From Croceibacterium mercuriale (GTDB lineage: Bacteria; Pseudomonadota; Alphaproteobacteria; Sphingomonadales; Sphingomonadaceae): DNA of 64,000 nucleotides. Shown piece by piece: positions 1 to 64,000 of this stretch (its first letter is position 1; every line of letters starts with the position of its first letter). The stretch is taken from contig NZ_JTDN01000002.1 in the NCBI RefSeq assembly GCF_000802385.1, forward strand, positions 992,001 through 1,056,000, given 5' to 3'. The position numbers and the translations under genes were made by a program. The notes beneath the pieces are model-generated. The model was not told where the DNA came from. It saw only the letters and a list, made by a program, of their open reading frames with translations, and did not search any database.

Positions 1-2029
1 GCACGCCGGCCCCGTCGCCCAGCAGCTGGGCCACGCGCGCCTGCTTGGCGGCAACGCGCTGGCCGCCGGGCTTGCCGGGCGCTCCACGCATCCGTTCCTC
101 GGCGAGGGTGTGCAGCTCCCCCAGCAGCTGGCGCTTCCAGCTGTTCCAGATGCCCGGGCCGACCGCGCGGATATCTACCACGGTCAGCACCAGCAGCTGG
201 CGCAGGCGTTCGGCATCCTGCACCACGCCCACGAAGTCGGTGATGGTCTTGGGATCGGTCAGGTCGCGCTTGAAGGCGGTGTGGCTCATCAGCAGGTGAT
301 GCAGCACCAGCCAGCTGACCAGCTGCGTCTCCACCTCGTCCAGCCCCAGCCGCGGGCACAGCCGCAGCGCGACCTCCGCCCCCAGCACCGAATGATCGCC
401 ATCGCGACCCTTGGCGATATCGTGCAGCAAGGTGGCGACATACAGCACGCGGCGATGCGTCAGCCGCCCGATCAGCTCGCTGGCGAGCGGGTGGTCCTCC
501 TCCAGCTCGCCACGTTCGATCCGGGACACCAGCCCGATGGCGCGAATGGTGTGCTCGTCCACCGTGTAATGGTGATACATGTCGAACTGCATCTGCGCGC
601 CGACCCGCCCGAAATCGGGCACGAAGCGGCCGAACACGCCCGCCTCGTTCATCCAGCGCAGCACCGTCTCCGGATCGTTGTGCCCCGCCAGCACTGCCAG
701 GAACAGCTCGTTGGCGCGGGGATCACGGCGGACCTCGCCCTTGATCAGCGCCGCATCGCGCAGGATCATGCGGGTGGTGGCCGGGTGGATCTCCAGCCCC
801 TCGCGCTCGGCAATGGCGTAGATCTCCAGCAGGCGCACCGGGTCGCCCTGGAACCAGTCGTCGGCGGGCGCGGCGATGCGGCCGTTGACCACCGTATAGC
901 CATCCGCCCGCTGCCGTCCGTCGCGCCGCAGCGCCGCCAGCAGGCGGGATGGCCGGCGGGGTGCGGTGCCTTCGTCGAAATGCGCCAGGAACACGCCGGT
1001 CAGGTGCCCGACCAGGCGCGCCTGCAGGAAATAGAACTGCATGAAGCGTTCCACGCTGCTCTTTCCCGGCCGCTCGGCAAAGCGCATCCGCGCCGCCACC
1101 TCGCGCTGCTGGTCGAAGGTCAGGCGGTCCTCCGCCCGGCCGGTGATCGTGTGCAGGTGGCAGCGCACCGCCAGCAGGAAGCCTTCCGCCCGGCGGAAGC
1201 TGCGATATTCGGGGGACGAGAGCAGGCCGACATCGACCAATTCGGCGGCGCGTTCCACCCGGTGCAGGTACTTGCCGATCCAGTACAGCGTCTGCAGGTC
1301 GCGCAGGCCGCCCTTGCCGTCCTTGACGTTGGGTTCCACGACGTAGCGGCTGTTGCCCATCCGCTTGTGCCGGGCGGCGCGCTCCGCCAGCTTTTCGGTC
1401 ACGAAGCGTGTCTCGGACCCGGGCACCACTTCCGCCCAGAACCGCTGGCTGGCCTCGGCATACAGCGCCTCGTCACCCCACAGGTAACGTCCTTCCAGCA
1501 GCGCGGTGCGGATGGTCAGGTCGGCGCGCGCCATGCGCACCATCTCGTCCAGCGACCGGCTGGAATGGCCGACCTTCAGGCCCAGGTCCCACAGGAAGTA
1601 CAGCAGCGCCTCGATCACCTGCTCGCACCAGGGCGCCTTCGATCCGGGCGTGATGCAGGCCAGGTCCACGTCCGAATGCGGCGCCATCTCCGCCCGGCCG
1701 TAGCCACCCACCGCGATCAACGTCAGCCGCTCCCCCGGTGCGCGGTCGGGCGCCGGATGGACATCCTCCACCACATGATCGTGCACCACGCGGATCAGCT
1801 GGTCGATCAGCCAGGCATGGCCGCGGGTGATCTCGTGCCCGGCGGAAGGTTTCTCCGCCAGCCGGCGCGCCAGCTCCGCCCGGCCGGTGTCCAGCGCCGC
1901 CCGCAGCAGCGCCACGATCCGGGGGCGTGCCCCGGCGGCGCCATGTTCGGCGACCAGCGCAGCCAGTGCGTCGGTCAGTTCCGCACGGTCGAGCACCTTG
2001 CGAGGGGTGGGGATCTGCAGCAGTTTCAC
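1..2029 (-). CDS. glnD: [Protein-PII] uridylyltransferase/uridylyl-removing enzyme GlnD, 3' end outside window
   Basis: GlnD senses glutamine and adds or removes UMP on PII, controlling glutamine synthetase and nitrogen assimilation in the cytoplasm. The 676 visible residues include the nucleotidyltransferase signature GGYGRAEMAPHSDVDL and the conserved block NVKDGKGGLRDLQTLYWI. An HD hydrolase motif (LHDIAKGRDGDHS) follows around residue 535. The family is about 900 residues, so the two C-terminal ACT domains are lost off the left edge. GTG at 2029 is the earliest possible start, because an in-frame TGA lies two codons upstream. No strong ribosome binding site is visible. It diverges from lgt. 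Confidence 0.93.
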   Translation of the reverse strand, partial: MKLLQIPTPRKVLDRAELTDALAALVAEHGAAGARPRIVALLRAALDTGRAELARRLAEKPSAGHEITRGHAWLIDQLIRVVHDHVVEDVHPAPDRAPGERLTLIAVGGYGRAEMAPHSDVDLACITPGSKAPWCEQVIEALLYFLWDLGLKVGHSSRSLDEMVRMARADLTIRTALLEGRYLWGDEALYAEASQRFWAEVVPGSETRFVTEKLAERAARHKRMGNSRYVVEPNVKDGKGGLRDLQTLYWIGKYLHRVERAAELVDVGLLSSPEYRSFRRAEGFLLAVRCHLHTITGRAEDRLTFDQQREVAARMRFAERPGKSSVERFMQFYFLQARLVGHLTGVFLAHFDEGTAPRRPSRLLAALRRDGRQRADGYTVVNGRIAAPADDWFQGDPVRLLEIYAIAEREGLEIHPATTRMILRDAALIKGEVRRDPRANELFLAVLAGHNDPETVLRWMNEAGVFGRFVPDFGRVGAQMQFDMYHHYTVDEHTIRAIGLVSRIERGELEEDHPLASELIGRLTHRRVLYVATLLHDIAKGRDGDHSVLGAEVALRLCPRLGLDEVETQLVSWLVLHHLLMSHTAFKRDLTDPKTITDFVGVVQDAERLRQLLVLTVVDIRAVGPGIWNSWKRQLLGELHTLAEERMRGAPGKPGGQRVAAKQARVAQLLGDGAGV

Positions 2030-2147
2030 GGGTCAGGTCGATAGGGCAAGCGGCGGCCAACGAACAGGGCGGGCAAAGCGCCATGCCCTTTTGCTGGCGA
2101 ATGATCCGTGCCAAGGCGCGGAACGCGAGACACAGGATGGGCAGGTG

Positions 2148-3032
2148 ATGATCGAATTGCTGGCAGGCGGCGCCGCGCAGGCGATCCGGTGGGAAGAGCT
2201 GGGCCTCAGGCCCGGGATCGAGCTCGGCTTCTTCACCTTGCGCTATTACTCGCTGGCCTATCTCGGCGGGATCCTGCTGGCCTACTGGCAGGTGTCGAAG
2301 ATGGTGCGCGCGCCCGGCAGCCCGATGGCGCAGCGCCATGTGGACGACCTGTTCTTCTGGTGCACGCTGGGCATCATCCTGGGCGGACGGCTGGGCTATG
2401 CCGCGTTCTACCAGCCGGCCCTGTTCACCAGCTGGGACAGCACGGAGACGGTGCCCTGGGCGCTGCTGCGCCTGTGGGATGGGGGCATGAGCTTCCACGG
2501 CGGGCTGATCGGCACCACGCTGGCGATGGCCTGGGTCGCCTGTCGTGGCGGGGTCAGCTTCATCCGGGTGACCGACTACGTCTCCGTCGTGGTCGGCTTC
2601 GGCATGCTGTTCGGCCGCCTGGCCAACTTCATCAATGGCGAGCTGTGGGGCCGGCCGACCGATGGCGTGCCCTGGGCGATGATCTTCCCGCGCGATCCGC
2701 TGGGCCTGCCGCGCCATCCCAGCCAGCTGTACGAGGCGGTGCTGGAAGGGCTGGTGGTGGTCGTGATCATGCTGCCGCTGTTCTGGAAGACGCGCGCCCG
2801 CTGGCGGCCGGGCGTGCTGACCGGCTGCTTCGTGACGCTGATCTCGCTGGGGCGCTTCACCGCGGAGTTCTTCCGCGAGGCGGATGCGCAGCTGGCCTGG
2901 GTGCCGCAGACGACCGGCCTGAACATGGGCCAGTGGCTGACGATCCCGCTGATCGTGGCGGGCATCGGGCTGACCGCCTGGGCGCTGCGCCAGCCGGAGA
3001 TCGGCGCTGCGCGCCAGCCCGCCACGGCGTGA
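2148..3032 (+). CDS. lgt: Prolipoprotein diacylglyceryl transferase Lgt
   Basis: Lgt transfers diacylglycerol from phosphatidylglycerol to the lipobox cysteine of prolipoproteins in the inner membrane. The 294-residue product has the family length, several membrane segments, the HGGLIG motif and the Lgt signature GRLANFINGELWG. The ATG at 2148 gives the expected N-terminus entering the first membrane helix; an in-frame extension further upstream has no family similarity. Its TGA overlaps the GTG start of the downstream methyltransferase gene (GTGA), implying translational coupling. The lipoproteins encoded in this window would be substrates. Confidence 0.96.
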   Translation: MIELLAGGAAQAIRWEELGLRPGIELGFFTLRYYSLAYLGGILLAYWQVSKMVRAPGSPMAQRHVDDLFFWCTLGIILGGRLGYAAFYQPALFTSWDSTETVPWALLRLWDGGMSFHGGLIGTTLAMAWVACRGGVSFIRVTDYVSVVVGFGMLFGRLANFINGELWGRPTDGVPWAMIFPRDPLGLPRHPSQLYEAVLEGLVVVVIMLPLFWKTRARWRPGVLTGCFVTLISLGRFTAEFFREADAQLAWVPQTTGLNMGQWLTIPLIVAGIGLTAWALRQPEIGAARQPATA

Positions 3033-4084
3033 CCGGCGCCTCCCGCAGCGGGGCGGAGCGCTTCCGCCGGCTGATCGCCACATCGGGCCCGATCGGCGTC
3101 CACCAGTTCATGGGGGAGGCGAACGCGCTGTATTATGCCAGCCGCGATCCGCTGGGCGCCGCTGGCGATTTCGTGACGGCGCCGGAAATCAGCCAGATGT
3201 TCGGGGAGCTGCTCGGCCTGTGGCTGGCCGATGCCTGGCACCGTGCCGGCGCGCCGGACAATGCCGCCTATGTGGAGGCGGGGCCGGGGCGCGGCACGCT
3301 GGCGGCGGACGCCTTGCGGGCCATGGCGGGTGCCGGACTGCGCCCGCCGCCGCATCTGGTGGAAGGCTCCCCCGCCCTGCGTACCTTGCAGGCGCAGGCC
3401 GTGCCGGGTGCAATGTTTCATGACGATCTGGCCACCCTGCCGGAGGATCGCCCGCTGCTGATCCTGGCGAACGAGTTCCTGGACGCGCTGCCCGTGCGGC
3501 AGCTGGTGCGGATGGGCGATGGCTGGCGGGAGCGGATGGTCGGGCTGGATGGTGACGGGCAGTTCGCCTTTGTTGCGGGCGACCGGCCGATGGATGCCGC
3601 CGTGCCGGCCGGGTACGCCGATGCCGCCGAAGGCACGATTATCGAGACCTGCCCGGGTGCGGCGGCGGCGGTGGAGGAGGTCGCCCACCGGCTGGTGCGG
3701 CAGGGCGGCGTCGCGCTGTTCATCGACTACGGCCACCTGCGTCCGCGCACCGGATCGACGCTGCAGGCCGTGCGCGCGCATCGCAAGGTACCGGTGTTCG
3801 AGACGCCGGCGGAAGCGGACCTGACCGCGCATGTCGATTTTGCCACCCTGGCCGATGTCGCCCGCCGGGCCGGAGCGCGCGTCAGCTTCATGGCGGAGCA
3901 AGGCGCCTTCCTGCGGACCCTGGGACTGGACGCCCGCGCCGCGCAGCTCGCAGGCCGTACACCTGCCCGCGCCGGCGAGCTGGCGGCGGCGGTCGAGCGG
4001 CTGGCCGGACCGGATCAGATGGGCACATTGTTCAAAGTGATGGCGCTGGCCGCGCCCGGCTGGCCGGACGGCGCGGGCGGCTGA
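3029..4084 (+). CDS. MidA/NDUFAF7-type SAM-dependent methyltransferase (class I)
   Basis: This 351-residue protein matches the family of mitochondrial NDUFAF7/MidA, which methylates an arginine of a complex I subunit in eukaryotes; the bacterial substrate is not established. Motif I is EAGPGRGTLAADALRAM near residue 89. ILANEFLDALPVRQ, the FIDYGH block and a C-terminal MGTLFKVMAL are also typical. The GTG start overlaps the lgt stop by 4 nt, so the two genes are co-translated. Longer upstream reading in this frame lies inside lgt and is not family-like. The lgt-MidA order is recurrent in Alphaproteobacteria by recollection. Confidence 0.86.
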   Translation: MTGASRSGAERFRRLIATSGPIGVHQFMGEANALYYASRDPLGAAGDFVTAPEISQMFGELLGLWLADAWHRAGAPDNAAYVEAGPGRGTLAADALRAMAGAGLRPPPHLVEGSPALRTLQAQAVPGAMFHDDLATLPEDRPLLILANEFLDALPVRQLVRMGDGWRERMVGLDGDGQFAFVAGDRPMDAAVPAGYADAAEGTIIETCPGAAAAVEEVAHRLVRQGGVALFIDYGHLRPRTGSTLQAVRAHRKVPVFETPAEADLTAHVDFATLADVARRAGARVSFMAEQGAFLRTLGLDARAAQLAGRTPARAGELAAAVERLAGPDQMGTLFKVMALAAPGWPDGAGG

Positions 4085-4171
4085 TCATTTGCTCCGGAAC
4101 ACCGGGGCGCATCCGGCGGTTCTCCTGCCAAGTGCCGCACACGCGCTGTGCGGCAACCAAGGAGATGGACC

Positions 4172-4807
4172 ATGGGCGAGTACGAGCCGGACGACAGCCG
4201 CGATGTAACGCTGAAGCCGAACAATGTGCCGGGCGAACCGGCGCCGACCGGCCCGCGCGAGGACGAAGCGCGCAAGCAGGCGCAGACGGACAAGGGCCAG
4301 CCAGGCAAGACCCAGCCGCACCAGCAACAGCAGGCGCAGAGCCAGTCGCAGGGCGGCATGAGTCAGTCGATGGGCGGCATGAGCCAGTCGATCGGCAAGC
4401 CCGCACCCAACACGGTGACGGACGTGGACAAGGAGGAGCAGGCCCATGCACCGGGCGCTTCCCGCGTCCAGGCCGACACCTTCGAGGAGAAGGACGTGCA
4501 GGTGGTTGATCCCGCACCCTGGGGCGCCGAGGCAACGCCCCCATCCACGCCCGATCCGAACCGCGAAAGCGACACCGGGATCGGCGAGGCCAGCTATGAC
4601 AGCTATGCCGACACGCTGAGCGATCAGGCCGGGGGCGGCGACGATGCCCGGCGCCGGCAGGCGGCCGAGCAGGGCGATGCCGGCGACGTCCCGGCACCGG
4701 CAGATTCCGACGAGGATGCCGAAGCAACCGAGCAGGACAGTGCCGCGCGCGGCTACGGCGATTCCGGCGAGGACCGCCTGGCAATCCTGCGCGACGGCAA
4801 GTCCTGA
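4172..4807 (+). CDS. Hypothetical acidic, hydrophilic low-complexity protein
   Basis: The 211-residue product has no signal peptide, no membrane helix and almost no large hydrophobic residues. It is rich in Asp, Glu, Gln, Gly, Pro and Ala. A Gln-rich stretch around residues 45-62 is followed by an approximate duplication, GGMSQSM then GGMSQSI. Such composition is typical of disordered, desiccation or stress-associated proteins, but I do not recognise a named family. The ATG at 4172 is chosen because AAGGAG lies 7 nt upstream; an in-frame GTG at 4148 is less well served. The DUF2171 gene follows 26 nt downstream in the same direction. Confidence 0.7.
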   Translation: MGEYEPDDSRDVTLKPNNVPGEPAPTGPREDEARKQAQTDKGQPGKTQPHQQQQAQSQSQGGMSQSMGGMSQSIGKPAPNTVTDVDKEEQAHAPGASRVQADTFEEKDVQVVDPAPWGAEATPPSTPDPNRESDTGIGEASYDSYADTLSDQAGGGDDARRRQAAEQGDAGDVPAPADSDEDAEATEQDSAARGYGDSGEDRLAILRDGKS

Positions 4808-4833
4808 ACTTTTTACCAGAGGAGCGACTGACA

Positions 4834-5103
4834 ATGGCAGATGCAAGCGCAATCCGTGAACATATGGAAGTGATCGGCGCCGACGGCGTGCACGTGGGCA
4901 CCGTGGACAAGGTCGAAGGCGACCGGATCAAGCTGACCAAGAAGGATTCGGGCGCCCAGATCGAAGGGGCCGAGGGCACCCATTCGGGCCATCACCACTT
5001 CATCTCGCTGGGCCTGGTGGCCGAGGTCGAAGGCGACCAGGTGCGCCTGAGCGCCACGGCGGCGAATGCGCAGCTGTTCGAGGAAGAGGAAGGCGAGGGC
5101 TGA
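4834..5103 (+). CDS. DUF2171 domain protein
   Basis: This 89-residue protein matches the DUF2171 pattern: an N-terminal REHMEVIGADG, a VGTVDKVEGDRIKLTKKDSG strand block and a His-rich HSGHHHFI segment. The fold is probably a PRC-barrel-like beta domain. An AGAGGAG ribosome binding site precedes the ATG. Family function is unknown; members often sit with stress or envelope genes. It follows the disordered protein gene and is closed by a strong hairpin terminator, so the pair may form a small operon. Confidence 0.82.
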   Translation: MADASAIREHMEVIGADGVHVGTVDKVEGDRIKLTKKDSGAQIEGAEGTHSGHHHFISLGLVAEVEGDQVRLSATAANAQLFEEEEGEG

Positions 5104-5132
5104 CGGCCTGAAGGTCTTCGTAACTTAGCCGG

Positions 5133-5163
5133 ACGGCCCGTCGCTGATGCGGCGGGCCGTTTT
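5133..5163 (+). terminator. Intrinsic terminator after the DUF2171 gene
   Basis: ACGGCCCG (5133-5140) pairs perfectly with CGGGCCGT (5153-5160) around a 12-nt loop, followed by a short T run. Confidence 0.65.
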
Positions 5164-5352
5164 CGCATGTCCTGTGGCGATCGTCAGCAAGGCATCATCG
5201 ATGCCAGGGCATCCGCAGCCGTTCTCCGCAGGACGCTGATCCAGGCTGGGTGCCGCTGGTGGAGCGGGGATGCGGTGGTGCAGGCCAGCCTTGGCCGCCA
5301 CGCTTTGTTCGGGGACGGCGCCTGCCTGTCCCTTGACGGTTGATCGGTAGCG

Positions 5353-5367
5353 GAACAAACAGAGAAC
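5353..5367 (+). promoter_or_regulatory. LexA (SOS) box of the imuA-imuB-dnaE2 operon
   Basis: The sequence is GAAC, seven bases, GAAC: the known alphaproteobacterial LexA operator. It lies 10 nt upstream of the earliest imuA start. In Caulobacter and relatives this cassette is LexA-repressed and induced by DNA damage. Confidence 0.8.
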
Positions 5368-5376
5368 GTTCTTTGT

Positions 5377-6138
5377 TTGCGAGTCGCCGTGACCATTCCC
5401 ATACCCACGATTGCCGAGCTTCGCGAAAGCTTGCAGGCCATCTCCGGCGACATCCGGGACCGGCCGGTGCTGCCATTTGGGGTGGCCGGGCTGGATGGCC
5501 GGCTGGCCGATGCGGGATTGCGGCTGAACGCGCTGCACGAGGTGTCTTCGCGCGGATCGGGCTGGGGCGACGATGCCGCTGCGGTGCTGTTCGTGGCCGG
5601 GATCGCCGCCCGCACGCAGGGCGAAGTGCTATGGGTGGTGCGATCGCGCGACCTGTTCGCCCCGGGCCTGTACCAGGCGGGGCTGGCCCCCGCCCGGGTG
5701 ATCTATGCCGAGGCGCGCGACGATGCGGAACTGCTGGCGCTGCTGGAGGAAGGCCTGCGGCATCGTGGCCTGGGGGCCGTGGTGGGGGAGGCCCGGCGCA
5801 TGCAGATGGCGCAGGCCCGTCGGCTGCAGCTGGCGGCGGAGGGCGGCGGCACGGTGGCATTGCTGCTGCGGCGGCCGGGGCGCAATGGCGCCGACCCGAT
5901 GGCGGCGCCGTCCGCGGCGGTGACCCGCTGGCGCGTAACCCATGCGCCATCGGCGCCAGTCCCGTGGGACGGGCTGGGCCGGGCGTGCTGGCATGTCGAA
6001 TGCGTCCGCCAGCGTGGCGGCGACCGGTTCGAACTGATGGTGGAGGGCTCCGATGAAGCGGGTCGCCTCGCTCTACCTGCCCAGCTGGTCGATCGACCGG
6101 CTGCGCAGGATCGGGCGCTGGCACGCGCCGTCGGCTGA
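5377..6138 (+). CDS. imuA: ImuA, SOS mutagenesis accessory protein (RecA/SulA-like)
   Basis: ImuA acts with ImuB and DnaE2 in damage-induced error-prone translesion synthesis. The 253-residue product has the ImuA pattern: VLPFGVAGLDGRLADAGL near residue 31, the HEVSS block, and a degenerate RecA-like core without a Walker A motif. The start is ambiguous: TTG at 5377 or GTG at 5389, both immediately after the LexA box. The 3' end overlaps imuB by 86 nt in another frame, which suggests tight coupling. Regulation by LexA is supported by the operator at 5353-5367. Confidence 0.87.
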   Translation: MRVAVTIPIPTIAELRESLQAISGDIRDRPVLPFGVAGLDGRLADAGLRLNALHEVSSRGSGWGDDAAAVLFVAGIAARTQGEVLWVVRSRDLFAPGLYQAGLAPARVIYAEARDDAELLALLEEGLRHRGLGAVVGEARRMQMAQARRLQLAAEGGGTVALLLRRPGRNGADPMAAPSAAVTRWRVTHAPSAPVPWDGLGRACWHVECVRQRGGDRFELMVEGSDEAGRLALPAQLVDRPAAQDRALARAVG

Positions 6139-8659
6139 GGCTGGCGGGGGTGCCCCCCCTTCGACGCCGCCCGAGGCGTCGTTCAGGACAGGCTTCGCCG
6201 CGCTGGGCGCGGATGCGGCAGCGGAGCGTGCGCAGCATTGTTCCGTGCCGAAGGAAGGTGGCTGGCGCCCCGGCGCGCGCTGGGCGCGCAGCGATCCCGA
6301 TGCCGGTGATCGGGCTGGCGGCAGCGGGCTGGCCGACACGCGCAATGCGGTGGAGGCGGTGGTCGCGGCGCTGCCCGCCCACCAGCGCCCGCCCCAGCGT
6401 GAGCTGGGCCGCACCAGCCAGGCGGCCGACCATCCGTTCCGGAAAGGTCTGACCCGACCGCCGGAGGAGCGGGTCGCGGCTCCGGCTCCCCTACGCGAGC
6501 TGTCGCGCCGGACGGAGGCGGCCGAGCCCCTGTTCCGCCCGGGCACACGGGGCTGGCAGAACGAGGATCTGCAGGCGTCGGTCGACGGGCTGCCGGCGCA
6601 TCGGCGGCCTTCGTTGCAGGAGCTGTCACGCAAGACGGAAGTGCTGGACAACCCGTTCCGTCCGATGCCGCCCGACGAGTTCGGCCCTGCGCGCCGCATC
6701 GCCATGCCGTCGCTGCAGTTTCCGGGCGAGGATGCGCCGGCCAAGGCAGGCCGGGGTGCCGCATTGCGGGGCGAGGAGAAGCGCGACCGCCACCGGAACG
6801 AGGCGCCGTCCCTGCGCCAGCTGGCAGCCATGCCGCCGGTGCACGGCCCGGGCGAGGATGTCGTGGTGCGCCGCGCGATGAAGGCGCCGAAGCGCAGCGC
6901 GCGCGACGGACATGGCGGGGAGGCCGGCCATGTCGCAGCGCCCAATGTGGCGCAGAGCATGAAGCAGCTGGCCGCGATGCCCGCCGTCCAGTTCCCCGGC
7001 GAAGGCCCGCACCCCGACAATCACGGACGCAGCGAACCGACCGCGCCGACCTACGGCCAGGGCCGTTTCTTCCAGACCGGCCGCACGCTCGCCAGCGTGG
7101 TGTCCCGTGTGTGCGGGGACGAGGATCCCGGCGGCCATGAACGGAGCGAGCCCGACGAGCCGCCACTGGTGACCGTGCGCAAGATCGGCCCGCGGGTCGA
7201 GGTGGCAGCCGCGAACGGTACGGCGCGTGCGCTCGGCATCGGTCCCGGCACCGCCCTCACCATGGCGCGCGCGCAGGTGCCGGGGCTGGAGGTGCGCGAT
7301 GCGGATCCGGAGGGCGATGCCGCCAGCCTGGCCGCGCTGGCCGAACTGCTGGCCCGCCGCTGGGCACCGACCGTGGCGATCTCGGATGCGGACGGGCTGT
7401 TCGTGGAACTGACCGGCGTCGCCCACCTGTATGGCGGGGAGGGGCGCTTCTGCCGCCGGTTGCTGCGCCTGCTGGCCCGGCATGGCATCGCCGCGCGGGT
7501 GGCCGTGGCCGACACGGCCGGCGCGGCCTGGGCGCTCGCCCGCTTCGGTCCGCCGGACCCTGCGCAGATCCTGCCAACCGGCATGCAGGGGCAGGCGCTG
7601 GCATCACTGCCGGTCGCAGCCCTGCGGCTGGAGCCGCGCGCGCTGGAGCTGCTGGCGCGGCTGGGGGTGGACTGCATCGGGCAACTCGCGGCCATGCCCC
7701 GCGCGCCGATGGTGCGCCGTTTCGGCCGGACCGTCACCGACCGGATCGACCAGGCGCTGGGCCATGTCCCCGAACCGTTCGAGCCGGTGATCCCGCCCAC
7801 CCGCGTCGCGGTGCGGCAGGGCTTTGCCGAACCGATCGCAACGCCGGAGGCGATCGAGCACTGGCTGCGCCAGCTGATGGGGCAGCTGGCCGTGGCACTG
7901 GCGCAGGCGGGGCAGGGCGCCCGCTCCGTCGAGCTGGTCGCCGAGCGGGTGGACGGGGTGCCGCAGCGGCTGCGGCTGGGCTTCGCCCGTGCCACCCGCG
8001 ATCCGGCGTACATGCTGCGCCTGACATTGCGGCGGATGGAGGAGATCGAGCCCGGTTATGGCATCGATGCCATCGCCTTGCTGGTGCGGCGGGCCGATCC
8101 GCTTGGGGCAGAGGCGCTCTCGCCCGCGCTGGCGCACGAGGGAGAAGCGGATCTTGCCCCGCTGATCGATGCGCTCGCCAACCGCATCGGGCCCGATCGG
8201 CTATGGCGCGCTGTCCCGATCGAAAGCGACGTGCCCGAACGCTGCTGGACCCGCGCCGCGCCGCTGGACCTGCTGCGCGAGCGGATGCCGGTACTGCGGC
8301 TGGACGATGTCCGCCATCTGGATGCACGGACGCCCGACCATCCCTGGCACCCGCGCTGGCCGCGCCCCGTGCTGCTGCTGCGCCGGCCGGAGCGGATCGA
8401 TCATGTGCTGGCGGAAATGCCCGACCAGCCGCCCAAGCGCTTCACCTGGCGCGGCACCACGCACCGCGTAATCCGGGCCGAGGGTCCGGAACGGGTGGCG
8501 GGCGAGTGGTGGCGGCGCAGCCCGGAGCGGGAGGCCGTGCGCGACTATTTCCGGGTGGAGGACGAGGCCGGGCAACGGTTCTGGCTGTTCCGGCGCGGCG
8601 ACGGGATGCGCAGCGAAACGGGCGACCTCAGCTGGTTCATCCACGGGCTGGGGGACTGA
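6053..8659 (+). CDS. imuB: ImuB, catalytically inactive Y-family polymerase, with large repeat-bearing insertion
   Basis: ImuB is the hub of the ImuA-ImuB-DnaE2 mutasome and contacts the beta clamp. The first residues (KRVASLYLPSWSIDRLRR) and residues from about 372 onward (VRKIGPRVEVAAANGTARAL, then SDADGLFVELTGVAHLYGG and a helix-hairpin-helix FGRTVTDRID region) are ImuB-like. The product is 868 residues against roughly 500-550 in most members. The excess is an insertion at residues about 22-370, Pro/Arg/Glu-rich and probably disordered. It has degenerate repeats: LPAHQRPP/LPAHRRPS, ELGRTSQAADHPFR, ELSRRTEAAEPLFR, ELSRKTEVLDNPFR, and three copies near QLAAMPxVxxPGE. A palindromic REP-like DNA element lies within it. 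The reading frame is intact throughout. Confidence 0.9.
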   Translation: MKRVASLYLPSWSIDRLRRIGRWHAPSAEAGGGAPPSTPPEASFRTGFAALGADAAAERAQHCSVPKEGGWRPGARWARSDPDAGDRAGGSGLADTRNAVEAVVAALPAHQRPPQRELGRTSQAADHPFRKGLTRPPEERVAAPAPLRELSRRTEAAEPLFRPGTRGWQNEDLQASVDGLPAHRRPSLQELSRKTEVLDNPFRPMPPDEFGPARRIAMPSLQFPGEDAPAKAGRGAALRGEEKRDRHRNEAPSLRQLAAMPPVHGPGEDVVVRRAMKAPKRSARDGHGGEAGHVAAPNVAQSMKQLAAMPAVQFPGEGPHPDNHGRSEPTAPTYGQGRFFQTGRTLASVVSRVCGDEDPGGHERSEPDEPPLVTVRKIGPRVEVAAANGTARALGIGPGTALTMARAQVPGLEVRDADPEGDAASLAALAELLARRWAPTVAISDADGLFVELTGVAHLYGGEGRFCRRLLRLLARHGIAARVAVADTAGAAWALARFGPPDPAQILPTGMQGQALASLPVAALRLEPRALELLARLGVDCIGQLAAMPRAPMVRRFGRTVTDRIDQALGHVPEPFEPVIPPTRVAVRQGFAEPIATPEAIEHWLRQLMGQLAVALAQAGQGARSVELVAERVDGVPQRLRLGFARATRDPAYMLRLTLRRMEEIEPGYGIDAIALLVRRADPLGAEALSPALAHEGEADLAPLIDALANRIGPDRLWRAVPIESDVPERCWTRAAPLDLLRERMPVLRLDDVRHLDARTPDHPWHPRWPRPVLLLRRPERIDHVLAEMPDQPPKRFTWRGTTHRVIRAEGPERVAGEWWRRSPEREAVRDYFRVEDEAGQRFWLFRRGDGMRSETGDLSWFIHGLGD
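6155..6199 (+). repeat. REP-like palindromic element inside imuB
   Basis: CGACGCC (6162-6168) pairs with GGCGTCG (6175-6181), and the right flank GTTCAGGACAGGCTTCG resembles a dispersed intergenic repeat common in sphingomonad genomes (from memory, not searched). Here it is read in frame within the ImuB insertion. Confidence 0.4.
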
Positions 8660-8663
8660 GCGC

Positions 8664-11600
8664 GTGGCCTATTCCGAACTGCAGGTGTCCACCCATTTCT
8701 GCTTCCTGCGCGGCGTGTCGTCGTGCGAGGAGCTGTTTTCGGCCGCGTCGGAGATGGGCCTGCCGGCGCTCGGCATCACCGACCGCAACTCGGTCGCCGG
8801 GATCATCCGCGCAATGGTGAATGCGGAGGAGGTCAGCCAACAGGGCAATCCCGTCCGCATGGTCGCCGGGTGCCGGCTGGACCTCGTCTCCGGCGCCTCC
8901 TTGCTGGTGTGGCCGGAGGATTTGGCCGCGTGGAGCCGGCTGACGAGGCTGCTGACGATCGGGAAGGCGCGCGCGCGGCCGCAGCAAGGGGAGAAGGGCC
9001 AGTGCTTCCTGCACTGGGAGGATGTGGCCGAGTACGCCGCAGGCCTCGTCGCCGCGCTGGTGCCGGGCACGGATGGCGCGAACGAGGATGAACTGCGCTG
9101 GATGGCGGAGCTATTCGGGGCAGGCTGTGGCGATGCGCGGGGGCATGTCTGCCTGACGCAGCGGCGCCGGCCGGACGATGCCCGCCGCCTGCACCGGGCG
9201 GCGGCGGATGCGCAGGCCTTCGGACTGTGGCCGCTGGTGACCGGCGATGTGCTGTACCACGAGCCGGAGCGCCGCCTGTTGCAGGACGTCGTCACCGCCA
9301 TTCGCGAAAAGAGCACGATCGACGCGCTTGGCCTCAGGCGGGAGCGTTCGGCCGATCGCTGCCTGCATCCGCCGGGCGAGATGGCGCGCCGCTTCGCCCG
9401 CTATCCGCAGGCGCTGGCCGCGGTGGAGGCGGTGGTGGAACGCTGCATCTTTTCCCCCCGCGATCTGCGCGACCAGTACCTCTACCCCGAAGAGGAGGTG
9501 ATCGCCGGGCAGACGCCGCAGCAGTCGCTGGAGAAGCTCAGCACCGCCGCGCTGAACAAGCGCTTCGATGGCGACCCGCCGCAGGCTTACCGCGAACTGC
9601 TGGCCAAGGAGCTGGGGCTGGTCGGCAAGCTCAACTATGCGGCCTATTTCCTGACGGTCCATTCCATCGTGAAATATGCGCGCAGCCAGAACATCCTGTG
9701 TCAGGGGCGTGGCTCGGCCGCCAATTCGGTGATCTGCTTCGTGCTGGGCATCACCTCCATCGACCCGGTGCTCCACCAGCTGCTGTTCGAGCGGTTCCTG
9801 TCGGAGAACCGGGCCGAGCCGCCCGATATCGACATCGATTTCGAGCATGAGCGGCGCGAGGAGGTGATCCAGTGGATCTACGAAACCTATGGCCATGAAC
9901 ACGCCGCGCTGACCGCGGTGGTCAGCCGCTTCCGCGCGCGTGGCGCGGTGCGGGAAGTGGGCAAGGCGCTGGGCCTGCCGGAGGACATGACCGCCGCACT
10001 GGCGGGGCAGGTGTGGGGCTGGTCGGAGGAGGGCGTTGCCGACCGGCATGTCGATGCACTGAACCTGGATCGCGGCGATCCGCGGCTGGCGCTGACGCTG
10101 GAGCTGGCGCGCGAACTGATCGGCACGCCGCGCCATCTGTCGCAGCATCCCGGCGGTTTCGTGCTGACCCGCGACCGGCTGGACCGGCTGGTCCCGATCG
10201 AGCCCGCCTCCATGATCGACCGCCGCGTGGTCGAGTGGGAAAAGGAGGATATCGAGGAGGCGGGCATGATGAAGGTCGACATCCTCGGCCTCGGCATGCT
10301 GGGCTGCCTGCGGCGGGCGTTCGACCTGCTGGCGCGGCACAAGGGCGTGCACCTGACCATGGATCATCCCGCGTTGCAGACCGACGACGAGGCGACCTTC
10401 GCCATGATCCAGCAGGCGGACACGTTGGGCGTGTTCCAGATCGAGAGCCGCGCGCAGATGGCGATGCTGCCCCGCATGCTGCCGGAAAATTTCTACGACA
10501 TCGCCATTCAGGTGGCGATCGTGCGCCCGGGGCCGATCCAGGGCGACATGGTCCACCCGTATCTGAAACGGCGCGAGCAGAAGCGGAAGAACAAGAATAT
10601 CGAGTTCGACTATCCCAGCCCGGCGCTGAAGGCGGTGCTGGAGAAGACACTGGGCGTCCCGCTGTTCCAGGAACAGGCGATGAAGGTTGCCATAGAAGGC
10701 GCCGGCTTCACCCCGGCGCGGGCGGACGAGCTGCGGAAAGCGATGGCGACGTTCAAGTACACGCAGGGCGTCGGCCAGTTCAAGGAGGAGCTGATCGCCG
10801 GCATGGCGGCCAAGGGCATCGGCCCCGACTTCGCCGAGCGGCTGGTCAAGCAGATCGAAGGCTTTGGCTCCTACGGCTTCCCCGAAAGCCACGCGGCCTC
10901 CTTCGCCAAGATCGCCTATGCGTCGAGCTGGATGAAGTGCCATCATCCCGATGTCTTCTGCTGCGCGCTGCTCAATGCCCAGCCGATGGGGTTCTACGCC
11001 CCGGCCCAGATCGTGCGCGATGCACGCGAGCATGGTGTGGCGATCTGGCCGGTCTGCGTCGTCAACAGCAGCTGGGATACCTGCCTGGTCGAAGAGGACG
11101 CGGCCCTGCAGGATGATGACGGCATCGGCCTGCCGCTGCGGCTGGGCCTGCGCATCGTCCACGGCGTCTCTGCGACCGATGTGGCCCGGATCATCGTCGC
11201 CCGCGATGCCGCGCCGTTCCGTTCGGTGGAGGATCTGTGGCGCCGGTCGGGCGTCTCGCTAGCCACGCTAGAGAAGCTGGCCAAGGCGGACGCCTTCCAC
11301 ACGCTGGGGCTGAACCGGCGGCAGGCGCTGTGGGCGATCCGCGGGCTGGGCGAGACGCCGCTGCCGCTGCTGGAAGCGGCCGAGCGGCGGGAAGAACCGG
11401 TCAGCCTGGTGCCGCTGACCGCAGGGCGCGAGGTGGTGGAGGATTACCGCGCCACGCAGCTGACCCTGCGCCAGCATCCGCTGTTCTTCCTGCGCGAGAT
11501 GCTGTCGCGCCAGCGGGTGATCCCGTGCGAAGCCTTGCGCGGCGTCAAGGACGGCCGCCGGGTGGAGGTCGCCGGCATCATCCTGGTCCGCCAGAAGCCC

Positions 11601-12002
11601 GGTTCCGCCAAGGGCGTGCTGTTCATCACGATCGAGGACGAGAGCGGCGTTGCCAACATCATCCTGTGGCCCGACCGGTTCGAGGCGCAGCGCACCGTGG
11701 TGATGTCCTCTGCCATGATCAGCGTGACCGGCGTGGTGCAGCGCGACGGATCCGGCGGCGATGGCGGGATCATCCATGTCATCGCGGACCGCATCCATGA
11801 TCGCACCGCCATGTTGCGCGACGTGGGCGATATCGACATGCCGCGGCTGACCAGCCCCGGCGACGGCGCCACCCATCCCGGATCGCCCGATCGCGGCGAC
11901 CCGGGATGGAAGTCACGCATCCGCAGCGATTACCACCCGCCGTTCCGCAACGGGTGCGATCCCGAGGACGTGATCCCGATCCGCAGCCATGACTTCCACT
12001 GA
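8664..12002 (+). CDS. dnaE2: Error-prone DNA polymerase DnaE2 (ImuC)
   Basis: DnaE2 is the C-family polymerase that performs translesion synthesis in the SOS mutasome. The 1112 residues begin with a PHP domain (YSELQVSTHFCFLRGVSS, GITDRNSVAG). The palm region has GRGSAANSVICFVLGIT and PDIDIDFEHERREEV, followed by fingers, a helix-hairpin-helix region and a C-terminal OB fold (VEVAGIILVRQKPGSAKG). Length is normal for DnaE2. The GTG start lies 4 nt after the imuB stop, so the gene is expressed with imuAB from the LexA-controlled promoter. It ends only 2 bp from the convergent GH27 gene, with no terminator hairpin between them. Confidence 0.96.
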   Translation: MAYSELQVSTHFCFLRGVSSCEELFSAASEMGLPALGITDRNSVAGIIRAMVNAEEVSQQGNPVRMVAGCRLDLVSGASLLVWPEDLAAWSRLTRLLTIGKARARPQQGEKGQCFLHWEDVAEYAAGLVAALVPGTDGANEDELRWMAELFGAGCGDARGHVCLTQRRRPDDARRLHRAAADAQAFGLWPLVTGDVLYHEPERRLLQDVVTAIREKSTIDALGLRRERSADRCLHPPGEMARRFARYPQALAAVEAVVERCIFSPRDLRDQYLYPEEEVIAGQTPQQSLEKLSTAALNKRFDGDPPQAYRELLAKELGLVGKLNYAAYFLTVHSIVKYARSQNILCQGRGSAANSVICFVLGITSIDPVLHQLLFERFLSENRAEPPDIDIDFEHERREEVIQWIYETYGHEHAALTAVVSRFRARGAVREVGKALGLPEDMTAALAGQVWGWSEEGVADRHVDALNLDRGDPRLALTLELARELIGTPRHLSQHPGGFVLTRDRLDRLVPIEPASMIDRRVVEWEKEDIEEAGMMKVDILGLGMLGCLRRAFDLLARHKGVHLTMDHPALQTDDEATFAMIQQADTLGVFQIESRAQMAMLPRMLPENFYDIAIQVAIVRPGPIQGDMVHPYLKRREQKRKNKNIEFDYPSPALKAVLEKTLGVPLFQEQAMKVAIEGAGFTPARADELRKAMATFKYTQGVGQFKEELIAGMAAKGIGPDFAERLVKQIEGFGSYGFPESHAASFAKIAYASSWMKCHHPDVFCCALLNAQPMGFYAPAQIVRDAREHGVAIWPVCVVNSSWDTCLVEEDAALQDDDGIGLPLRLGLRIVHGVSATDVARIIVARDAAPFRSVEDLWRRSGVSLATLEKLAKADAFHTLGLNRRQALWAIRGLGETPLPLLEAAERREEPVSLVPLTAGREVVEDYRATQLTLRQHPLFFLREMLSRQRVIPCEALRGVKDGRRVEVAGIILVRQKPGSAKGVLFITIEDESGVANIILWPDRFEAQRTVVMSSAMISVTGVVQRDGSGGDGGIIHVIADRIHDRTAMLRDVGDIDMPRLTSPGDGATHPGSPDRGDPGWKSRIRSDYHPPFRNGCDPEDVIPIRSHDFH

Positions 12003-12004
12003 TC

Positions 12005-13381
12005 TCAGGCCTGCGCCGCGATCGAGTAGAAGGCGCAGGCATGCGGTCGCAGCTCGACCGACAACGCGCCCCTGACGGTCGCCTCGCGTCCGGTCCAGAT
12101 ATCCCGCACGCGGGCCTGGTCCGGCGCGGCCAGCGCCTTCAGCGGCTGGTCGACGGGCAGCGCGCGGTCCGACAGGTTGAACAATGCGACATAGATGCGG
12201 TCTCCGGTTTCCGACTGGGCGCGCCACACCGCGCGCTGGGCATCGCGCCACAGCGGCTGGTTGGCGGTGGAGTGCTGGTTCACCGCGATTGCTTCCGCAT
12301 TGGTCAGCAGCCGGTGCGTGGCATCGTTCATGGACCGGAGATCGCCGCCCATGATCAGCGGGGAGCGGGCGATGGACCACAGGGTCATCAGCGTCTGCTG
12401 CTCGTCCCGGGTGAACTTCGTGTCGCTTTCGCCCATGCGCAGGCGGCCCAGCGGCAGCATGTCGGCATCGGGCCAGGCACCGGGACGGCGGAAGGCGTTC
12501 CACTTCTCCAGCCGGCCGAACTGGTCCAGCAGCAGCTGCCATTCATCCCAGAAATCGTCGGAGATGCGCCACATCTGCGCGTGGTTCTGCGCATGGGCGC
12601 CCCACGCCAGGTTCGCCTCGCCCGGCGACAGGCTGAGGATCATAGGCCGGCCCGTGGCATCCATTGCATTGCGGATGCCTTCGACCTCCGCCCAGTTGTC
12701 CTCGTATGGCCGGCTGATATCGTCCACCTTCACGAAATCGACGCCCCACTCGGCCATCTGCGCGAAGACCGAATCGTAATAGGCCTGCCCGCCGGGATGG
12801 GTCATGTCGACGCCGTACATGTCGCTGTTCCAGGTGCAGACGGACAGCGGATTGGCCACCTGCCGCGCGGTCCAGGCCGTGCCCAGCACCGGCAGATCGC
12901 GTTCGTAGGCCAGCCGCGGAATGCCGCGCATCAGGTGGACGCCGAACCTCAGCCCCAGCCCGTGAACATGATCCGCCAGCTGCTTGAACCCGCGCCCGCC
13001 CGCGGCACTGGGGAAGCGGTTGGGGGCAGGTTGCAGCCGACCATGCCCGTCCATCGCCAGACTGGCGCCGGGCCGGTAATCGTAGCCGGTCGCGTCGGGC
13101 TCGTACCACTGGATATCCACGGTGAAGATGTCGTAGCCGGCCGGCAGCAGCCGCTCCGCCATGACCGCCGCCACCTCCCGCGCCTGCCGCTCCGTGATGG
13201 TGGTGGCGAAGGAGTTCCAGCTGTTCCAACCCATCGGCGGACGCGGCGCCAGCAACGGCCGGGTACTCGCGGTCGAAGCCGGCAGGCCGGATTGCGCCCA
13301 AGCCGGGGCAAGCCCCAGCAACGGCGCGATCCCTGCAACGGCGCTGCTGCCGATGAAGGCACGTCGGTCGATAGTCGTCAT
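12005..13381 (-). CDS. GH27-family alpha-galactosidase, Tat-exported
   Basis: This 458-residue protein hydrolyses alpha-galactosides, probably in the periplasm. It starts with a twin-arginine signal (DRRAFIGSSAVAG) ending in AWAQ. The mature part has the family 27 start PPMGWNSWNSF, the nucleophile region FVKVDD, the acid/base region RISDDFWDEW and a C-terminal beta domain. Related specificities (for example beta-L-arabinopyranosidase) are possible. The ATG at 13381 overlaps the stop of an upstream receptor remnant, suggesting a former TonB-receptor/glycosidase operon. It converges with dnaE2. An in-frame extension upstream of 13381 is unlikely because it precedes the signal peptide. Confidence 0.9.
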   Translation of the reverse strand: MTTIDRRAFIGSSAVAGIAPLLGLAPAWAQSGLPASTASTRPLLAPRPPMGWNSWNSFATTITERQAREVAAVMAERLLPAGYDIFTVDIQWYEPDATGYDYRPGASLAMDGHGRLQPAPNRFPSAAGGRGFKQLADHVHGLGLRFGVHLMRGIPRLAYERDLPVLGTAWTARQVANPLSVCTWNSDMYGVDMTHPGGQAYYDSVFAQMAEWGVDFVKVDDISRPYEDNWAEVEGIRNAMDATGRPMILSLSPGEANLAWGAHAQNHAQMWRISDDFWDEWQLLLDQFGRLEKWNAFRRPGAWPDADMLPLGRLRMGESDTKFTRDEQQTLMTLWSIARSPLIMGGDLRSMNDATHRLLTNAEAIAVNQHSTANQPLWRDAQRAVWRAQSETGDRIYVALFNLSDRALPVDQPLKALAAPDQARVRDIWTGREATVRGALSVELRPHACAFYSIAAQA

Positions 13382-13488
13382 AAGCTCTGGCCCCTGAAAT
13401 CCGCTCTCAGGCTCACGGCGTAGCGGGCACCGCTCCTCGCATACAGCAGGATCTGAGTGCCGCGACGGTCCGTATGCTCGTCCTCCTG
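13378..13488 (-). pseudogene. Probable 3' remnant of a TonB-dependent receptor gene
   Basis: About 36 codons end in DRRGTQILLYARSGARYAV, then SLRADF and a short tail before the stop. This is the classic last-strand pattern of TonB-dependent receptors, where an aromatic or aliphatic residue lies near the C-terminal Phe. No receptor sequence can be followed upstream of about 13490, so the gene body is gone. Its TGA overlaps the GH27 ATG (ATGA), as expected for the upstream gene of one operon. The rest of the 13489-13683 gap shows no gene. Confidence 0.42.
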
Positions 13489-13683
13489 GCAGACTGACGG
13501 ACCTGTTTGAACGCAGGGGGCTGGTGGCGAAAAGGCTGGCACAGCCTGCCCTGCGATCACAAGCCGGGCTTTGTAATGTATGATTGCTGCGTTGCAATAA
13601 TGCGAACAGTTCGGCGTCAAACGGGCTAGGTTCGCCACCGATCCACACGGCACTCCGACCGTTGCACCGACTCGAGGTCCAAT

Positions 13684-15258
13684 TTGCAGCTAGCTCTCTT
13701 GAAAACCGTTCGTGCGGATTTCCCGGCGTCGGTCGTGGTCTTCCTCGTCGCGTTGCCACTGTGCCTTGGCGTGGCACTCGCGTCCGGCGCACCGCTGTTT
13801 TCAGGCGTGATCGCCGGCATTGTCGGCGGCATCGTCGTCGGCGGACTGTCGAAATCGCCCTTGTCGGTCAGTGGTCCGGCCGCCGGGCTGACCGTGATCG
13901 TCTTCGCTGCGATCGAGCAGTTGCCGACCTTCGAAGCGTTTCTGCTGGCGGTGATGATCGGCGGCGTGCTGCAGGTCGCGCTCGCCGCGACGCGGTCGGG
14001 TATCGCTGCCGAGTTCGTGCCGTCTTCGGTCATCACGGGCATGCTGGCGGCGATCGGCCTGATCCTGATCCTGAAGCAGGTGCCGCATGCGATCGGCTAT
14101 GATGGCGAGTTCGAGGGCAGCTTCGAATTCATCCAGGCCGATGGCAGCAACACCTTCACCGCGATCATCAACGCCGTGCGGCAGCATCTGTCGGCCGGCG
14201 CCCTGCTGATCGCCTTCGCCAGCCTGGTGTTCCTGTTCTGGTGGGACAAGGCCCGGCCCAAGGAGGGCCCGTTGCGCTTCGTGCCCGGCCCGCTGGTCGT
14301 GGTGCTGATCGGCATCGGCGGCAATGCGCTGCTCGGCCTGGTGATGCCCCGGTGGCAGCTGGGCCCGAGCCATCTGGTGCAGGTGCCGATCGCAAACAGT
14401 GTCGGCGAGTTCACCTCCTTCTTCGCCACGCCGGACTTCTCGCAGATCGGCAATGGCGCGGTGTGGACCGTCGCGGTCACGCTGGCGATCGTCGCCAGCC
14501 TGGAATCGCTGCTGAGCGTGAAGGCGGTCGACGAGCTGGATCCGCAGCGCCGCACCACCCCGAAGAACTGGGAACTGATGGCCCAGGGCGGGGGCAACAT
14601 CGTGTCCGGCCTGATCGGCGGCCTGCCGGTCACCTCGGTGATCGTGCGGTCGTCCGCCAATGTTGATGCCGGCGCGCAGAGCAAGCTGTCGACCATCCTG
14701 CACGGCACGTTCCTGCTGCTCAGCGTCGCGCTGATCCCGGCGCTGCTCAACCTGATCCCGCTGGCGGCGCTCGCCGCCGTGCTGATCGCGACCGGTTACA
14801 AGCTGACCAAGCCCAAGCTGTTCACCGAGCGCTACAAGCAGGGCTGGACGCAGTTCGTGCCCTTTGTCGTCACGATCACGGCGATCCTGTTCACCGATCT
14901 GCTGATCGGCATCGTGATCGGCCTGGTCGTCGGCTTTGTCTTCGTGATCGCGCGCAACTTCCGCTCCGCCATCACCTTCGTCTGCGATGATGGCGACTGC
15001 CTGGTCCGCGCGCGGCGCAACCTGTATTTCATCCACAAGTATGAATTGCAGACGAAGCTGGGCCAGGTGCCCGACGGCGTCAATCTGCTGATCGACCTGT
15101 CATCCACCAGCTATGTCGATCTCGACAATGTCGACATCATCAATGCCTTCATCAAGGGCGCCGACTACCGCCGCATCAACGTCACCGTGCGGGGCGACGT
15201 CGCGGAACGCAGCGCGCCGCTGATCAACGCCCCCACTTCCGGGATCCGCTTCGCATGA
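13684..15258 (+). CDS. SulP-family inorganic anion (likely bicarbonate) transporter
   Basis: The 524-residue membrane protein has the SulP layout. It has an N-terminal transport domain of about 12 hydrophobic segments (FPASVVVFLVALPLCLGVAL near residue 12, the SVSGPAAGLTVI motif and SVIVRSSANVDAGA) and a short C-terminal STAS-like region (LLIDLSSTSYVDLDNVDI). Coupling to a beta-carbonic anhydrase through a 4-nt stop/start overlap suggests bicarbonate as substrate, as in BicA-like and fused SulP-CA proteins; sulfate is the alternative. The likely start is TTG at 13684, preceded by GAGG about 8 nt upstream. Confidence 0.9.
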   Translation: MQLALLKTVRADFPASVVVFLVALPLCLGVALASGAPLFSGVIAGIVGGIVVGGLSKSPLSVSGPAAGLTVIVFAAIEQLPTFEAFLLAVMIGGVLQVALAATRSGIAAEFVPSSVITGMLAAIGLILILKQVPHAIGYDGEFEGSFEFIQADGSNTFTAIINAVRQHLSAGALLIAFASLVFLFWWDKARPKEGPLRFVPGPLVVVLIGIGGNALLGLVMPRWQLGPSHLVQVPIANSVGEFTSFFATPDFSQIGNGAVWTVAVTLAIVASLESLLSVKAVDELDPQRRTTPKNWELMAQGGGNIVSGLIGGLPVTSVIVRSSANVDAGAQSKLSTILHGTFLLLSVALIPALLNLIPLAALAAVLIATGYKLTKPKLFTERYKQGWTQFVPFVVTITAILFTDLLIGIVIGLVVGFVFVIARNFRSAITFVCDDGDCLVRARRNLYFIHKYELQTKLGQVPDGVNLLIDLSSTSYVDLDNVDIINAFIKGADYRRINVTVRGDVAERSAPLINAPTSGIRFA

Positions 15259-15935
15259 AGAACTACAAGCAATTGCTGCTCGCCAACCGGGCCTGGGCGA
15301 TGGAGCTGCTGGACGAGAAGCCCGACTTCTTCGCCCGCCAGGTACAGGGGCAGAAGCCCGAATTCCTGTGGATCGGCTGTTCCGACAGCCGGGTCAGCCC
15401 GGAACAGATGACCATGACGCCGCCCGGCGGCATGTTCCTCCACCGCAACATCGCCAACCTGGTGAACGAGGACGACCTCAACCTGATGTCGGTACTGCAA
15501 TATGCAGTCACCGTGCTGGGCGTGAAGCACCTGATCGTCTGTGGCCATTATGGTTGCGGCGGGATCAAGGCGGCGCTGGATGGCGGCACAACCGGGCCGG
15601 TGGATACCTGGCTGCAGACCGCGCGCAACGTGGCCGACGATCATTGGGAAGAGCTGGGCAACCAGCCCACGCCCGAGGCCAAGGTGAACCGCTTCGTAGA
15701 ATTCAACGTGCGTGACCAGCTGGTCAACCTGGCGCGCACCGCCACGGTACAGGACGCCTTCGCCCGCAAACAGGAACTGTATCTGCACGGCTGGGTGTAC
15801 GACATACGCGACGGGCGCATCAAGCCGCTGATGGAGATCGACCGCGACACCACGCTGGAGGCGGTGCCCCATCCCCGGCGCGTGCTGCTGACGGAAGAGG
15901 AACTTCAGGTCGCGGCCGAGACGACCGAGGGGTAA
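15255..15935 (+). CDS. Beta-class carbonic anhydrase
   Basis: It interconverts CO2 and bicarbonate. The 226 residues contain the zinc ligands Cys42 (in IGCSDSRV), His98 and Cys101 (in CGHYGCGG), with the Asp44-Arg46 dyad that controls the active-site zinc. Length and the downstream GWVYDIRDGRIK block match the Can-type clade. The ATG overlaps the SulP stop (ATGA), so supply of bicarbonate and its hydration equilibrium are probably one functional unit. Confidence 0.96.
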   Translation: MKNYKQLLLANRAWAMELLDEKPDFFARQVQGQKPEFLWIGCSDSRVSPEQMTMTPPGGMFLHRNIANLVNEDDLNLMSVLQYAVTVLGVKHLIVCGHYGCGGIKAALDGGTTGPVDTWLQTARNVADDHWEELGNQPTPEAKVNRFVEFNVRDQLVNLARTATVQDAFARKQELYLHGWVYDIRDGRIKPLMEIDRDTTLEAVPHPRRVLLTEEELQVAAETTEG

Positions 15936-15954
15936 GCTGTCCGCAGGCGAGCTG

Positions 15955-16398
15955 TCAGGATGCCCGCAGGAAGGCGATGATGTCGGCCCGGTCCAGCGGG
16001 TCGGGGATCCCGGCGAAGCGCATGGACGTGCCGGGCACCATCCCCTGCGGGTCGGCCAGCCACGCATCCAGCGTCGCATCGTCCCACCGTCGCCCGTGCG
16101 CGCCCGCAGCCAGCAGCGCGGCGGTGTAGCCGAAGCGCGGATTGCCCTGCGCCAGGCCCTTGCCGTGAATGCCCGCCAGGTTCGGACCGGCCAGGTTCGC
16201 CCCGCCGGCAGTGATCGTGTGGCAGGCGGAGCAGCGCGCGAACTTGCCCTGTCCCACATCCGCATCGGCGACGCGCAGCAGGGCTGCGAGATCCGGCTCC
16301 GGCCCGGCGGCACGCAGGCGCTCCTCCCGACGCTCGTCCGAACAGGCGGCGAAGGCGACCATGAGCAACAGGATGGCGATCTGCCGGTGGATCTGCAT
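15955..16398 (-). CDS. Class I c-type cytochrome, lipoprotein-type signal
   Basis: The 147-residue protein carries one heme-binding CSACH motif near residue 56. A likely axial Met is in PGTSMRFAG, followed by a C-terminal DIIAFLRAS helix, as in cytochrome c-552/c-550. The N-terminus is a hydrophobic signal ending VAFAAC, a lipobox, so it is probably a membrane-anchored periplasmic electron carrier. It converges with the carbonic anhydrase gene. Confidence 0.87.
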   Translation of the reverse strand: MQIHRQIAILLLMVAFAACSDERREERLRAAGPEPDLAALLRVADADVGQGKFARCSACHTITAGGANLAGPNLAGIHGKGLAQGNPRFGYTAALLAAGAHGRRWDDATLDAWLADPQGMVPGTSMRFAGIPDPLDRADIIAFLRAS

Positions 16399-16512
16399 CG
16401 GTTGCAGGTAGGTGATCCATCGCCCTGCCGCCAGCGGCGCGTACGTTGAACTCCGGGCAGCAGGCCGCTATCCGGCAGGCGCGGCGACCACGTTCCCGCC
16501 TGTGGATCAAGA

Positions 16513-16526
16513 CCGGGACGGCCCGG
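16513..16526 (+). promoter_or_regulatory. Candidate guanidine-II-like hairpin upstream of sugE
   Basis: CCGGG, loop ACGG, CCCGG forms a perfect 5-bp hairpin just upstream of the AAGGAGG ribosome binding site. Guanidine-II (mini-ykkC) riboswitches consist of two such hairpins with ACGR loops before sugE/gdx. Only one convincing hairpin is visible here, so the call is tentative. Confidence 0.3.
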
Positions 16527-16546
16527 CGGCGACGAAGGAGGCTGTC

Positions 16547-16867
16547 ATGGCCTGGATTGCGCTGTTGTTTGCCGGATTGTTCGAGATCGTATGGGCCACC
16601 GCGATGAAGCAGTCGGACGGCTTCACCCGGCCGCTGCCGACAATCCTGATGGTGGTCGCCATGCTGTTCAGCTTCGGCCTGCTGGCCTGGTCGCTGAAGG
16701 TGCTGCCGCTCGGCACCGCCTACACGATCTGGACGGGGATCGGCGCGGTCGGTGCGTTCATCATCGGGATCGCCTGGTTCGGGGAGGCGCTGAGCCTGAT
16801 GCGCGTCACCGCGGCGGTGCTGATCGTCTGCGGGCTGGTCATGATGAAGCTGTCTTCCCCCGCCTAG
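16547..16867 (+). CDS. sugE: SugE/Gdx small multidrug-resistance family guanidinium exporter
   Basis: The 106-residue protein has four membrane helices and the conserved membrane Glu13 in GLFEIVWATAMK. It also has the Gdx-type signature LPLGTAYTIWTGIGAVGAF rather than the EmrE-type pattern. Members export guanidinium ion by proton antiport; quaternary ammonium export is the alternative. AAGGAGG lies 5 nt before the ATG at 16547, which decides the start over an in-frame ATG at 16412. Confidence 0.92.
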   Translation: MAWIALLFAGLFEIVWATAMKQSDGFTRPLPTILMVVAMLFSFGLLAWSLKVLPLGTAYTIWTGIGAVGAFIIGIAWFGEALSLMRVTAAVLIVCGLVMMKLSSPA

Positions 16868-16957
16868 GCCGGGCTGCCGGGCGGAGCCAAAGGCAGCCAG
16901 GTGCATTTGGCCTTCACCCAGGCAGGCCTGTGCCTGCCGATCGATCCGGAGGTCAGA

Positions 16958-17263
16958 ATGAACCGCATCAATCGAGTGCTCCCCGCCGCCGTCCTGCTGC
17001 TCGTCGCGGCCTGTGACGGGCCGCAGGAGCAGGCCGGCGAAACGGCCGATGTCGCCTCCGGCGCCGTGGAGTCCGAGGACAGCATGACCAGCGGCCCGGC
17101 CGAGACGCTCGGCGAGCGGGCCGACGAAGCGGCGGAGAGCGCCGCAGAAGCAGTCGATGCCCGGGCGGACGCACTGGAGGAACGTGCCGATGCCCAGCGC
17201 GACGCCGCCGACCGTCAGGCCGAGGCGCTGGAGCAGCAGGCAGAGCAGGTGCGCGGCAGGTAG
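16958..17263 (+). CDS. Small Ala/Glu-rich lipoprotein with coiled coil
   Basis: The 101-residue product starts with a lipoprotein signal (LLLVAAC, lipid on Cys). It continues as an Ala/Glu/Asp/Arg-rich helix with heptad-like spacing from about residue 45 to the end. I recognise no named family. GGAGG lies 5 nt upstream of the ATG at 16958. Its likely location is the periplasmic face of a membrane. Confidence 0.72.
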   Translation: MNRINRVLPAAVLLLVAACDGPQEQAGETADVASGAVESEDSMTSGPAETLGERADEAAESAAEAVDARADALEERADAQRDAADRQAEALEQQAEQVRGR

Positions 17264-17309
17264 CCGCCGCTCTGGCGGCGGGATGGCTTGAGCCCTAGGG
17301 GAGCCGGTC

Positions 17310-18062
17310 ATGATCGATGACCCGTTCTTCTATGCCCTCGCCATCCCGGCCGTCGTGCTGCTCGGCCTGTCGAAGGGCGGGTTTGCCGGCATGGGCGCGC
17401 TGGCCATGCCGATGCTGGTGTTCGCGGTCGATCCGGTCCGCGCCGCCGCGATCCTGCTGCCGATCCTGATCGCGCAGGATGCGGTCGGCGTGTGGGCGTT
17501 CCGGCGTACCGTGGACTGGCGCCTGCTGGCATGGATGATGCCCGGTTCGGTCCTGGGTATCTGGCTCGGCTATGTCTTCGCGGCCAGCCTGTCGGCCCTG
17601 ACGGTGATGGCCATGGTCGGTGCCATCTCGATCCTGTTCGGGCTCTACCGCCTGTGGACGGCTGGCCATGCCTTGCCGTCGCGGATGCGCCGATGGCCCG
17701 AATGGGTCGGTTCGCTGTTCGGCATCGCCTCCGGCTACACCAGCCAGATCGCCCATGCCGGCCAGCCGCCGTTCCAGGTCTGGGTCCTCCCGCGGAACCT
17801 GGAACGGGACCGGCTGGTGGGCACCACCGCGCTGTACTTCGCCGTGCTGAACTGGATCAAGGTGCCCGCCTATGTGGCGCTAGGCCAGTTCACGCCAGGC
17901 AACCTGCTCACCTCTGCGGCCCTGTTCCCGCTTGCGATCGTCGCGACCTTTGCGGGTGTCTGGCTGGTGCGCCGGGTCTCGGCGGAGCGGTTCTACACCG
18001 CGATCCACTGGCTGATGGTGCTGGTGGGCGTGGCGCTGGTGTGGGAGGCAGCGGCGGCCTAA
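17310..18062 (+). CDS. TauE/SafE-family sulfite/sulfoacetate exporter-like permease
   Basis: The 250-residue protein has about eight membrane segments and the family motifs GLSKGGFAGMGALAMPML near the N-terminus and ASGYTSQIAHAGQPPFQVW in the second half. Characterised members export sulfite or C2 sulfonates, but the substrate here cannot be read from sequence. AGGGGAG lies upstream of the ATG. Confidence 0.86.
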   Translation: MIDDPFFYALAIPAVVLLGLSKGGFAGMGALAMPMLVFAVDPVRAAAILLPILIAQDAVGVWAFRRTVDWRLLAWMMPGSVLGIWLGYVFAASLSALTVMAMVGAISILFGLYRLWTAGHALPSRMRRWPEWVGSLFGIASGYTSQIAHAGQPPFQVWVLPRNLERDRLVGTTALYFAVLNWIKVPAYVALGQFTPGNLLTSAALFPLAIVATFAGVWLVRRVSAERFYTAIHWLMVLVGVALVWEAAAA

Positions 18063-18195
18063 CCGTTACCGGCAGCGGCCGCCGGCCACCGATGCGGCAG
18101 CCGCCGGGCGATCGTGCCCGGGCCAGCCGCCATCCCCCGGCCGAAGCTGAGGGAATGAAACGGCCCGGCCTGCGCGCGCGTCGGAGTAGGTGGAC

Positions 18196-18645
18196 CTATT
18201 GGCGGCAGTAGCCTTCGCCATCCTTGACCTTCAGGCAGTCGGTCTTGCCCGCAAGATATTTCAGGCCGGTCTCGTCGCCGCTGGCAGCACGCAGCACCTG
18301 GGCACCATCCGGGCGCGTGAAGGCGATGCCCTCCGCCGTGCCGACGCCTTCGTAGGAACCAGACATGTCCGCGTCCGTGCCATATTGCATCTGCAGGAGG
18401 TACATGCCCGGCTCCGCCGCCTTCGCCACGGTCAGGTTCAGCCCTTCGACCCCGATCCAGCGGCCAACCCACTCGTCACGGATCACCGGCCGGGCGCTTT
18501 CCGGCATGGTCACGGCGGCACGTGCCGGCCTGGCGGCTGAGGTCGGGGTCTCTGCAGGTTGTGCAACGGAACCCGCGTCGTCAGCTCCATCCGAACAGGC
18601 GGTCGCGCCGAGCGCGAGGACCAGCGGGAACAGCAACCATCTCAT
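18196..18645 (-). CDS. Hypothetical lipoprotein
   Basis: The 149-residue product has a lipoprotein signal (LVLALGATAC), a Pro/Ala/Thr-rich linker, and a compact domain beginning VGRWIGVEGLNLTV. That domain ends with two cysteines (KTDCLKVKDGEGYC), probably a disulphide. No named family is recognised. The ATG at 18645 is selected because AAGGAG lies about 10 nt upstream and it begins the signal peptide. It is the last chromosomal gene before the island. Confidence 0.76.
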   Translation of the reverse strand: MRWLLFPLVLALGATACSDGADDAGSVAQPAETPTSAARPARAAVTMPESARPVIRDEWVGRWIGVEGLNLTVAKAAEPGMYLLQMQYGTDADMSGSYEGVGTAEGIAFTRPDGAQVLRAASGDETGLKYLAGKTDCLKVKDGEGYCRQ

Positions 18646-18775
18646 GCATGTGTCTCCTTCGACCGACCTGCCCACACGCCGTGAGCGGCTCGCCCCGCGC
18701 GTAGCGCAATTACCGGCTGGAGAAGACAGAAGATTGCCGCGGCTGCCACAACCGCAGGGCGGTCAGCGCAAGCAT

Positions 18776-18789
18776 TGGCGGAGACGGAG
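18776..18789 (+). other. Left attachment site (attL copy of tRNA-Ser 3' end)
   Basis: TGGCGGAGACGGAG is identical to 43415-43428, the 3' terminal 14 nt (reverse complement) of tRNA-Ser(GCU). The remainder of the 18646-18950 gap shows no gene. Confidence 0.75.
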
Positions 18790-18950
18790 TCCGCCGAACT
18801 CCTATCCAGGAGCGTCCGTCCGCAAGCGCGAGACAATGCGAAAACCGTCAATTTGCGTCGAACTTGCCGCTTATATGTTCGCCCGTGTTCGGTTGCGTTC
18901 CCATAAAACCGGGCTACTATCGGGGAACTGATAAGGGAACGGACCGGACT

Positions 18951-20198
18951 ATGCCTCGCAAGCTGCACAATGCTCTGACCTCGCTGGCTGTGAAGGGAGC
19001 AAAGCCGGGGCGTCATGCCGATGGTGGCGGGCTGCACCTGCTGGTGAAGGAGACGGGCGCCCGTTCCTGGGTCTATCGCTTCATGTTGAACGGCAAGGCT
19101 CGCGACGTTGGCCTTGGCTCAGCGGCAGGCGCTGGCGCCATGTCACTGGCCGATGCCCGGCTGGCAGCCACCGCTCTGCGACTGAAAGTAAAAGCTGGAA
19201 CCGATCCGCTTGCCGAGCGCAAACAGGCGGCTGCCGACGCGGCAGCGGCGGCGCAGGCTGCAATCGCGTCTAGCATGACGTTCCGCGATGCGGCGGAAAC
19301 CTACATCGGCGCGAACGAAGCGAGCTGGCGCAACCCCAAGCATCGGCAGCAATGGCGCAATACACTAGCCAGCTACGTCTATCCGGTGATTGGCGACCTC
19401 CCGGTTGCCACCATCGAAACCGCCAACGTGCTCGCGATTCTTGAGCCGATCTGGAAGGACAAGGCGGAGACTGCCAGCCGCGTGCGCGGGCGCATTGAAA
19501 CCGTGCTAGATAGCGCAAAGGCGCGCGGCTATCGGCAGGGGGAGAACCCCGCCCGCTGGCGCGGCCATCTGGCGCAAATCCTACCCGCCCGTTCGCGCCT
19601 GACGCGGGGGCACCACAAGGCGGTGCCCTATGGCGACTTGCCGGCGCTAGTGACGAACCTGCATGGGCGAAAGGCGACCGCCGCCCTGGCGCTGGAGTTC
19701 ACCATTCTGACCGCCTGCCGTTCGGGCGAGGTGATCGGCGCGAGCTGGACCGAGATAGACACCGATAAGGCAGTCTGGACGATCCCCGCCAGCCGCATGA
19801 AGGCGGGCAAGGAACATCGGGTGCCCTTATCGCCTCGCGCCTTGGCGATTCTAGAGGAGGCCAATGCGTTTGGCAGCAAATGGCTGTTCCCCGGCGCCAT
19901 AGGTGGCAACCTGTCCGGCATGGCAATGGCGATGCTGCTGCGCCGGATGAAGGTTGACGCCACCGTGCATGGCTTCCGATCGGCGTTCCGCGATTGGGCG
20001 GCGGAATGCACAGGGTACGCTCATGAGGTGGCGGAGATGGCTCTGGCCCATACTATCGGGGACAAGGTCGAACGGGCATATCGACGCGGCGACTTGTTCG
20101 GCAAGCGGCGGCGGATGATGGATGATTGGGCAAAATTCTGCATGAGTGGTAATACTGGTGGCGCCAGCGTGACACCATTGCGTGCATATCAGCTTTAG
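18951..20198 (+). CDS. P4-type tyrosine-recombinase integrase with DUF4102 arm-binding domain
   Basis: It catalyses site-specific integration and excision. The 415 residues start with a DUF4102-type N-terminal domain (SLAVKGAKPGRHADGGGLHL, then GARSWVYRF). A core-binding domain and a catalytic domain follow, with Arg in TACRSGEV, His-x-x-Arg in VHGFRSAFRDW, His in ALAHTIGDKVE and Tyr in RAYRRGD. The ATG at 18951 is 160 nt inside attL. The arm and core binding sites should lie in the adjacent 18790-18950 segment. Confidence 0.93.
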   Translation: MPRKLHNALTSLAVKGAKPGRHADGGGLHLLVKETGARSWVYRFMLNGKARDVGLGSAAGAGAMSLADARLAATALRLKVKAGTDPLAERKQAAADAAAAAQAAIASSMTFRDAAETYIGANEASWRNPKHRQQWRNTLASYVYPVIGDLPVATIETANVLAILEPIWKDKAETASRVRGRIETVLDSAKARGYRQGENPARWRGHLAQILPARSRLTRGHHKAVPYGDLPALVTNLHGRKATAALALEFTILTACRSGEVIGASWTEIDTDKAVWTIPASRMKAGKEHRVPLSPRALAILEEANAFGSKWLFPGAIGGNLSGMAMAMLLRRMKVDATVHGFRSAFRDWAAECTGYAHEVAEMALAHTIGDKVERAYRRGDLFGKRRRMMDDWAKFCMSGNTGGASVTPLRAYQL

Positions 20199-20233
20199 GT
20201 TCGAAACGAATAGCGGCCAACCAAGGGGGGAAA

Positions 20234-21160
20234 GTGCCAGCAATTGACCTTTACGAGGTGCTTGGCGTCTCGCCTCGATCGGACGATGTGGTCATACGCG
20301 CGGCGTACAAGGCCATGATGCTCAAGTACCATCCGGACACGAACTGTGCACCTGAGTCCGATACCCGAGCGAAGGCAATCAATGAAGCTTTCGCAATTCT
20401 GAGCAACCCGGCCGAACGCAGGAAGTACGACGCTTCTAGAGCCACTGCTAGCGATGTGCGAGCGTCGTCGCCACCCCCGCCACCGCCACCGCCACCGCCA
20501 CCGCCACCGCCACCTCCCCCACCTCCGGATTTCGCTTCCACGTTAAAATCCGGTCGTGAACCAAGTCGAAGAAGTAGCGGGTATGAGCCCGGAGGTAAGG
20601 CGGTAGGCTTCATGCTCTGTCTGGCGCTCATCGGAGCACTGATCGTCATTGCAAATGGAGGCGATCAAAGCTCACAGAGTACTGAAGAAGTTCCCTCCGA
20701 AGCCAAGGGACAAACCTCACTTGCACTAGCACCTTCACCAGTTCCCTCGCCGATAACTGGTGCAACAAACTCGATCCAACCCGTGCCTACAATGGGGGAG
20801 TTTGTTTCCAAGGTCGAAGCAGCGGTGGATGACTTCGCGACAATCCTAGCCAAGGACGGTATGTCGGGTGCGGAGGTCTATAGTCGAAACTGCGAGCAAG
20901 CCGCGCGGCAGTCAAATGATATACTGGATACGGATTACTGCATCGCTTTCGATATGGCGGCCATGGCGACCGATTTGGGCTTCGCTCAATCAACAGGGAT
21001 GCCCCAGAACATACATTTCAAAATGCGAGCGCAAATATTGGATTCCGATTACGCCCGCTTTGCAGAGGTAAGTTCCAATCGAACTGAGATAATCTGGACT
21101 CAGGTGAATACCGTCCTCGATACATCGATCCAAGCCGCTGCAAACCGTTCGGGATATTAG
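20234..21160 (+). CDS. J-domain membrane protein with poly-proline tract
   Basis: The N-terminal J domain (LYEVLGVSPRSDDVV, catalytic HPD at residues 33-35) should stimulate an Hsp70. It is followed by a run of 19 prolines (residues about 80-98), a single membrane helix near residue 130 (FMLCLALIGALIVIANG) and a Ser/Thr/Pro linker. The C-terminal domain of about 130 residues has two cysteines and is of unknown function. J domain inside and C-terminal domain outside the inner membrane is the expected topology. Start is GTG at 20234 after a purine-rich AAGGGGGGAAA. Composition is less GC-rich than the flanks. Confidence 0.8.
   Translation: MPAIDLYEVLGVSPRSDDVVIRAAYKAMMLKYHPDTNCAPESDTRAKAINEAFAILSNPAERRKYDASRATASDVRASSPPPPPPPPPPPPPPPPPPPDFASTLKSGREPSRRSSGYEPGGKAVGFMLCLALIGALIVIANGGDQSSQSTEEVPSEAKGQTSLALAPSPVPSPITGATNSIQPVPTMGEFVSKVEAAVDDFATILAKDGMSGAEVYSRNCEQAARQSNDILDTDYCIAFDMAAMATDLGFAQSTGMPQNIHFKMRAQILDSDYARFAEVSSNRTEIIWTQVNTVLDTSIQAAANRSGY
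20471..20526 (+). repeat. CCACCG hexanucleotide microsatellite encoding poly-Pro
   Basis: Repeated CCACCG units encode the 19-Pro tract of the J-domain protein. Such runs can expand or contract by slippage in multiples of three without frameshift. Confidence 0.85.
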
Positions 21161-21329
21161 TGCCGATTGTTCGAGACGCACAAACCTTTGTTGGGGATGG
21201 CTCGCCCCCTCCCACCTGACAGTACAAGTTTCCGCCAGTAGTCATTCTGGCGGGGATAGGCCGGCCAGCCGACAAGCGCGCATCCCACGCGCTTCCCCGC
21301 ACTTCCATGGGAACCGCTCGGGAGGCGGC

Positions 21330-21854
21330 ATGCAGGATCTTGGAACCCCGCTCAGCGAGGGCCCCGACGAGAGCGAATACTATGCTGTCGCGGAAATGCA
21401 TTATGGTCGCTTGGAATGGCTGGCTGAGCACATCCGACGCTCAGAAATGCAGATCGGTCGGATAGCATCAGAAAAGCTGTTGGCCTTGATAGAAGGTTCC
21501 GATCCAGACTGCTTGTTCAAGTTAGTAGCTGTTCGTAATCCTGCTTTACCCCCGGCCAAGACAGACGCGAGATTGCGCGCAATGCGCGACTTCGATCTTG
21601 CGATTGAGGTGGCGCGGAGAGGCGGCTTCCGACGTGGACAGCTAATGCACGCCTGCCATGAGGTGGGGCAAGCTACGACACCAAAAATCTCGTCAGATAC
21701 ACTCGCCAAGCGAGTTCGCCCGTTCCGCGATACAGCTAAGCAGGCTGTAGCCGAGGAAGCCGCCGCGGAAGCATATCGAAACGGACAAACGGATTATTTG
21801 GGCCGTCCAATTTTTCCAGAAAAGCACTTTGCCGGGGTAAGCGACGACCCTTAA
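21330..21854 (+). CDS. Hypothetical island protein
   Basis: The 174-residue soluble, charged product has no recognised domain. It is Arg/Glu/Ala-rich with predicted helices throughout (RLEWLAEHIRRSEMQIGR, RAMRDFDLAIEVARRGG). GGGAGG lies just upstream of the ATG. It precedes the AlpA-like regulator in the same direction and is probably part of the island's early operon. Confidence 0.65.
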   Translation: MQDLGTPLSEGPDESEYYAVAEMHYGRLEWLAEHIRRSEMQIGRIASEKLLALIEGSDPDCLFKLVAVRNPALPPAKTDARLRAMRDFDLAIEVARRGGFRRGQLMHACHEVGQATTPKISSDTLAKRVRPFRDTAKQAVAEEAAAEAYRNGQTDYLGRPIFPEKHFAGVSDDP

Positions 21855-21909
21855 TTCAGCTCTCCACGTGTCCCACCGATCCCGAGCGGACATGTTGGAG
21901 AATTTTGAT

Positions 21910-22098
21910 ATGACCATTGCAAAGTCGCCGGTTCACAAGATCGGGTACTCCATCGCCGAAGCGTGCCATGCCACCAGTTTGGGCCGCACTACCATCTATG
22001 AGGCGCTGAAGAGCGGTCGCCTGCGTGCCACGCGCGTGGGAGGGCGAACGATCATCCCGGCCGAGAGCCTGCATGCGCTTGTTGCTGGGGAGGCATAG
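21910..22098 (+). CDS. AlpA/excisionase-type helix-turn-helix protein
   Basis: The 62-residue protein contains a MerR/excisionase-like winged helix: YSIAEACHATSLGRTTIYEA followed by a wing (RATRVGGRTIIPAESLHALV). Such proteins act as recombination directionality factors or as activators of integrase in P4-like elements. GGAG lies 9 nt before the ATG at 21910, favouring this start over in-frame ATGs at 21868 and 21892. Confidence 0.77.
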   Translation: MTIAKSPVHKIGYSIAEACHATSLGRTTIYEALKSGRLRATRVGGRTIIPAESLHALVAGEA

Positions 22099-22101
22099 AA
22101 C

Positions 22102-22290
22102 ATGCCTGGAAAAAGCGAAGCCCGCGCGGATGAGGCGCGGGCATCGCGGAATAGCTGTGGCGGCTGGTTCCGAGATGCTTCTAACCTCACGATCATCCAA
22201 TCGCAATTCCTGATCGCGGCACACCACATCCGGCCGGAGATGGCTGTGATGCTGGGGGCGGTTATCCTCGGGGGAGGCGCGCATGGCTAG
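22102..22290 (+). CDS. Small hypothetical island protein
   Basis: The 62-residue ORF begins 3 nt after the AlpA-like stop and overlaps the next gene's start by 8 nt. Tight packing is the main reason to believe it. It has a mildly hydrophobic C-terminal half (MAVMLGAVILGGG). No family is recognised. Confidence 0.45.
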   Translation: MPGKSEARADEARASRNSCGGWFRDASNLTIIQSQFLIAAHHIRPEMAVMLGAVILGGGAHG

Positions 22291-22594
22291 CCGCTACCCC
22301 AGCATGCCGGGTGCCAAGGGGAATGACGGCACCAGTCAGGATGCGGCCGTCGCAATTGCGCCTATGGTGCCCCGGCTGCACCGCATTGCTCTGCACACGC
22401 TGGCCCGGCTGGGAGAGGCAACTCCGCTGGAGGCGATCGCCAGCGCCGGCATTGACCGCGAAGCCCTGCAACCTCGGTTCAGCGAATTGCGGACGCTGGG
22501 CTTGGTGGAGGCGACCGGCGTGCGGCGCCGCAATCCGTCCGGCAAGTACGCAGCTGTTCGGCGCCTGACTGACAAGGGGAGGGCCGTGTTGTGA
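22283..22594 (+). CDS. Winged-helix domain protein
   Basis: The 103-residue protein has a helix-turn-helix plus wing: HTLARLGEATPLEAIASAG, REALQPRFSELRTLGLVEAT, RRLTDKGRAVL. This is typical of small phage DNA-binding proteins located before the primase. Its TGA overlaps the GTG of the next gene (GTGA). Confidence 0.65.
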   Translation: MASRYPSMPGAKGNDGTSQDAAVAIAPMVPRLHRIALHTLARLGEATPLEAIASAGIDREALQPRFSELRTLGLVEATGVRRRNPSGKYAAVRRLTDKGRAVL

Positions 22595-23526
22595 TCGACC
22601 CGAGGGCAATCGTCCGCCGCTACGGTGGCTATGTCTGTAAGGGCAATGCGCTGATCCCCACGCCCGGCCACTCGGCTCGAGACCGAGGAACCGCGATCAA
22701 GCCCGATATGCTGGCACCCGATGGCGTGCTGGTGACGTGCTACAATGGCGGCAGGGCCGACGCGTTGGCGGTGAAGGCCATGTTGCGCCGGGACGGCTAT
22801 CTTGCAGCTAGTGACAGGCCGACGCGCGAACTGACGCCGGTCGAGCGAGCAGCGATCCGGCGCGAGGAGGAAGACCGGCAGCGGCAGCGGGAAGCAACGG
22901 AACAGGCGGCGGCACAGGAAGCGGCCGAACTGTGGGCGGCTTCCAGCCGTGCCGATTTCCGTCATGGTTATTTGCAGGCCAAGCGACTGGAGCCGTTCGG
23001 CGTTCGGCAGATGGCCCGTGAACTGCTGGTGCCGATGATGGATGCTGCATTCCGCATCTGGAACGTGCAACGCATTCAGCACGATGGCTTTAAGCTGTTT
23101 GGCCGGAACGCCCGGACTAAGGGCCTGTTTTGGCCTCACGGCGCGCATCAGCCGGACGGTGCGCCATCGGCTGGCCCGCTGGTGATCGGGGAAGGCTACG
23201 CCACTATGGCAGCTATCCACATGGAAACGGGGCACGGCGTCATCGCGGCTCTGTCTGCGAACAATCTGCTGGTCGTGGCGCGCACCATGCGCCGCCTGTT
23301 CCCCACGCGAAAGATTGTCATCGCGGCGGATGATGACGGGCACCTTGCCGAGAACCTCGGCATGGAGGCAGCAGAGAAGGCGGCTCGGGCAGTTAGCGGC
23401 CGGCTGGCTGTTCCGGTTCCAGTGAGGTTGAAAGGGGACACGCAGGCCCGCTCCATCGACTTCGCTGACGTTCCCCGCCACCGGGTCGCAGCGCAGATCG
23501 CGGCTGCCTTGGTCGGGAGGCCTTAA
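22591..23526 (+). CDS. Toprim-domain primase-like protein
   Basis: The 311-residue protein carries a Toprim domain in its C-terminal half. VIGEGYATMAAIH supplies the catalytic Glu and IVIAADDDGH the DxD-type metal site. The N-terminal part lacks an obvious zinc finger. A charged helix rich in Glu, Arg and Gln lies at residues 85-120. Such proteins start DNA replication of phages and P4-like elements. Coupling to the winged-helix gene upstream and to the ATPase gene 1 nt downstream marks a replication operon. Confidence 0.77.
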   Translation: MIDPRAIVRRYGGYVCKGNALIPTPGHSARDRGTAIKPDMLAPDGVLVTCYNGGRADALAVKAMLRRDGYLAASDRPTRELTPVERAAIRREEEDRQRQREATEQAAAQEAAELWAASSRADFRHGYLQAKRLEPFGVRQMARELLVPMMDAAFRIWNVQRIQHDGFKLFGRNARTKGLFWPHGAHQPDGAPSAGPLVIGEGYATMAAIHMETGHGVIAALSANNLLVVARTMRRLFPTRKIVIAADDDGHLAENLGMEAAEKAARAVSGRLAVPVPVRLKGDTQARSIDFADVPRHRVAAQIAAALVGRP

Positions 23527-23527
23527 G

Positions 23528-24814
23528 ATGGCCGTTCCGATTGGCGCTCTTGATCTGGCCGAAGTCGAGCCGCAAGAAGCGGCGTTGCGCATCCGGAGCT
23601 ATGCTGACCTGCGGGCGACACCATACCGCTGGCCAGTTCCCGCATCCCTGCCCACTCGGCAGTGGCTCTTGGGGCATTGGCTGCTGCGAGGCGAGGTGAC
23701 CGCGATCATCGCGCCGCCTGGCGTAGGCAAGAGCACGATCGGCACAGCGATGGCACTCTGCCTTGCAAGTGGCCAGCCGCTCCTGGGCAAGCCGGTGCAC
23801 CGCGGGCAGCAAGGCGTGTGGATCTTCAACCTGGAGGACGGCACGGACGAACTCGAACGCCAGCTCTCGGCCTCAATCCTCTTCCATGATGTCGGGCTCG
23901 ACGACTGTGGCGATCGGCTGCACCTGGACAGCGGCCTCGTTCAACCGCTGGTCACGGCTACGGAAGACCGCGACGGCTTCATGCTGGCGGAAGACGTGTT
24001 CGCCCAGCTCGCCCGCACGATCGAGGAACGGAACATATCGACGGTGATCGTCGACCCGTTCGTCTCTAGCCATGCCGTGCGAGAGAACAGCAACGAAGCG
24101 ATCGATGCCATTGTCAAGCGATGGAAGCGGTTGGCGCAGGAAACGGGCTGCGCGGTCGTGCTGGTGCACCACACCAAGAAGCTGGGCGGCCGGGAGGCCA
24201 CGGCAGAGGATGGGCGCGGTGCGTCGGCCCTGCAAGGTGCTGCGCGCGTCGTTCTGCCGCTCAACATGATGAGCGAGAAGGAGGCGGAGGAACTGGGCAT
24301 CAGTGACCCGCTGCTGCGCCGCTCACTAGTGCGGATTGATGACGGGAAGGTGAGCCGGGCGCCAGCCGGCGGCGCGACGTGGATCAAGCTGGAGGGGCAA
24401 AGCCTGGGCAACGGGGCAAAAGGCGAGCAGCCCGACCATGTTGGCGTCGCTAGCCTGTGGCAGAAGCCCGACGTCTTCCACGGCCTCAGCCCCTGGCACC
24501 TCTACACCGTGCAGCAGCGGCTGGGTGAAGGCGAGTGGCGCGAGAACGTCCAGGCGAAGAACTGGGTCGGTCACCTCGTCGCCAGGGTCGCCGGCCTCTC
24601 TGCCGAGAACGACAAGGCCAGGATCAAGGCGCTGATCCGCACATGGAAGAAGACCGGCGCCCTTGCAGTCGAGCACCGAGCCGACAAGAACGGGGATGAT
24701 CGGCCGTTCGTTGTTGTTGGGACGCCAGTGAACCCCAGCGAGATCGGCAGCCGTCCGCACTCTGCAAGGTGCGGTGCGGACGGTGCGGAAGGTGCGGGCG
24801 GTGACCCCCTGTGA
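23528..24814 (+). CDS. RecA-fold (AAA_25/RepA-like) replication ATPase
   Basis: The 428-residue protein has Walker A APPGVGKST near residue 62, Walker B TVIVDPF and a sensor-like VVLVHHTKK, the pattern of RepA/AAA_25 hexameric helicases. The C-terminal part has a helix-rich region that may bind DNA. Together with the Toprim protein it should form the island's replication module. The last ~20 codons overlap GGTGCGG repeats that continue into the noncoding region, as is common where a replication gene abuts its origin. Confidence 0.77.
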   Translation: MAVPIGALDLAEVEPQEAALRIRSYADLRATPYRWPVPASLPTRQWLLGHWLLRGEVTAIIAPPGVGKSTIGTAMALCLASGQPLLGKPVHRGQQGVWIFNLEDGTDELERQLSASILFHDVGLDDCGDRLHLDSGLVQPLVTATEDRDGFMLAEDVFAQLARTIEERNISTVIVDPFVSSHAVRENSNEAIDAIVKRWKRLAQETGCAVVLVHHTKKLGGREATAEDGRGASALQGAARVVLPLNMMSEKEAEELGISDPLLRRSLVRIDDGKVSRAPAGGATWIKLEGQSLGNGAKGEQPDHVGVASLWQKPDVFHGLSPWHLYTVQQRLGEGEWRENVQAKNWVGHLVARVAGLSAENDKARIKALIRTWKKTGALAVEHRADKNGDDRPFVVVGTPVNPSEIGSRPHSARCGADGAEGAGGDPL

Positions 24815-24906
24815 ACCCCATCCGCACTACCCGCACCTTCCTATAGGAAGGGCGGGTATGGTGCGGGTGCGGGTGAAGGCCGATGGGGGCTGAAAACAAG
24901 GTGCGG
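24755..24906 (+). repeat. GGTGCGG iteron-like cluster, candidate replication origin
   Basis: Direct copies of GGTGCGG lie at 24768, 24773, 24782, 24791, 24860, 24866 and 24900; inverted CCGCAC copies are at 24755, 24822 and 24831. The cluster starts inside the ATPase 3' end and continues downstream. The 24907-25391 stretch has no gene that I can support; it has a short direct repeat AAATACGGG twice near 24967-24990. Confidence 0.5.
24822..24867. repeat. Long imperfect palindrome centred on TTCCTATAGGAA
   Basis: Arms CCGCAC, ACCCGC and CCTTCC are mirrored by GGAAGG, GCGGGT and GTGCGG around TATA at 24842-24845, with single-base bulges. It may be a cruciform origin element or a terminator for the replication operon; no T run follows. 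Confidence 0.55.
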
Positions 24907-25391
24907 GTGAAGCAAGCCTGCAGGTTTGAAAAACAATCAGGCGATATCGAAGCGGGCCGCTGGTGCCCGCAAAATACGGGCGAAATACGGGATCCTCGGC
25001 GGCGGACCTCGCCAGTAAAGTAGAGGGCGTTTAGAGGGGCGGGGGGATGCCCAGCTTGCCGCCATTATATCGCGCGTACGCGAGGGCCGGTTTATAGCGG
25101 GCAATGGCGGTGGCCCGGTGCCTGATTATACAGGCAGGAAACAGGCTCGGTGGCTGTTCCCCTCCTGTCTAAAGTAGACTCGAATAGACGAGCGTCTGAG
25201 GGCTGCGGGGGCCGCGGCTGGTGTCTCGCCCGGGCCGAGTAAAAAAGGCCCATTTAGGTGGATGGCGGGCGGTTAAACAAACGGCAGGAAACGGGTGGGC
25301 ATGCATCACCTGCGTCAGCGGCAAAGCGGTAAGCTCCAGCGGGTCGCAGCCACAGGTAGCGAATCACGTTTTGTTCCGCTTACAGGGGTAC

Positions 25392-25661
25392 ATGGACCGT
25401 GCCTCCCACCAGCGCCTAATCACCTTGTCGCTGGCGGTGCTTGATCGGGCGGCATACGGCTCGGCCCAGAAGCAGGCTGATACCGAAGAAGTCCGTCTGG
25501 CCCTTTCGGTCCTCTGGTGCCTGCTTCAGGATCGCCCGGCATTGCTGGACTACTGGCACAAGGCGAAGAACGTATCGGGCCACCCTTGGGAGTCGTGTCG
25601 AGAACCATACTACAAGATCGCTGCTGCCTGTCGGAAGGAGGGTTGGCTTGCGCCGATCTGA
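25392..25661 (+). CDS. Hypothetical island protein
   Basis: The 89-residue product is helix-rich (HQRLITLSLAVLDRAAYG, EEVRLALSVLWCLLQD) and ends KEGWLAPI. It looks like a small phage-type protein but no family is recognised. AGGGG lies upstream of ATG 25392; an in-frame start at 25221 would add an unlikely basic extension. It overlaps the next ORF by one base. Confidence 0.55.
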   Translation: MDRASHQRLITLSLAVLDRAAYGSAQKQADTEEVRLALSVLWCLLQDRPALLDYWHKAKNVSGHPWESCREPYYKIAAACRKEGWLAPI

Positions 25662-25846
25662 TGGGGCACAATGACCGCCTAGACACGCTCTCCGCACTGA
25701 TCGCCCGCGGCTATATGGCCCGTGTTGCCTGCCGGTGCGGGCACAAGGTGATGCTGGATCCGCGCTGGCTGCTAGAGGAATGCAGGAAGCGTAAGCTCGG
25801 CACCGTCAGCTTTGCCCCGCTGGCCAACCGTAAGCGTCCGGCCTGA
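25661..25846 (+). CDS. Small hypothetical protein, 3' end supplied by IS66 terminus
   Basis: The 61-residue ORF has a CRCGHK motif suggesting a half zinc site, and a charged helix (DPRWLLEECRKRKLG). Its last codons (RKRPA) are encoded by the IS66 left inverted repeat, so the original gene was probably longer and was cut by the insertion. It is coupled (TGATG) to the preceding gene. Confidence 0.45.
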   Translation: MGHNDRLDTLSALIARGYMARVACRCGHKVMLDPRWLLEECRKRKLGTVSFAPLANRKRPA

Positions 25847-25927
25847 CGCGTGTTGCTGGCGCGGCCCAGCTGCGCGAGGCGGTGAGCTCTCGGGAGTGTC
25901 CTTTCGCACTCCGTAAGGAGAGTGCGG

Positions 25928-26377
25928 ATGAGCCACATGGAAGTCATCACACGGGTCGAACGTCGGCGGCGGTACTCGGACGAGGAGCGCGAGGCGGTGC
26001 TGGCCCAGTGCGATGCGCCGGGTGCCACGATTGTCGGCGTCTCGCGCCGGCTCGGCATCTCGGCCAGCCTCATTCATGGCTGGCGCAAGACGAGGCGCGA
26101 GGCGCAGCGCATTGCCAGCGAGCCGTTGCAGTTCATCCCATATGGCGTGGTGACGCACGCCGCATCGACCGAGCCGGACATGACATCAGCGCAGGCGACA
26201 CCGGCCAAGCCGTCGTCACCTGCCGCGCTGCCGGAGGACTTGATCCGCCCGCACCCGGGTGCGCGACCCGGCGGCATCGATATCGACCTGGCAAGCGGCG
26301 TTCGCCTGTCGGTCGACAGCTACGTCAATGAGAAGGCACTTGCCCGAGTGCTGCGGGCGCTGAGGGATGTCGCATGA
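25928..26377 (+). CDS. tnpA: IS66 accessory protein TnpA
   Basis: The 149-residue protein has a helix-turn-helix (RRYSDEEREAVLAQC, GVSRRLGISASLIHGWRK) typical of IS66 OrfA, and a C-terminal domain ending LARVLRALRDVA. It overlaps tnpB by 4 nt. Confidence 0.86.
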   Translation: MSHMEVITRVERRRRYSDEEREAVLAQCDAPGATIVGVSRRLGISASLIHGWRKTRREAQRIASEPLQFIPYGVVTHAASTEPDMTSAQATPAKPSSPAALPEDLIRPHPGARPGGIDIDLASGVRLSVDSYVNEKALARVLRALRDVA

Positions 26378-26727
26378 TTGCGCTGGCGCCGGGCACCAAG
26401 GTGTATCTCGCTTGCAAGCCGGTGAGCATGCAGAAGGGCTTCGACGGGCTTACCGCATTGGCTCAACAGGTTCTTGAGGCTGACCCGTATTCGGGTCACC
26501 TGTTCCTGTTCCGGGGCAAGCGCGGCGACTATCTGAAGGCGCTCTACTGGGATGGCTCGGGCATGTGCCTGTTCGCCAAGCGTCTGGAGCAGGGCCGGTT
26601 TGTGTGGCCACCGCTGGTCGACGGCGGCATCGTGCTCAGCCCTGCGCAGCTCGCACTACTGATCGAAGGCATTGACTGGCGGCGCACTGTAGCGCCGGCT
26701 CCGACGACCGCGCCAACGCTCATATAA
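26374..26727 (+). CDS. tnpB: IS66 accessory protein TnpB
   Basis: The 117-residue protein shows the invariant family run KPVSMQKGFDGL, then FLFRGKRGDYLKALYWDG and RFVWPP. It is required with TnpA and TnpC for IS66 transposition; its biochemical role is unclear. It is unrelated to the IS605 TnpB nuclease. Confidence 0.92.
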   Translation: MIALAPGTKVYLACKPVSMQKGFDGLTALAQQVLEADPYSGHLFLFRGKRGDYLKALYWDGSGMCLFAKRLEQGRFVWPPLVDGGIVLSPAQLALLIEGIDWRRTVAPAPTTAPTLI

Positions 26728-26784
26728 ATGGCGCTTTTCCGTCCTTTTTGCTTGGCCTGAGTCGCGCCGGTGGTAGGATGAGCC

Positions 26785-28419
26785 ATGTCGCTGGTCACGA
26801 CCGATCTTCCCTCTGATCCAGACGAGCTGCGCGCCTTAGCGCAAGCGTTGCAGGAGCAGTTGGCGAGCGTTGAGCAAGCCCGCGTCAACACTGCAGCAGC
26901 GCTGGCAAGTACTGCTGACGAACTGGCCAGCACCGCTGCCGAGCTCCGCGCGGCCAAGGCCGCCATTCAGCTGACCGCGCTGGAGATCGAGAAGCTCAAG
27001 GTCCAGCTGGCACGGCTCAGGCGCATGCAGTTCGGCCAGTCGTCCGAGCGGCTCTCCCGCGAGATCGACCAGCTGGAGCTCAGGCTCGAAGATCTCGAGG
27101 CGATCGAGGCCGAGGCGATCAGCGCATCCGCTGACGCGGGCATCCCACCGCCTGCGCGCGAGAAGCGTCAGCCCAAGCGCCTGCCGCTGCCTGACCATCT
27201 GCCGCGCCAGGAAGTCGTGCACGCCGCTCCGCACGCGGACGGCTGCGGCGCGTGCGGTGGCACCATGTCAGCGTTGGGTGAGGACGTAACCGAGGTGCTG
27301 GAGTATGTGCCCGGCCGCTTCCAGGTCGTGCGCCACGTCCGTCCCAAGCTCGCCTGTCAGCGCTGCGACGCCATCACCCAGGCGTCGGCACCGGCGCTGC
27401 CGATCCCGCGCGGCAAGGCCGGACCCGGCCTGCTCGCGCATGTGCTGGTATCCAAGTACGCCGACCATCTGCCGCTCTACCGGCAGGCGGAGATCTACGC
27501 CCGCGAGGGTGTCGACCTGGACCGCTCAACCATGGCGGACTGGGTTGGCCAGGTCAGCTGGCTGCTTCAGCCGCTGGTCGAGCACATCCGCCGACACGTG
27601 TTCGCCGCCGACAAGATCCACACCGACGATACGCCGGTTCCGGTCCTGGCGCCCGGCAGCGGCAAGACGAAGACCGGCAGGCTGTGGGTCTATGCCCGTG
27701 ATGACCGGGGCTGGCAGGGCATCGGTCCACCCGCAGCGGCTTACTTCTACACGCCGGACCGCAAGGGCGAGCGGCCCCGATCGCACCTCGCCAGCTTCAC
27801 AGGCTTTCTGCAGGCGGACGGCTATGCGGGTTACGATCAGCTGTACGATGGGCGCCGGCAGCCTGGCCCTATCTATGAGGTAGCGTGCTGGGCGCATGTC
27901 CGGCGCAAGATCTATGACGTCTGGAAGGCAACAGACTCCATCACGGCGCGCACGGGCGTCAGCTTGATCGACCTGATGTACGAGGCGGAGGAGCTCGGCC
28001 GTGGACTGCCGCTGGAAGAGCGGCTCGAACGGCGGCAGGTCGTCAGGGTCGGGGTGGACGGCTTCTTCAACTGGGCCGAGGACACACTACGCCGGATCTC
28101 CAACAAGGGCGCACTGGCGGACGCCATCCGCTATGCCGTGAAGCGGCGCGAAGCGCTGACCCGTTTCTGCGACGACGCACGGCTCGAAGCGGACAACAAC
28201 CGCGCCGAGAACTGCCTTCGGCCGATCGCCCTTGGCCGCAAGAACTACCTCTTTGCCGGCTCCGACAAGGGCGGCGAGCGGGCAGCGGCGATCTACACGC
28301 TCCTTCAAACCGCCAAGCTCAATCACATCGACCCTGAGGCCTGGCTGCGCGACGTTCTCACCCGCATCGCCGATGGCCATCCCGCCAACCGCATCGGCGA
28401 ACTTGCGCCGTGGTGTTAG
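26785..28419 (+). CDS. tnpC: IS66 transposase TnpC
   Basis: The 544-residue DDE transposase has an N-terminal coiled coil (residues about 10-115), a zinc-finger region with CGACGG and ACQRCD, and a catalytic core with IHTDDTPVPVL, LQADGYAGYD and EADNNRAENCLRPIALGRKN. The IS66 C-terminal segment ends the protein. The gene appears intact. Confidence 0.94.
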   Translation: MSLVTTDLPSDPDELRALAQALQEQLASVEQARVNTAAALASTADELASTAAELRAAKAAIQLTALEIEKLKVQLARLRRMQFGQSSERLSREIDQLELRLEDLEAIEAEAISASADAGIPPPAREKRQPKRLPLPDHLPRQEVVHAAPHADGCGACGGTMSALGEDVTEVLEYVPGRFQVVRHVRPKLACQRCDAITQASAPALPIPRGKAGPGLLAHVLVSKYADHLPLYRQAEIYAREGVDLDRSTMADWVGQVSWLLQPLVEHIRRHVFAADKIHTDDTPVPVLAPGSGKTKTGRLWVYARDDRGWQGIGPPAAAYFYTPDRKGERPRSHLASFTGFLQADGYAGYDQLYDGRRQPGPIYEVACWAHVRRKIYDVWKATDSITARTGVSLIDLMYEAEELGRGLPLEERLERRQVVRVGVDGFFNWAEDTLRRISNKGALADAIRYAVKRREALTRFCDDARLEADNNRAENCLRPIALGRKNYLFAGSDKGGERAAAIYTLLQTAKLNHIDPEAWLRDVLTRIADGHPANRIGELAPWC

Positions 28420-28450
28420 AGCACCGGCGCTTAGCCGTATTGAAAGCCCA

Positions 28451-28561
28451 AATGTCCGCTAACGGGTGACGCTGAAGGCTGGTTGGATTGCGAGGTGTGG
28501 GTGGGGAGCGGACATTCGCGCGATCGCATGATCCGGGTCCGCTAGGGTCAGAAGCGGACCC
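28451..28561. repeat. Two inverted repeats built on TCCGCT between IS66 and the VOC gene
   Basis: AATGTCCGCT (28451-28460) is mirrored by AGCGGACATT (28507-28516). GGGTCCGCT (28535-28543) is mirrored by AGCGGACCC (28553-28561). The second could terminate the minus-strand VOC gene. Confidence 0.5.
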
Positions 28562-28573
28562 ATGTCGGACAGA

Positions 28574-28972
28574 TCAGGCCGGAAAATGGATACCGCATAG
28601 TTTGTTGCCGTCAGGGTCGCGAAAATAGGCAAGTTCGACTGTCCCCAACGATGCCGTATTGCGCGGGCCGGGCGGGGCTTCGATCGAGGTGCCACCGTTG
28701 GCCACCGCGGTATCATGAAGCTGCTTCACTTGTTCAGGCGAGTTGCACGAGAAGGCGACGGTGCTGCCGTTGGCGACGCTTGCCGGCTCGTCGTTGATCG
28801 GCTGGCTGACGATGAAGTTGGTTCCGTTTCCATTATTATAGATCAGCCGCGTATGGCCGCTGTCGGCGATGTTCCGCGCCCCCTCGCCTGCCCCCAAAGT
28901 GGCGAGCACCGTGTCGTAGAAGCGCTTCGAACGTTCAATGTCGTTCGATCCGACCATGGTGTGAAAAAGCAT
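28574..28972 (-). CDS. VOC-family (glyoxalase/bleomycin-resistance fold) protein
   Basis: The 132-residue single-domain protein has the betaalphabetabetabeta repeat of the VOC superfamily: FHTMVGSNDIERSKRFYD at the start and AYFRDPDGNKLCGIHFPA at the end, with metal-site-like His4 and Glu near residue 115. Substrate is unknown. AAGGAGA 8 nt before the ATG at 28972 fixes the start. It lies between IS66 and IS1111 elements and may have arrived with one of them. Confidence 0.87.
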   Translation of the reverse strand: MLFHTMVGSNDIERSKRFYDTVLATLGAGEGARNIADSGHTRLIYNNGNGTNFIVSQPINDEPASVANGSTVAFSCNSPEQVKQLHDTAVANGGTSIEAPPGPRNTASLGTVELAYFRDPDGNKLCGIHFPA

Positions 28973-29141
28973 GCGAGCTCTCCTTGAGGCTGATCGACTT
29001 CCGATCGCCACTGGCCTTCTCATCTAAGCGGCCCATAGGCCGCGGTCACCCCCGGGTCGTCGAAATGTCGGCAATTGTTGTCGTGGACGGCTCTCCACCC
29101 TCGCGGGATAATTCTCTGCGGGAGAGTCGGAGAGGAGAGTA

Positions 29142-30173
29142 ATGATGGAGCAAGTATCGGTAGTCGGGCTGGATCTGGCCAAGTCGGTGTTCCAGGTTCA
29201 TGGCGTTAATGCGCACGGTGAGGCTGTTCTGAGACGCAGGCTCACGCGCGGGCAGTTGCTGAAGCTGTTCGAGAAGCTGCCGCCATGTCTTGTCGGTATG
29301 GAAGCCTGCGCCTCGTCCCATTACTGGGCGCGTGAGCTGACTGCGCTTGGGCACGAGGTCAAGCTGATGCCGCCGCAATACGTGAAGCCCTATGTGAAGC
29401 GCGGCAAGAACGATGCTGCCGATGCCGAGGCGATCTGCGAGGCGGTGACCCGGCCGACGATGCGGTTCGTCGGCGCAAAGTCGCCGGACCAGCAAGCGAC
29501 CATGATGTTGCATCGGGTGCGCAAGATCCTGACCCGGCAGCGCACCCAGATCAGCAATGCCCTGCGCGCCCACATGGCCGAGTTCGGCATTACCGCAGCC
29601 ATCGGACGCGGAGGATTGGATCGCCTGATCGCGGTCATCGCCGATCAGGATGATGCGCGCTTGCCGGACGAGGCGCGGGCGTGCCTTGCGGTGCTGTGCA
29701 CCCAGCTTGATATGATCAAGGAGCAGATCCTCGACAATGATCGCCGCATCCTCGCCGATGCCCGCAAGACCGAGGCAGGCCGCAGGTTGATGATGATACC
29801 TGGCATCGGCCCACTGCTGGCCAGCGCGATCGTAGCCTGCGTGCCTGATCCCTCTACCTTCGATAGCGGGCGAGGCCTGTCGGCATGGATCGGACTGACC
29901 CCACGCCAGAACTCGAGCGGCGGCAAGGAGCGGCTCGGCAGTATCACCAAAGCGGGCAACACTTACCTGCGCGAGTTGCTTGTGGTCGGTGCCATGGCAG
30001 TGGTGCGGCGAGCGAAGCAGAGCAGCACCAAGTGGCCATGGGTGGCGCAGCTGCTGGAGCGCAAGAAGCCCAAGGTTGCGGCTGTCGCGCTGGCGAACAA
30101 GAATGCCCGGATCATCTGGGCAATGATGGCAACAGGCGAGCCCTACCGGGAACCGGAGTTGGCGGCAGCCTGA
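29142..30173 (+). CDS. IS110/IS1111-family DEDD transposase
   Basis: The 343-residue protein has an N-terminal RuvC-like DEDD domain (VGLDLAKSVFQVHG, VGMEACASSHYW, KNDAADAEAICEA). Its C-terminal domain has the conserved IPGIGPLLASAI and SSGGKERLGSITKAGNTYLR with the catalytic Ser. These recombinases use an RNA guide encoded in the element's noncoding region. GAGGAG precedes the ATG. The gene appears intact. Confidence 0.95.
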   Translation: MMEQVSVVGLDLAKSVFQVHGVNAHGEAVLRRRLTRGQLLKLFEKLPPCLVGMEACASSHYWARELTALGHEVKLMPPQYVKPYVKRGKNDAADAEAICEAVTRPTMRFVGAKSPDQQATMMLHRVRKILTRQRTQISNALRAHMAEFGITAAIGRGGLDRLIAVIADQDDARLPDEARACLAVLCTQLDMIKEQILDNDRRILADARKTEAGRRLMMIPGIGPLLASAIVACVPDPSTFDSGRGLSAWIGLTPRQNSSGGKERLGSITKAGNTYLRELLVVGAMAVVRRAKQSSTKWPWVAQLLERKKPKVAAVALANKNARIIWAMMATGEPYREPELAAA

Positions 30174-30414
30174 GAGATCGCGCCCCGGGGCGCTACACGA
30201 GTTGGAAAGGGCAAACTGAACTGACGCAACAAGCCGGTTGAAACCGCCGGAGCAGGAGAACCCGACCGCCCCAAGCACCTCGAGTGCGTGCAATTGGGAG
30301 GGACCTGAACCGCGCGAATGGCATCAGGGCCAGCGGCCATGCAACGCCGCGCAAACAGGCCGGACACATGGGCGCCACGACCAGCAAGCGCAGTGAAGAA
30401 CACCCCTTGCCAAC
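30174..30414 (+). ncRNA. Candidate bridge/seek RNA region of the IS1111 element
   Basis: The 241-nt 3' noncoding segment lies between the transposase stop and the right inverted repeat, where IS1111-group elements encode the guide RNA that pairs with donor and target. It contains several potential stems (for example GCGCCCCGGGGCGC near 30180-30193). No structural model was computed. Confidence 0.45.
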
Positions 30415-30591
30415 GGAGAGCCGTCCACACAGGGGCGTGAGCTGCCTGGCGGCTTTCGGGCCGAACCTGCAGGAAAACAGACGTGGCGCTCATCAGCGGT
30501 CCGACGTCCGCTTTCCCCATTCGACGATCTGGAGGCTGCCGTTCCGCAGTCGCGCCATTGCAGACACTTCGAAAAGTGCGATGATGTGCCC

Positions 30592-31017
30592 ATGAAGTCT
30601 GCGCTGATCATCATCTTTCTGATTACACTGGCAGGTTGCGTGCCAAATCAGGCTACTAGCCAAGAACGGCTGATGGATGAAATTGAAAGCTCCATAGCCT
30701 TACCAGCGGAAGCATTGCCGCTACGAAGCTATGCCCGTTACTACACCCAGTATCAGGGATCGGTCCTCGGAGCTTACACGACCCAGGTAGAGGAACCGAG
30801 ACCCGCCGATTATGGGTGCGAGGAGCTTCGGTCGGACGGCAGTTCAAAGGCCGTTGGTTGTCGGGCGATAGCCAATGTGCCGCTGGGGCAACGCAGGTGG
30901 GTCGAGTTCGACGACTATCCCGCCGTTAGCGGTAGAGGCTGCACTGCACTGCAACTTGACTTTGATCCCGGGACAAAAGGTTTTAATTACCTTGAATGTG
31001 CCGAAGCAGATTATTGA
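30592..31017 (+). CDS. Hypothetical lipoprotein
   Basis: The 141-residue product begins with a lipoprotein signal (IIIFLITLAGC). It contains four further cysteines (about residues 76, 88, 115 and 136), compatible with two disulphides in the periplasm. No family is recognised. ATG 30592 is preferred to GTG 30586; the ribosome binding site is weak. The flanking stretch 30429-30591 and the 31018-31291 gap show no gene. Confidence 0.55.
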   Translation: MKSALIIIFLITLAGCVPNQATSQERLMDEIESSIALPAEALPLRSYARYYTQYQGSVLGAYTTQVEEPRPADYGCEELRSDGSSKAVGCRAIANVPLGQRRWVEFDDYPAVSGRGCTALQLDFDPGTKGFNYLECAEADY

Positions 31018-31291
31018 GGCCTTCAGCAATAAGCCCCTCTTCTTTCCTTCTTGCAGTCACCTGATGTCCGCCTTCCCCGCCGCCTCGCCAGCAGACGGGC
31101 TCCGATGACAGCTCGAGAACGGTCGTTGCATCAGCGTGCGTGCCGCCTGACGGCCTTGGGCGGACGCTTACGGCCAACCGCATGAAGTGCACGAAGTGCG
31201 GCGGCCGGCCGGAGCGGATTGGCCCGCCCAGGCGATGATAAGGCGAATGGCGGCGAGATGTTGAGATGAGGGAGGCGCGTGCTGATCCGGC

Positions 31292-32092
31292 TCAAGGTTC
31301 GCGGTAGTGTGTTCTCATTTTGATCAGATTAGCAAAGGTGCGGTGGTTCAATGCATTTGCCGCCAAGATGTGAGGCTCACATTTGTCGTAATAATGTATA
31401 ATCAAACCACGAACATTGTCCCTAACTATGTCTTTGTTAAGATCCCCTCTCAGAACACCTGCTGACAACAACTCGTAGTAATTTAATATATAAGATACTG
31501 CAGCGGCTGCACGCATCTTTTCATCTACCTTTGACTCTCTACATTCTGCCACCATCTGACTAGTGACCTTCAAGGACAATCCATATCCAAACTCTGTGTG
31601 GAACCTATGCAACGCATCTCCAAACGGAGCATGAGAGAAGCGCGCGAAGAGCATGTTGTTAGTGTTTTGCCTGACGGTATTCCGGTGACCGATCCAACCG
31701 ACAACGGCCCAGCCGAGTGCTGCAACGGCAGCGGCGCCTAGTGCTGCAAAAACAGGGAATGCGCTTGACGGCGTGTCAGTATGAAGGAACACGTAAATGC
31801 CAGCTGAGATTGCAGCGGTCACGATCACCGTGACCACCACGATCACGTACGCAAACGGCTTGTTAGTGGGTAGAGCGTAGGACCCCTTGAAGTTTGAGGT
31901 GCTGCGCGCAAGTTTGTCCACGGCGCGAGCCGCTCGCGCCCGATAGTAGACCTGTTCGCTCTGCGACAGGTCAAAGCTTTGTAGCGATGGAGGGGATGTA
32001 TCAGCTATGATCGCCCGTATGATCTGCCTACGCTCCTCCCAGCCGCGATACGCCTTCCCCATTCTTTCGCCCCGTTCATCCTCGGTTGACAT
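31292..32092 (-). CDS. DUF4760-like membrane protein
   Basis: The 266-residue protein has a charged N-terminal region and two membrane helices (about residues 80-102 and 112-134). A C-terminal domain with RNTVRQNTNNMLFARFSHAP and YILNYYELLSAGVLRGDLNK resembles the DUF4760 family. Family function is unknown. Base composition is clearly more AT-rich than the chromosome. It is transcribed away from the tiny ORF/terminator segment at 32.1 kb. Confidence 0.7.
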   Translation of the reverse strand: MSTEDERGERMGKAYRGWEERRQIIRAIIADTSPPSLQSFDLSQSEQVYYRARAARAVDKLARSTSNFKGSYALPTNKPFAYVIVVVTVIVTAAISAGIYVFLHTDTPSSAFPVFAALGAAAVAALGWAVVGWIGHRNTVRQNTNNMLFARFSHAPFGDALHRFHTEFGYGLSLKVTSQMVAECRESKVDEKMRAAAAVSYILNYYELLSAGVLRGDLNKDIVRDNVRGLIIHYYDKCEPHILAANALNHRTFANLIKMRTHYREP

Positions 32093-32136
32093 CCGATGTG
32101 TATAACCTAGCTAGTTTCTGAGGAAGGAGACCAAAC

Positions 32137-32166
32137 ATGCGCCGAGAACAGGATATTGGTGGGTAA
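32137..32166 (+). other. Tiny ORF with strong ribosome binding site before a terminator
   Basis: GGAAGGAG lies 8 nt before an ATG opening a 9-codon peptide, 25 bp upstream of a strong terminator. It may be a leader peptide, a small protein or chance. Confidence 0.25.
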
Positions 32167-32190
32167 GTCCTACGAGTGACCGAGCTTCAG

Positions 32191-32218
32191 AGGCCCCGCG
32201 TGATTGCGGGGCCTTTTT
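32191..32218 (+). terminator. Strong intrinsic terminator
   Basis: AGGCCCCGC pairs perfectly with GCGGGGCCT around a 6-nt loop, followed by TTTTT. No sizeable plus-strand gene precedes it, which suggests a short transcript starting near 32.1 kb. Confidence 0.78.
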
Positions 32219-32268
32219 CGTTGGGGATCGAGCGCCCGCTAGCTTGTTCTGAGCGGTCCTAAGATCGC

Positions 32269-32871
32269 CTATCGGCTGACCCAACGATCGGCGGTTGAGC
32301 GAATCGTCATCTCGCCAGCGTACGGCACGCACAGCCCCAGCGCTTCCGCCGGCGTGCCACCCGTCCAGCGATCCCAATCAGCCGGCGCCAAGATGACCGG
32401 CATTCGATCGTGCACGCCCTCCACATGGATGCAGGCTTCCGTCATCACCATGCTGTAGGCTGGACCCCAATCGTCCGTGTTGCGCCAGATCCCGGCCACC
32501 GCGAAGGTCGGCTGGTCGGGCAGCGCGAACCAGGTGCGCGTCATGGCGCCTTTCTCGCCCTCAGCTTCGGCAAACTCTGTCACCGGGATCAGGCATCGGC
32601 GCTCCTGGAAGCTGTAGCGCCACATGAAGCTGTCGAGCTTGTCGGTGCGGGCATTGTTCACCGGGCGGGGCTTCAGCGGCTGGCCTGTCTTCTTGCTCGT
32701 CTGCGCCAGCGGAAAGCCCCAGGCCATGCTGCGCAGCTCGCCAGCTGCCACGACCAGGCCGGGATAGCCCGGGTAGACCTCGGCCGCGGCGTTGGCGAGC
32801 TGTGCGGTGCCAGCGTGGAACAGCCGGGCGGCTTCGGCGTGCGCGGTGTTCATGCGGTAGAGATTGCACAT
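32269..32871 (-). CDS. SRAP-domain protein (YedK/HMCES family)
   Basis: SRAP proteins form a thiazolidine crosslink with abasic sites in single-stranded DNA. The 200-residue protein has the catalytic Cys2 directly after Met, the Asn of VNNARTDK, the Glu of PVTEFAEAEG and the His of VEGVHDRMPVIL. All four key positions are present. It has no neighbour in its operon. Presence on an island may reflect protection of replicating element DNA; chromosomal SOS-linked copies are also common. Confidence 0.92.
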   Translation of the reverse strand: MCNLYRMNTAHAEAARLFHAGTAQLANAAAEVYPGYPGLVVAAGELRSMAWGFPLAQTSKKTGQPLKPRPVNNARTDKLDSFMWRYSFQERRCLIPVTEFAEAEGEKGAMTRTWFALPDQPTFAVAGIWRNTDDWGPAYSMVMTEACIHVEGVHDRMPVILAPADWDRWTGGTPAEALGLCVPYAGEMTIRSTADRWVSR

Positions 32872-32968
32872 TGGCTCAACCTGATCGTAGGCATGCGAGG
32901 CATCAGACTACTCGTGCCCCGCATTCTGGTTCGGCGGCGTCGCATCTTTGAAGGAGCTAGGCAGCCTC

Positions 32969-33277
32969 ATGACCGAGAGACAAGCAAAGACACCGCTGGA
33001 GCGGGCTGCGTACGCGTTGTGTATAGCCGACGGCAAGTCCCCTGGTGCTTACCGCGCGCACGACATTGAAGGGCAGCCGTTCAACGGCCCTGACACCAAC
33101 CCTAACTGGATGGAGTATTTAAGCGCAGCCAAGGCCGTCTTCGGTGCTATATCGGAACCTAGCGCTACGATGATCGGCTGGGGATCGGATGCAATTAAAG
33201 ACCTTGGCCAAGAGAACGAGAGGGCTGCTGCACAAGCTACTTGGCGCGCTATGATCCAAGCTGCGCTGCAAGAATAG
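32969..33277 (+). CDS. Hypothetical protein
   Basis: The 102-residue soluble protein has an N-terminal RQAKTPLERAAYALCIADGK helix and a C-terminal helix rich in Ala and Glu. I recognise no family. ATG 32969 is chosen; a longer TTG-initiated form starting at 32948 would begin within the AAGGAG ribosome binding site. Confidence 0.58.
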   Translation: MTERQAKTPLERAAYALCIADGKSPGAYRAHDIEGQPFNGPDTNPNWMEYLSAAKAVFGAISEPSATMIGWGSDAIKDLGQENERAAAQATWRAMIQAALQE

Positions 33278-33345
33278 AAACCTAGCTGAAGTCCGGCATC
33301 ACTGGGCATCTTCAAAGAATATCAACACCACATCGGAAGCTGCAG

Positions 33346-33780
33346 GTGCCCTTTCTTCTTCTCGCCGCCGCTTTGTCCGCAATCCCCGCTGGCGACACGT
33401 TCACCTGCACCCCCACTCGCGTTTGGGATGGTGATGGTCCGGTCTGGTGCGCCGAGGGGCCACGCATCCGCCTGGCAGGCATCGCTGCGCGCGAGAGCGA
33501 CGGCACCTGCAGGGCGAACCAGCCGTGCCCTGATGCTAGCGCTGAAGCATCACGTGATGCGCTGGTGCGGCTGGTGGGCGAGCGAACCGGCCGATCAAGG
33601 CAGGGCCATGTCCTATTGCGCGGGCCGGCTATGCGGTGCGTCTCGACTGGTGGCGCCGGTGGTGATCGTACCGGCGCTTGGTGCGTGTCACCGCGCGGTG
33701 GCGATCTCAGTTGCGCGATGGTTCGGTCCGGAATGGCGTTACGGTGGGACAGATACTGGCGGGGGCATCTCTGCAGGTAG
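33346..33780 (+). CDS. Exported thermonuclease-like (SNase fold) protein, possibly degenerate
   Basis: The 144-residue product has a short hydrophobic start (PFLLLAAALSAIPAGD) and the SNase-like run TRVWDGDGP followed by RIRLAGIAARESDG, where thermonucleases have RLxGIDAPE. The Asp of the GIDAPE motif is Ala here, so activity is uncertain. Six cysteines suggest disulphides. Start is GTG at 33346. The 33781-34071 stretch downstream shows no gene. Confidence 0.6.
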   Translation: MPFLLLAAALSAIPAGDTFTCTPTRVWDGDGPVWCAEGPRIRLAGIAARESDGTCRANQPCPDASAEASRDALVRLVGERTGRSRQGHVLLRGPAMRCVSTGGAGGDRTGAWCVSPRGGDLSCAMVRSGMALRWDRYWRGHLCR

Positions 33781-34071
33781 CAAAATGCGCCCTTCATCGA
33801 CCCACGAACGGTGAAGGATCGAGCTATCTGCAGACGGTCTTGGGAAGCTCGCCTCAGACCTATCTACGGACTTTCGCGCCCCGAAAGCACGGCGGAAGGA
33901 CCGACCACGTCGCCCGCAATGGGCTGGTCTACAGCGATGACCCCCAAGCGGGTCGGGCAGAAGGTCAACGGTAAGACGATCCGCACGCCTCCCCCATGAG
34001 GATCGACCCAGCCAGTTGCCATGGTGCCGCTGTCGGTGCTGGCTACGGCGTTCGACTAAACTCTGTGAAGA

Positions 34072-34404
34072 TCACGCGTAGGCGGCGGTATAATGGAGGA
34101 TCCGATGGGGATCCTTCATGCCTTGATTGAAAATAGCGAGGCTTAGAACGGCTGCACGACCCTCGACTTTAAAGCCTGTCAGATCAAAAGCCGCACCGTG
34201 GGGTGGTATATTGCGGAGCTCCACAATCTGTCCGCCTAGTTTTGGCGTGAGTTGAACGCCCATATCGCGGCTGTCAGTCACAAATGTGAAGTCGAAGACA
34301 GTGTCTCCAAGGGCGAAAGATACAGACCGTCCAGGGCTCGCAACAACGGTACCGCTCGTGAGGATTGGCTGTCCATCAATGCGTGGGATAACTAGTTCAT
34401 TCAT
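34072..34404 (-). CDS. Small beta-rich protein, DUF6864-like
   Basis: The 110-residue product is predicted beta-rich, with alternating hydrophobics (VVASPGRSVSFALGDTVFDF) and a short Asn/Pro/Gly loop. It has no signal peptide and resembles the DUF6864 family from memory. Its start overlaps the stop of the upstream membrane protein gene by 4 nt, so both are translated together. Confidence 0.58.
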   Translation of the reverse strand: MNELVIPRIDGQPILTSGTVVASPGRSVSFALGDTVFDFTFVTDSRDMGVQLTPKLGGQIVELRNIPPHGAAFDLTGFKVEGRAAVLSLAIFNQGMKDPHRILHYTAAYA

Positions 34405-34808
34405 TGTGCCTCCCCCGTCCCGAGCACCGCTTTGCGTGCGCGTATCTTCCTAGACAAACCTTGCGTTTCTCGCTTCATGTAACCCCAGAGCGAAAGGCAG
34501 ATAATGGCTGCGGCTCCACTTAGTAAGAATACCACTGCGGCGTACCCCTCTTCAGTAGCAATCGCGGCTGTCGTGCCAATCTTGGACCATGCCGTGGCCG
34601 CCAATGGCCAGGAACCGAGTAGCGCACCGACACCTGCGAAGCCGATTGAACCTAGAACACCGCCCTCGGGTCGAGATAGAGCGTCAAGTTCGTGATCAGA
34701 GACGAGATGCCAATCGATCCGCTCCGGGATCGTGACGTGTGATGGTGGAGCGAAATTGAGCGATCCTGCTGTGATCGGCCCAGTTATTTTTCCAGTCACG
34801 TGATTCAT
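34401..34808 (-). CDS. Two-helix membrane protein paired with DUF6864-like gene
   Basis: The 135-residue protein has a soluble N-terminal segment (about 45 residues, ending DHELDALSRPEGG). Two membrane helices follow (about 51-70 and 88-108), then a basic C-terminus. It is the first gene of a two-gene unit; partner overlap is ATGA. Function unknown. The 34809-35033 gap shows nothing identifiable. Confidence 0.6.
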   Translation of the reverse strand: MNHVTGKITGPITAGSLNFAPPSHVTIPERIDWHLVSDHELDALSRPEGGVLGSIGFAGVGALLGSWPLAATAWSKIGTTAAIATEEGYAAVVFLLSGAAAIICLSLWGYMKRETQGLSRKIRARKAVLGTGEAQ

Positions 34809-35033
34809 AGCCCTCGCATGCTGCTACGATCCTGACGGCGGTAAAGCGTCGGCGCAAGCTCGGCCGTAATGCGGGGCAGCGCCGGATCGTCATTTCACCC
34901 GCATGCGGAAGTCAAAGCTGCAGCGATTTATCTGGAGCGCCGACAGTCCAAGATCTCAGTCCGGAGGCGTCAAGATGACTGGCGGACGAAGCCTCCGACC
35001 CGATGATGCATTAGAAGCGTCGTCGTGACACGA

Positions 35034-35507
35034 TCACGGATCCTGAGGGAAGAGCATAACCTCAAGCTCCCAAGCAAGATGGTTCAGGTTGCCGAGCACC
35101 TCATCAACGTCGGCAGGCAGGGGGAAATCGTCCATGCCGCTATACCGAAAGTGATGTTCTCTGTGCGGTTGCCGAAGCAGTTCGACGATCTTCCGCAACT
35201 GCGGGGCACTTGAGCAGAAACCGAGCCTCTCGGCACTGGTCAGCGCTGCTTCGAGGTCGTGGCCTATGTCTCGAAGCTCCTTCGGATCGCTACCATGAGC
35301 GATGCAAGCTGTCTTAAGCAGGATCTCGAGGCTGTAACCTATCAGAAGGAAGATCGATGGCGAGTACCTCCCATTTGTGACGGCGATCTCTGGGTTCTCA
35401 GCCCCGCTCACTTCAGCCCACTCTTGTGCGCGGCGAGCGACCGCAGCCGCCGCCAAAGCATGGCTCGCACCCATGTGCCAGAGGTCGCGCGCATAATCTT
35501 CGTTCAT
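35034..35507 (-). CDS. HEPN-like helical protein
   Basis: The 157-residue all-helical protein has YSPSIFLLIGYSLEILLKTA followed by GHDLEAALTSAE. This is the pattern of HEPN-superfamily proteins, where a conserved helix LEILLKA is followed some 15-20 residues later by HDL. HEPN proteins are often RNases or toxin components, but the canonical R-x4-6-H motif is not clearly present. A small membrane protein gene lies 12 nt upstream in the same direction. Confidence 0.55.
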   Translation of the reverse strand: MNEDYARDLWHMGASHALAAAAVARRAQEWAEVSGAENPEIAVTNGRYSPSIFLLIGYSLEILLKTACIAHGSDPKELRDIGHDLEAALTSAERLGFCSSAPQLRKIVELLRQPHREHHFRYSGMDDFPLPADVDEVLGNLNHLAWELEVMLFPQDP

Positions 35508-35519
35508 GCTGCGGGCGCC

Positions 35520-35747
35520 TCAGGACCGCGGCGACAATCTCGCGAGCGCTTCGAAGGCGGCGCCGACCAGCGCGCCGATCGCGATCGACCGTAGCAACGT
35601 CAGCCAGAACTGCCCCGGATAGAAAACCGAGAGCACCAGGCCGCCCACGACGCCGAGCGTCGCCGTTCCCCATACCGCGTTCGCACCTCTAGCGGCGGAG
35701 ATGCCCAGGGCAGAAGCGCCGGCTAAGATAATCACCCACCAAAGCAT
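35520..35747 (-). CDS. Small membrane protein upstream of HEPN-like gene
   Basis: The 75-residue product consists of a glycine/alanine-rich helix (MLWWVIILAGASALGISAAR), a second helix and a third (LLRSIAIGALVGAAFEAL). The ATG at 35747 is chosen as it opens the first membrane helix; an in-frame ATG at 35807 adds a polar extension. Function unknown. Confidence 0.55.
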   Translation of the reverse strand: MLWWVIILAGASALGISAARGANAVWGTATLGVVGGLVLSVFYPGQFWLTLLRSIAIGALVGAAFEALARLSPRS

Positions 35748-35967
35748 TTGCGGTCCTCGCGATGTGAGACTCGGCACCAAGATAGCGTTCTTCCTGGCTC
35801 CGCTCATCCCTCGTATCCGGCGATGCTGGCGCGGGTGCCAGCCGGGTATTCCATAGCGCGCGGCGGTTCAAGGGCGCCAAGCGCGCGGTAAATAATCCGT
35901 CATCCCGACTCGACTCCCCGGCTAAGCCGAATAGGTTCAGGCGTAACAAACGATTAGGACTGTGTGG

Positions 35968-36942
35968 ATGGTTGGCGGCGCAAAGGAAATCACCCCAAAC
36001 GCGAGTAGTATCAGTGTCTTAGCTGCCAAATCGACTCAGATGGAAATCACTCCCTCGCAAGGTGCCCTGCCGCTAGGGATCGAAAAGCGAGGCGATTTCG
36101 GCGAGATCGGAATGGGCGTGTTGTCAGATGGCACACCATATTTGAGCCAAAGAGGGTTGGCCGTCCTCTGCGGCGTCGAAAACGCGCATATCGGCACAAT
36201 AAGCTCGCAATGGGCAGAGAGCCCGGCGAAGCCGCGGGTGTCGAAGATCAAGAGCATTCTGGAGCAGGCTGGCTTCAAGGCATCAGCAGCGCACGTTGAG
36301 ATCAGGCACGGCGGCACCGTGCACTACTGCTACCCGGCCGAAGTTTGCCTGTCCGTGTTGGAGTATTATGCATTCGACGCTGGCGCCAACGTGCAAGAGC
36401 AGGCGCGCGCAAACTTCCGAATGCTTGCCGGATCAAAGCTCCGGGACATGATCTATCGACAGGTAGGCTACGACCCGACCGGGCAGAACCGCTTCACGAA
36501 GTGGCATGATCGTATCTCCCTCAATCACCAGAGCGCGCCTAAGGGCTACTTCCATGTGTTCAATGAGGCTCATACGATCATCTATGAGCTGATCCTCGCC
36601 GGCGCTGAGATCGGTGAAAAGACGGTCGTTGACATTTCGATCGGTCAGCACTGGGGACGATGCTGGGAGGATCACGGACTCGAACGGCAGTTCGGGGCGA
36701 GACGCAAGTACCCGCACCGCTATCCTGACGATCACCCGCAAGCGCGGTCGAATCCGCAAGAGTCTTGGTGCTACCCTCTTGCAGCATTGGGTCACTACCG
36801 TGAGTGGCTGCAGGATCAGTACATCGAAGGCGGCAAGTTCAGCGGCTACCTAGATGGCAAGGTGAAGAAAGGACATTTGGCACCGTCCGTTGCTCAGCTC
36901 GCTATCGCTACGATCGCCCCAACGCAGCTGCCGGCGGCATAG
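35968..36942 (+). CDS. Possible BstA-like abortive-infection protein
   Basis: The 324-residue soluble protein has an N-terminal half with PYLSQRGLAVLCGVENAHIG (KilA-N/Bro-like DNA-binding look). Its C-terminal half is of the type DRISLNHQSAPKGYFHVFNE, VDISIGQHWGRCWE, YPHRYPDDHPQARSNPQESW and IEGGKFSGYLDGKVKKG. From memory the C-terminal pattern matches BstA-like prophage proteins that block phage replication; this was not searched. Start ATG 35968 with AGGA upstream; GTG 35962 is possible. It stands alone, with a hairpin just downstream. Confidence 0.62.
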   Translation: MVGGAKEITPNASSISVLAAKSTQMEITPSQGALPLGIEKRGDFGEIGMGVLSDGTPYLSQRGLAVLCGVENAHIGTISSQWAESPAKPRVSKIKSILEQAGFKASAAHVEIRHGGTVHYCYPAEVCLSVLEYYAFDAGANVQEQARANFRMLAGSKLRDMIYRQVGYDPTGQNRFTKWHDRISLNHQSAPKGYFHVFNEAHTIIYELILAGAEIGEKTVVDISIGQHWGRCWEDHGLERQFGARRKYPHRYPDDHPQARSNPQESWCYPLAALGHYREWLQDQYIEGGKFSGYLDGKVKKGHLAPSVAQLAIATIAPTQLPAA

Positions 36943-36951
36943 CCGTCGGCT

Positions 36952-36975
36952 GCAAGAGATAATCCAATCTCTTGC
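36952..36975. terminator. Hairpin downstream of the BstA-like gene
   Basis: GCAAGAGAT pairs with ATCTCTTGC (9 bp, 6-nt loop) 10 nt after the stop codon. No T run follows, so it may be an mRNA 3' stabiliser or a weak terminator. Confidence 0.45.
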
Positions 36976-37063
36976 CTATCCCACCTACTCCCTAGCCGAG
37001 GTCGGCACTGACTGCCCCAACGAGGATAGGGGCGCAATTCTACAGGCATAATAGGTACTGCCG

Positions 37064-37423
37064 CTAAACGCTGATCACCATGGCCTGTGAGATCGCCGGC
37101 ATAAGCGCGTCGATCGGCACCGGCACGCTGGCAGTGGCATAGCCCGGGTTGAGCGCACGACGCTGGCCATACTCTTGGATCCAGCCGCGACCGTTCTGCC
37201 GCCAGGCGCGCTGCAAGGGCGCCCCGGGCAGCAGGAAGCATCGGCGGCTGGGCGCGAAGGCATAGGCGACGAAGTCGCACGCCAGCGTCTTCAGCACCCA
37301 GCCGGGCGATCGCCGGCCCTCGTCGCTCCACTGCTCAAGCAGAATGTCGGACCAGTCGACCATACGGATCTTCTTATCCACGGTGAATACCCGATCGCAG
37401 CGTGCAATCCCAAGCGAGACCAT
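37064..37423 (-). CDS. Hypothetical phage-type protein, probably N-terminally truncated
   Basis: The 119-residue ORF contains DRVFTVDKKIRMVDWSDILL, EQWSD, PGWVLKTLACDFVAYAFAPS and a Trp/Arg-rich block. I associate this pattern with longer prophage proteins of unknown function. It starts mid-domain, and an in-frame stop lies a short way upstream, so the 5' part may be lost. Confidence 0.5.
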   Translation of the reverse strand: MVSLGIARCDRVFTVDKKIRMVDWSDILLEQWSDEGRRSPGWVLKTLACDFVAYAFAPSRRCFLLPGAPLQRAWRQNGRGWIQEYGQRRALNPGYATASVPVPIDALMPAISQAMVISV

Positions 37424-37664
37424 CTCAGCGTGAAGCCCGCGCCCGCGCCCGCAGCGTCAGCAAGCAGCTGTCCCGCTGGCTCCCACCTACAGCAAGGTCT
37501 ATCCGCACAAAGCTCTGAGCTATCGAACGCCCACGAGAACATCCGCCAATCCCACGAGCCCGCTTCGGGCAGGTAGGAGCAACAACAAAACGTGAGTTCT
37601 AAGGCGATATGAGGTAATGCTGCCGTCCGCCTGCCGCCCTTTTACCGGAAGCGTATCCGCGATC

Positions 37665-38201
37665 ATGGCCCATCTGACCGAGTACCAGAAACTAAAGATA
37701 GTTCAGGCTTTGGCGAGCTTTCAACCGCCTACTGACATCATCGAGCAGTTCCGGTCAGACTATGGCATCGAGCTTACTCACAAGCAGGTGGGCCGATACG
37801 ACCCGACCCGTTCCTACTACGAAGGCGGCGATAAATGGCGGCAGGTATTTCAAGCTTGCCGCGTGAAATGCTTTGAGAACGTATCGGCTATCCCTGTTGC
37901 TCACAAAGCCTATCGGCTCAACGTACTTCAAGAGGGCGTTGATGCGGCGAAGCAGGCACGTAACTGGCCGCTAGTGATCCAACTTTTGAAGCAGGCAGCC
38001 AAGGAAGTGGGAACTGTCCTGACGAATAATGAGAGCGTTCGCGCGGACGATACCGCCAAGAGGCGGGACCACGATACGACGCCAGAGGAACGTCGCGCGA
38101 CCATCAACGATCTCATGCGGCAAGCAGTGGAGGGACTTCAAGACAAGGCGGCAGCCGGCACCGAGCACGGGCAATATGAAACCCGGCAACAATTACCATG
38201 A
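37665..38201 (+). CDS. DUF2280 protein, terminase small-subunit-like
   Basis: The 178-residue protein begins with the DUF2280 pattern (HLTEYQKLKIVQALASFQPP, then IEQFRSDYGIELTHKQVGRY), a helix-turn-helix that in phages recognises packaging sites. A helical middle and a charged tail follow. No large terminase, portal or capsid gene accompanies it, which fits a satellite that redirects a helper's packaging or a decayed prophage. ATG 37665 is preferred over 37617, which would add a basic extension. Confidence 0.77.
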   Translation: MAHLTEYQKLKIVQALASFQPPTDIIEQFRSDYGIELTHKQVGRYDPTRSYYEGGDKWRQVFQACRVKCFENVSAIPVAHKAYRLNVLQEGVDAAKQARNWPLVIQLLKQAAKEVGTVLTNNESVRADDTAKRRDHDTTPEERRATINDLMRQAVEGLQDKAAAGTEHGQYETRQQLP

Positions 38202-38461
38202 TCACTAAAGGGTGTTCCAGCTATCTTCTAACAGAGCTGAAAGGGAGCTAGAAGAATGCTGGTTCCAAACGATGCCTGTCAAACGCACCTTCCGTCAAAG
38301 CCGGGCATTCTAGACCACCAATGTGCTTCGGTAGCCGACTGACTGGTTTCGGATTGCAGACGCGGAGAGCGGCCGTTGAGCAGCCGATCCTCAGTCATCG
38401 GGACTTCTCGAGCAAATCGTCCACAGCAATCTAGCACCGCCAACGGACGGCGGCACCAGCA

Positions 38462-39048
38462 TCACTTAATCAGCACACCCACGATGATGCCGGCGATGGC
38501 AGCCAGAGAGACATGGATGGCCTTGTTGCGTTCGGCCACCATTGACACCACGAGCTCAGGTATCTCCTGCCGCAACCCAGCGATCGGGTCGGTCGTGGGC
38601 TCGACATAATTATCCTCGTCCTAATCGTCGTCTGCGAACCACTCGGGATGCTTGGCGTGCAGTTCCTCGATCCGCTCTTTGTAGAAGTCGGTCGTCAGCA
38701 GATCGCTGTCCTTCTTCGACCCATGCCACAGCATGCTCTTGAGGTTGGGCCGACCACACGCCGAAGCGTATTGGCGGCACCGGCGGACAGTCCGCAGAGC
38801 TTGTCGATCCGATCTTGGGAGCAAACCTCGACGGTGTGCCAGATCACCGCCTTCGACACGTCGATGGCAGTGACGTCGAGGCAAACGACGTCGATGGTAT
38901 CCGCGGTGCTCATTGCCAGCCAGTCGCCGCGCGGGTGTAGGACGACATCCCAACTCTCCGCGAGGAAGATGCGCGCCCAGATGTTGGCCGGTATGTCTTG
39001 GCGTGTCCGAGCACGGGAATGGTTACGTAGCGGTGGGCGTTGCCTTGC
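38462..39048 (-). pseudogene. Decayed gene(s) downstream of the restriction-modification gene
   Basis: On the minus strand, protein-like segments occur in different frames. YVTIPVLGHAKTYRP is followed in another frame by IWARIFLAESWDVVLHPRGD and MSTADTIDVVCLDVTAID, then, after a shift near 38760, by GRPNLKSMLWHGSKKDSD and LHAKHPEWFADDD ending at 38621. A short membrane-helix ORF (ending AAIAGIIVGVLIK, stop at 38462) follows without a clear start. Frameshifts by decay or sequencing error are the likely cause. The rest of 38202-38461 shows no gene. Confidence 0.35.
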
Positions 39049-42000
39049 TCACCGCTCGATCCCGAGGTCGGACGACGTGAACGCGTCGACGATGCATTCC
39101 TGATAGAGTTCGTCCAGGGTCGTGCCGATCGCTAGCAGTGCGGCGATCCGCTGGATCATGGACCGGAACCACCGTCGATCGGAGTCAGACAAGGGGCGAT
39201 CATTCCTACGGCTGGCCTGGCGATAGCCGAGCCATTTCTTCAACACTGGGTAGCCGCCGAGCTGGTAGCTCCACACGGCCTCGGGCACGTTCGCGAAAAA
39301 GGCTTCGTCGTTGATGTACAGATCACCGGTCATCTCTCCCCAGAGGCCGGCGATTGTGGCCGAGGGGGTTTCACCGATGGTAGGCGCTCGGGGTGTCCAT
39401 CTGCCCTTGCCCCCGCCCCAATAGGTGATCGTGACCTTGAGGTCGGTCGGTCGAACCTGACTTCCATCTGCACGTTTCAAAGGGCCCAGTGCCCGTGTCG
39501 TCTCGATCCCCAATATCTCCTCGACAAGCGCGGTGACGTCGACGCTGGTATCCAGCAGTCTCGTCACCTTGTCGCCAGCCTCGACAACGCAGTCGAACAG
39601 TTTGGCTTTGCGCGGAATGGGCACGTGCGCCCAATCCGACGCAAGTGCGCTCTTGTGTTCCGCCTGATACGCAGGCGCATAGAGCATCGCGAAGACCACG
39701 CGGAACAGCTTTCCAACGAGGTCGCGCGCGGCTTGGTCACGTCGTCTTCCGGTCAGACCGAATGCGGCAGAGATTGACCGCCAGACGTGTTCCGCGATGT
39801 TCGCGTCACGATCGCCCAAGAGATCGTCGCTGGTCGTCTCGCGCGGGAAGACAACTGATCCGCGTTCATGCACGTGCAGATTGGCCAAGATGGTGGAGAA
39901 CACCGGCCTCGTCTCGGTCTCCTTGCGAGGCTCGGGGACGGTAAGCAGAAACTCGTTCGCCGCCAAGTTCATCCCGAACTCGGGTCGGGATCGATTGAGC
40001 AGCTTCGTTCCGGTGTCGTAATAGATGCTTCGCGTATCCAGAGGGAAGGTGAGAAACGGCTTCACCTTCCTCTCATCGAATCCTGCGGCGTGCAGCGCGG
40101 TCCAGATGGTCTCGGGTTCGTATCCCGATATGGCGGGCTTGCCGTCCACGTCCTCGGGTGCGAGCAACGGATTTATCTTGGCAGCGGCGGCGAATGTGGG
40201 GGCTTCGATGTATTCCCTCATCCGCGTCTTGAGGGTGGTGGCCTCGCCATCGACCACGGTGCCCTCGACGCCGCGATTGTGGTTCACGCCCTGGAAGGTA
40301 ACCGGGAACAGCTCGTCGAGGGCGGGCCATGCCTCGTATCCACCCTCAAGCACGCGGGGCGCCAGGCGCCAGCGGGTCTCACGCGTCGGGTGCACCGCTT
40401 CGTATGGCGGCGCGGGCGTCTCGCTGAGCCCCACTCCGATAGCCGCCAGGAGCTCGCCCCGCTTCCGCGCGGCAGCGCCCCAGAAGTCGCGATACTGCAC
40501 GTCCGTAGTGCTGGTGCTGGATCGATGCCCGACGAGCTTCAGCCAAGTGGCAACGGCTGTGCCCGGCTGAATGCCCCTAGGATCCGCGGCCGTCGAAAAG
40601 ACGCTGTCGTCACGTGTCCCCGCTCCAGGCACGCCGCTGGGGATGATCTTGCCGGTGCGATACTTGTCGCCGTTCAGGTTGTCGATCCACACGCGGTCGA
40701 AGCTGCCAAGCATAGAGTGCCGCATGAGCGGGTGCGATCGACCGGTGAGGAACGAGGAGTTGGATATGAAGGAGACGATCCCGTAGTCGGCGGAGCCCCC
40801 GATACGCTCTTCGGCCATCCGCACGAAACGGATGTAGAGATCGTCAAGCAACTGCTTTCGGACACCGTATTCCCGGTAGAGCAGGCTGTCTCCGCGTTGC
40901 TTCATCTTCGGACAACCAAAAGCGTCGATTTTGATCTCGCCCTTCTTGTTCTTGTCCGGCACCAGCTCGATGCCCTTGTAATGCGCGACGAGCTCGGCCT
41001 CTTCCGCCTGTGCTGCACCTGTGAAGCGGTCATACGGCGGATTGCCAATCACGACGATGATGCGAGCATCGCGCTTCACACGCTGCGACGCATCGAACTC
41101 GTCACGCATTTCAGGGAAGTTCAGCTTGACGTTGCCCTCGTCACGCCAGCCCGAGAGGGCGTTTGTCAGGAACACGGCGAGCCGGCGATCCTCAGCCGGG
41201 CGGGCTCCGAGCTGGTCTAGTAGGAGATAAAGCTGCAGCTGTGCGATGGCGAATGGCGCCGTCAGGATCTCAAAGCCGATCACTCGCTGCTCGAAGGCCT
41301 TTGCCAGCTCTAGGCCGATGGTGTCCTCGTCCCCTTCGGCGCGAAGTTGATCCGCGATGCACCGGGCGACCTCGAGCAGATAGGCTCCCGTGCCGCAGCA
41401 CGGGTCGAGGACGACCACTTCGGGATCGGCGAGGCCGCGCGCACGCCCGAGGTCAGTCTTGAGCAACTGGTGGACACGCCGCACTTGGTAGCGGACGATC
41501 TCCGGTGGCGTGTACCACACGCCTAGTTCGTCCCGGAGTTTGGGATCGAAGGCCTCAAGGAACGGCTCGTAGAAGTAGGTGATAGCGGCGAGCGCGTCGC
41601 CGTCGTCGTCGATGGTAGGAAACACCATGCGCGACCGAAAATGATCGCGGTCGATACGCCCGAAGGTCGTAATGGCTCTCTGTAGATGACCTTCGAGGCC
41701 TAGGTGACGCATACGCGTTGGATGACGGATGTCGTGGAGCAGCGACGCCAGGAACGCGATTGGCAGGTTCGCCTCGGCCGCCGCAATGTCGAACGTGGCG
41801 TCCGCTTCCGCTTCGCGATCCCACAGCACCCACGCGGCGAACAGCGAATAGAAGATTGCCTGGACAAGCGAGGACCTGAAAAAGCGTGCGCCCTTCTCAT
41901 CGTCGATGTCGAACGCCAGGCCGAGCGCCTGCCTGTAGTCGTCAAGGAGAGGCCGGATAGGCTGCAGGTTATGGGGAATAGCGTCCTTCGCGTCGCGGGC

Positions 42001-42591
42001 CTGTCGCGCAAGAATCTTCGCGAGGTCGGCGGGCGCAGCGATCGCCGCGTGGTCCGTTACGGCGACGGTGATAATGTCCACCAGCCGCTCGACGTCGGCC
42101 TCGTTGACGGGCGCCCTGCCGCGTGGGGAAGCGGACCAGAGATCCACCTGCTTCTCCAGGCTGCGCTGCGTCGGCGGGACGGGGACCGCCGGGTCGCGAT
42201 GGTAACCGATCTTGCAGGTTAACAGGCCGAACCCGCGGACATTGCTGATCAGCACGACGCCGGTCTGCGCGAGGTATCGGCCGATCTGATCGTTCTGTTC
42301 GGTGGACGCGGCCAGATCTTCAAGCGTTACGTTTGGCTTCTTGACCTCGCCGTAGACGCCGACGAAGAGCGTCGAATCGCCTAGGATGAAGTCGGGCATG
42401 TCACGCCCCGCCTGCCTCGCTTCCGACGTTCCGGTCCGAACGTCGAACGGCAACCTCTCGCCCCGAAGCAGTGCCGCCAGAAGCACCTTGATGTCGGGAT
42501 AGTAAGTGGTCTCTGTGGTCGTCGGCAACGACTCCAGCTTGCGCGTGTCGTCGCAATAGGCCGCGATTGCCGTTATCAACTCGGGCTTCAC
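39049..42591 (-). CDS. Single-chain restriction-modification enzyme (type IIG/ISP-like, Eco57I-type methylase)
   Basis: The 1180-residue protein probably both cuts and methylates DNA. A PD-ExK-like nuclease signature is visible at Asp67 with Glu82-Val-Lys84 (GEVKKP). An N6-adenine methyltransferase follows with motif I LDPCCGTGAY at residues 395-404 and catalytic NPPY at 517-520. The C-terminal half, including WGEMTGDLYINDEAFFANVP, resembles the type ISP target-recognition domain. There is no SF2 helicase domain, unlike true type ISP enzymes, so IIG/IIL behaviour is likely. The GTG start overlaps the DUF6471 stop by 4 nt. Confidence 0.9.
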   Translation of the reverse strand: MKPELITAIAAYCDDTRKLESLPTTTETTYYPDIKVLLAALLRGERLPFDVRTGTSEARQAGRDMPDFILGDSTLFVGVYGEVKKPNVTLEDLAASTEQNDQIGRYLAQTGVVLISNVRGFGLLTCKIGYHRDPAVPVPPTQRSLEKQVDLWSASPRGRAPVNEADVERLVDIITVAVTDHAAIAAPADLAKILARQARDAKDAIPHNLQPIRPLLDDYRQALGLAFDIDDEKGARFFRSSLVQAIFYSLFAAWVLWDREAEADATFDIAAAEANLPIAFLASLLHDIRHPTRMRHLGLEGHLQRAITTFGRIDRDHFRSRMVFPTIDDDGDALAAITYFYEPFLEAFDPKLRDELGVWYTPPEIVRYQVRRVHQLLKTDLGRARGLADPEVVVLDPCCGTGAYLLEVARCIADQLRAEGDEDTIGLELAKAFEQRVIGFEILTAPFAIAQLQLYLLLDQLGARPAEDRRLAVFLTNALSGWRDEGNVKLNFPEMRDEFDASQRVKRDARIIVVIGNPPYDRFTGAAQAEEAELVAHYKGIELVPDKNKKGEIKIDAFGCPKMKQRGDSLLYREYGVRKQLLDDLYIRFVRMAEERIGGSADYGIVSFISNSSFLTGRSHPLMRHSMLGSFDRVWIDNLNGDKYRTGKIIPSGVPGAGTRDDSVFSTAADPRGIQPGTAVATWLKLVGHRSSTSTTDVQYRDFWGAAARKRGELLAAIGVGLSETPAPPYEAVHPTRETRWRLAPRVLEGGYEAWPALDELFPVTFQGVNHNRGVEGTVVDGEATTLKTRMREYIEAPTFAAAAKINPLLAPEDVDGKPAISGYEPETIWTALHAAGFDERKVKPFLTFPLDTRSIYYDTGTKLLNRSRPEFGMNLAANEFLLTVPEPRKETETRPVFSTILANLHVHERGSVVFPRETTSDDLLGDRDANIAEHVWRSISAAFGLTGRRRDQAARDLVGKLFRVVFAMLYAPAYQAEHKSALASDWAHVPIPRKAKLFDCVVEAGDKVTRLLDTSVDVTALVEEILGIETTRALGPLKRADGSQVRPTDLKVTITYWGGGKGRWTPRAPTIGETPSATIAGLWGEMTGDLYINDEAFFANVPEAVWSYQLGGYPVLKKWLGYRQASRRNDRPLSDSDRRWFRSMIQRIAALLAIGTTLDELYQECIVDAFTSSDLGIER

Positions 42592-42899
42592 GGCCGCTTC
42601 CCCTTTGCACGCACCTGGGCGCCGTGCTCACCGCCGATACCGGTGCGGATCTGTTCTGCCGTCGGGATTTGCAGGCGGTCGACTCCGATCGCGACCATGC
42701 ACTGGGCGAAGAAGGAGGCGCCGAAGCGCCCGCGTGCGACCTTGTTGCGCAGGTTTGGGACGTTCTCGATGATCCCTAGAGCGGCCAGCCTCGCGACGAG
42801 CTGCTCGTAGGAGATGCCGCGCAGCATCATTTCGGCGCGAAGGATGTTCTTCACCAGCTGCTCCCACGCCGCCTCGTCTATCCGACCGACATTTTCCAT
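42588..42899 (-). CDS. DUF6471 protein, first gene of the RM operon
   Basis: The 103-residue protein has a helix-turn-helix-like core (GISYEQLVARLAALGI, NLRNKVARGRFGASFFAQCM) of the DUF6471 family. It overlaps the RM gene by GTGA, so it is co-translated with it. A role as a transcriptional controller of the RM system, analogous to C proteins, is an inference from fold and position. Confidence 0.75.
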   Translation of the reverse strand: MENVGRIDEAAWEQLVKNILRAEMMLRGISYEQLVARLAALGIIENVPNLRNKVARGRFGASFFAQCMVAIGVDRLQIPTAEQIRTGIGGEHGAQVRAKGKRP

Positions 42900-42944
42900 C
42901 TTGCCGTTCTAGGATCGTGAAGGCTGCTTGCGCAAGCTCGCATG

Positions 42945-42974
42945 ATTATGCGTGTCACCGTTTATGATGTGTAA
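42945..42974 (-). promoter_or_regulatory. Candidate promoter of the DUF6471-RM operon
   Basis: On the minus strand, TTACAC and CATAAT are separated by 18 bp, about 45 nt upstream of the start. A CGCATGATTATGCG palindrome overlaps the -10 region and could be an operator. Confidence 0.38.
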
Positions 42975-43036
42975 GCCTGGGGCGCACCTAAATCATAATC
43001 GTAGATGCTGGTTCTCGTCATCCTTAAAAGTGGTTC

Positions 43037-43393
43037 TTGGCGGAAAACGGTCTCATCTCTGCCGACTATCGGGATCTACCGATTCCGAGAATCGCGCGCA
43101 TGAACGAGGCGTCTGCCCAGCCACTGACGCGAATGCGACCCGCTGGCGGATCGCGCCGGCGAGGACTTAGAGCAGACCTATCCCGCATCCTCTACACGTT
43201 GTCGAAGCGCACCGACGTTGTCGGCACACTGTTCCTGACGGCCAAAAACAACATCGGCGATCCGGCCAAGCTCCAGCGGCTGGGAACGCTCATCGGAGCC
43301 GAGACGTGGCTCTGCCCTGCAACCTTTGCCTCAGCCCAGCAACTGCCTTATCGGGGAGCCATGATGGGAACAGATCCTCAAGTTGGTAGATAA
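43037..43393 (+). CDS. Doubtful ORF next to the right island end
   Basis: The 118-residue ORF includes a plausible segment, LSRILYTLSKRTDVVGTLFLT, but its first 45 residues are basic and repetitive and no ribosome binding site is seen. It may be a gene fragment trapped between the RM promoter and attR. Otherwise 42975-43414 shows nothing. Confidence 0.28.
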   Translation: MAENGLISADYRDLPIPRIARMNEASAQPLTRMRPAGGSRRRGLRADLSRILYTLSKRTDVVGTLFLTAKNNIGDPAKLQRLGTLIGAETWLCPATFASAQQLPYRGAMMGTDPQVGR

Positions 43394-43414
43394 AGCCTGA
43401 AAATCAATGCCAAC

Positions 43415-43428
43415 TGGCGGAGACGGAG
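43415..43428 (+). other. Right attachment site within tRNA-Ser 3' end
   Basis: This is the 14-bp copy identical to 18776-18789; it contains the encoded CCA end and acceptor stem of tRNA-Ser(GCU), the integration target. Confidence 0.78.
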
Positions 43429-43505
43429 GGATTCGAACCCTCGGTACCCTGATAGAGTACGGTTCCTTAGCAGGGAACTGGTTTCAGCCACTCACCCACG
43501 TCTCC
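43415..43505 (-). tRNA. tRNA-Ser (anticodon GCU)
   Basis: The 91-nt gene has acceptor arms GGAGACG and CGTCTCC followed by discriminator G and encoded CCA. The anticodon stem is GTTCC/GGAAC with loop CTGCTAA (anticodon GCT). A long class II variable arm (CGTACTCTATCAGGGTACCG) and a T arm with GTTCGAAT complete it. It decodes AGC/AGU and is the insertion target of the island. Confidence 0.97.
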
Positions 43506-43689
43506 GGAAGCGGGGCCTATAACGAGGGGGGCGACGCCTATCAAGCGGCGTCTTTTCTGGTGATAGCGACCGCACGATGGCAGCGCGCGGGATGACATGG
43601 GCCGCGGGATGGCCGATCGGTCCGACCATTCCTGTCGCAGCCGCCTTGCAGGCTGCTCCAGCAGTTCAGCCATTCAGGAAACCGATTCG

Positions 43690-44814
43690 ATGCGTTTCAT
43701 CCACACCGCCGACTGGCAGCTGGGCAAGCCCTTCGCCAGCCTTCCGACCGAGGTTCGCAATGCGCTGGATGAGGCCCGGTTCGACGCAATCGACGCGATC
43801 GGCTGCGCTGCGGCAGCGCATGGGGCCGCGCATGTGCTGGTCGCCGGCGACGTGTTCGATACCGAGCATCCGTCCGAACGCACCATCGGCCAGGCGGTGC
43901 AGGCCATGGCCGCGCATCCGTGCCATTGGTGGCTGCTGCCCGGCAACCATGATTCGGCACGCAATGGCGGGCTGTGGGACCGGGTGGACCGCTGGGCAGG
44001 GCGGTTCCAGCAGGCGCGCATCACCTGCCTGCTGGAGGCCGTACCACACGAGCTGGAGCCCGGCGCCTGGCTGCTGCCCGCACCGCTGCTGCACCGGCAC
44101 AATCTGGACGATCCGACCGAGGCATTCGACCGGATGGAGACGCCGGCCGGTGCCCTGCGGATCGGCCTCGCGCATGGCTCGATCCGCGATTTCGGCTCCC
44201 GCGGGGAGGCGAACAATCTGCTCCCGCCCGATCGCGCCCGCCGCTCCGCGCTGGACTATCTCGCACTGGGTGACTGGCATGGCGCGCTGCAGGTGGATGA
44301 GCGCACCTGGTATGCCGGCACGCCCGAACCCGACCGGTTCGAGCGGGACGATCCCGGGCAGTGCCTCGCGGTGACGCTGTCCCCCGGTGCGCCGCCGCAG
44401 GTGGAGCGGGTGCGGACCGGCCGGTTCCAGTGGCTGCAACGCGACTGGCGGATCGATTCGGCGGCGGACCTGCTGGCGGAGACGGCCCGCCTGCTGGCGG
44501 CGGCAGACCCCGGCAACGCGCTGCTGCGGCTGACGCTGGCCGGCATGGTCACCATGGCGGACCGGCTGGCGATCCGTGACGCACTGGTGGACGATTTGGC
44601 GCACCGGCTGCGCCATCTGGACCTGCGCGAAGGCGGGCTGGTCGCCAGCCCCACGCCGGAGGATCTCGCCACCCTGCAGCGCGAAGGCATGCTGGGCCGG
44701 GCCGCCGCGCTGCTGCACGAGCGGATCGAGGCCGGCGGCAGCGATGCGCCGCTGGCGCGTCGCGCGCTGGAGCGGCTGTTCGTGGAAGCCGCCCGCGCAG
44801 GAGACAAGGCATGA
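43690..44814 (+). CDS. SbcD/YhaO-like DNA repair exonuclease (metallophosphoesterase)
   Basis: The 374-residue protein has the five calcineurin-like phosphoesterase motifs: HTADWQLGKPF at the start, VAGDVFDTEHP, LPGNHDSARNG, GLAHGS and LALGDWHG. The divergent C-terminal capping region is typical of the YhaO branch. With the downstream SMC-like ATPase it should form an SbcCD/Mre11-Rad50-type complex that processes DNA ends or hairpins. ATG 43690 starts the first motif; upstream in-frame codons run into the tRNA region. Confidence 0.87.
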   Translation: MRFIHTADWQLGKPFASLPTEVRNALDEARFDAIDAIGCAAAAHGAAHVLVAGDVFDTEHPSERTIGQAVQAMAAHPCHWWLLPGNHDSARNGGLWDRVDRWAGRFQQARITCLLEAVPHELEPGAWLLPAPLLHRHNLDDPTEAFDRMETPAGALRIGLAHGSIRDFGSRGEANNLLPPDRARRSALDYLALGDWHGALQVDERTWYAGTPEPDRFERDDPGQCLAVTLSPGAPPQVERVRTGRFQWLQRDWRIDSAADLLAETARLLAAADPGNALLRLTLAGMVTMADRLAIRDALVDDLAHRLRHLDLREGGLVASPTPEDLATLQREGMLGRAAALLHERIEAGGSDAPLARRALERLFVEAARAGDKA

Positions 44815-47429
44815 GCATGATCGTGCGCCGCGTGGCGCTGGACAACTTCCGCAAGTTTCGTGCCCGGCACGAGATCGCCGGCCTCGCCCCGGGGCTGAAC
44901 CTGGTGGTCGCGCCGAACGAGACAGGCAAGTCCACCCTGATGGAGGCGGTGCGCGCCGCCCTGTTCCTGCGGCACAAGTCCACGATCGCGCTGGTTCGCA
45001 GCTTCCAGCCGCACGGCGACGATGTGGCGCCGGAGGTGGAGCTGGACTTCACGATCGACGGTGCGCCGCATGCGCTGACCAAGCGGTTCCTGAAGAGTGC
45101 GAAGGTCGAACTAACCGGCCCCGGCGGACGGGTGCAGGGGGAAGCGGCGGAGCAGCGGCTGCAGGAACTGTTTGGTTTCGGGCAGCAATCGACGAAGCTG
45201 AACGCCGACACGATGGGCGCGCTGGGGCTGCTGTGGGTGCCGCAGGCAGAGGGTCTGGCGCCGGCGGTGCCGGGCGAGCTGGTGCGCAGCGGCCTCGGCG
45301 GTGCGTTGCAGGAAGAGACGGGCGCCCTGCTCGGCTCGGCCGCGTTCGATCGTGTTCGCTCGCAGGTCGACAAGGATTGCACGCGCTGGCTCACGAAGAC
45401 CCGCAAGCCGACCGGCGAGCTGAAGCAGGCGGCCGATGATGTGGCCCTGGCAGAGACCGAGCTGGCAGCAGCGGTCGCGGCACATGCCCGTCTGGAAGGG
45501 ACGTTCGACGAGCTGGAGCGCCGGCGCGAGGAGCTGCGGCTGCTGCGCGAGGAGCTGGCCGATCCGGAAGGGGCCGCGCGCCGGGCGGATCTGGCGAGCC
45601 AGCTGGAGCAGGCCCGCGCTGCCGCACAACTGCTCGCCACCGCCGACCAGCGGCTGGCGCGGACGGCGGCGGAGCGCGAGCGGCTGCAGAAGCTGGCCGA
45701 GCGGCAGGCGCAGCTGGTGCAGACGGAGGAACGCCACCGCGCCGACCTGGCGCGGGTGCAGGCGGAGCGGCAGGGACAAGGCGACACGCTGACGGCGCTG
45801 CGTGACCGGCTGGCCGCCGGCAATGCCGCCCGGGCGGAGGCGCGGACCATGCGCGATGCCGCCCGGCACGCCCTGGCCGCAGGGCAGGCGCAGGCTGCGG
45901 AACATGCGCGGGCGGAAGCCTTGCGCCGGGCGACGGACCGGCTGGCCACGTTGCAGGCGCTGGAAGCGGAACAGGCTGCCCTGGCGGAGCGCCCCGGACA
46001 GACGGTGGACCGGACGGTGCTGGAGGAACTGGCGGCGCTGGAAGGCGCGATGGTGCAGGCGCAGGCCGCGCTCGACGCCGGTGCGGCACGGGTCGAGTAT
46101 CAGGGGCCGGCTCCGCTGCTGGCGGACGGCGCGCCGCTGCCGCATGGCGAATGGCTGCTGACGAAGGAAGTGCGGCTCGACCTGGGTGATGGACGTACGC
46201 TGTGGCTGCGCCCGCCCGCCAGCCTGGCGGGAGCGGAGGCGCGGCTGGCCGAAGCCCGCGGCCGCCACTCGGCGCTGCTGGCGCAGCACGGCGCCCCCAA
46301 CCTGCCCGCGCTGCGTGAAGGCGATCGTATCGCACGGGAGGCTGCGGGTGAGCTGCGCGCCCTGACGGCGCGGATCGCCGCGGCGACCCCGGCCGACCCG
46401 CTGCTGGAGCTGACTGCCGGACCGGAAGCGCTGAAGCGCCTGCTGCAAGGGGCGGCGCCTGATGATGGGGGCGACACCGCGGCGCCGGACGTGCCGGCGC
46501 TGGCCCAGGCGCTGGACCGGGCGGAGCAGGCGCTGGCCGTGGCGGACGATCGCGCCGTCGCGTCCCAGGCCGCGCTGGACGAGGCGGCGACCGGCGACGG
46601 CCAATTGGCGATCGCCCAGGCGCGGGCGCAGACGGAGCTCGACCGGACCTGCGAGGAGCTGGCGGCGATCGCCGGCGACTGCGCCGACCTGCCCGTGCGC
46701 TTCGCCGCCGCCAATCAGGCGGAGGCGGAGGCACTGCTGGCCCACGACCAGGCCGGTCGCGCGGCGCAGGTGAGCGACGAGGGCGCGATCCGGCGCCAGA
46801 TCGAGCGCGCCGATCGCGAGCGTGCCGCGGCCGAAGCGAAGCGCGGCGAGCTGGAGCGCGCCATCGCCACGCTCGAGACCACGATCTCGCTGGAAGGCGA
46901 GAAGGGTCTCGGCGAGCGGCTGGCAACAGCCCGGCAGGAGGAGGCCGCCGCGCGGGCGTTGCTGGACCGGTTGCAGCTGGAGGCGGACACGGTCAGCCTG
47001 CTGCGCGACGTGCTGGACAGCGCGCGGGAGGAGCTGGGTCGCACGATCATCGGCCCGGTCGCCAAGCGCGCGGCGCGCCATATCGGGCGCATCCTGCCCG
47101 GCTGCGCGCCCAGCTTCGATGCGGCGCTGAGCCTCCAGGGCATCCATCGCAACGGGGTGGAGGAAGGCTGCGAGCACCTGTCCAGGGGGACACAGGAGCA
47201 GCTGGCCGTGCTGTCGCGCATGGCCTTCGCGGAAATGCTGGGGGAGCAGGGGCACCCGGTGTCGCTGGTGCTGGATGACCCGCTGGTCTGGTCGGACGAC
47301 CTCAGGCTGGATGCCATGATCGACCTGCTGGAAGAGGTCGCCGGGACCATGCAGGTCATCGTCCTGACCTGCCGCGAACGCGCGTTCCGCGGCATGGGCG
47401 GCAACCGGGTGGAACTGGTCGCCGCCTGA
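44811..47429 (+). CDS. SbcC/YhaN-like SMC-type ATPase
   Basis: The 872-residue protein has Walker A APNETGKST near residue 36. Long Ala/Glu/Arg/Gln coiled-coil arms occupy about residues 200-370 and 470-770. A C-terminal ABC signature (HLSRGTQEQLAVLSRMA) and Walker B (VSLVLDDPLVW) close the head. It is the partner of the preceding nuclease, with a 4-nt ATGA overlap. A zinc-hook CxxC is not evident in the middle of the coil, as in YhaN-type proteins. Confidence 0.87.
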   Translation: MSMIVRRVALDNFRKFRARHEIAGLAPGLNLVVAPNETGKSTLMEAVRAALFLRHKSTIALVRSFQPHGDDVAPEVELDFTIDGAPHALTKRFLKSAKVELTGPGGRVQGEAAEQRLQELFGFGQQSTKLNADTMGALGLLWVPQAEGLAPAVPGELVRSGLGGALQEETGALLGSAAFDRVRSQVDKDCTRWLTKTRKPTGELKQAADDVALAETELAAAVAAHARLEGTFDELERRREELRLLREELADPEGAARRADLASQLEQARAAAQLLATADQRLARTAAERERLQKLAERQAQLVQTEERHRADLARVQAERQGQGDTLTALRDRLAAGNAARAEARTMRDAARHALAAGQAQAAEHARAEALRRATDRLATLQALEAEQAALAERPGQTVDRTVLEELAALEGAMVQAQAALDAGAARVEYQGPAPLLADGAPLPHGEWLLTKEVRLDLGDGRTLWLRPPASLAGAEARLAEARGRHSALLAQHGAPNLPALREGDRIAREAAGELRALTARIAAATPADPLLELTAGPEALKRLLQGAAPDDGGDTAAPDVPALAQALDRAEQALAVADDRAVASQAALDEAATGDGQLAIAQARAQTELDRTCEELAAIAGDCADLPVRFAAANQAEAEALLAHDQAGRAAQVSDEGAIRRQIERADRERAAAEAKRGELERAIATLETTISLEGEKGLGERLATARQEEAAARALLDRLQLEADTVSLLRDVLDSAREELGRTIIGPVAKRAARHIGRILPGCAPSFDAALSLQGIHRNGVEEGCEHLSRGTQEQLAVLSRMAFAEMLGEQGHPVSLVLDDPLVWSDDLRLDAMIDLLEEVAGTMQVIVLTCRERAFRGMGGNRVELVAA

Positions 47430-47474
47430 TCCTGGCCGCCCCGGTGCCATGCAGCGGCCGGGGCGGGTAACGGA

Positions 47475-48542
47475 TTACTCTGCCGCCTGCATCCCGGCGC
47501 GGCCGAACAGGCCCAGATCGTCGTCGGTCGACAGCACGGCGTCCTCCACCTCGTTGGCGGCCTTGGCCTTCTGCCGCTGGTCGAAGCTGGACCACACCTC
47601 GTTCCAGTTGCCGCGCGTCGCGGCCTTGGAATATTCTGTGGCCCGCTGCTCGAAGAAGTTGGCATGTTCCACGCCGTTCAGCAGCGGGGTCAGCCAGGGC
47701 AGGGGATGCTCGTCGATCAGGTAGATCGGCTTCAGGCCCAGCTGCGTCAGGCGCCAGTCCGCGATGTAGCGGATGTACTTCTTGATCTCCTTGGGCGTCA
47801 TGCCCTGCACCGGGCCCATCTCGAAGGCCAGGTCGATGAAGGCGTCTTCCAGCCGGATGGTGGTCTGGCACACATCGGCGATGTCGTCCTTCACCGCCTT
47901 GGTCAGGCAGTCGCGTTCCTGCGTGAAGGCGTGGAACATGCGGGTGATGCCTTCGCAGTGCAGGCTCTCGTCGCGCACCGACCAGCTGACGATCTGCCCC
48001 ATCCCCTTCATCTTGTTGAAGCGCGGGAAGTTCATCAGCATGGCGAAGCTGGCGAACAGCTGCACGCCTTCGGTGAAGCCGCCGAACATGGCCAGGGTGC
48101 GGGCGATATCCTCGTCATTGTCGACGCTGAACCGCTGCATGTAGTCATGCTTGTCGCGCATCTCGTCATAATCGAGGAAGGCGCCATATTCGCTTTCCGG
48201 CATGCCGATCGTGTCGAGCAGGTGGGAATAGGCCGCGATGTGGACCGTTTCCATGTTGCTGAACGCCGTCAGCATCATCTTGATCTCGGTCGGCTTGAAC
48301 ACCCGGCCATACTTCTCGTGGTAGCAGTCCTGCACCTCGACGTCGGCCTGCGTGAAGAAGCGGAAGATCTGCGTCAGCAGGTTGCGCTCGTGATCGGACA
48401 GCTTCTGCGCCCAGTCGCGGCAATCCTCGCCCAGTGGCACCTCTTCCGGCAGCCAGTGCAGCTGCTGCTGGCGCTTCCAGAAATCGTAGGCCCACGGATA
48501 CTCGAACGGCTTGTAGGTCTTGCGGGATTCGAGAAGGGACAT
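47475..48542 (-). CDS. nrdB: Ribonucleoside-diphosphate reductase beta subunit (class Ia)
   Basis: NrdB houses the diiron-tyrosyl radical used by NrdA to make deoxynucleotides. The 355 residues include iron ligands in TQADVEVQDCYHEKY, FSNMETVHIAAYSHLL and VRDESLHCEGITRMFHAF. Length is normal. nrdA is not adjacent in the window. A candidate NrdR box lies upstream at 48616-48631. Confidence 0.96.
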   Translation of the reverse strand: MSLLESRKTYKPFEYPWAYDFWKRQQQLHWLPEEVPLGEDCRDWAQKLSDHERNLLTQIFRFFTQADVEVQDCYHEKYGRVFKPTEIKMMLTAFSNMETVHIAAYSHLLDTIGMPESEYGAFLDYDEMRDKHDYMQRFSVDNDEDIARTLAMFGGFTEGVQLFASFAMLMNFPRFNKMKGMGQIVSWSVRDESLHCEGITRMFHAFTQERDCLTKAVKDDIADVCQTTIRLEDAFIDLAFEMGPVQGMTPKEIKKYIRYIADWRLTQLGLKPIYLIDEHPLPWLTPLLNGVEHANFFEQRATEYSKAATRGNWNEVWSSFDQRQKAKAANEVEDAVLSTDDDLGLFGRAGMQAAE

Positions 48543-48615
48543 GGGACAAGCCTTGTGGTCTGCAGCGCGGAAGCCGGGTGGTGGGCACCACCTGATGTGG
48601 TCTGGCGTCTGCAGC

Positions 48616-48631
48616 TAGCAAGATATTGTGG
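48616..48631 (-). promoter_or_regulatory. Candidate NrdR box upstream of nrdB
   Basis: Minus-strand CAATATCTTG matches the NrdR core CwAtATaTwG at nine of ten positions, 74 nt before the nrdB start. The usual second box about 31 bp away was not found. Confidence 0.4.
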
Positions 48632-48727
48632 TGCGTGACAGACGAATGATTCGATCACAGGATAGGCTGCCCGGGCGGTCGGGCGAAGCGCAGCCGGTTC
48701 GCAGCTGTTGGCAAAGCTGTGGACGAA

Positions 48728-50272
48728 TCAGTCGCCTGCGATCTGCTCGTCCAGCCATTCCGCCGCCGCCTCCGGGCTGCGCTTGTCCAGCGGGCGGTCC
48801 ACCGAGTAGTTCGCCTCTCGCATCGCCTCCACCCCGATTGCCCCTACCAGCGGGCGCAGCGCTGCCAGCAACCGCTCGTCACTGGCGCGGGCCGGCGTGA
48901 CCAGCAGCACTGCGTCATAGGCAGGCAGGGCGCCCGCCGGATCGGCCAGCACCAGCAGGTCGTCCGCCGCGATCCGCCCGTCGGAGGAAAAGGCGCTGAT
49001 CACGTCCGCCTCCCCGCCCGCCAGCGCGTCATACATGAAGGTCGGCGCAAAGGTGCGGCGTCGCGCGGCGCCCAGCCCGTAGGCATTGCTCACCGCGGCC
49101 CATTCCGGTCGGCGGAAGAACTCCAGGTCGCTGCCGATCGTCACCCGGCCGGCGACCCGCCCCAGATCGGCCAGCGAGGCGACGCCCAGCTCGGCGGCAC
49201 GCGGCCGGCGCATGGCCAGGGCATAGGCGTTCTCGAACCCCAGTGCCCCCAGCACCAGCGTGCCGCTGGTGTCCTGTTCCCAGCGGGTGATCTCGCGGTT
49301 CATCTGCGCGGCCGGCGGATTGCCGTCCCGCTTCATCTCGTTGGCCCACAAGGTGCCGCCGTAATCGACATACAGGTCGATTGCCCCGCTGGTCAGCGCG
49401 CGGTGGATCACCGCCGATCCCAGCCCCTCGCGGTAGGCGACGCGGTACCCGGCCGCTTCCAGCCGCCGCCCGATCAGCCGGGCGAGGATGTACTGTTCGG
49501 AGAAGTTCTTGGCGCCGATCGTGATCACCTCGCCGCGCTCCCCCGTCCCCAAGCGCGGCACCACCAGCGCAGCGGCGAGGCCGGCGGCGAGCAGCGCCAG
49601 CGCCGTCCACACCAGCGCGGGCCGCCGGAAGGCGAGGCCCCGCTCGACCGTGCCGAACAGGCCGTCGGCGGTCAGCGCCAGGCCGGCGGAGGCGACACAG
49701 CCGGCCAGCACCAGCGACCAGTCCTGCACCTGCAGCCCGGCGAAGATCGGATCGCCCAGGCTCTGCTGTCCGATAGTGGTGGCCAGCGTGGCCGCACCGA
49801 CCGTCCACACCGCGGCGGTGCGGATCCCGGCCATGATGAAGGGCGCGGCCAGCGGCGCCTCCACCAGTCGCAGCCGCTGCCAACGGGTCATCCCCAGCGC
49901 ATCGGCCGCCTCCAGCACGCCGCGGTCGAGCTGCGCCAGCGCGGTCACCGCATTGCGCAGGATCGGCAACAGCGCATAGAGCGCCAGCGCCAGCAGCGCG
50001 GGCAGGAAGCCGAGCGTCGGTAATCCCTCGCCCAGGATCGGGCGCAGGGCCAGCAGGATGGGGAAGAACAGCGCCAGCAGCGCCAGGGCCGGGATCGTCT
50101 GCACCAGCCCGGCAAAGCCCAGCACCAGCCGGCTGACATGCGCCGAACGGCCGGCCCACACCGCCAGCGGCAGGGCCACCGCGATCCCCAGCAGCAGCGC
50201 GGCCGCCACCAGCACGACATGCGCCGCGACCACCGGGCCGAGACCGGCCAGCGCCGCCAGCACCCCGTTCAT
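48728..50272 (-). CDS. Osmoprotectant/glycine-betaine ABC transporter, fused permease and substrate-binding protein
   Basis: The 514-residue protein has an OpuCB/ProW-type permease in the first ~215 residues: about five helices and the loop AADALGMTRWQRLRLVEAPL that docks the ATPase. After a further helix comes an OpuCC/QAT-type substrate-binding domain (ITIGAKNFSEQYILARLIGR, YVDYGGTLW). Fusion tethers the binding protein to the channel. Its start overlaps the ATPase stop by 4 nt. ATG 50272 is chosen; in-frame sequence upstream lies in the ATPase gene. Confidence 0.88.
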   Translation of the reverse strand: MNGVLAALAGLGPVVAAHVVLVAAALLLGIAVALPLAVWAGRSAHVSRLVLGFAGLVQTIPALALLALFFPILLALRPILGEGLPTLGFLPALLALALYALLPILRNAVTALAQLDRGVLEAADALGMTRWQRLRLVEAPLAAPFIMAGIRTAAVWTVGAATLATTIGQQSLGDPIFAGLQVQDWSLVLAGCVASAGLALTADGLFGTVERGLAFRRPALVWTALALLAAGLAAALVVPRLGTGERGEVITIGAKNFSEQYILARLIGRRLEAAGYRVAYREGLGSAVIHRALTSGAIDLYVDYGGTLWANEMKRDGNPPAAQMNREITRWEQDTSGTLVLGALGFENAYALAMRRPRAAELGVASLADLGRVAGRVTIGSDLEFFRRPEWAAVSNAYGLGAARRRTFAPTFMYDALAGGEADVISAFSSDGRIAADDLLVLADPAGALPAYDAVLLVTPARASDERLLAALRPLVGAIGVEAMREANYSVDRPLDKRSPEAAAEWLDEQIAGD

Positions 50273-51045
50273 GCGCCGCCTCCCGCCAGCCGGCGTGCCT
50301 GCTCCCGCGGGACGGCGACCAGCGCCTGCGCCTGTGCGCCGCCAGCACCCGCCAGCAACGCGGATGGCGTTTCGTCCGCCACGACCCGGCCACGATCCAG
50401 CACCACCACGCGGTCGCACAGCAGCAGCGCCTCCGCCATGTCATGCGTCACAAGCACGGTGGTGAGGTCCAGTTCGTCATGCAGGCTGCGCACCTGCCGG
50501 CCCAGCGCATCGCGGGTGATGGGGTCGAGCGCGCCGAACGGTTCGTCCAGCAGCATCAGCGGAGGGCTGGTAGCCAGTGCGCGGGCGATGCCGACGCGCT
50601 GCTGCTGGCCGCCGGACAGCTGCGCCGGCATCCGGCTGGCCAGGTCCGCCGGCAATTGCACCAGCGCCAGCAACTCCGCCACCCGGCCCTGCGCGACAGG
50701 CGCGCCCTGGATGCGCGGGCCGATCGCGATGTTTTCCGCCACGGTCAGATGCGGGAACAGGCCGATTGCCTGGAACACGAAGCCGACCCGCCGACGCAAC
50801 GCCACCAGCGGCAGGCTTGCGACATCCAGTCCGTCCAGCATCACGCGCCCGCCGGTCGGCTCGGCCAGGCGGTTCACGGTGCGCAGCAGGGTCGACTTGC
50901 CCGATCCGGATGCGCCGACCAGCGCCACGAAGCTGCCGCGACCGATGTCCAGGGTCACGCCATCGACGGCGGCAACGGCGCCAAAATGCCGGCTTGTCCC
51001 GTCGAAACGCAGCATCGCAGTTCCGCCCCGATCGATTGCAGCCAT
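50269..51045 (-). CDS. Osmoprotectant/glycine-betaine ABC transporter ATPase
   Basis: The 258-residue ATPase has Walker A GASGSGKST, signature LSGGQQQRVGIARAL and Walker B LMLLDEPFGALDP. It lacks the C-terminal CBS pair of OpuAA/OpuCA, so cystathionine-domain ionic-strength sensing is absent. The start could be ATG 51045 or ATG 51015; the latter opens the ABC fold directly. Confidence 0.88.
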   Translation of the reverse strand: MAAIDRGGTAMLRFDGTSRHFGAVAAVDGVTLDIGRGSFVALVGASGSGKSTLLRTVNRLAEPTGGRVMLDGLDVASLPLVALRRRVGFVFQAIGLFPHLTVAENIAIGPRIQGAPVAQGRVAELLALVQLPADLASRMPAQLSGGQQQRVGIARALATSPPLMLLDEPFGALDPITRDALGRQVRSLHDELDLTTVLVTHDMAEALLLCDRVVVLDRGRVVADETPSALLAGAGGAQAQALVAVPREQARRLAGGGA

Positions 51046-51097
51046 CATCCGGAGCCTAGCCGCGTCGGTGGCACAAAGCCACCATGCCGCCGCATGG

Positions 51098-52594
51098 TCA
51101 GGGGGTGATGCAGGCCTTCGCCACGACCAGTTCGCACACCAGCCCGCCGGGTTCGAACCGGCGTTGCCAGCTGCCGCCAAGCTGGCCAGTGATGCTCATT
51201 TCCACCAGCCGCGATCCGAAACCGTCGATCCGCCCTTCGGCCTGGGCGGGCGGGCCACCATGCTCGGTCCAGCGCAGCAGCAGCGTGTCGCCCTGGTCGT
51301 CGATCGTCAGGTCCACATGCCCCTCGTCCGCACCCAGCGCGCCATACTTTGCGGAGTTGGTCGCCAGTTCATGGAACACCAGCGCCAGCGGCGTGGCCGC
51401 GCGGGCGGCAATGGCGGCATCGTCGCCCACCACCAGCACGCGCTGCTCCCCGGCGGACATGTACGGGCTGAACAGGTCGCCCAGCAGACCCAGCAGGCTG
51501 TTGCGATGGTCCGCGCCGGTCGGGCGGACATAATCATGCGCCCGGCCCAGCGCGCGGATCGTGCCGGTCAGCTCGTCCGCGAAGCCCTTGTGCTCGGGCT
51601 GCTTGCGCGCGGACAGGGAGATCAGCCCCGCCACCACGGCGAAGATGTTCTTGATCCGGTGCGACAGCTCGCGCGCCAGCAGGTCGTTGTTCTCCGACTC
51701 GCGATGCATCGAATCGATGTCGGTCGCGGTGCCGAACCAGCGGATGACGCGTCCATTGTCGTCCCGCGCAGGCGCGGCGCGCGACATGACCCAGCGATAT
51801 TCGCCATCATGCCGCCGCACCCGATGCTCGATCTCGTACGGCTCCCCGGTGCGGATCGCTTCCTCCCACCGCGCCTTGCAGCCGGCCAGGTCGTCCGCAT
51901 GCACGGCGGAACTGGCGGTCAGCGTGGCCAGACCGGTGAAGTCCTGCATCTGCCGGTTGAAGTAGTCGAAATTGCCGTCGGCATCGGCGGACCAGACCAG
52001 CGCGGGCACGCTGTCGGCCAGCGCGCGCACCAGGAACTCGCGCCGCTCCGCCTGCAGCACGGCGCGCATCTCGTCGCGGCGGGCGTTCAGCCGGCGCATG
52101 ACCGCCTGGGCCAGCACGGCCAGCCCGTCCTGCTGGAAGCGGGTCAGCCCCTGCGGACGCGCGGCGCTGTCGATCACGCACAGCGATCCCAGCGGGGCGC
52201 CATCATCGCTGACCAGCGGATGGCCGGCATAGAAGCGGATGTCCGGCGCGCCGGTGACCAGCCCGTTGTCGAAGAAGCGCGGGTCCTGCGTCGCATCGGG
52301 CACCTGCATCACGCTGCGCTGATGCATGGCGTGGGCGCAGAAGGACTGGTCGCGCGGGGTCTGTGCCACCGGCAGGCCGGTGCGCGCCAGGAAGGCCTGC
52401 GTGTCGGCCTTGACCAGGCTGACAAGAGAGATCGGCGTGGCGCACAGCTGCGCGGCAAAGCGGACGATCGCATCCAGCTCCGCATCGCCTGTCAGCGCAT
52501 CGCTGCCGAAGGAGGCAAGCTCCGCCAGCCGCTCCTCTTCGCCCATCGGCACGGGCTGGCTCGACGGCCACGGTTCGGATTGCGGGGTTTTCAA
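51098..52594 (-). CDS. GAF-PAS HWE-family sensor histidine kinase
   Basis: The 498-residue cytoplasmic kinase has an N-terminal GAF domain (about residues 30-170, QSFCAHAMHQ, GHPLVSDDGAPLGSLCVID). A PAS/PAC domain follows (about 190-310, WSADADGNFDYFNRQMQDFTG, WFGTATDID). The HWE kinase core has phospho-accepting His in ARELSHRIKNIFAV, FHELATNSAKYGAL and the LRWTEHGG motif. HWE kinases in Alphaproteobacteria often feed the PhyR/EcfG general stress response. The start is probably TTG 52594, which has GGAG 9 nt upstream; ATG 52546 is the alternative. It diverges from the isovaleryl-CoA dehydrogenase gene. Confidence 0.86.
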   Translation of the reverse strand: MKTPQSEPWPSSQPVPMGEEERLAELASFGSDALTGDAELDAIVRFAAQLCATPISLVSLVKADTQAFLARTGLPVAQTPRDQSFCAHAMHQRSVMQVPDATQDPRFFDNGLVTGAPDIRFYAGHPLVSDDGAPLGSLCVIDSAARPQGLTRFQQDGLAVLAQAVMRRLNARRDEMRAVLQAERREFLVRALADSVPALVWSADADGNFDYFNRQMQDFTGLATLTASSAVHADDLAGCKARWEEAIRTGEPYEIEHRVRRHDGEYRWVMSRAAPARDDNGRVIRWFGTATDIDSMHRESENNDLLARELSHRIKNIFAVVAGLISLSARKQPEHKGFADELTGTIRALGRAHDYVRPTGADHRNSLLGLLGDLFSPYMSAGEQRVLVVGDDAAIAARAATPLALVFHELATNSAKYGALGADEGHVDLTIDDQGDTLLLRWTEHGGPPAQAEGRIDGFGSRLVEMSITGQLGGSWQRRFEPGGLVCELVVAKACITP

Positions 52595-52724
52595 GATGAT
52601 GTGCTCCAGCGCGGCTTTAGCAGAAGCCGGGTATCGGCGAAAGTCAATTGCGGCGGCACTGGCGCTGGCGTCGCGCAATGCTATAATGCGCGGCATAACA
52701 AAAGTTGCGAGAGGAATGCCAATC

Positions 52725-53885
52725 ATGCGAGCGACCCCCCCGTTCGACTGGGCGCTGTCCGATGACGCGTCCACCATCCAGGACAGCGTAGCCCGCTTCG
52801 CCGACGAGGTCGTCGCGCCGCTGGCGGAACGAACCGACCGCGAAGACCGGTTCCCGGCCGAACTGTGGCCGCTGATGGGCGAGATGGGCCTGCATGGCCT
52901 GACCGTGGCGCCGGAGGATGGCGGCCTGGGCATGGGCTATCTGGAGCATGTCATCGCGATCGAGGAGATCAGCCGCGCCAGTGCCTCCGTCGGCCTCAGC
53001 TACGGCGTCCATTCCAACCTGGCGATCAACCAGATCGCTCGCTGGGGCAATGCGGAGCAGAAGGCCCGCCTGCTGCCCCCGCTGATCGCCGGCGACCAGG
53101 TCGGCGCGCTGGCGATGAGCGAGGTCGGTGCCGGGTCCGATGTCGTGTCCATGAAGATGGCGGCAACGCGGGTGGATGGCGGCTGGAAGCTGGATGGCCA
53201 CAAGTTCTGGATCACGAACGGCCCGGTGGCCGACGTGCTGGTGGTCTACGCCAAGACCGACGCCGATGCGGGACCACGCGGCATCACCGCCTTTGTCGTG
53301 GAGCGCGGCATGCCCGGCTTCGCCGTCGGGCAGAAGATCCACAAGCTGGGGATGCGCGGATCGCCCACGTCCGAGCTGCTGTTCGACGGCTGCGTGGTGC
53401 CCGATGCCAACGTGCTGGGCGAGATCGGCGGCGGCGTGGCCGTGCTGATGAGCGGGCTGGACTATGAACGCGCGCTGCTGGCGGGCGTGCAGCTGGGCAT
53501 CATGCAGGCCTGCCTGGACGTGGTCATCCCGTTCGTGCGGGAACGCAAGCAGTTCGGCAAGCCGATCGGCACGTTCCAGCTGATGCAGGCCAAGGTGGCG
53601 GACATGTATGTCGCGCTGCAATCGGCGCGGGCCTACACCTATGCGGTGTGCCGGGCCTGCACCGACAACAGCGTTACCCGGTTCGATGCCGCCGGTGTCA
53701 TCCTGCTGGCGAGCGAGAACGCCTTCCGCGTTGCGGGCGAGGCGATCCAGGCGCTGGGCGGCGCAGGCTACACGCTCGACTTCCCGGTCGAACGCTACCT
53801 GCGCGATGCCAAGCTGCTGGATATCGGTGCCGGCACCAACGAGATCCGCCGGATGCTGATCGGACGGGAACTGATCGGCGCATGA
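52725..53885 (+). CDS. Isovaleryl-CoA dehydrogenase (acyl-CoA dehydrogenase family)
   Basis: This FAD enzyme oxidises isovaleryl-CoA in leucine breakdown. The 386 residues show the ACAD motifs [52 protein letters not shown] and [20 protein letters not shown], with the IVD-type Glu region [13 protein letters not shown] 52725 is used (GAGAGG 10 nt upstream); ATG 52716 also exists. The stop overlaps the next gene (ATGA), which encodes methylcrotonyl-CoA carboxylase beta, supporting the leucine assignment. Confidence 0.9.
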
Positions 53886-55483
53886 CCGCGCCGACCATTG
53901 CCAGCAAGCTGGACGCCACCAGCCCGGAGGCGCAGGCCCGCGCCGCGCATAATCGGGCGCTGGCGGCCGAGCTGCGGACACGGGTGGCCCGGGCGGCGCT
54001 GGGCGGCGGCGAAACCTCACGCGCCCGCCACCAGGCGCGCGGCAAGCTGCTGCCGCGCGAGCGGGTGGAGCGGCTGCTCGATCCCGGTTCGCCATTCCTG
54101 GAGATCGGCCAGCTGGCGGCGGGCGGCGTGTATGGGGACGAGGTGCCCGGCGCCGGCATCGTCGCCGGGATCGGCCGCGTCTCCGGCCGGCTGGCGATGG
54201 TGGCGGCCAACGATGCCACGGTGAAGGGCGGCACCTATTACCCGCTGACCGTGAAGAAGCACCTGCGCGCGCAGGAAATCGCGGAGGCGAACCGCCTGCC
54301 ATGCATCTATCTGGTCGACAGCGGCGGGGCCAACCTGCCGCATCAGGCGGATGTGTTTCCCGATCGCGACCATTTCGGCCGCATCTTCTACAACCAGGCG
54401 CGGATGAGCGCGGCGGGCATCCCGCAGATCGCCTGCGTCATGGGCAATTGCACCGCCGGCGGTGCCTATGTCCCGGCGATGAGCGACGAAAGCGTCATCG
54501 TCGCCAACCAGGGCACCGTGTTCCTGGCCGGCCCGCCGCTGGTGCAGGCCGCCACGGGCGAACGCATCACGGCGGAGGAGCTGGGCGGCGGAGACCTGCA
54601 TGCGCGCAAATCGGGCGTGGTGGACCATCTGGCGCAGAGCGACGATCATGCCATCGCCATCCTGCGCGACATCGTCAGCCACCTGCCGCAGCGCCCCGGC
54701 GCCGTGCTGGAACTGGCCGAGCCCCGCCCGCCCGTGCTCGACCCGGAGGAGCTGTACGCGCTGATCCCGGAAGACGTGCGCGCGCCCTATGATGTGCGTG
54801 AGGTGATCGGGCGGCTGGTGGACGGATCGCAGTTCCACGAGTTCAAGGCATTGTACGGCACCACGCTGGTGTGCGGCTTTGCCCATATCTGGGGCATGCC
54901 GGTCGCCATCCTGGCCAACAATGGCGTGCTGTTCAGCGAGTCGGCCACCAAGGGCGCGCACTTCATCGAACTCGCTTGCCAGCGCGGCATCCCGTTGCTG
55001 TTCCTGCAGAACGTATCCGGCTTCATGGTCGGCGGCCGGTACGAGGCGGAAGGCATCGCCCGTCACGGCGCCAAGCTGGTGACCGCGGTGGCGACGGCGC
55101 AGGTGCCCAAGATCACGCTGGTGATCGGCGGCAGCTTCGGTGCCGGCAATTACGGCATGTGCGGCCGCGCCTATTCCCCGCGCTTCCTGTTCACCTGGCC
55201 GAATGCCCGCATCAGCGTGATGGGCGGCGAACAGGCCGCCAGCGTCCTCGCCACCGTACACCGCGATGCCGAGACCTGGTCGGCGGAGGAGCTGGAGGCG
55301 TTCAAGGCCCCTATCCGCGACAGGTACGAAGCGGAGGGCAATCCCTGGTACGCCACCGCCCGCCTGTGGGACGACGGCGTGATCGACCCGGTGCAGAGCC
55401 GCGACGTGCTGGGCCTGGCGCTGTCCGCCTGCCTGGAAGCACCGATCCCGGAGGCACCGCGCTTCGGCGTGTTCCGCATGTAG
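53882..55483 (+). CDS. Methylcrotonyl-CoA carboxylase beta (carboxyltransferase) subunit
   Basis: The 533-residue carboxyltransferase carboxylates 3-methylcrotonyl-CoA in leucine degradation. Motifs are [37 protein letters not shown] (acyl-CoA oxyanion hole), [21 protein letters not shown] and [13 protein letters not shown], which separate MCC from propionyl-CoA carboxylase. The biotin-carrying alpha subunit gene does not follow; it must be encoded elsewhere. The gene is coupled to the dehydrogenase upstream. Confidence 0.94.
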
Positions 55484-55583
55484 GGTCCGGGGCCGGGAAA
55501 GGATGGCTGGCCGGCAAACCCCGTTCGCTTGCCATTCACCCCTGCGCCCCTACATGTCGTGGAGCACCTTTCGAGGATTCTTC

Positions 55584-57557
55584 ATGAGCACCAATCGCGA
55601 CCCGGACAGCAGCGGCAATGGCCCCAGCGGAGGCGGCAACGGCAATCCGTGGGTCAAAAGCCTGCTGATCTGGGGCGGCATCTTCCTGGCATTGCTGCTG
55701 GTGGTGTCGATGTTCAATGGCTCCCCCAACACCGCCGGCACGCAGCTGCGCTATTCCGACTTCCGCACGCAGGTCGCCGCTGGCGAAGTGGCGGATGTGC
55801 AGATCGCGCCCGACCGGATCACCGGCACGCTGCGCAACGGCTCCAGCTTCTCCACCGTGCCCGTGCCCAATGACACGGAACTGACCACGCTGCTGGACCA
55901 GAACAATGTCAGCTACGCCGGCACTGCGCCGGAAGAGGGCAACCTGTTGCTGTACATCCTGGTGCAGACCCTGCCGTTCCTGCTGATCCTGGGCGTCGCG
56001 TTCTTTGCGCTGCGGCAGGTGCAGAAGGGTGGCGGCGCCGGTGGCGCGATGGGCTTCGGCAAGAGCAAGGCCAAGCTGCTGACCGAGAAGCAGGGCCGTG
56101 TCACCTTCGACGACGTCGCCGGCATCGACGAGGCGCGCGAGGAACTGCAGGAGATCGTCGAGTTCCTGAAGGATCCGCAGCGCTTCTCCAAGCTGGGCGG
56201 CCAGATCCCCAAGGGCGCGCTGCTGGTCGGTTCGCCCGGCACCGGCAAGACACTGCTGGCCCGCGCCATCGCGGGTGAGGCACGCGTCCCGTTCTTCACC
56301 ATCTCCGGCTCCGACTTCGTGGAGATGTTCGTGGGCGTCGGCGCCAGCCGTGTGCGCGACATGTTCGAACAGGCCAAGAAGAACGCACCCTGCATCGTCT
56401 TCATCGACGAGATCGACGCCGTCGGCCGTCACCGTGGCCACGGTCTCGGCAATTCCAATGACGAGCGCGAGCAGACGCTGAACCAGCTGCTGGTCGAAAT
56501 GGACGGCTTCGAGGCGAACGAAGGCATCATCATCATCGCCGCGACCAACCGGCCCGACGTGCTCGACCCCGCGCTGCTGCGCCCGGGCCGGTTCGACCGG
56601 CAGGTGGTCGTCTCCGTGCCCGACATCGACGGGCGCGAGAAGATCCTGGCGGTGCACATGAAGAAGGTGCCGCTGGCACCCGACGTCAATTCGCGCACCA
56701 TCGCCCGCGGTACGCCCGGCTTCTCCGGCGCGGACCTGGCCAACCTGGTCAACGAAGCCGCGCTGCTGGCCGCCCGCCGCAACAAGCGGCTGGTCGCCAT
56801 GGCCGAGTTCGAGGAAGCCAAGGACAAGGTCATGATGGGGGCGGAACGCCGCTCCATGGTGATGACCGACGACGAGAAGAAGATGACGGCCTATCACGAG
56901 GCCGGCCATGCGATCGTCGCCGTGCACGAGCCCGCGTCCGATCCGATCCACAAGGCCACCATCATCCCGCGCGGCCGCGCGCTGGGCATGGTGATGCGCC
57001 TGCCGGAACGGGACAATTACTCGTACCATCGCGACAAGATGCACGCCAACCTGGCGGTCAGCATGGGTGGCCGCGTGGCGGAGGAGATCGTTTTCGGCCA
57101 TGACAAGGTGTCGAGCGGCGCTTCCAGCGACATCCAGTATGCGACCAGCCTGGCCCGCAACATGGTCACCAAGTGGGGCATGAGCGACCGGCTGGGCCCG
57201 CTGCAATACGAGGACCAGCAGGAAGGCTATCTCGGCATGGGCGGCACCAGCCGCACGATGGCGGGCGCCGAGACCAACAAGCTGATCGACGAGGAAATCC
57301 GCAACCTGGTTGAAGGTGGTCATTCCCGTGCCCGTCAGCTGCTGACCGAGCATGAGGACCAGCTGCAGCTGCTGGCGCAGGCGCTGCTGGAATATGAGAC
57401 GCTGACCGGCGACGAGATCAAGCAGCTGCTCGACGGCGGTCGCATCGACCGCCCAGATCAGCCGAGCGGACCATCGCTGGTGCAGCCGGTACGCGGTTCC
57501 GCCATCCCGAAGTCCGGCCGTCGCTTCAGCGGTGACGCGACACCGCAGGGGATCTGA
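55584..57557 (+). CDS. ftsH: ATP-dependent zinc metalloprotease FtsH
   Basis: FtsH is the membrane-anchored AAA+ protease for quality control of membrane and short-lived cytoplasmic proteins. The 657 residues have two N-terminal membrane helices flanking a periplasmic domain. The AAA module has Walker A GSPGTGKT, Walker [11 protein letters not shown] and [21 protein letters not shown]; the protease has zinc motif HEAGH and an extended C-terminal helix. GAGG lies 8 nt before ATG 55584, and in-frame sequence upstream is not FtsH-like. A strong terminator follows. Confidence 0.97.
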
Positions 57558-57579
57558 CGAAGCGCCTGTGAAGCTATGC

Positions 57580-57607
57580 GGGGCGGTGGCAACACCGCCC
57601 CGTTTTT
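57580..57607 (+). terminator. ftsH terminator
   Basis: GGGGCGGTG pairs perfectly with CACCGCCCC around GCAA, followed by GTTTTT. Confidence 0.8.
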
Positions 57608-57625
57608 CATGGAGCCGAGACTACT

Positions 57626-58756
57626 TCAGGCTTCCAGCCATTCGGCCAGCGCCGCCAGGCAATCGCGCGCCAGGTGCTTGGACCGTTCCGGGCTCCATCC
57701 CTGCACCGGGTCGGGCAGGTCCGCATTGTCCTTGAACGGCATCTCCAGCGTCATCGCGCAGGCGCCGAACCGCTCCGCCAGCTGGTTGGTGCTCATGGAC
57801 AGGTTTGCCTTGCCCGCGGGCGTCTTGGGATATCCGATCTCCGTCTGGAAGTCCGGGCTGCGCCGGTCGAGGATCGTGCAATAGCGGTCATACTCCGCGC
57901 CCAGCCGGTCGGTCCAGGACGGCACGCCGTCATAGCCGGCCATGAAGTTTGCGGCGATCGCCTCGTCCCCATGCACGTCCATGGCGAAGCGCACGCCGCT
58001 TTCGTCCATCGCATTGCGGATCGCCAGCACCTCGGGCGATCGTTCCGCCGTGGGTTCGTGCCACTCGCGGTTGAGGTTCACGCCGGCGGCATTGGTGCGC
58101 AGATGGCCGCGCACCGAACCGTCCGGGTTGCAGTTTGGCACCACATGGATGCGGCATTTCTGTCGCAGCACGCGCGCCACCGGGTCGGCCGGGTCGCACA
58201 GCATCTCCAGCGCGCCTTCCATCCACCATTCGGCCATGCTCTCGCCCGGATGCTGGCGCGCGAACAGCCAGACCGGCAGCGTGCCTTCGCCCATCACCAG
58301 GCAGTCGATCGCCCGCCCTTCCAGGCTATGCCCCAGGCAGCGATAGGTCACGCCTTCCGCGCCCGCGCTGTCGGCCACCAGATCGTGGTGCCGTTCCAGC
58401 GAATAGGGCGCGAAGTAGGCGAACCAGGCAAGGTCGCCCGACAGGATGTAGCGGATCGTCAGCGTGCCGCCATCCTCGCCCGCATCCCAGCTGCTGTCCG
58501 CCCGGCCCCAGAACTGCCGGTCGTCCGACACGGCGGCCTGGTAATCGGGCCAGCCACCGGGGTAGGCGGAGGCGTTCAGGCCGGTGATGCGCAGCGTCAG
58601 CGCCTGCCCGGCCGTGCCCGCGACCCGGAAGTGGAACCACTGGAAGAAGTCGGACTGATGGTCCCGACGGATGGTCAGCGTGGCAGTCGCGGCGTCGATG
58701 GCGACGACTTCGATATTGCCGCTGTCGAAGGCGGCGTCGATGTGGATCGGGTTCAT
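57626..58756 (-). CDS. M14-family zinc carboxypeptidase, AGBL/Nna1-like
   Basis: The 376-residue protein has an N-terminal beta-sandwich domain (about 110 residues). The M14 catalytic domain has zinc ligands in [13 protein letters not shown] (HxxE) and DVHGDEA, substrate-binding [10 protein letters not shown] and NLNREW, and a catalytic Glu in TLEMPFK. This two-domain build is the cytosolic carboxypeptidase (M14D) type; no signal peptide is seen. The start overlaps the stop of the upstream lipoprotein gene (ATGA). Confidence 0.87.
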
Positions 58757-59367
58757 CGCACCTCGATAGTCGCTCCGGACTCGCCGGGGAACCCTTGGAA
58801 CAGCGCCTGCGCCAGCCGGCCGGCGGCTGCCTGCTCCCCGGCATAGTCGCTGTTGCTGCTGGCGGTGAAGTTCGCCCGGCCTTCCCACAGCGGCGTGGTG
58901 CCGGACCGGATGATGACGCGCAGCTGGCGGTACAGCTCCTCCGTATCACGGCTGCCGCCACCGCCCAGGTTGATGCCGATGCCGACCCCCAGGCCGGAGC
59001 CGTAGCCGCCGGTGCCGCCGCCGACACCCACGCTGACCGGACCCTGCCGGTCGGTGGTCAGCGGCGCGTTGACTCCGCGCTCCAGCACGATCTCCGCAAC
59101 CTGCCCGCCGGCGCTGGTTCCACCCGTCACGGTGTAGCCCAGCCGGCCCAGCTCCGCCGCCACGGCGTTGCGGTACAGGCTGAACTCCAGTGAATCTGCC
59201 CCGACATCGCCCGGCGCTGCCACCACGGTGATCGGGCCGCGACCCAGCTGCGCGGGCGCCGCCCCCGTGAACCGCGTGACCTCTACCGGGGAGACATAGG
59301 CGGGCGTGGTGCAGGCCGACAGCAGCAGGGCGGCAAGGGCGGCGGAGGCTAGGGCGGGGGTTCTCAT
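58753..59367 (-). CDS. DUF4136-like lipoprotein
   Basis: The 204-residue product has a lipoprotein signal (ALLLSAC) followed by a region with [28 protein letters not shown] and a Gly-rich [20 protein letters not shown] stretch, typical of sphingomonad DUF4136-type proteins. It is likely attached to a membrane in the periplasm; function unknown. It is the first gene of a pair with the carboxypeptidase. The ATG at 59367 starts the signal peptide. Confidence 0.77.
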
Positions 59368-59463
59368 ACCGGTACAACAAAGCGGCTCGCGACCGGTTGC
59401 ATTGTTCATGCGATTTGATGCAGTGCAGCACCAGCTGCGGTTTCCGCGGTGTGGGAGCAGTGC

Positions 59464-60471
59464 ATGAGCGATCCGATCCCTGTTCTGGTGACCGGCGGGG
59501 CCGGCTATATCGGCAGCCACGCGGTACTGGCCCTGCGCGACCGCGGCTGGCCGGTCACGGTGATAGACAACCTGTCCACCGGCTTCCGCTTCGCCGTGCC
59601 CGGGGGGGTGTCCTTCTACCAGGGCGACATCGCCGATGCCGACCTGCTGGCCCGCATCTTCGCGGAACAGGGCATCCGCGCGATCATGCACTTCGCCGGA
59701 TCGATCATCGTGCCCGAATCGGTCAGCGACCCGCTGAAATATTACGCCAACAACACGGTGAAGAGCCGCGCGCTGATGCAGGCGGCGGTGGATGCGGGCG
59801 TGCCGCACTTCATCTTCTCCTCCACCGCGGCGACCTACGGCATTCCCGAGGAATCGCCGGTTGCGGAGGACAGCCCGAAGCGGCCGATCAATCCCTATGG
59901 CTGGTCCAAGCTGATGACGGAGCAGATGCTGGCCGACACCGCCGCGGCGCATTCGCTCAACTATTGCGTGCTGCGCTACTTCAACGTGGCCGGCGCCGAT
60001 CCGCAGGGGCGCAGCGGACAGTCCACCGCCGGCGCCACGCACCTGATCAAGGTCGCGGTGGAGGCGGCGCTGGGCAAGCGGCAGAATGTGGGTGTGTTCG
60101 GCACCGACTATGCCACGCCCGACGGTACCGGCGTGCGCGACTACATCCATGTCAGCGACCTGGCGAACGCGCATGTGCTGGCGCTGGATGCGCTGCTGGC
60201 GGAGCCGGACCGCTCGCTGACCATGAATTGCGGCTATGGCCGGGGCTTCTCCGTGCTGGAGGTCCTGGATGCCGTGGACCGGGTGACCAACATGAAGATC
60301 GAGCGGGTGCTGGGCCCGCGGCGCGTGGGCGACCCGGATTCGCTGGTGTCCGATCCGGGCCGGATCAAGGCGACGCTGCCATGGTCTCCGCAGCATGACC
60401 GGCTGGAGGAGATCGTCACCCACGCCCTGGCATGGGAACGCCGGCTGGCCGAACTGCGGCCGGATGCTTGA
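59464..60471 (+). CDS. galE: UDP-glucose 4-epimerase
   Basis: GalE interconverts UDP-glucose and UDP-galactose. The 335-residue SDR has the NAD motif VTGGAGYIGSHAV, catalytic Ser/Thr in FSSTAATYG and YxxxK in NPYGWSKLMTEQ. DYIHVSDLANAHVLAL and the C-terminal FSVLEVLDAV region are typical. It supplies precursors for surface polysaccharides and pairs functionally with galactoside use. Confidence 0.94.
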   Translation: MSDPIPVLVTGGAGYIGSHAVLALRDRGWPVTVIDNLSTGFRFAVPGGVSFYQGDIADADLLARIFAEQGIRAIMHFAGSIIVPESVSDPLKYYANNTVKSRALMQAAVDAGVPHFIFSSTAATYGIPEESPVAEDSPKRPINPYGWSKLMTEQMLADTAAAHSLNYCVLRYFNVAGADPQGRSGQSTAGATHLIKVAVEAALGKRQNVGVFGTDYATPDGTGVRDYIHVSDLANAHVLALDALLAEPDRSLTMNCGYGRGFSVLEVLDAVDRVTNMKIERVLGPRRVGDPDSLVSDPGRIKATLPWSPQHDRLEEIVTHALAWERRLAELRPDA

Positions 60472-60477
60472 CTCGTC

Positions 60478-60502
60478 GCCGTGCCGCACTTAACGGCACG
60501 GC
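60478..60502 (+). other. Hairpin 1 between galE and rpmJ
   Basis: GCCGTGCCG and CGGCACGGC form a 9-bp perfect stem with a 7-nt loop; no T run follows. Confidence 0.5.
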
Positions 60503-60514
60503 CTGTGATATGCA

Positions 60515-60545
60515 GGCACCGGCTTGGTTTCGGTGCCTTTTGTTT
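60515..60545 (+). terminator. Intrinsic terminator in the rpmJ leader
   Basis: GGCACCG and CGGTGCC pair (7 bp, 9-nt loop), followed by TTTTGTTTT. The T run ends about 14 nt before the rpmJ start. It may terminate galE mRNA or attenuate rpmJ. Confidence 0.65.
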
Positions 60546-60559
60546 TGTTGGAAGAGCTC

Positions 60560-60685
60560 ATGAAGATCCGCAACAGCCTGAAGTCGCTCAAGGACCGTCA
60601 CCGCGATAACCGCGTGATCCGCCGTCGCGGCCGCACCTACGTGATCAACAAGACGAACCGTCGCTTCAAGGCGCGCCAAGGCTGA
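60560..60685 (+). CDS. rpmJ: 50S ribosomal protein L36, cysteine-free type
   Basis: The 41-residue basic protein begins [16 protein letters not shown] and ends [12 protein letters not shown]. This is the L36 form lacking the zinc-ribbon cysteines, standard in many Alphaproteobacteria. GAAGAG lies 7 nt before the ATG. It stands outside ribosomal operons, as usual for this form. Confidence 0.96.
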
Positions 60686-60693
60686 TCTTGCAC

Positions 60694-61311
60694 ATGGCCG
60701 CCGGCAAGCCGCGGGCGGTCGTGTTCGACATCGGCCGGGTCCTGATCGAATGGGACCTGCGCCACCTGTTTGCGCCGCTGATCGACGATCCGGCGCGACT
60801 TGACTGGTTCCTGGCCAACGTGGTCACGGAAGACTGGCACACGCAACATGATGCGGGTGTCACGCTGGCCGACATGGTGCCGGCGCGGCAGGCGGAATAT
60901 CCCGACCATGCCGTACTGCTCGACGCCTATCGCGATCGTTTCCTGGAGACGATCCCCGGCGATGTGCCCGGCAGCTTCGCGCTGGTGCAACGTCTGCATG
61001 AGCGCGGCGTGCCGCTGTTCGCGCTGACCAATTTCGGCACCGAGTTCTTTGCGCAGTATCGCGCGACGCAGCCGCTGCTGGACCTGTTCCGCGACATCGT
61101 CGTTTCCGGTGACGAGCGCTGCATCAAGCCCGACACCGCGATCTACGCCATCGCCGAGCGCCGCTTCGGCCTGCCGGCGGAGGCGTTGTTGTTCACCGAC
61201 GACAAGCCGGAAAACATCGCCGCCGCTGCCGCGCGCGGCTGGCACACCCATCTGTTCACCGGCGCCGCGGGACTGGAACAGCGGCTGCTGGCGGAAGGTC
61301 TGCTGGACTGA
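60694..61311 (+). CDS. HAD-superfamily hydrolase (haloacid dehalogenase-like)
   Basis: The 205-residue protein has HAD motif I VVFDIGRVLIEWD, motif II ALTNFG, motif III Lys in CIKPDTAIY and motif IV LFTDDKPENI. The helical cap between motifs I and II marks subclass I, like YihX-type phosphatases. Substrate is unknown. ATG 60694 is chosen, 8 nt after the rpmJ stop, so they may share a transcript. Confidence 0.87.
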   Translation: MAAGKPRAVVFDIGRVLIEWDLRHLFAPLIDDPARLDWFLANVVTEDWHTQHDAGVTLADMVPARQAEYPDHAVLLDAYRDRFLETIPGDVPGSFALVQRLHERGVPLFALTNFGTEFFAQYRATQPLLDLFRDIVVSGDERCIKPDTAIYAIAERRFGLPAEALLFTDDKPENIAAAAARGWHTHLFTGAAGLEQRLLAEGLLD

Positions 61312-61317
61312 GGTCCG

Positions 61318-63582
61318 ATGGCCGGCGGGTTGCCCCGCCCGCTGCTTCACGCATTCGCACTTGCGGCATTGTCCCATGCACGGCAGGCAGGGGCCGTGCC
61401 CGTAGCCAGCCTGTCCGCCCCCAAGGCGCGCCTTCCCCTGTTCATCCTGACCGTCTTCACCGGCAGCCTGCTGCTGTTCCTGGTGCAGCCGATGGTCGCG
61501 CGCATGGCGCTGCCGCTGCTGGGCGGGGCGCCGGGGGTGTGGAACAGCGCCATGGTGGTGTTCCAGCTGCTGCTGCTGGGCGGCTACCTCTACGCCCATC
61601 TGCTGTCACGCTGGCCGGTGCGGCGGCAGGCGCTCGCCCATGTGGCGCTGCTGGCCCTGGCCGGCGTGACCCTGCCGCTGCAGCTGGCCGACCTGCCACC
61701 ACCGGTGTCCGGCTGGGAGGTCGTGTGGGTGCCGGCCCTGTTCGCGGCCACGGTCGGCCCGGTGTTCCTGCTGCTGTCCGCGCAGTCCAGCCTGATGCAG
61801 CGGTGGTATGCCGCCGGGGCGGAGGGGCGTGATCCGTACCGCCTGTATGCCGTGTCCAACCTGGGCAGCTTCGCCGGGCTGATCGCCTACCCCTTCTGGC
61901 TGGAGCGGGCCTACGCCGTCAGCGTGCAGACGGGCCTGTGGGCGGCCGGCTATGCGCTGCTGGTGGTCCTGGCGGCGCTCGCCGCTGCCACCCGATGGCA
62001 TGCGCCGGCGGCGGCGGAGCCGCAGGCCAGGCCCACCGATCCGCTGCCCATGCGCACGATTGCGCTGTGGCTGGCGCTGTCGGCGGTGCCGTCGGGCCTG
62101 CTGCTGTCCACCACCACGCTGCTGACCACCGACCTGATGGCCATGCCACTGCTGTGGGTCATCCCGCTTGCCATCTACCTGCTGTCCTTCACCGTCGCCT
62201 TTACCGCGGGCGAGAGTATCTGGCTGGCGATTCTCAACCGCTATGCCGCGGTGCTGCTGCTGATGATCGGCGGGCTGGCGATGATCAGCGGCGGGCAGTC
62301 CAACCCGGCAGTCGCGCTGGCGATGGTGGCGCTGCTGTTCGTGCTGGCGGTGGCGCTGCACGGCCGGCTGTACCGGCTTCGGCCGGAGCCGGCACGGCTG
62401 ACGCTGTTCTACCTTGTGCTGGCGACGGGGGGTGCGCTGGGCGGCATCTTCGCCGCGCTGCTGGCGCCGGTGCTGTTCGACTGGGTGTACGAGCATCCGC
62501 TGTTGCTGCTCGCCGCGGCGCTGCTGATCCCGCAGGCGGCGCTGGTCAACCGGGTGGGACAGTTCTGGCGTGCGGGCCGCCGGCGCCACCTGCTGGCCGG
62601 AGCACTGGTGATCGTCGCCGCCGTGCTGGCCTGGCAGCTGTCGCGGGCGGTGGAGGCGGGCAACGGGGCGGACATCTTCCTGCTCGTCACCGCCATCGTG
62701 CTCCTGGGCATGACCGTTACCGGGCACCGTACAGCCTTCGCCGCGATCTTCGCGCTGCTGCTGCTGGGGCATGGCGGAATGTCCACGCTGGCGCTCAGCG
62801 CCGGTGGTGGGCGCGTACGCAGCTATTTCGGGGTCTACAGCATCACGAACACGGAAGACGGCCGGCTGCGCCGCCTGAATCATGGCACCACCATGCATGG
62901 GGAGCAATGGCTCGAACCGGCGCGGCATCTCGCCCCGACCGGCTATTACGGGCCACAGAGCGGGGTTGGCCTGGCGCTGGCGGCCGCGCAGCCCGAGGCG
63001 CGGATCGGCGTGGTCGGGCTGGGGGTGGGCACGCTCGCCTGTTATCGCCGGGGCAGCCAGCGCTGGACGTTCTTCGAGATCGACCCGCAGGTGCTGGCCT
63101 ATTCGCGCGCCGGGACCTTCACCTTCCTGCGCGATTGCGCGCCGGAGGCCCGCGTGGTGATCGGCGATGCCAGGCTCAGCCTGGCCGGCGCGCCGCCGGG
63201 CGGGCTGGACCTGCTGGCGGTCGATGCCTTCAGCTCGGACGCGATCCCCGTCCACCTGCTGACGACGGAGGCCTTCGCCACTTACGGGGCTGCGCTGGCG
63301 CCGGACGGCGTGCTGCTGGTGCATATTTCCAACCGCTATTTCGACCTGGCACCGGTGATTGCCGCGCAGGCTGCGGCCGCGGGCTGGGGCGGCGTGCTGC
63401 GCGACGATCCGGGCGAGGGGGAGGGATTGAGCCCGTCCATCTGGATCGCCCTGTCGCGCGACCCCGCCACGCTGGAGCGGATGCGTGCAGGCGCGCCCGA
63501 GGCGTGGGAGGCGTTGCCGCCGCCCGCGCCCGAGGCCTGGACCGACGATCGTTCGTCCCTGCTGCCGCTGCTGCGGTTCTGA
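61318..63582 (+). CDS. Membrane protein with C-terminal spermidine-synthase-like domain
   Basis: The 754-residue protein begins with about twelve to fourteen membrane helices, starting FILTVFTGSLLLFLVQPMVA near residue 42. It ends in a Rossmann SAM/decarboxy-SAM-type domain (IGVVGLGVGTLACYRRG near residue 562, FFEIDPQVLAY, DLLAVDAFSSDAIPVHLLT). This is the fused permease/spermidine-synthase family; whether it makes or transports polyamines is not established. ATG 61318 gives a long polar start; a later start nearer the first helix is possible. Confidence 0.82.
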   Translation: MAGGLPRPLLHAFALAALSHARQAGAVPVASLSAPKARLPLFILTVFTGSLLLFLVQPMVARMALPLLGGAPGVWNSAMVVFQLLLLGGYLYAHLLSRWPVRRQALAHVALLALAGVTLPLQLADLPPPVSGWEVVWVPALFAATVGPVFLLLSAQSSLMQRWYAAGAEGRDPYRLYAVSNLGSFAGLIAYPFWLERAYAVSVQTGLWAAGYALLVVLAALAAATRWHAPAAAEPQARPTDPLPMRTIALWLALSAVPSGLLLSTTTLLTTDLMAMPLLWVIPLAIYLLSFTVAFTAGESIWLAILNRYAAVLLLMIGGLAMISGGQSNPAVALAMVALLFVLAVALHGRLYRLRPEPARLTLFYLVLATGGALGGIFAALLAPVLFDWVYEHPLLLLAAALLIPQAALVNRVGQFWRAGRRRHLLAGALVIVAAVLAWQLSRAVEAGNGADIFLLVTAIVLLGMTVTGHRTAFAAIFALLLLGHGGMSTLALSAGGGRVRSYFGVYSITNTEDGRLRRLNHGTTMHGEQWLEPARHLAPTGYYGPQSGVGLALAAAQPEARIGVVGLGVGTLACYRRGSQRWTFFEIDPQVLAYSRAGTFTFLRDCAPEARVVIGDARLSLAGAPPGGLDLLAVDAFSSDAIPVHLLTTEAFATYGAALAPDGVLLVHISNRYFDLAPVIAAQAAAAGWGGVLRDDPGEGEGLSPSIWIALSRDPATLERMRAGAPEAWEALPPPAPEAWTDDRSSLLPLLRF

Positions 63583-63596
63583 CCGGAGTTCCTGCC

Positions 63597-64000
63597 ATGA
63601 TCATCGTGCATCATCTGGAGAACAGCCGGTCGCAGCGCGTCCTGTGGCTGCTGGAGGAGCTGGGCCTGCCCTATCGGGTACAGCGATACGAGCGTGATCG
63701 CCGCACCATGCTGGCACCGCCGGAGCTGAAGGCGGTGCATCCGCTGGGCAAGTCGCCGGTGATCGTGGACGACGATGATGCCGGCGCGACCCAGACGCTG
63801 GTGGAGACGGGCGCGATCGTCGAATATCTGGTGGCGAAGGGCGGCGCGCTGGGTCCACCGGCGGAGCGCGAGGCGGCGCTGCAGTACCGCCAGTGGCTGC
63901 ATTATGCCGAAGGATCGCTGATGCCGCCGCTGCTGCTGAAGCTGGTGCTCGGCCGCGTGCCGCTGTTCGGCAAGGCCGCGCAGAAGAAGGTGCAGCCGAT
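63597..64000 (+). CDS. Glutathione S-transferase, 3' part outside window
   Basis: The visible 134 residues cover the thioredoxin-fold N-terminal domain (IVHHLENSRSQRVLWLLEEL, HPLGKSPVIVDDDD, LVETGAIVEYLVAKGG) and the start of the helical C-terminal domain (LQYRQWLHYAEGSLMPPLLL). The active-site position is Ser11-like (NSRSQR). GGAG precedes the ATG at 63597. The gene runs off the right edge. Confidence 0.88.
   Translation, partial: MIIVHHLENSRSQRVLWLLEELGLPYRVQRYERDRRTMLAPPELKAVHPLGKSPVIVDDDDAGATQTLVETGAIVEYLVAKGGALGPPAEREAALQYRQWLHYAEGSLMPPLLLKLVLGRVPLFGKAAQKKVQP

Follow-up and report, generated by a model that had tools for sequence, protein, structure and literature searches.

P4-like satellites carry the Psu, Delta and Sid proteins together with one large primase-helicase, and cf-PICIs carry capsid, portal and terminase genes of their own. 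Gram-negative PICIs such as EcCICFT073 are described as having an integrase, an AlpA regulator, a primase/initiator and an iteron origin immediately 3'; they transcribe the core rightward, carry accessory genes and in some cases terS, and have no structural genes (PMC6092414). Described PICIs are typically about 12-15 kb in size, and the criteria given for the Gram-negative ones further include an att site never used by prophages as well as helper-dependent induction, packaging and interference. The word 'Alphaproteobacteria' does not occur in the main text of PMC6092414, and no description of satellites in Sphingomonadales or Alphaproteobacteria was found in the literature searched. The PICMI of Vibrionaceae are minimal int-alpA-primase elements in which defence genes form the accessory cargo; they lack capsid-remodelling genes, use a DUF3987/DUF5906 primase and integrate at fis (PMC10803314).

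The locus described here, found in a 64,000-nucleotide stretch of Croceibacterium mercuriale DNA (the window, to which all positions refer), is a 24.7-kb island at 18776-43428 that probably belongs to a lineage of PICI-type phage satellites in Sphingomonadales, enlarged by cargo (BstA and a type IIG/ISP enzyme) and by the insertion sequences IS66 and IS110 (Table 1). Its core consists of att repeats at tRNA-Ser, its own integrase, AlpA, Toprim primase and AAA_25 helicase (rightward) and iterons, followed by cargo. Both ends match the exact repeat to the base, and this repeat together with the tRNA gene call bears out the location at tRNA-Ser(GCU) and the ends at 18776 and 43428 that had been claimed in an earlier note on this DNA. 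The att repeats are of the same type, 14-16 bp long and at the 3' end of tRNA-Ser, in five related elements (L121, L122, L123, L127 and L129). The tRNA-Ser and the right flank of the island are syntenic in the same-genus genome G002 and partly so in G001. On the left side an empty site was not recovered, as the left-flank stretches sit elsewhere in these two genomes, so the insertion is argued from the att repeats and the relatives.

Table 1. Features of the island and its integration site, with positions in the window.
Feature	Position	Strand	Basis
attL core TGGCGGAGACGGAG	18776..18789	.	exact 14-bp repeat
Tyrosine integrase (arm-binding, central, catalytic domains)	18864..20198	+	Pfam PF00589, PF22022, PF13356
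DnaJ-domain protein, cargo between int and alpA	20234..21160	+	PF00226 4e-18
ORF between int and alpA	21330..21854	+	no match in Pfam or PHROGs
AlpA-like excisionase/activator (HTH_17)	21868..22098	+	PF12728 1.4e-9; TIGR01764 excisionase 3e-10 (NCBIfam)
Conserved small ORF	22102..22290	+	matched in 10/12 of L121-L132, not L131 or L132
Small protein, possibly winged helix, adjoins primase	22283..22594	+	PHROG 1123 8e-12
Toprim primase	22591..23526	+	PF13362 (Toprim_3) 3e-11; PHROG 2249 DNA primase 1e-46
AAA_25 (RepA/DnaB-like) helicase	23528..24814	+	PF13481 5e-44
Candidate origin: GTGCGG iterons, inverted CCGCAC copies, hairpin around CCTTCCTATAGGAAGG	24760..24912	.	iteron excess, folding
IS66 element, three transposition genes, ends not mapped	25922..28419	+	PF01527, PF05717, PF03050
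IS110-family transposase	29142..30173	+	PF02371, PF01548
DUF4760 protein, cargo	31292..32092	-	PF15956 7e-21
SRAP-domain protein, cargo	32269..32871	-	PF02586 6e-26
Possible HEPN-type protein (weak)	35034..35507	-	PF05168 E 0.094, below cut-off
BstA, abortive-infection replication inhibitor	35962..36942	+	PADLOC 8e-116; PHROG 6287 1e-79
Candidate aba-like 63-bp DNA element, GAAATC-N27-TTA-N6-AAA-N12-GAAATC	35986..36048	+	motif conservation
DUF2280 protein, likely terminase small subunit	37617..38201	+	PF10045 3e-23
Type IIG/ISP-like single-chain restriction-modification enzyme	39049..42591	-	PF18135, PF02384; PADLOC REase_MTase_IIG 2e-70
DUF6471 protein, 4-bp overlap with restriction enzyme	42588..42899	-	PF20075 3e-27
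attR core, 3' end of tRNA-Ser(GCU)	43415..43428	.	second exact 14-bp copy of TGGCGGAGACGGAG
tRNA-Ser(gct)	43415-43505	-	tRNA gene call

Pfam confirmed the integrase, the AlpA-like regulator, the Toprim protein, the RecA-fold ATPase (AAA_25) and the DUF2280 protein named in the earlier note. The protein read there as a winged helix, possibly correctly, had no Pfam match, its sole match being PHROG 1123 of unknown function. Across 30 chosen ORFs of the island there was no structural, lysis, relaxase or type IV secretion family above the Pfam cut-off, nor any structural family among the 20 of these that were compared with PHROGs. The claim that capsid, tail and portal genes are missing agrees with these searches, as does the claim that the island is neither a plasmid nor an ICE; an ICE or mobilisable plasmid was rejected for want of a relaxase or type IV secretion Pfam family in the 30 ORFs. 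The proposed assignment to a P4-like or PICI-type satellite survives in its second part. No P4 signature family appeared among the Pfam and PHROG matches, and the primase and helicase are separate genes; likewise, no capsid, portal or terminase genes of a cf-PICI were present among these matches. The PICMI share the minimal gene plan and defence cargo described above but are distinguished from the island by their primase and integration site, the island having Toprim_3 and AAA_25 genes and lying at tRNA-Ser.

In common with Gram-negative PICIs, the island has an integrase with att sites, an AlpA-type regulator (HTH_17 and excisionase models) and, among the ORFs searched, no phage structural or lysis genes. 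It differs in size, being larger than the typical PICI. Compared with the elements in PMC6092414, the island and its relatives further have separate Toprim and AAA_25 genes, att sites at tRNA-Ser or tRNA-Gln, DUF2280 in some members, a size range of 6.3-24.7 kb and hosts in Alphaproteobacteria. Related AAA_25 helicases are present in Rhodoplanes plasmid 1 (40% identical) and Rhizobium phage RHph_X2_26 (36% identical), where they differ in forming part of a single long gene of primase-helicase size, and the plasmid has head and tail genes. A viral-contig scan with the single AAA_25 protein gave no relative.

Most of the core is shared with the 12 closest relatives (L121-L132), 11 of which are labelled as sphingomonads, and the 13 helicases form one group with an SH-aLRT support of 100 in a quick tree built on 120 of 160 helicases, from which three of four fused viral copies had been dropped beforehand. 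The helicase is 63-77% identical across these relatives (scan of genome contigs with the close helicase alignment), the PHROG 1123 protein is 67-78% identical in 10 of the 12 with no match in L131 or L132, and the AlpA-like and Toprim genes are each matched in 11, neither being matched in L131. The integrase is 74-80% identical in six relatives, five of them delimited at tRNA-Ser (74-76%), and 35-37% identical in four elements that use tRNA-Gln. The order integrase, AlpA, Toprim, ATPase and DUF2280, which the earlier note had suggested looking for in other sphingomonads, exists in Novosphingobium aerophilum, Novosphingobium sp. MD-1 and an uncultured Erythrobacter. Relatives with structural genes, which would have spoken against a satellite, were sought and not found: terminase-large, portal, capsid and tape-measure reference proteins had no match in any of the 12 (BLAST with reference proteins, not full HMM scans). 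Nine relatives could be delimited by att repeats, at 6.3-15.6 kb; L125 and L132 yielded no repeats of at least 12 bp, and the contig of L124 is 5 kb long. As these nine are small and without a structural match, structural genes were not lost in this island alone.

Directly after the helicase, all 13 elements have an iteron region in which the iterons exceed all 200 mononucleotide shuffles in each element. Its arrangement, in which two sets of iterons lie on either side of an AT-rich core, is that of PICI origins, and by this layout the region is a candidate origin. The hairpin of the window folds at -21 kcal/mol (z -6.7), and hairpins folded in five of the 13 elements gave z of -6.7, -5.5, -2.9, -3.6 and -5.6. 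The longest perfect stem alone was often no better than mononucleotide shuffles (p 0.005 to 0.52, at or below 0.05 in three of the 13), and in L122 this stem differs from the palindrome. A terminator was rejected as an explanation of the hairpin, since no T-run was seen by eye after it in the origin sequences.

The DUF2280 protein is likely a TerS homologue, as found in some Gram-negative PICIs, judging from its family and from its phage gene context: in five of six phage records opened, the gene immediately upstream of the annotated terminase encodes DUF2280. Four of the 13 elements have it, with no large terminase matched in those. Among 296 sampled Sphingomonadales genomes, six contain DUF2280 (including the host genome), four of these with an integrase and AlpA homologue nearby and none with a large terminase found nearby, the copy in G665 lying at a contig edge. 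The window copy is 28-32% identical to those of L125, L126 and L128, as against 32-37% to two phage copies, and 46-47% identical to those of G567 and G665. It is thus no closer to the copies of these relatives than to the phage copies and is closer to those of G567 and G665; 13 kb separate it from the iterons, and a separate acquisition is possible. Its structure model was poor (pLDDT 51.5), a PDB sequence search gave weak, chance-like matches and no convincing relative, and a viral-contig scan with the single protein gave none.

Under the satellite reading, a helper phage would induce AlpA, after which the integrase and AlpA would excise the island as a circle, the primase and helicase would replicate this circle from the iteron region, and the DUF2280 protein would recruit the large terminase subunit of the helper, bringing island DNA into helper capsids. 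Excision and helper packaging are thereby predicted from sequence. With cargo and two insertion sequences having enlarged it to 24.7 kb, the present copy may by now have poor mobility. A plausible, if on the whole doubtful, further step is that the satellite is dead and its remains serve the host as a defence island, an explanation that concerns its present state and is compatible with a satellite origin. Besides the size and the two insertion sequences, the lack of a helper with DUF2280 in the genome speaks for a dead relic: the only DUF2280 of the host genome is that of the island, so that a resident helper using this TerS is not apparent, the helper search having returned one portal gene (PF04860, G000:C2:312287-313252). 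Against this, the island has exact att copies on both sides, an iteron region, and open reading frames for the integrase, alpA, primase and helicase.

It is considered unlikely that these elements are small self-replicating integrative elements rather than satellites, which would excise and replicate but spread passively by general transduction, gene transfer agents, mobilisation in trans or natural uptake. Such a nature would fit the nine of 13 elements without a matched DUF2280, and the same separate Toprim and AAA_25 pair occurs in the non-integrated Methylobacterium pVL1_6, which also has a tape-measure gene, and in a Microvirga repABC plasmid. Against this, four elements carry DUF2280 without a matched large terminase, the origin layout and gene order are as in PICIs, and the island has no relaxase or type IV secretion family. 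In L132 the iterons are followed by a DUF5681 gene in place of DUF2280, and in L121, L122, L124, L127 and L129 by one protein family (family 5). Family 5 had no Pfam match above the cut-off, and the two copies compared with PHROGs gave a single match, at E 0.026. The L129 copy found nothing in a phage collection, nor did the family alignment in a viral-contig scan; the structure model of the family was uninformative and too poor for a structure search. A decayed prophage or capsid-forming satellite, with IS66, IS110 and cargo in place of lost head genes right after the origin, is very improbable, for although the 9-18 kb viral contigs L041, L061 and L062 have AAA_25 separate from Toprim followed by head and packaging genes, the L041 integrase is 53% identical and the IS elements follow shortly after the iterons, L041 falls outside the 13-member helicase group and the nine delimited relatives have no matched structural gene. 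If the PICI-type reading is correct, Sphingomonadales harbour a distinct lineage of these satellites that has a recognisable origin, att sites of two types and defence genes as cargo.

The cargo would protect the host in two ways, with BstA halting DNA replication in competing phages and unmodified DNA being cut by the restriction enzyme. The BstA protein of the BstA-aba system is present, at 39.6% identity to BstA of BTP1, and has no NCBIfam match. As in BTP1, a 63-bp element with terminal direct repeats lies at the start of bstA, the repeats being 56 bp apart in BTP1 and 57 in the island, but the island repeat is GGAAATC instead of CCCGCC (PMC8585504). Unlike in BTP1, the element sits in an N-terminal part outside the coverage of the BTP1-type profile, the island bstA is on an element without structural genes, and the motif is also found in phage contigs without a bstA found (PMC8585504 for BTP1). 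The motif is under codon-level constraint where it overlaps bstA, the residue ranges for comparison having been picked after the alignment had been inspected. The 63-bp element resembles the BTP1 'aba' self-immunity element and probably acts in the same way, in which case it would spare the replicating DNA of the island itself. The motif recurs in GC-rich phage contigs without detected bstA; in a second scan bstA was looked for in the retrieved stretches, not whole records, and there was no mirrored control. What appears new here is a bstA-overlapping 63-bp motif resembling aba, found with and without bstA. Rather speculatively, the island could be a satellite armed with BstA and its own 63-bp DNA immunity tag, blocking helper or rival replication while copying itself, and the same tag in GC-rich phages without bstA could be either borrowed immunity against BstA or a BstA recognition site. 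The BstA paper leaves open what decides the sensitivity of phages to BstA (PMC8585504); the motif signature, with and without bstA, makes that determinant directly testable, and under either reading the tag is recognisable from sequence and offers a way to approach it.

The earlier note had counted at least four candidate defence units, two of which are firm by family, namely BstA and the type IIG/ISP enzyme with DUF6471; no defence role is assigned to the DUF4760 and SRAP genes or to the sub-threshold HEPN ORF, for which a PDB sequence search found nothing at E values of up to 1. A glyoxalase gene also lies within the island, and this gene, the DnaJ-domain gene, the three IS66 genes, the IS110 transposase and the identity of BstA did not enter into the reasoning of that note. 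Defence cargo is present in relatives as well, with Abi_2 inside L122 and a type I HsdM inside the L126/L241 element.

The island was delimited to 24,653 bp because an exact 14-mer repeat marks both of its ends: TGGCGGAGACGGAG lies at the 3' end of tRNA-Ser(gct), and the second copy, at 18776, stands 88 bp ahead of the integrase ORF. The core genes are all read rightward, in the order integrase, DnaJ-domain protein, unknown ORF, HTH_17/excisionase, two small ORFs, Toprim_3 primase and AAA_25 helicase, and are followed on the 3' side by an unknown ORF, three IS66 genes, a glyoxalase, an IS110 transposase, DUF4760, SRAP, small unknown ORFs, BstA, DUF2280 (a likely terminase small subunit), a type IIG/ISP-like restriction enzyme and DUF6471. 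Searches of 30 chosen island ORFs against Pfam, and of 20 of these against PHROGs, returned no capsid, portal, tail, lysis, relaxase or type IV secretion family above the cut-off; ten ORFs were also searched against PADLOC and ten against NCBIfam. The earlier note had offered a P4-like or a PICI-type satellite. The second of these is supported, all PICI features tested by sequence being present except the typical size, and the first fails on the features tested, as do PICMI and cf-PICI membership. On balance, the island is fairly likely to work as a PICI-like satellite.

Coordinates of features in the window, related loci and the host genome
Feature	Sequence	Position	Strand	Remark
Island	window	18776-43428		
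tRNA-Ser(gct)	window	43415-43505	minus	ARAGORN
Glyoxalase gene	window	28574-29023		between IS66 and IS110
SRAP gene	window	32269-32871		
63-bp motif	window	35986-36048		
tRNA-Gly	L125	11448-11521		near DUF2280
tRNA-Gly	L126	11460-11531		near DUF2280
tRNA-Arg	L128	11912-11988		near DUF2280
Second integrase-family ORF	L127	2941-4095	opposite	just outside left att site
Sphingomonad locus	L315	847-8942		
Sphingomonad locus	L316	8408-12144		
Only PF04860 portal match (cluster possibly phage or gene transfer agent)	host genome	G000:C2:312287-313252		

A scan of the helicase alignment against one genome per species (84,980 species) gave 219 matches, and among the best 80 of these, twelve loci (L121-L132) had helicases 63-77% identical, the next best being 51%. 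Their titles are Novosphingobium (3), Erythrobacter (2), Sphingomonas (2), Qipengyuania, Aurantiacibacter, Sphingobium, an uncultured Sphingomonadales bacterium and an unplaced Pseudomonadota bacterium. They form one group with the window (SH-aLRT support 100) in a helicase tree built quickly on 120 of 160 gathered helicases. The integrase was matched in 11 of the 12 (the exception, L124, is a 5-kb contig), as were AlpA and Toprim (exception for both, L131); in close genomes the helicase is rare, with nothing beyond weak matches in 3/58, the host's own aside. Direct repeats that lie at the 3' ends of tRNA genes delimit elements of 7.4 (L121), 8.8 (L122), 7.1 (L123), 9.0 (L127), 8.5 (L129), 6.3 (L130) and 9.7 kb (L131), and with longer sequence those of L126 (15.6 kb, as L241) and L128 (13.9 kb, as L242), such that ten of the 13 elements including the window are delimited, all except L124, L125 and L132. 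Five delimited relatives with 74-76% identical integrases have a 14-16 bp att site at tRNA-Ser, and four with 35-37% identical integrases an 18-20 bp site at tRNA-Gln. The possibility that relatives carry structural genes was checked, and no terminase large subunit, portal, capsid or tape-measure reference matched in any of L121-L132, nor did any structural reference of a smaller set in the extended L241 and L242. Structural genes in relatives were a result that the earlier note had named as refuting its reading, and the check came out in favour of that reading. The second integrase-family ORF at L127 suggests that another element inserted next to that one.

No description of this lineage was found in a literature search that did not take in every large satellite survey, and its novelty is therefore qualified. 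In three viral contigs of 9-18 kb (L041, L061 and L062), head and packaging genes come after an AAA_25 helicase, and L041 and L061 also have Toprim as a gene of its own; the three are possible capsid-forming satellites in Alphaproteobacteria. SRAP homologues lie within 10 kb of a related helicase in four of the best 80 of 219 loci (L134, L135, L137 and L138). Over the matched part, the island glyoxalase shares 95% identity with a Sphingomonas sp. Leaf9 gene (L138), which probably reflects recent transfer.

Each of the 13 elements has direct GTG(C/G/A)GG repeats immediately 3' of the helicase, accompanied by inverted copies in 11, and in each element the repeat number exceeded that of all 200 mononucleotide shuffles. 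Between the repeats lies a short palindrome whose sequence varies among elements while pairing is kept, with arms CCTTCCT/AGGAAGG in the window, CTCTC/GAGAG in L121 and L132, CTCCCT/AGGGAG in L125 and L126, and CACCCCCTT/AAGGGGGTG in L123. This palindrome forms the longest perfect stem of 12/13 elements (exception L122); taken as a single stem, it outperforms shuffles at p 0.05 in just three of the 13. Of five full hairpins folded as DNA, that of the window reached -21 kcal/mol (z -6.7) and the others z -5.5, -2.9, -3.6 and -5.6. In one account of PICIs, the origin directly adjoins the 3' end of the initiator gene and has an AT-rich region between two sets of iterons (PMC6092414), and by this likeness of layout the region is taken as a candidate replication origin.

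Of six phage records opened, five (JBD44, ZF40, Gungnir39, BUCTT20 and Magia) have an annotated terminase directly downstream of DUF2280, and in the sixth, XM1, the neighbours are unnamed. DUF2280 occurs in four of the 13 elements (window, L125, L126 and L128), the last three having a tRNA gene close to it, between the iteron region and the element's right side; L132 has a DUF5681 gene 3' of the iterons, which we take to be another terminase-linked family. Counting against a packaging role, the window copy, whose structure model is poor, is 28-32% identical to those of the other elements, with no special closeness, and 46-47% identical to those of genomes G567 and G665. Among 296 sampled Sphingomonadales genomes six carry DUF2280, the host's own included (0/14 controls), and none has a large terminase beside it by the references used. 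The host and G602, taken from its contig number and position to be the genome of L128, belong to the window's element family. G567 and G561 have an integrase homologue next to tRNA-Ser, a homologue of AlpA and no match to the helicase; in the stretches taken from G685 and G665, the latter with its gene at a contig edge, neither homologue matched. At sphingomonad loci L315 and L316, AlpA and DUF2280 accompany an integrase homologue next to tRNA-Ser, and the Toprim/AAA_25 pair was not matched; these loci may represent a second type of satellite that has the small terminase in common, or remnants.

Among the cargo, the restriction enzyme was recognised by Type_ISP_C and type IIG models. BstA is 39.6% identical to that of phage BTP1, and its identity to copies from IMG/VR contigs reaches 80%; in 6/10 such loci a terminase large subunit lies near bstA. 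Other defence genes within delimited relatives are Abi_2 (L122) and type I HsdM (L126). In 12 BstA coding sequences, two encoding identical proteins, 140 alignment columns with at most two absent have an invariant residue (M and W excluded); the codon is also invariant in 5/6 of these in residues 8-32 vs 1/131 beyond residue 40 (three columns lying between 33 and 40 fall outside both ranges; Fisher 9.6e-8, with related rows and ranges picked after viewing the alignment). The constrained positions give GAAATC-N27-TTA-N6-AAA-N12-GAAATC. The BTP1 self-immunity element aba is described as 63 bp across the bstA start, with terminal direct repeats required for function (PMC8585504); the motif shares this length, location and repeat arrangement.

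The exact motif was found in 31 stretches of viral contigs, 12 with GC <0.5 and 19 with GC >=0.5, vs eight, all GC <0.5, for a mirrored pattern of equal composition used as control. bstA is present in 10 of the 19 GC-rich stretches, including L260 (that of L267 is cut short). For the other nine, with eight distinct motifs (L244, L246, L248, L249, L254, L258/L269, L263 and L265), a search of the complete records, which may be fragments, detected no BstA, and two bstA records put in as controls matched. The eight motifs sit in or beside differing genes and share bases outside the search pattern: A after the first GAAATC (8/8 vs 8/10 in the bstA set), G before the second (8/8 vs 10/10) and a central CA (8/8 vs 8/10). 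Relaxing the pattern yielded 39 stretches. The 21 new ones comprise two with bstA, 12 AT-rich and seven GC-rich without bstA in the stretch examined (L276/L295, L278, L282, L286, L287 and L292). Occurring with and without bstA, the motif therefore resembles a DNA element that often, not always, accompanies the gene; in GC-rich phage contigs where no BstA was detected it is possibly an orphan immunity element or a BstA target site. By eye, the L254 motif comes right after what looks like a tRNA 3' end and has an integrase-like ORF 0.3 kb to its upstream side, and that of L249 lies inside an ORF resembling a replication initiator.
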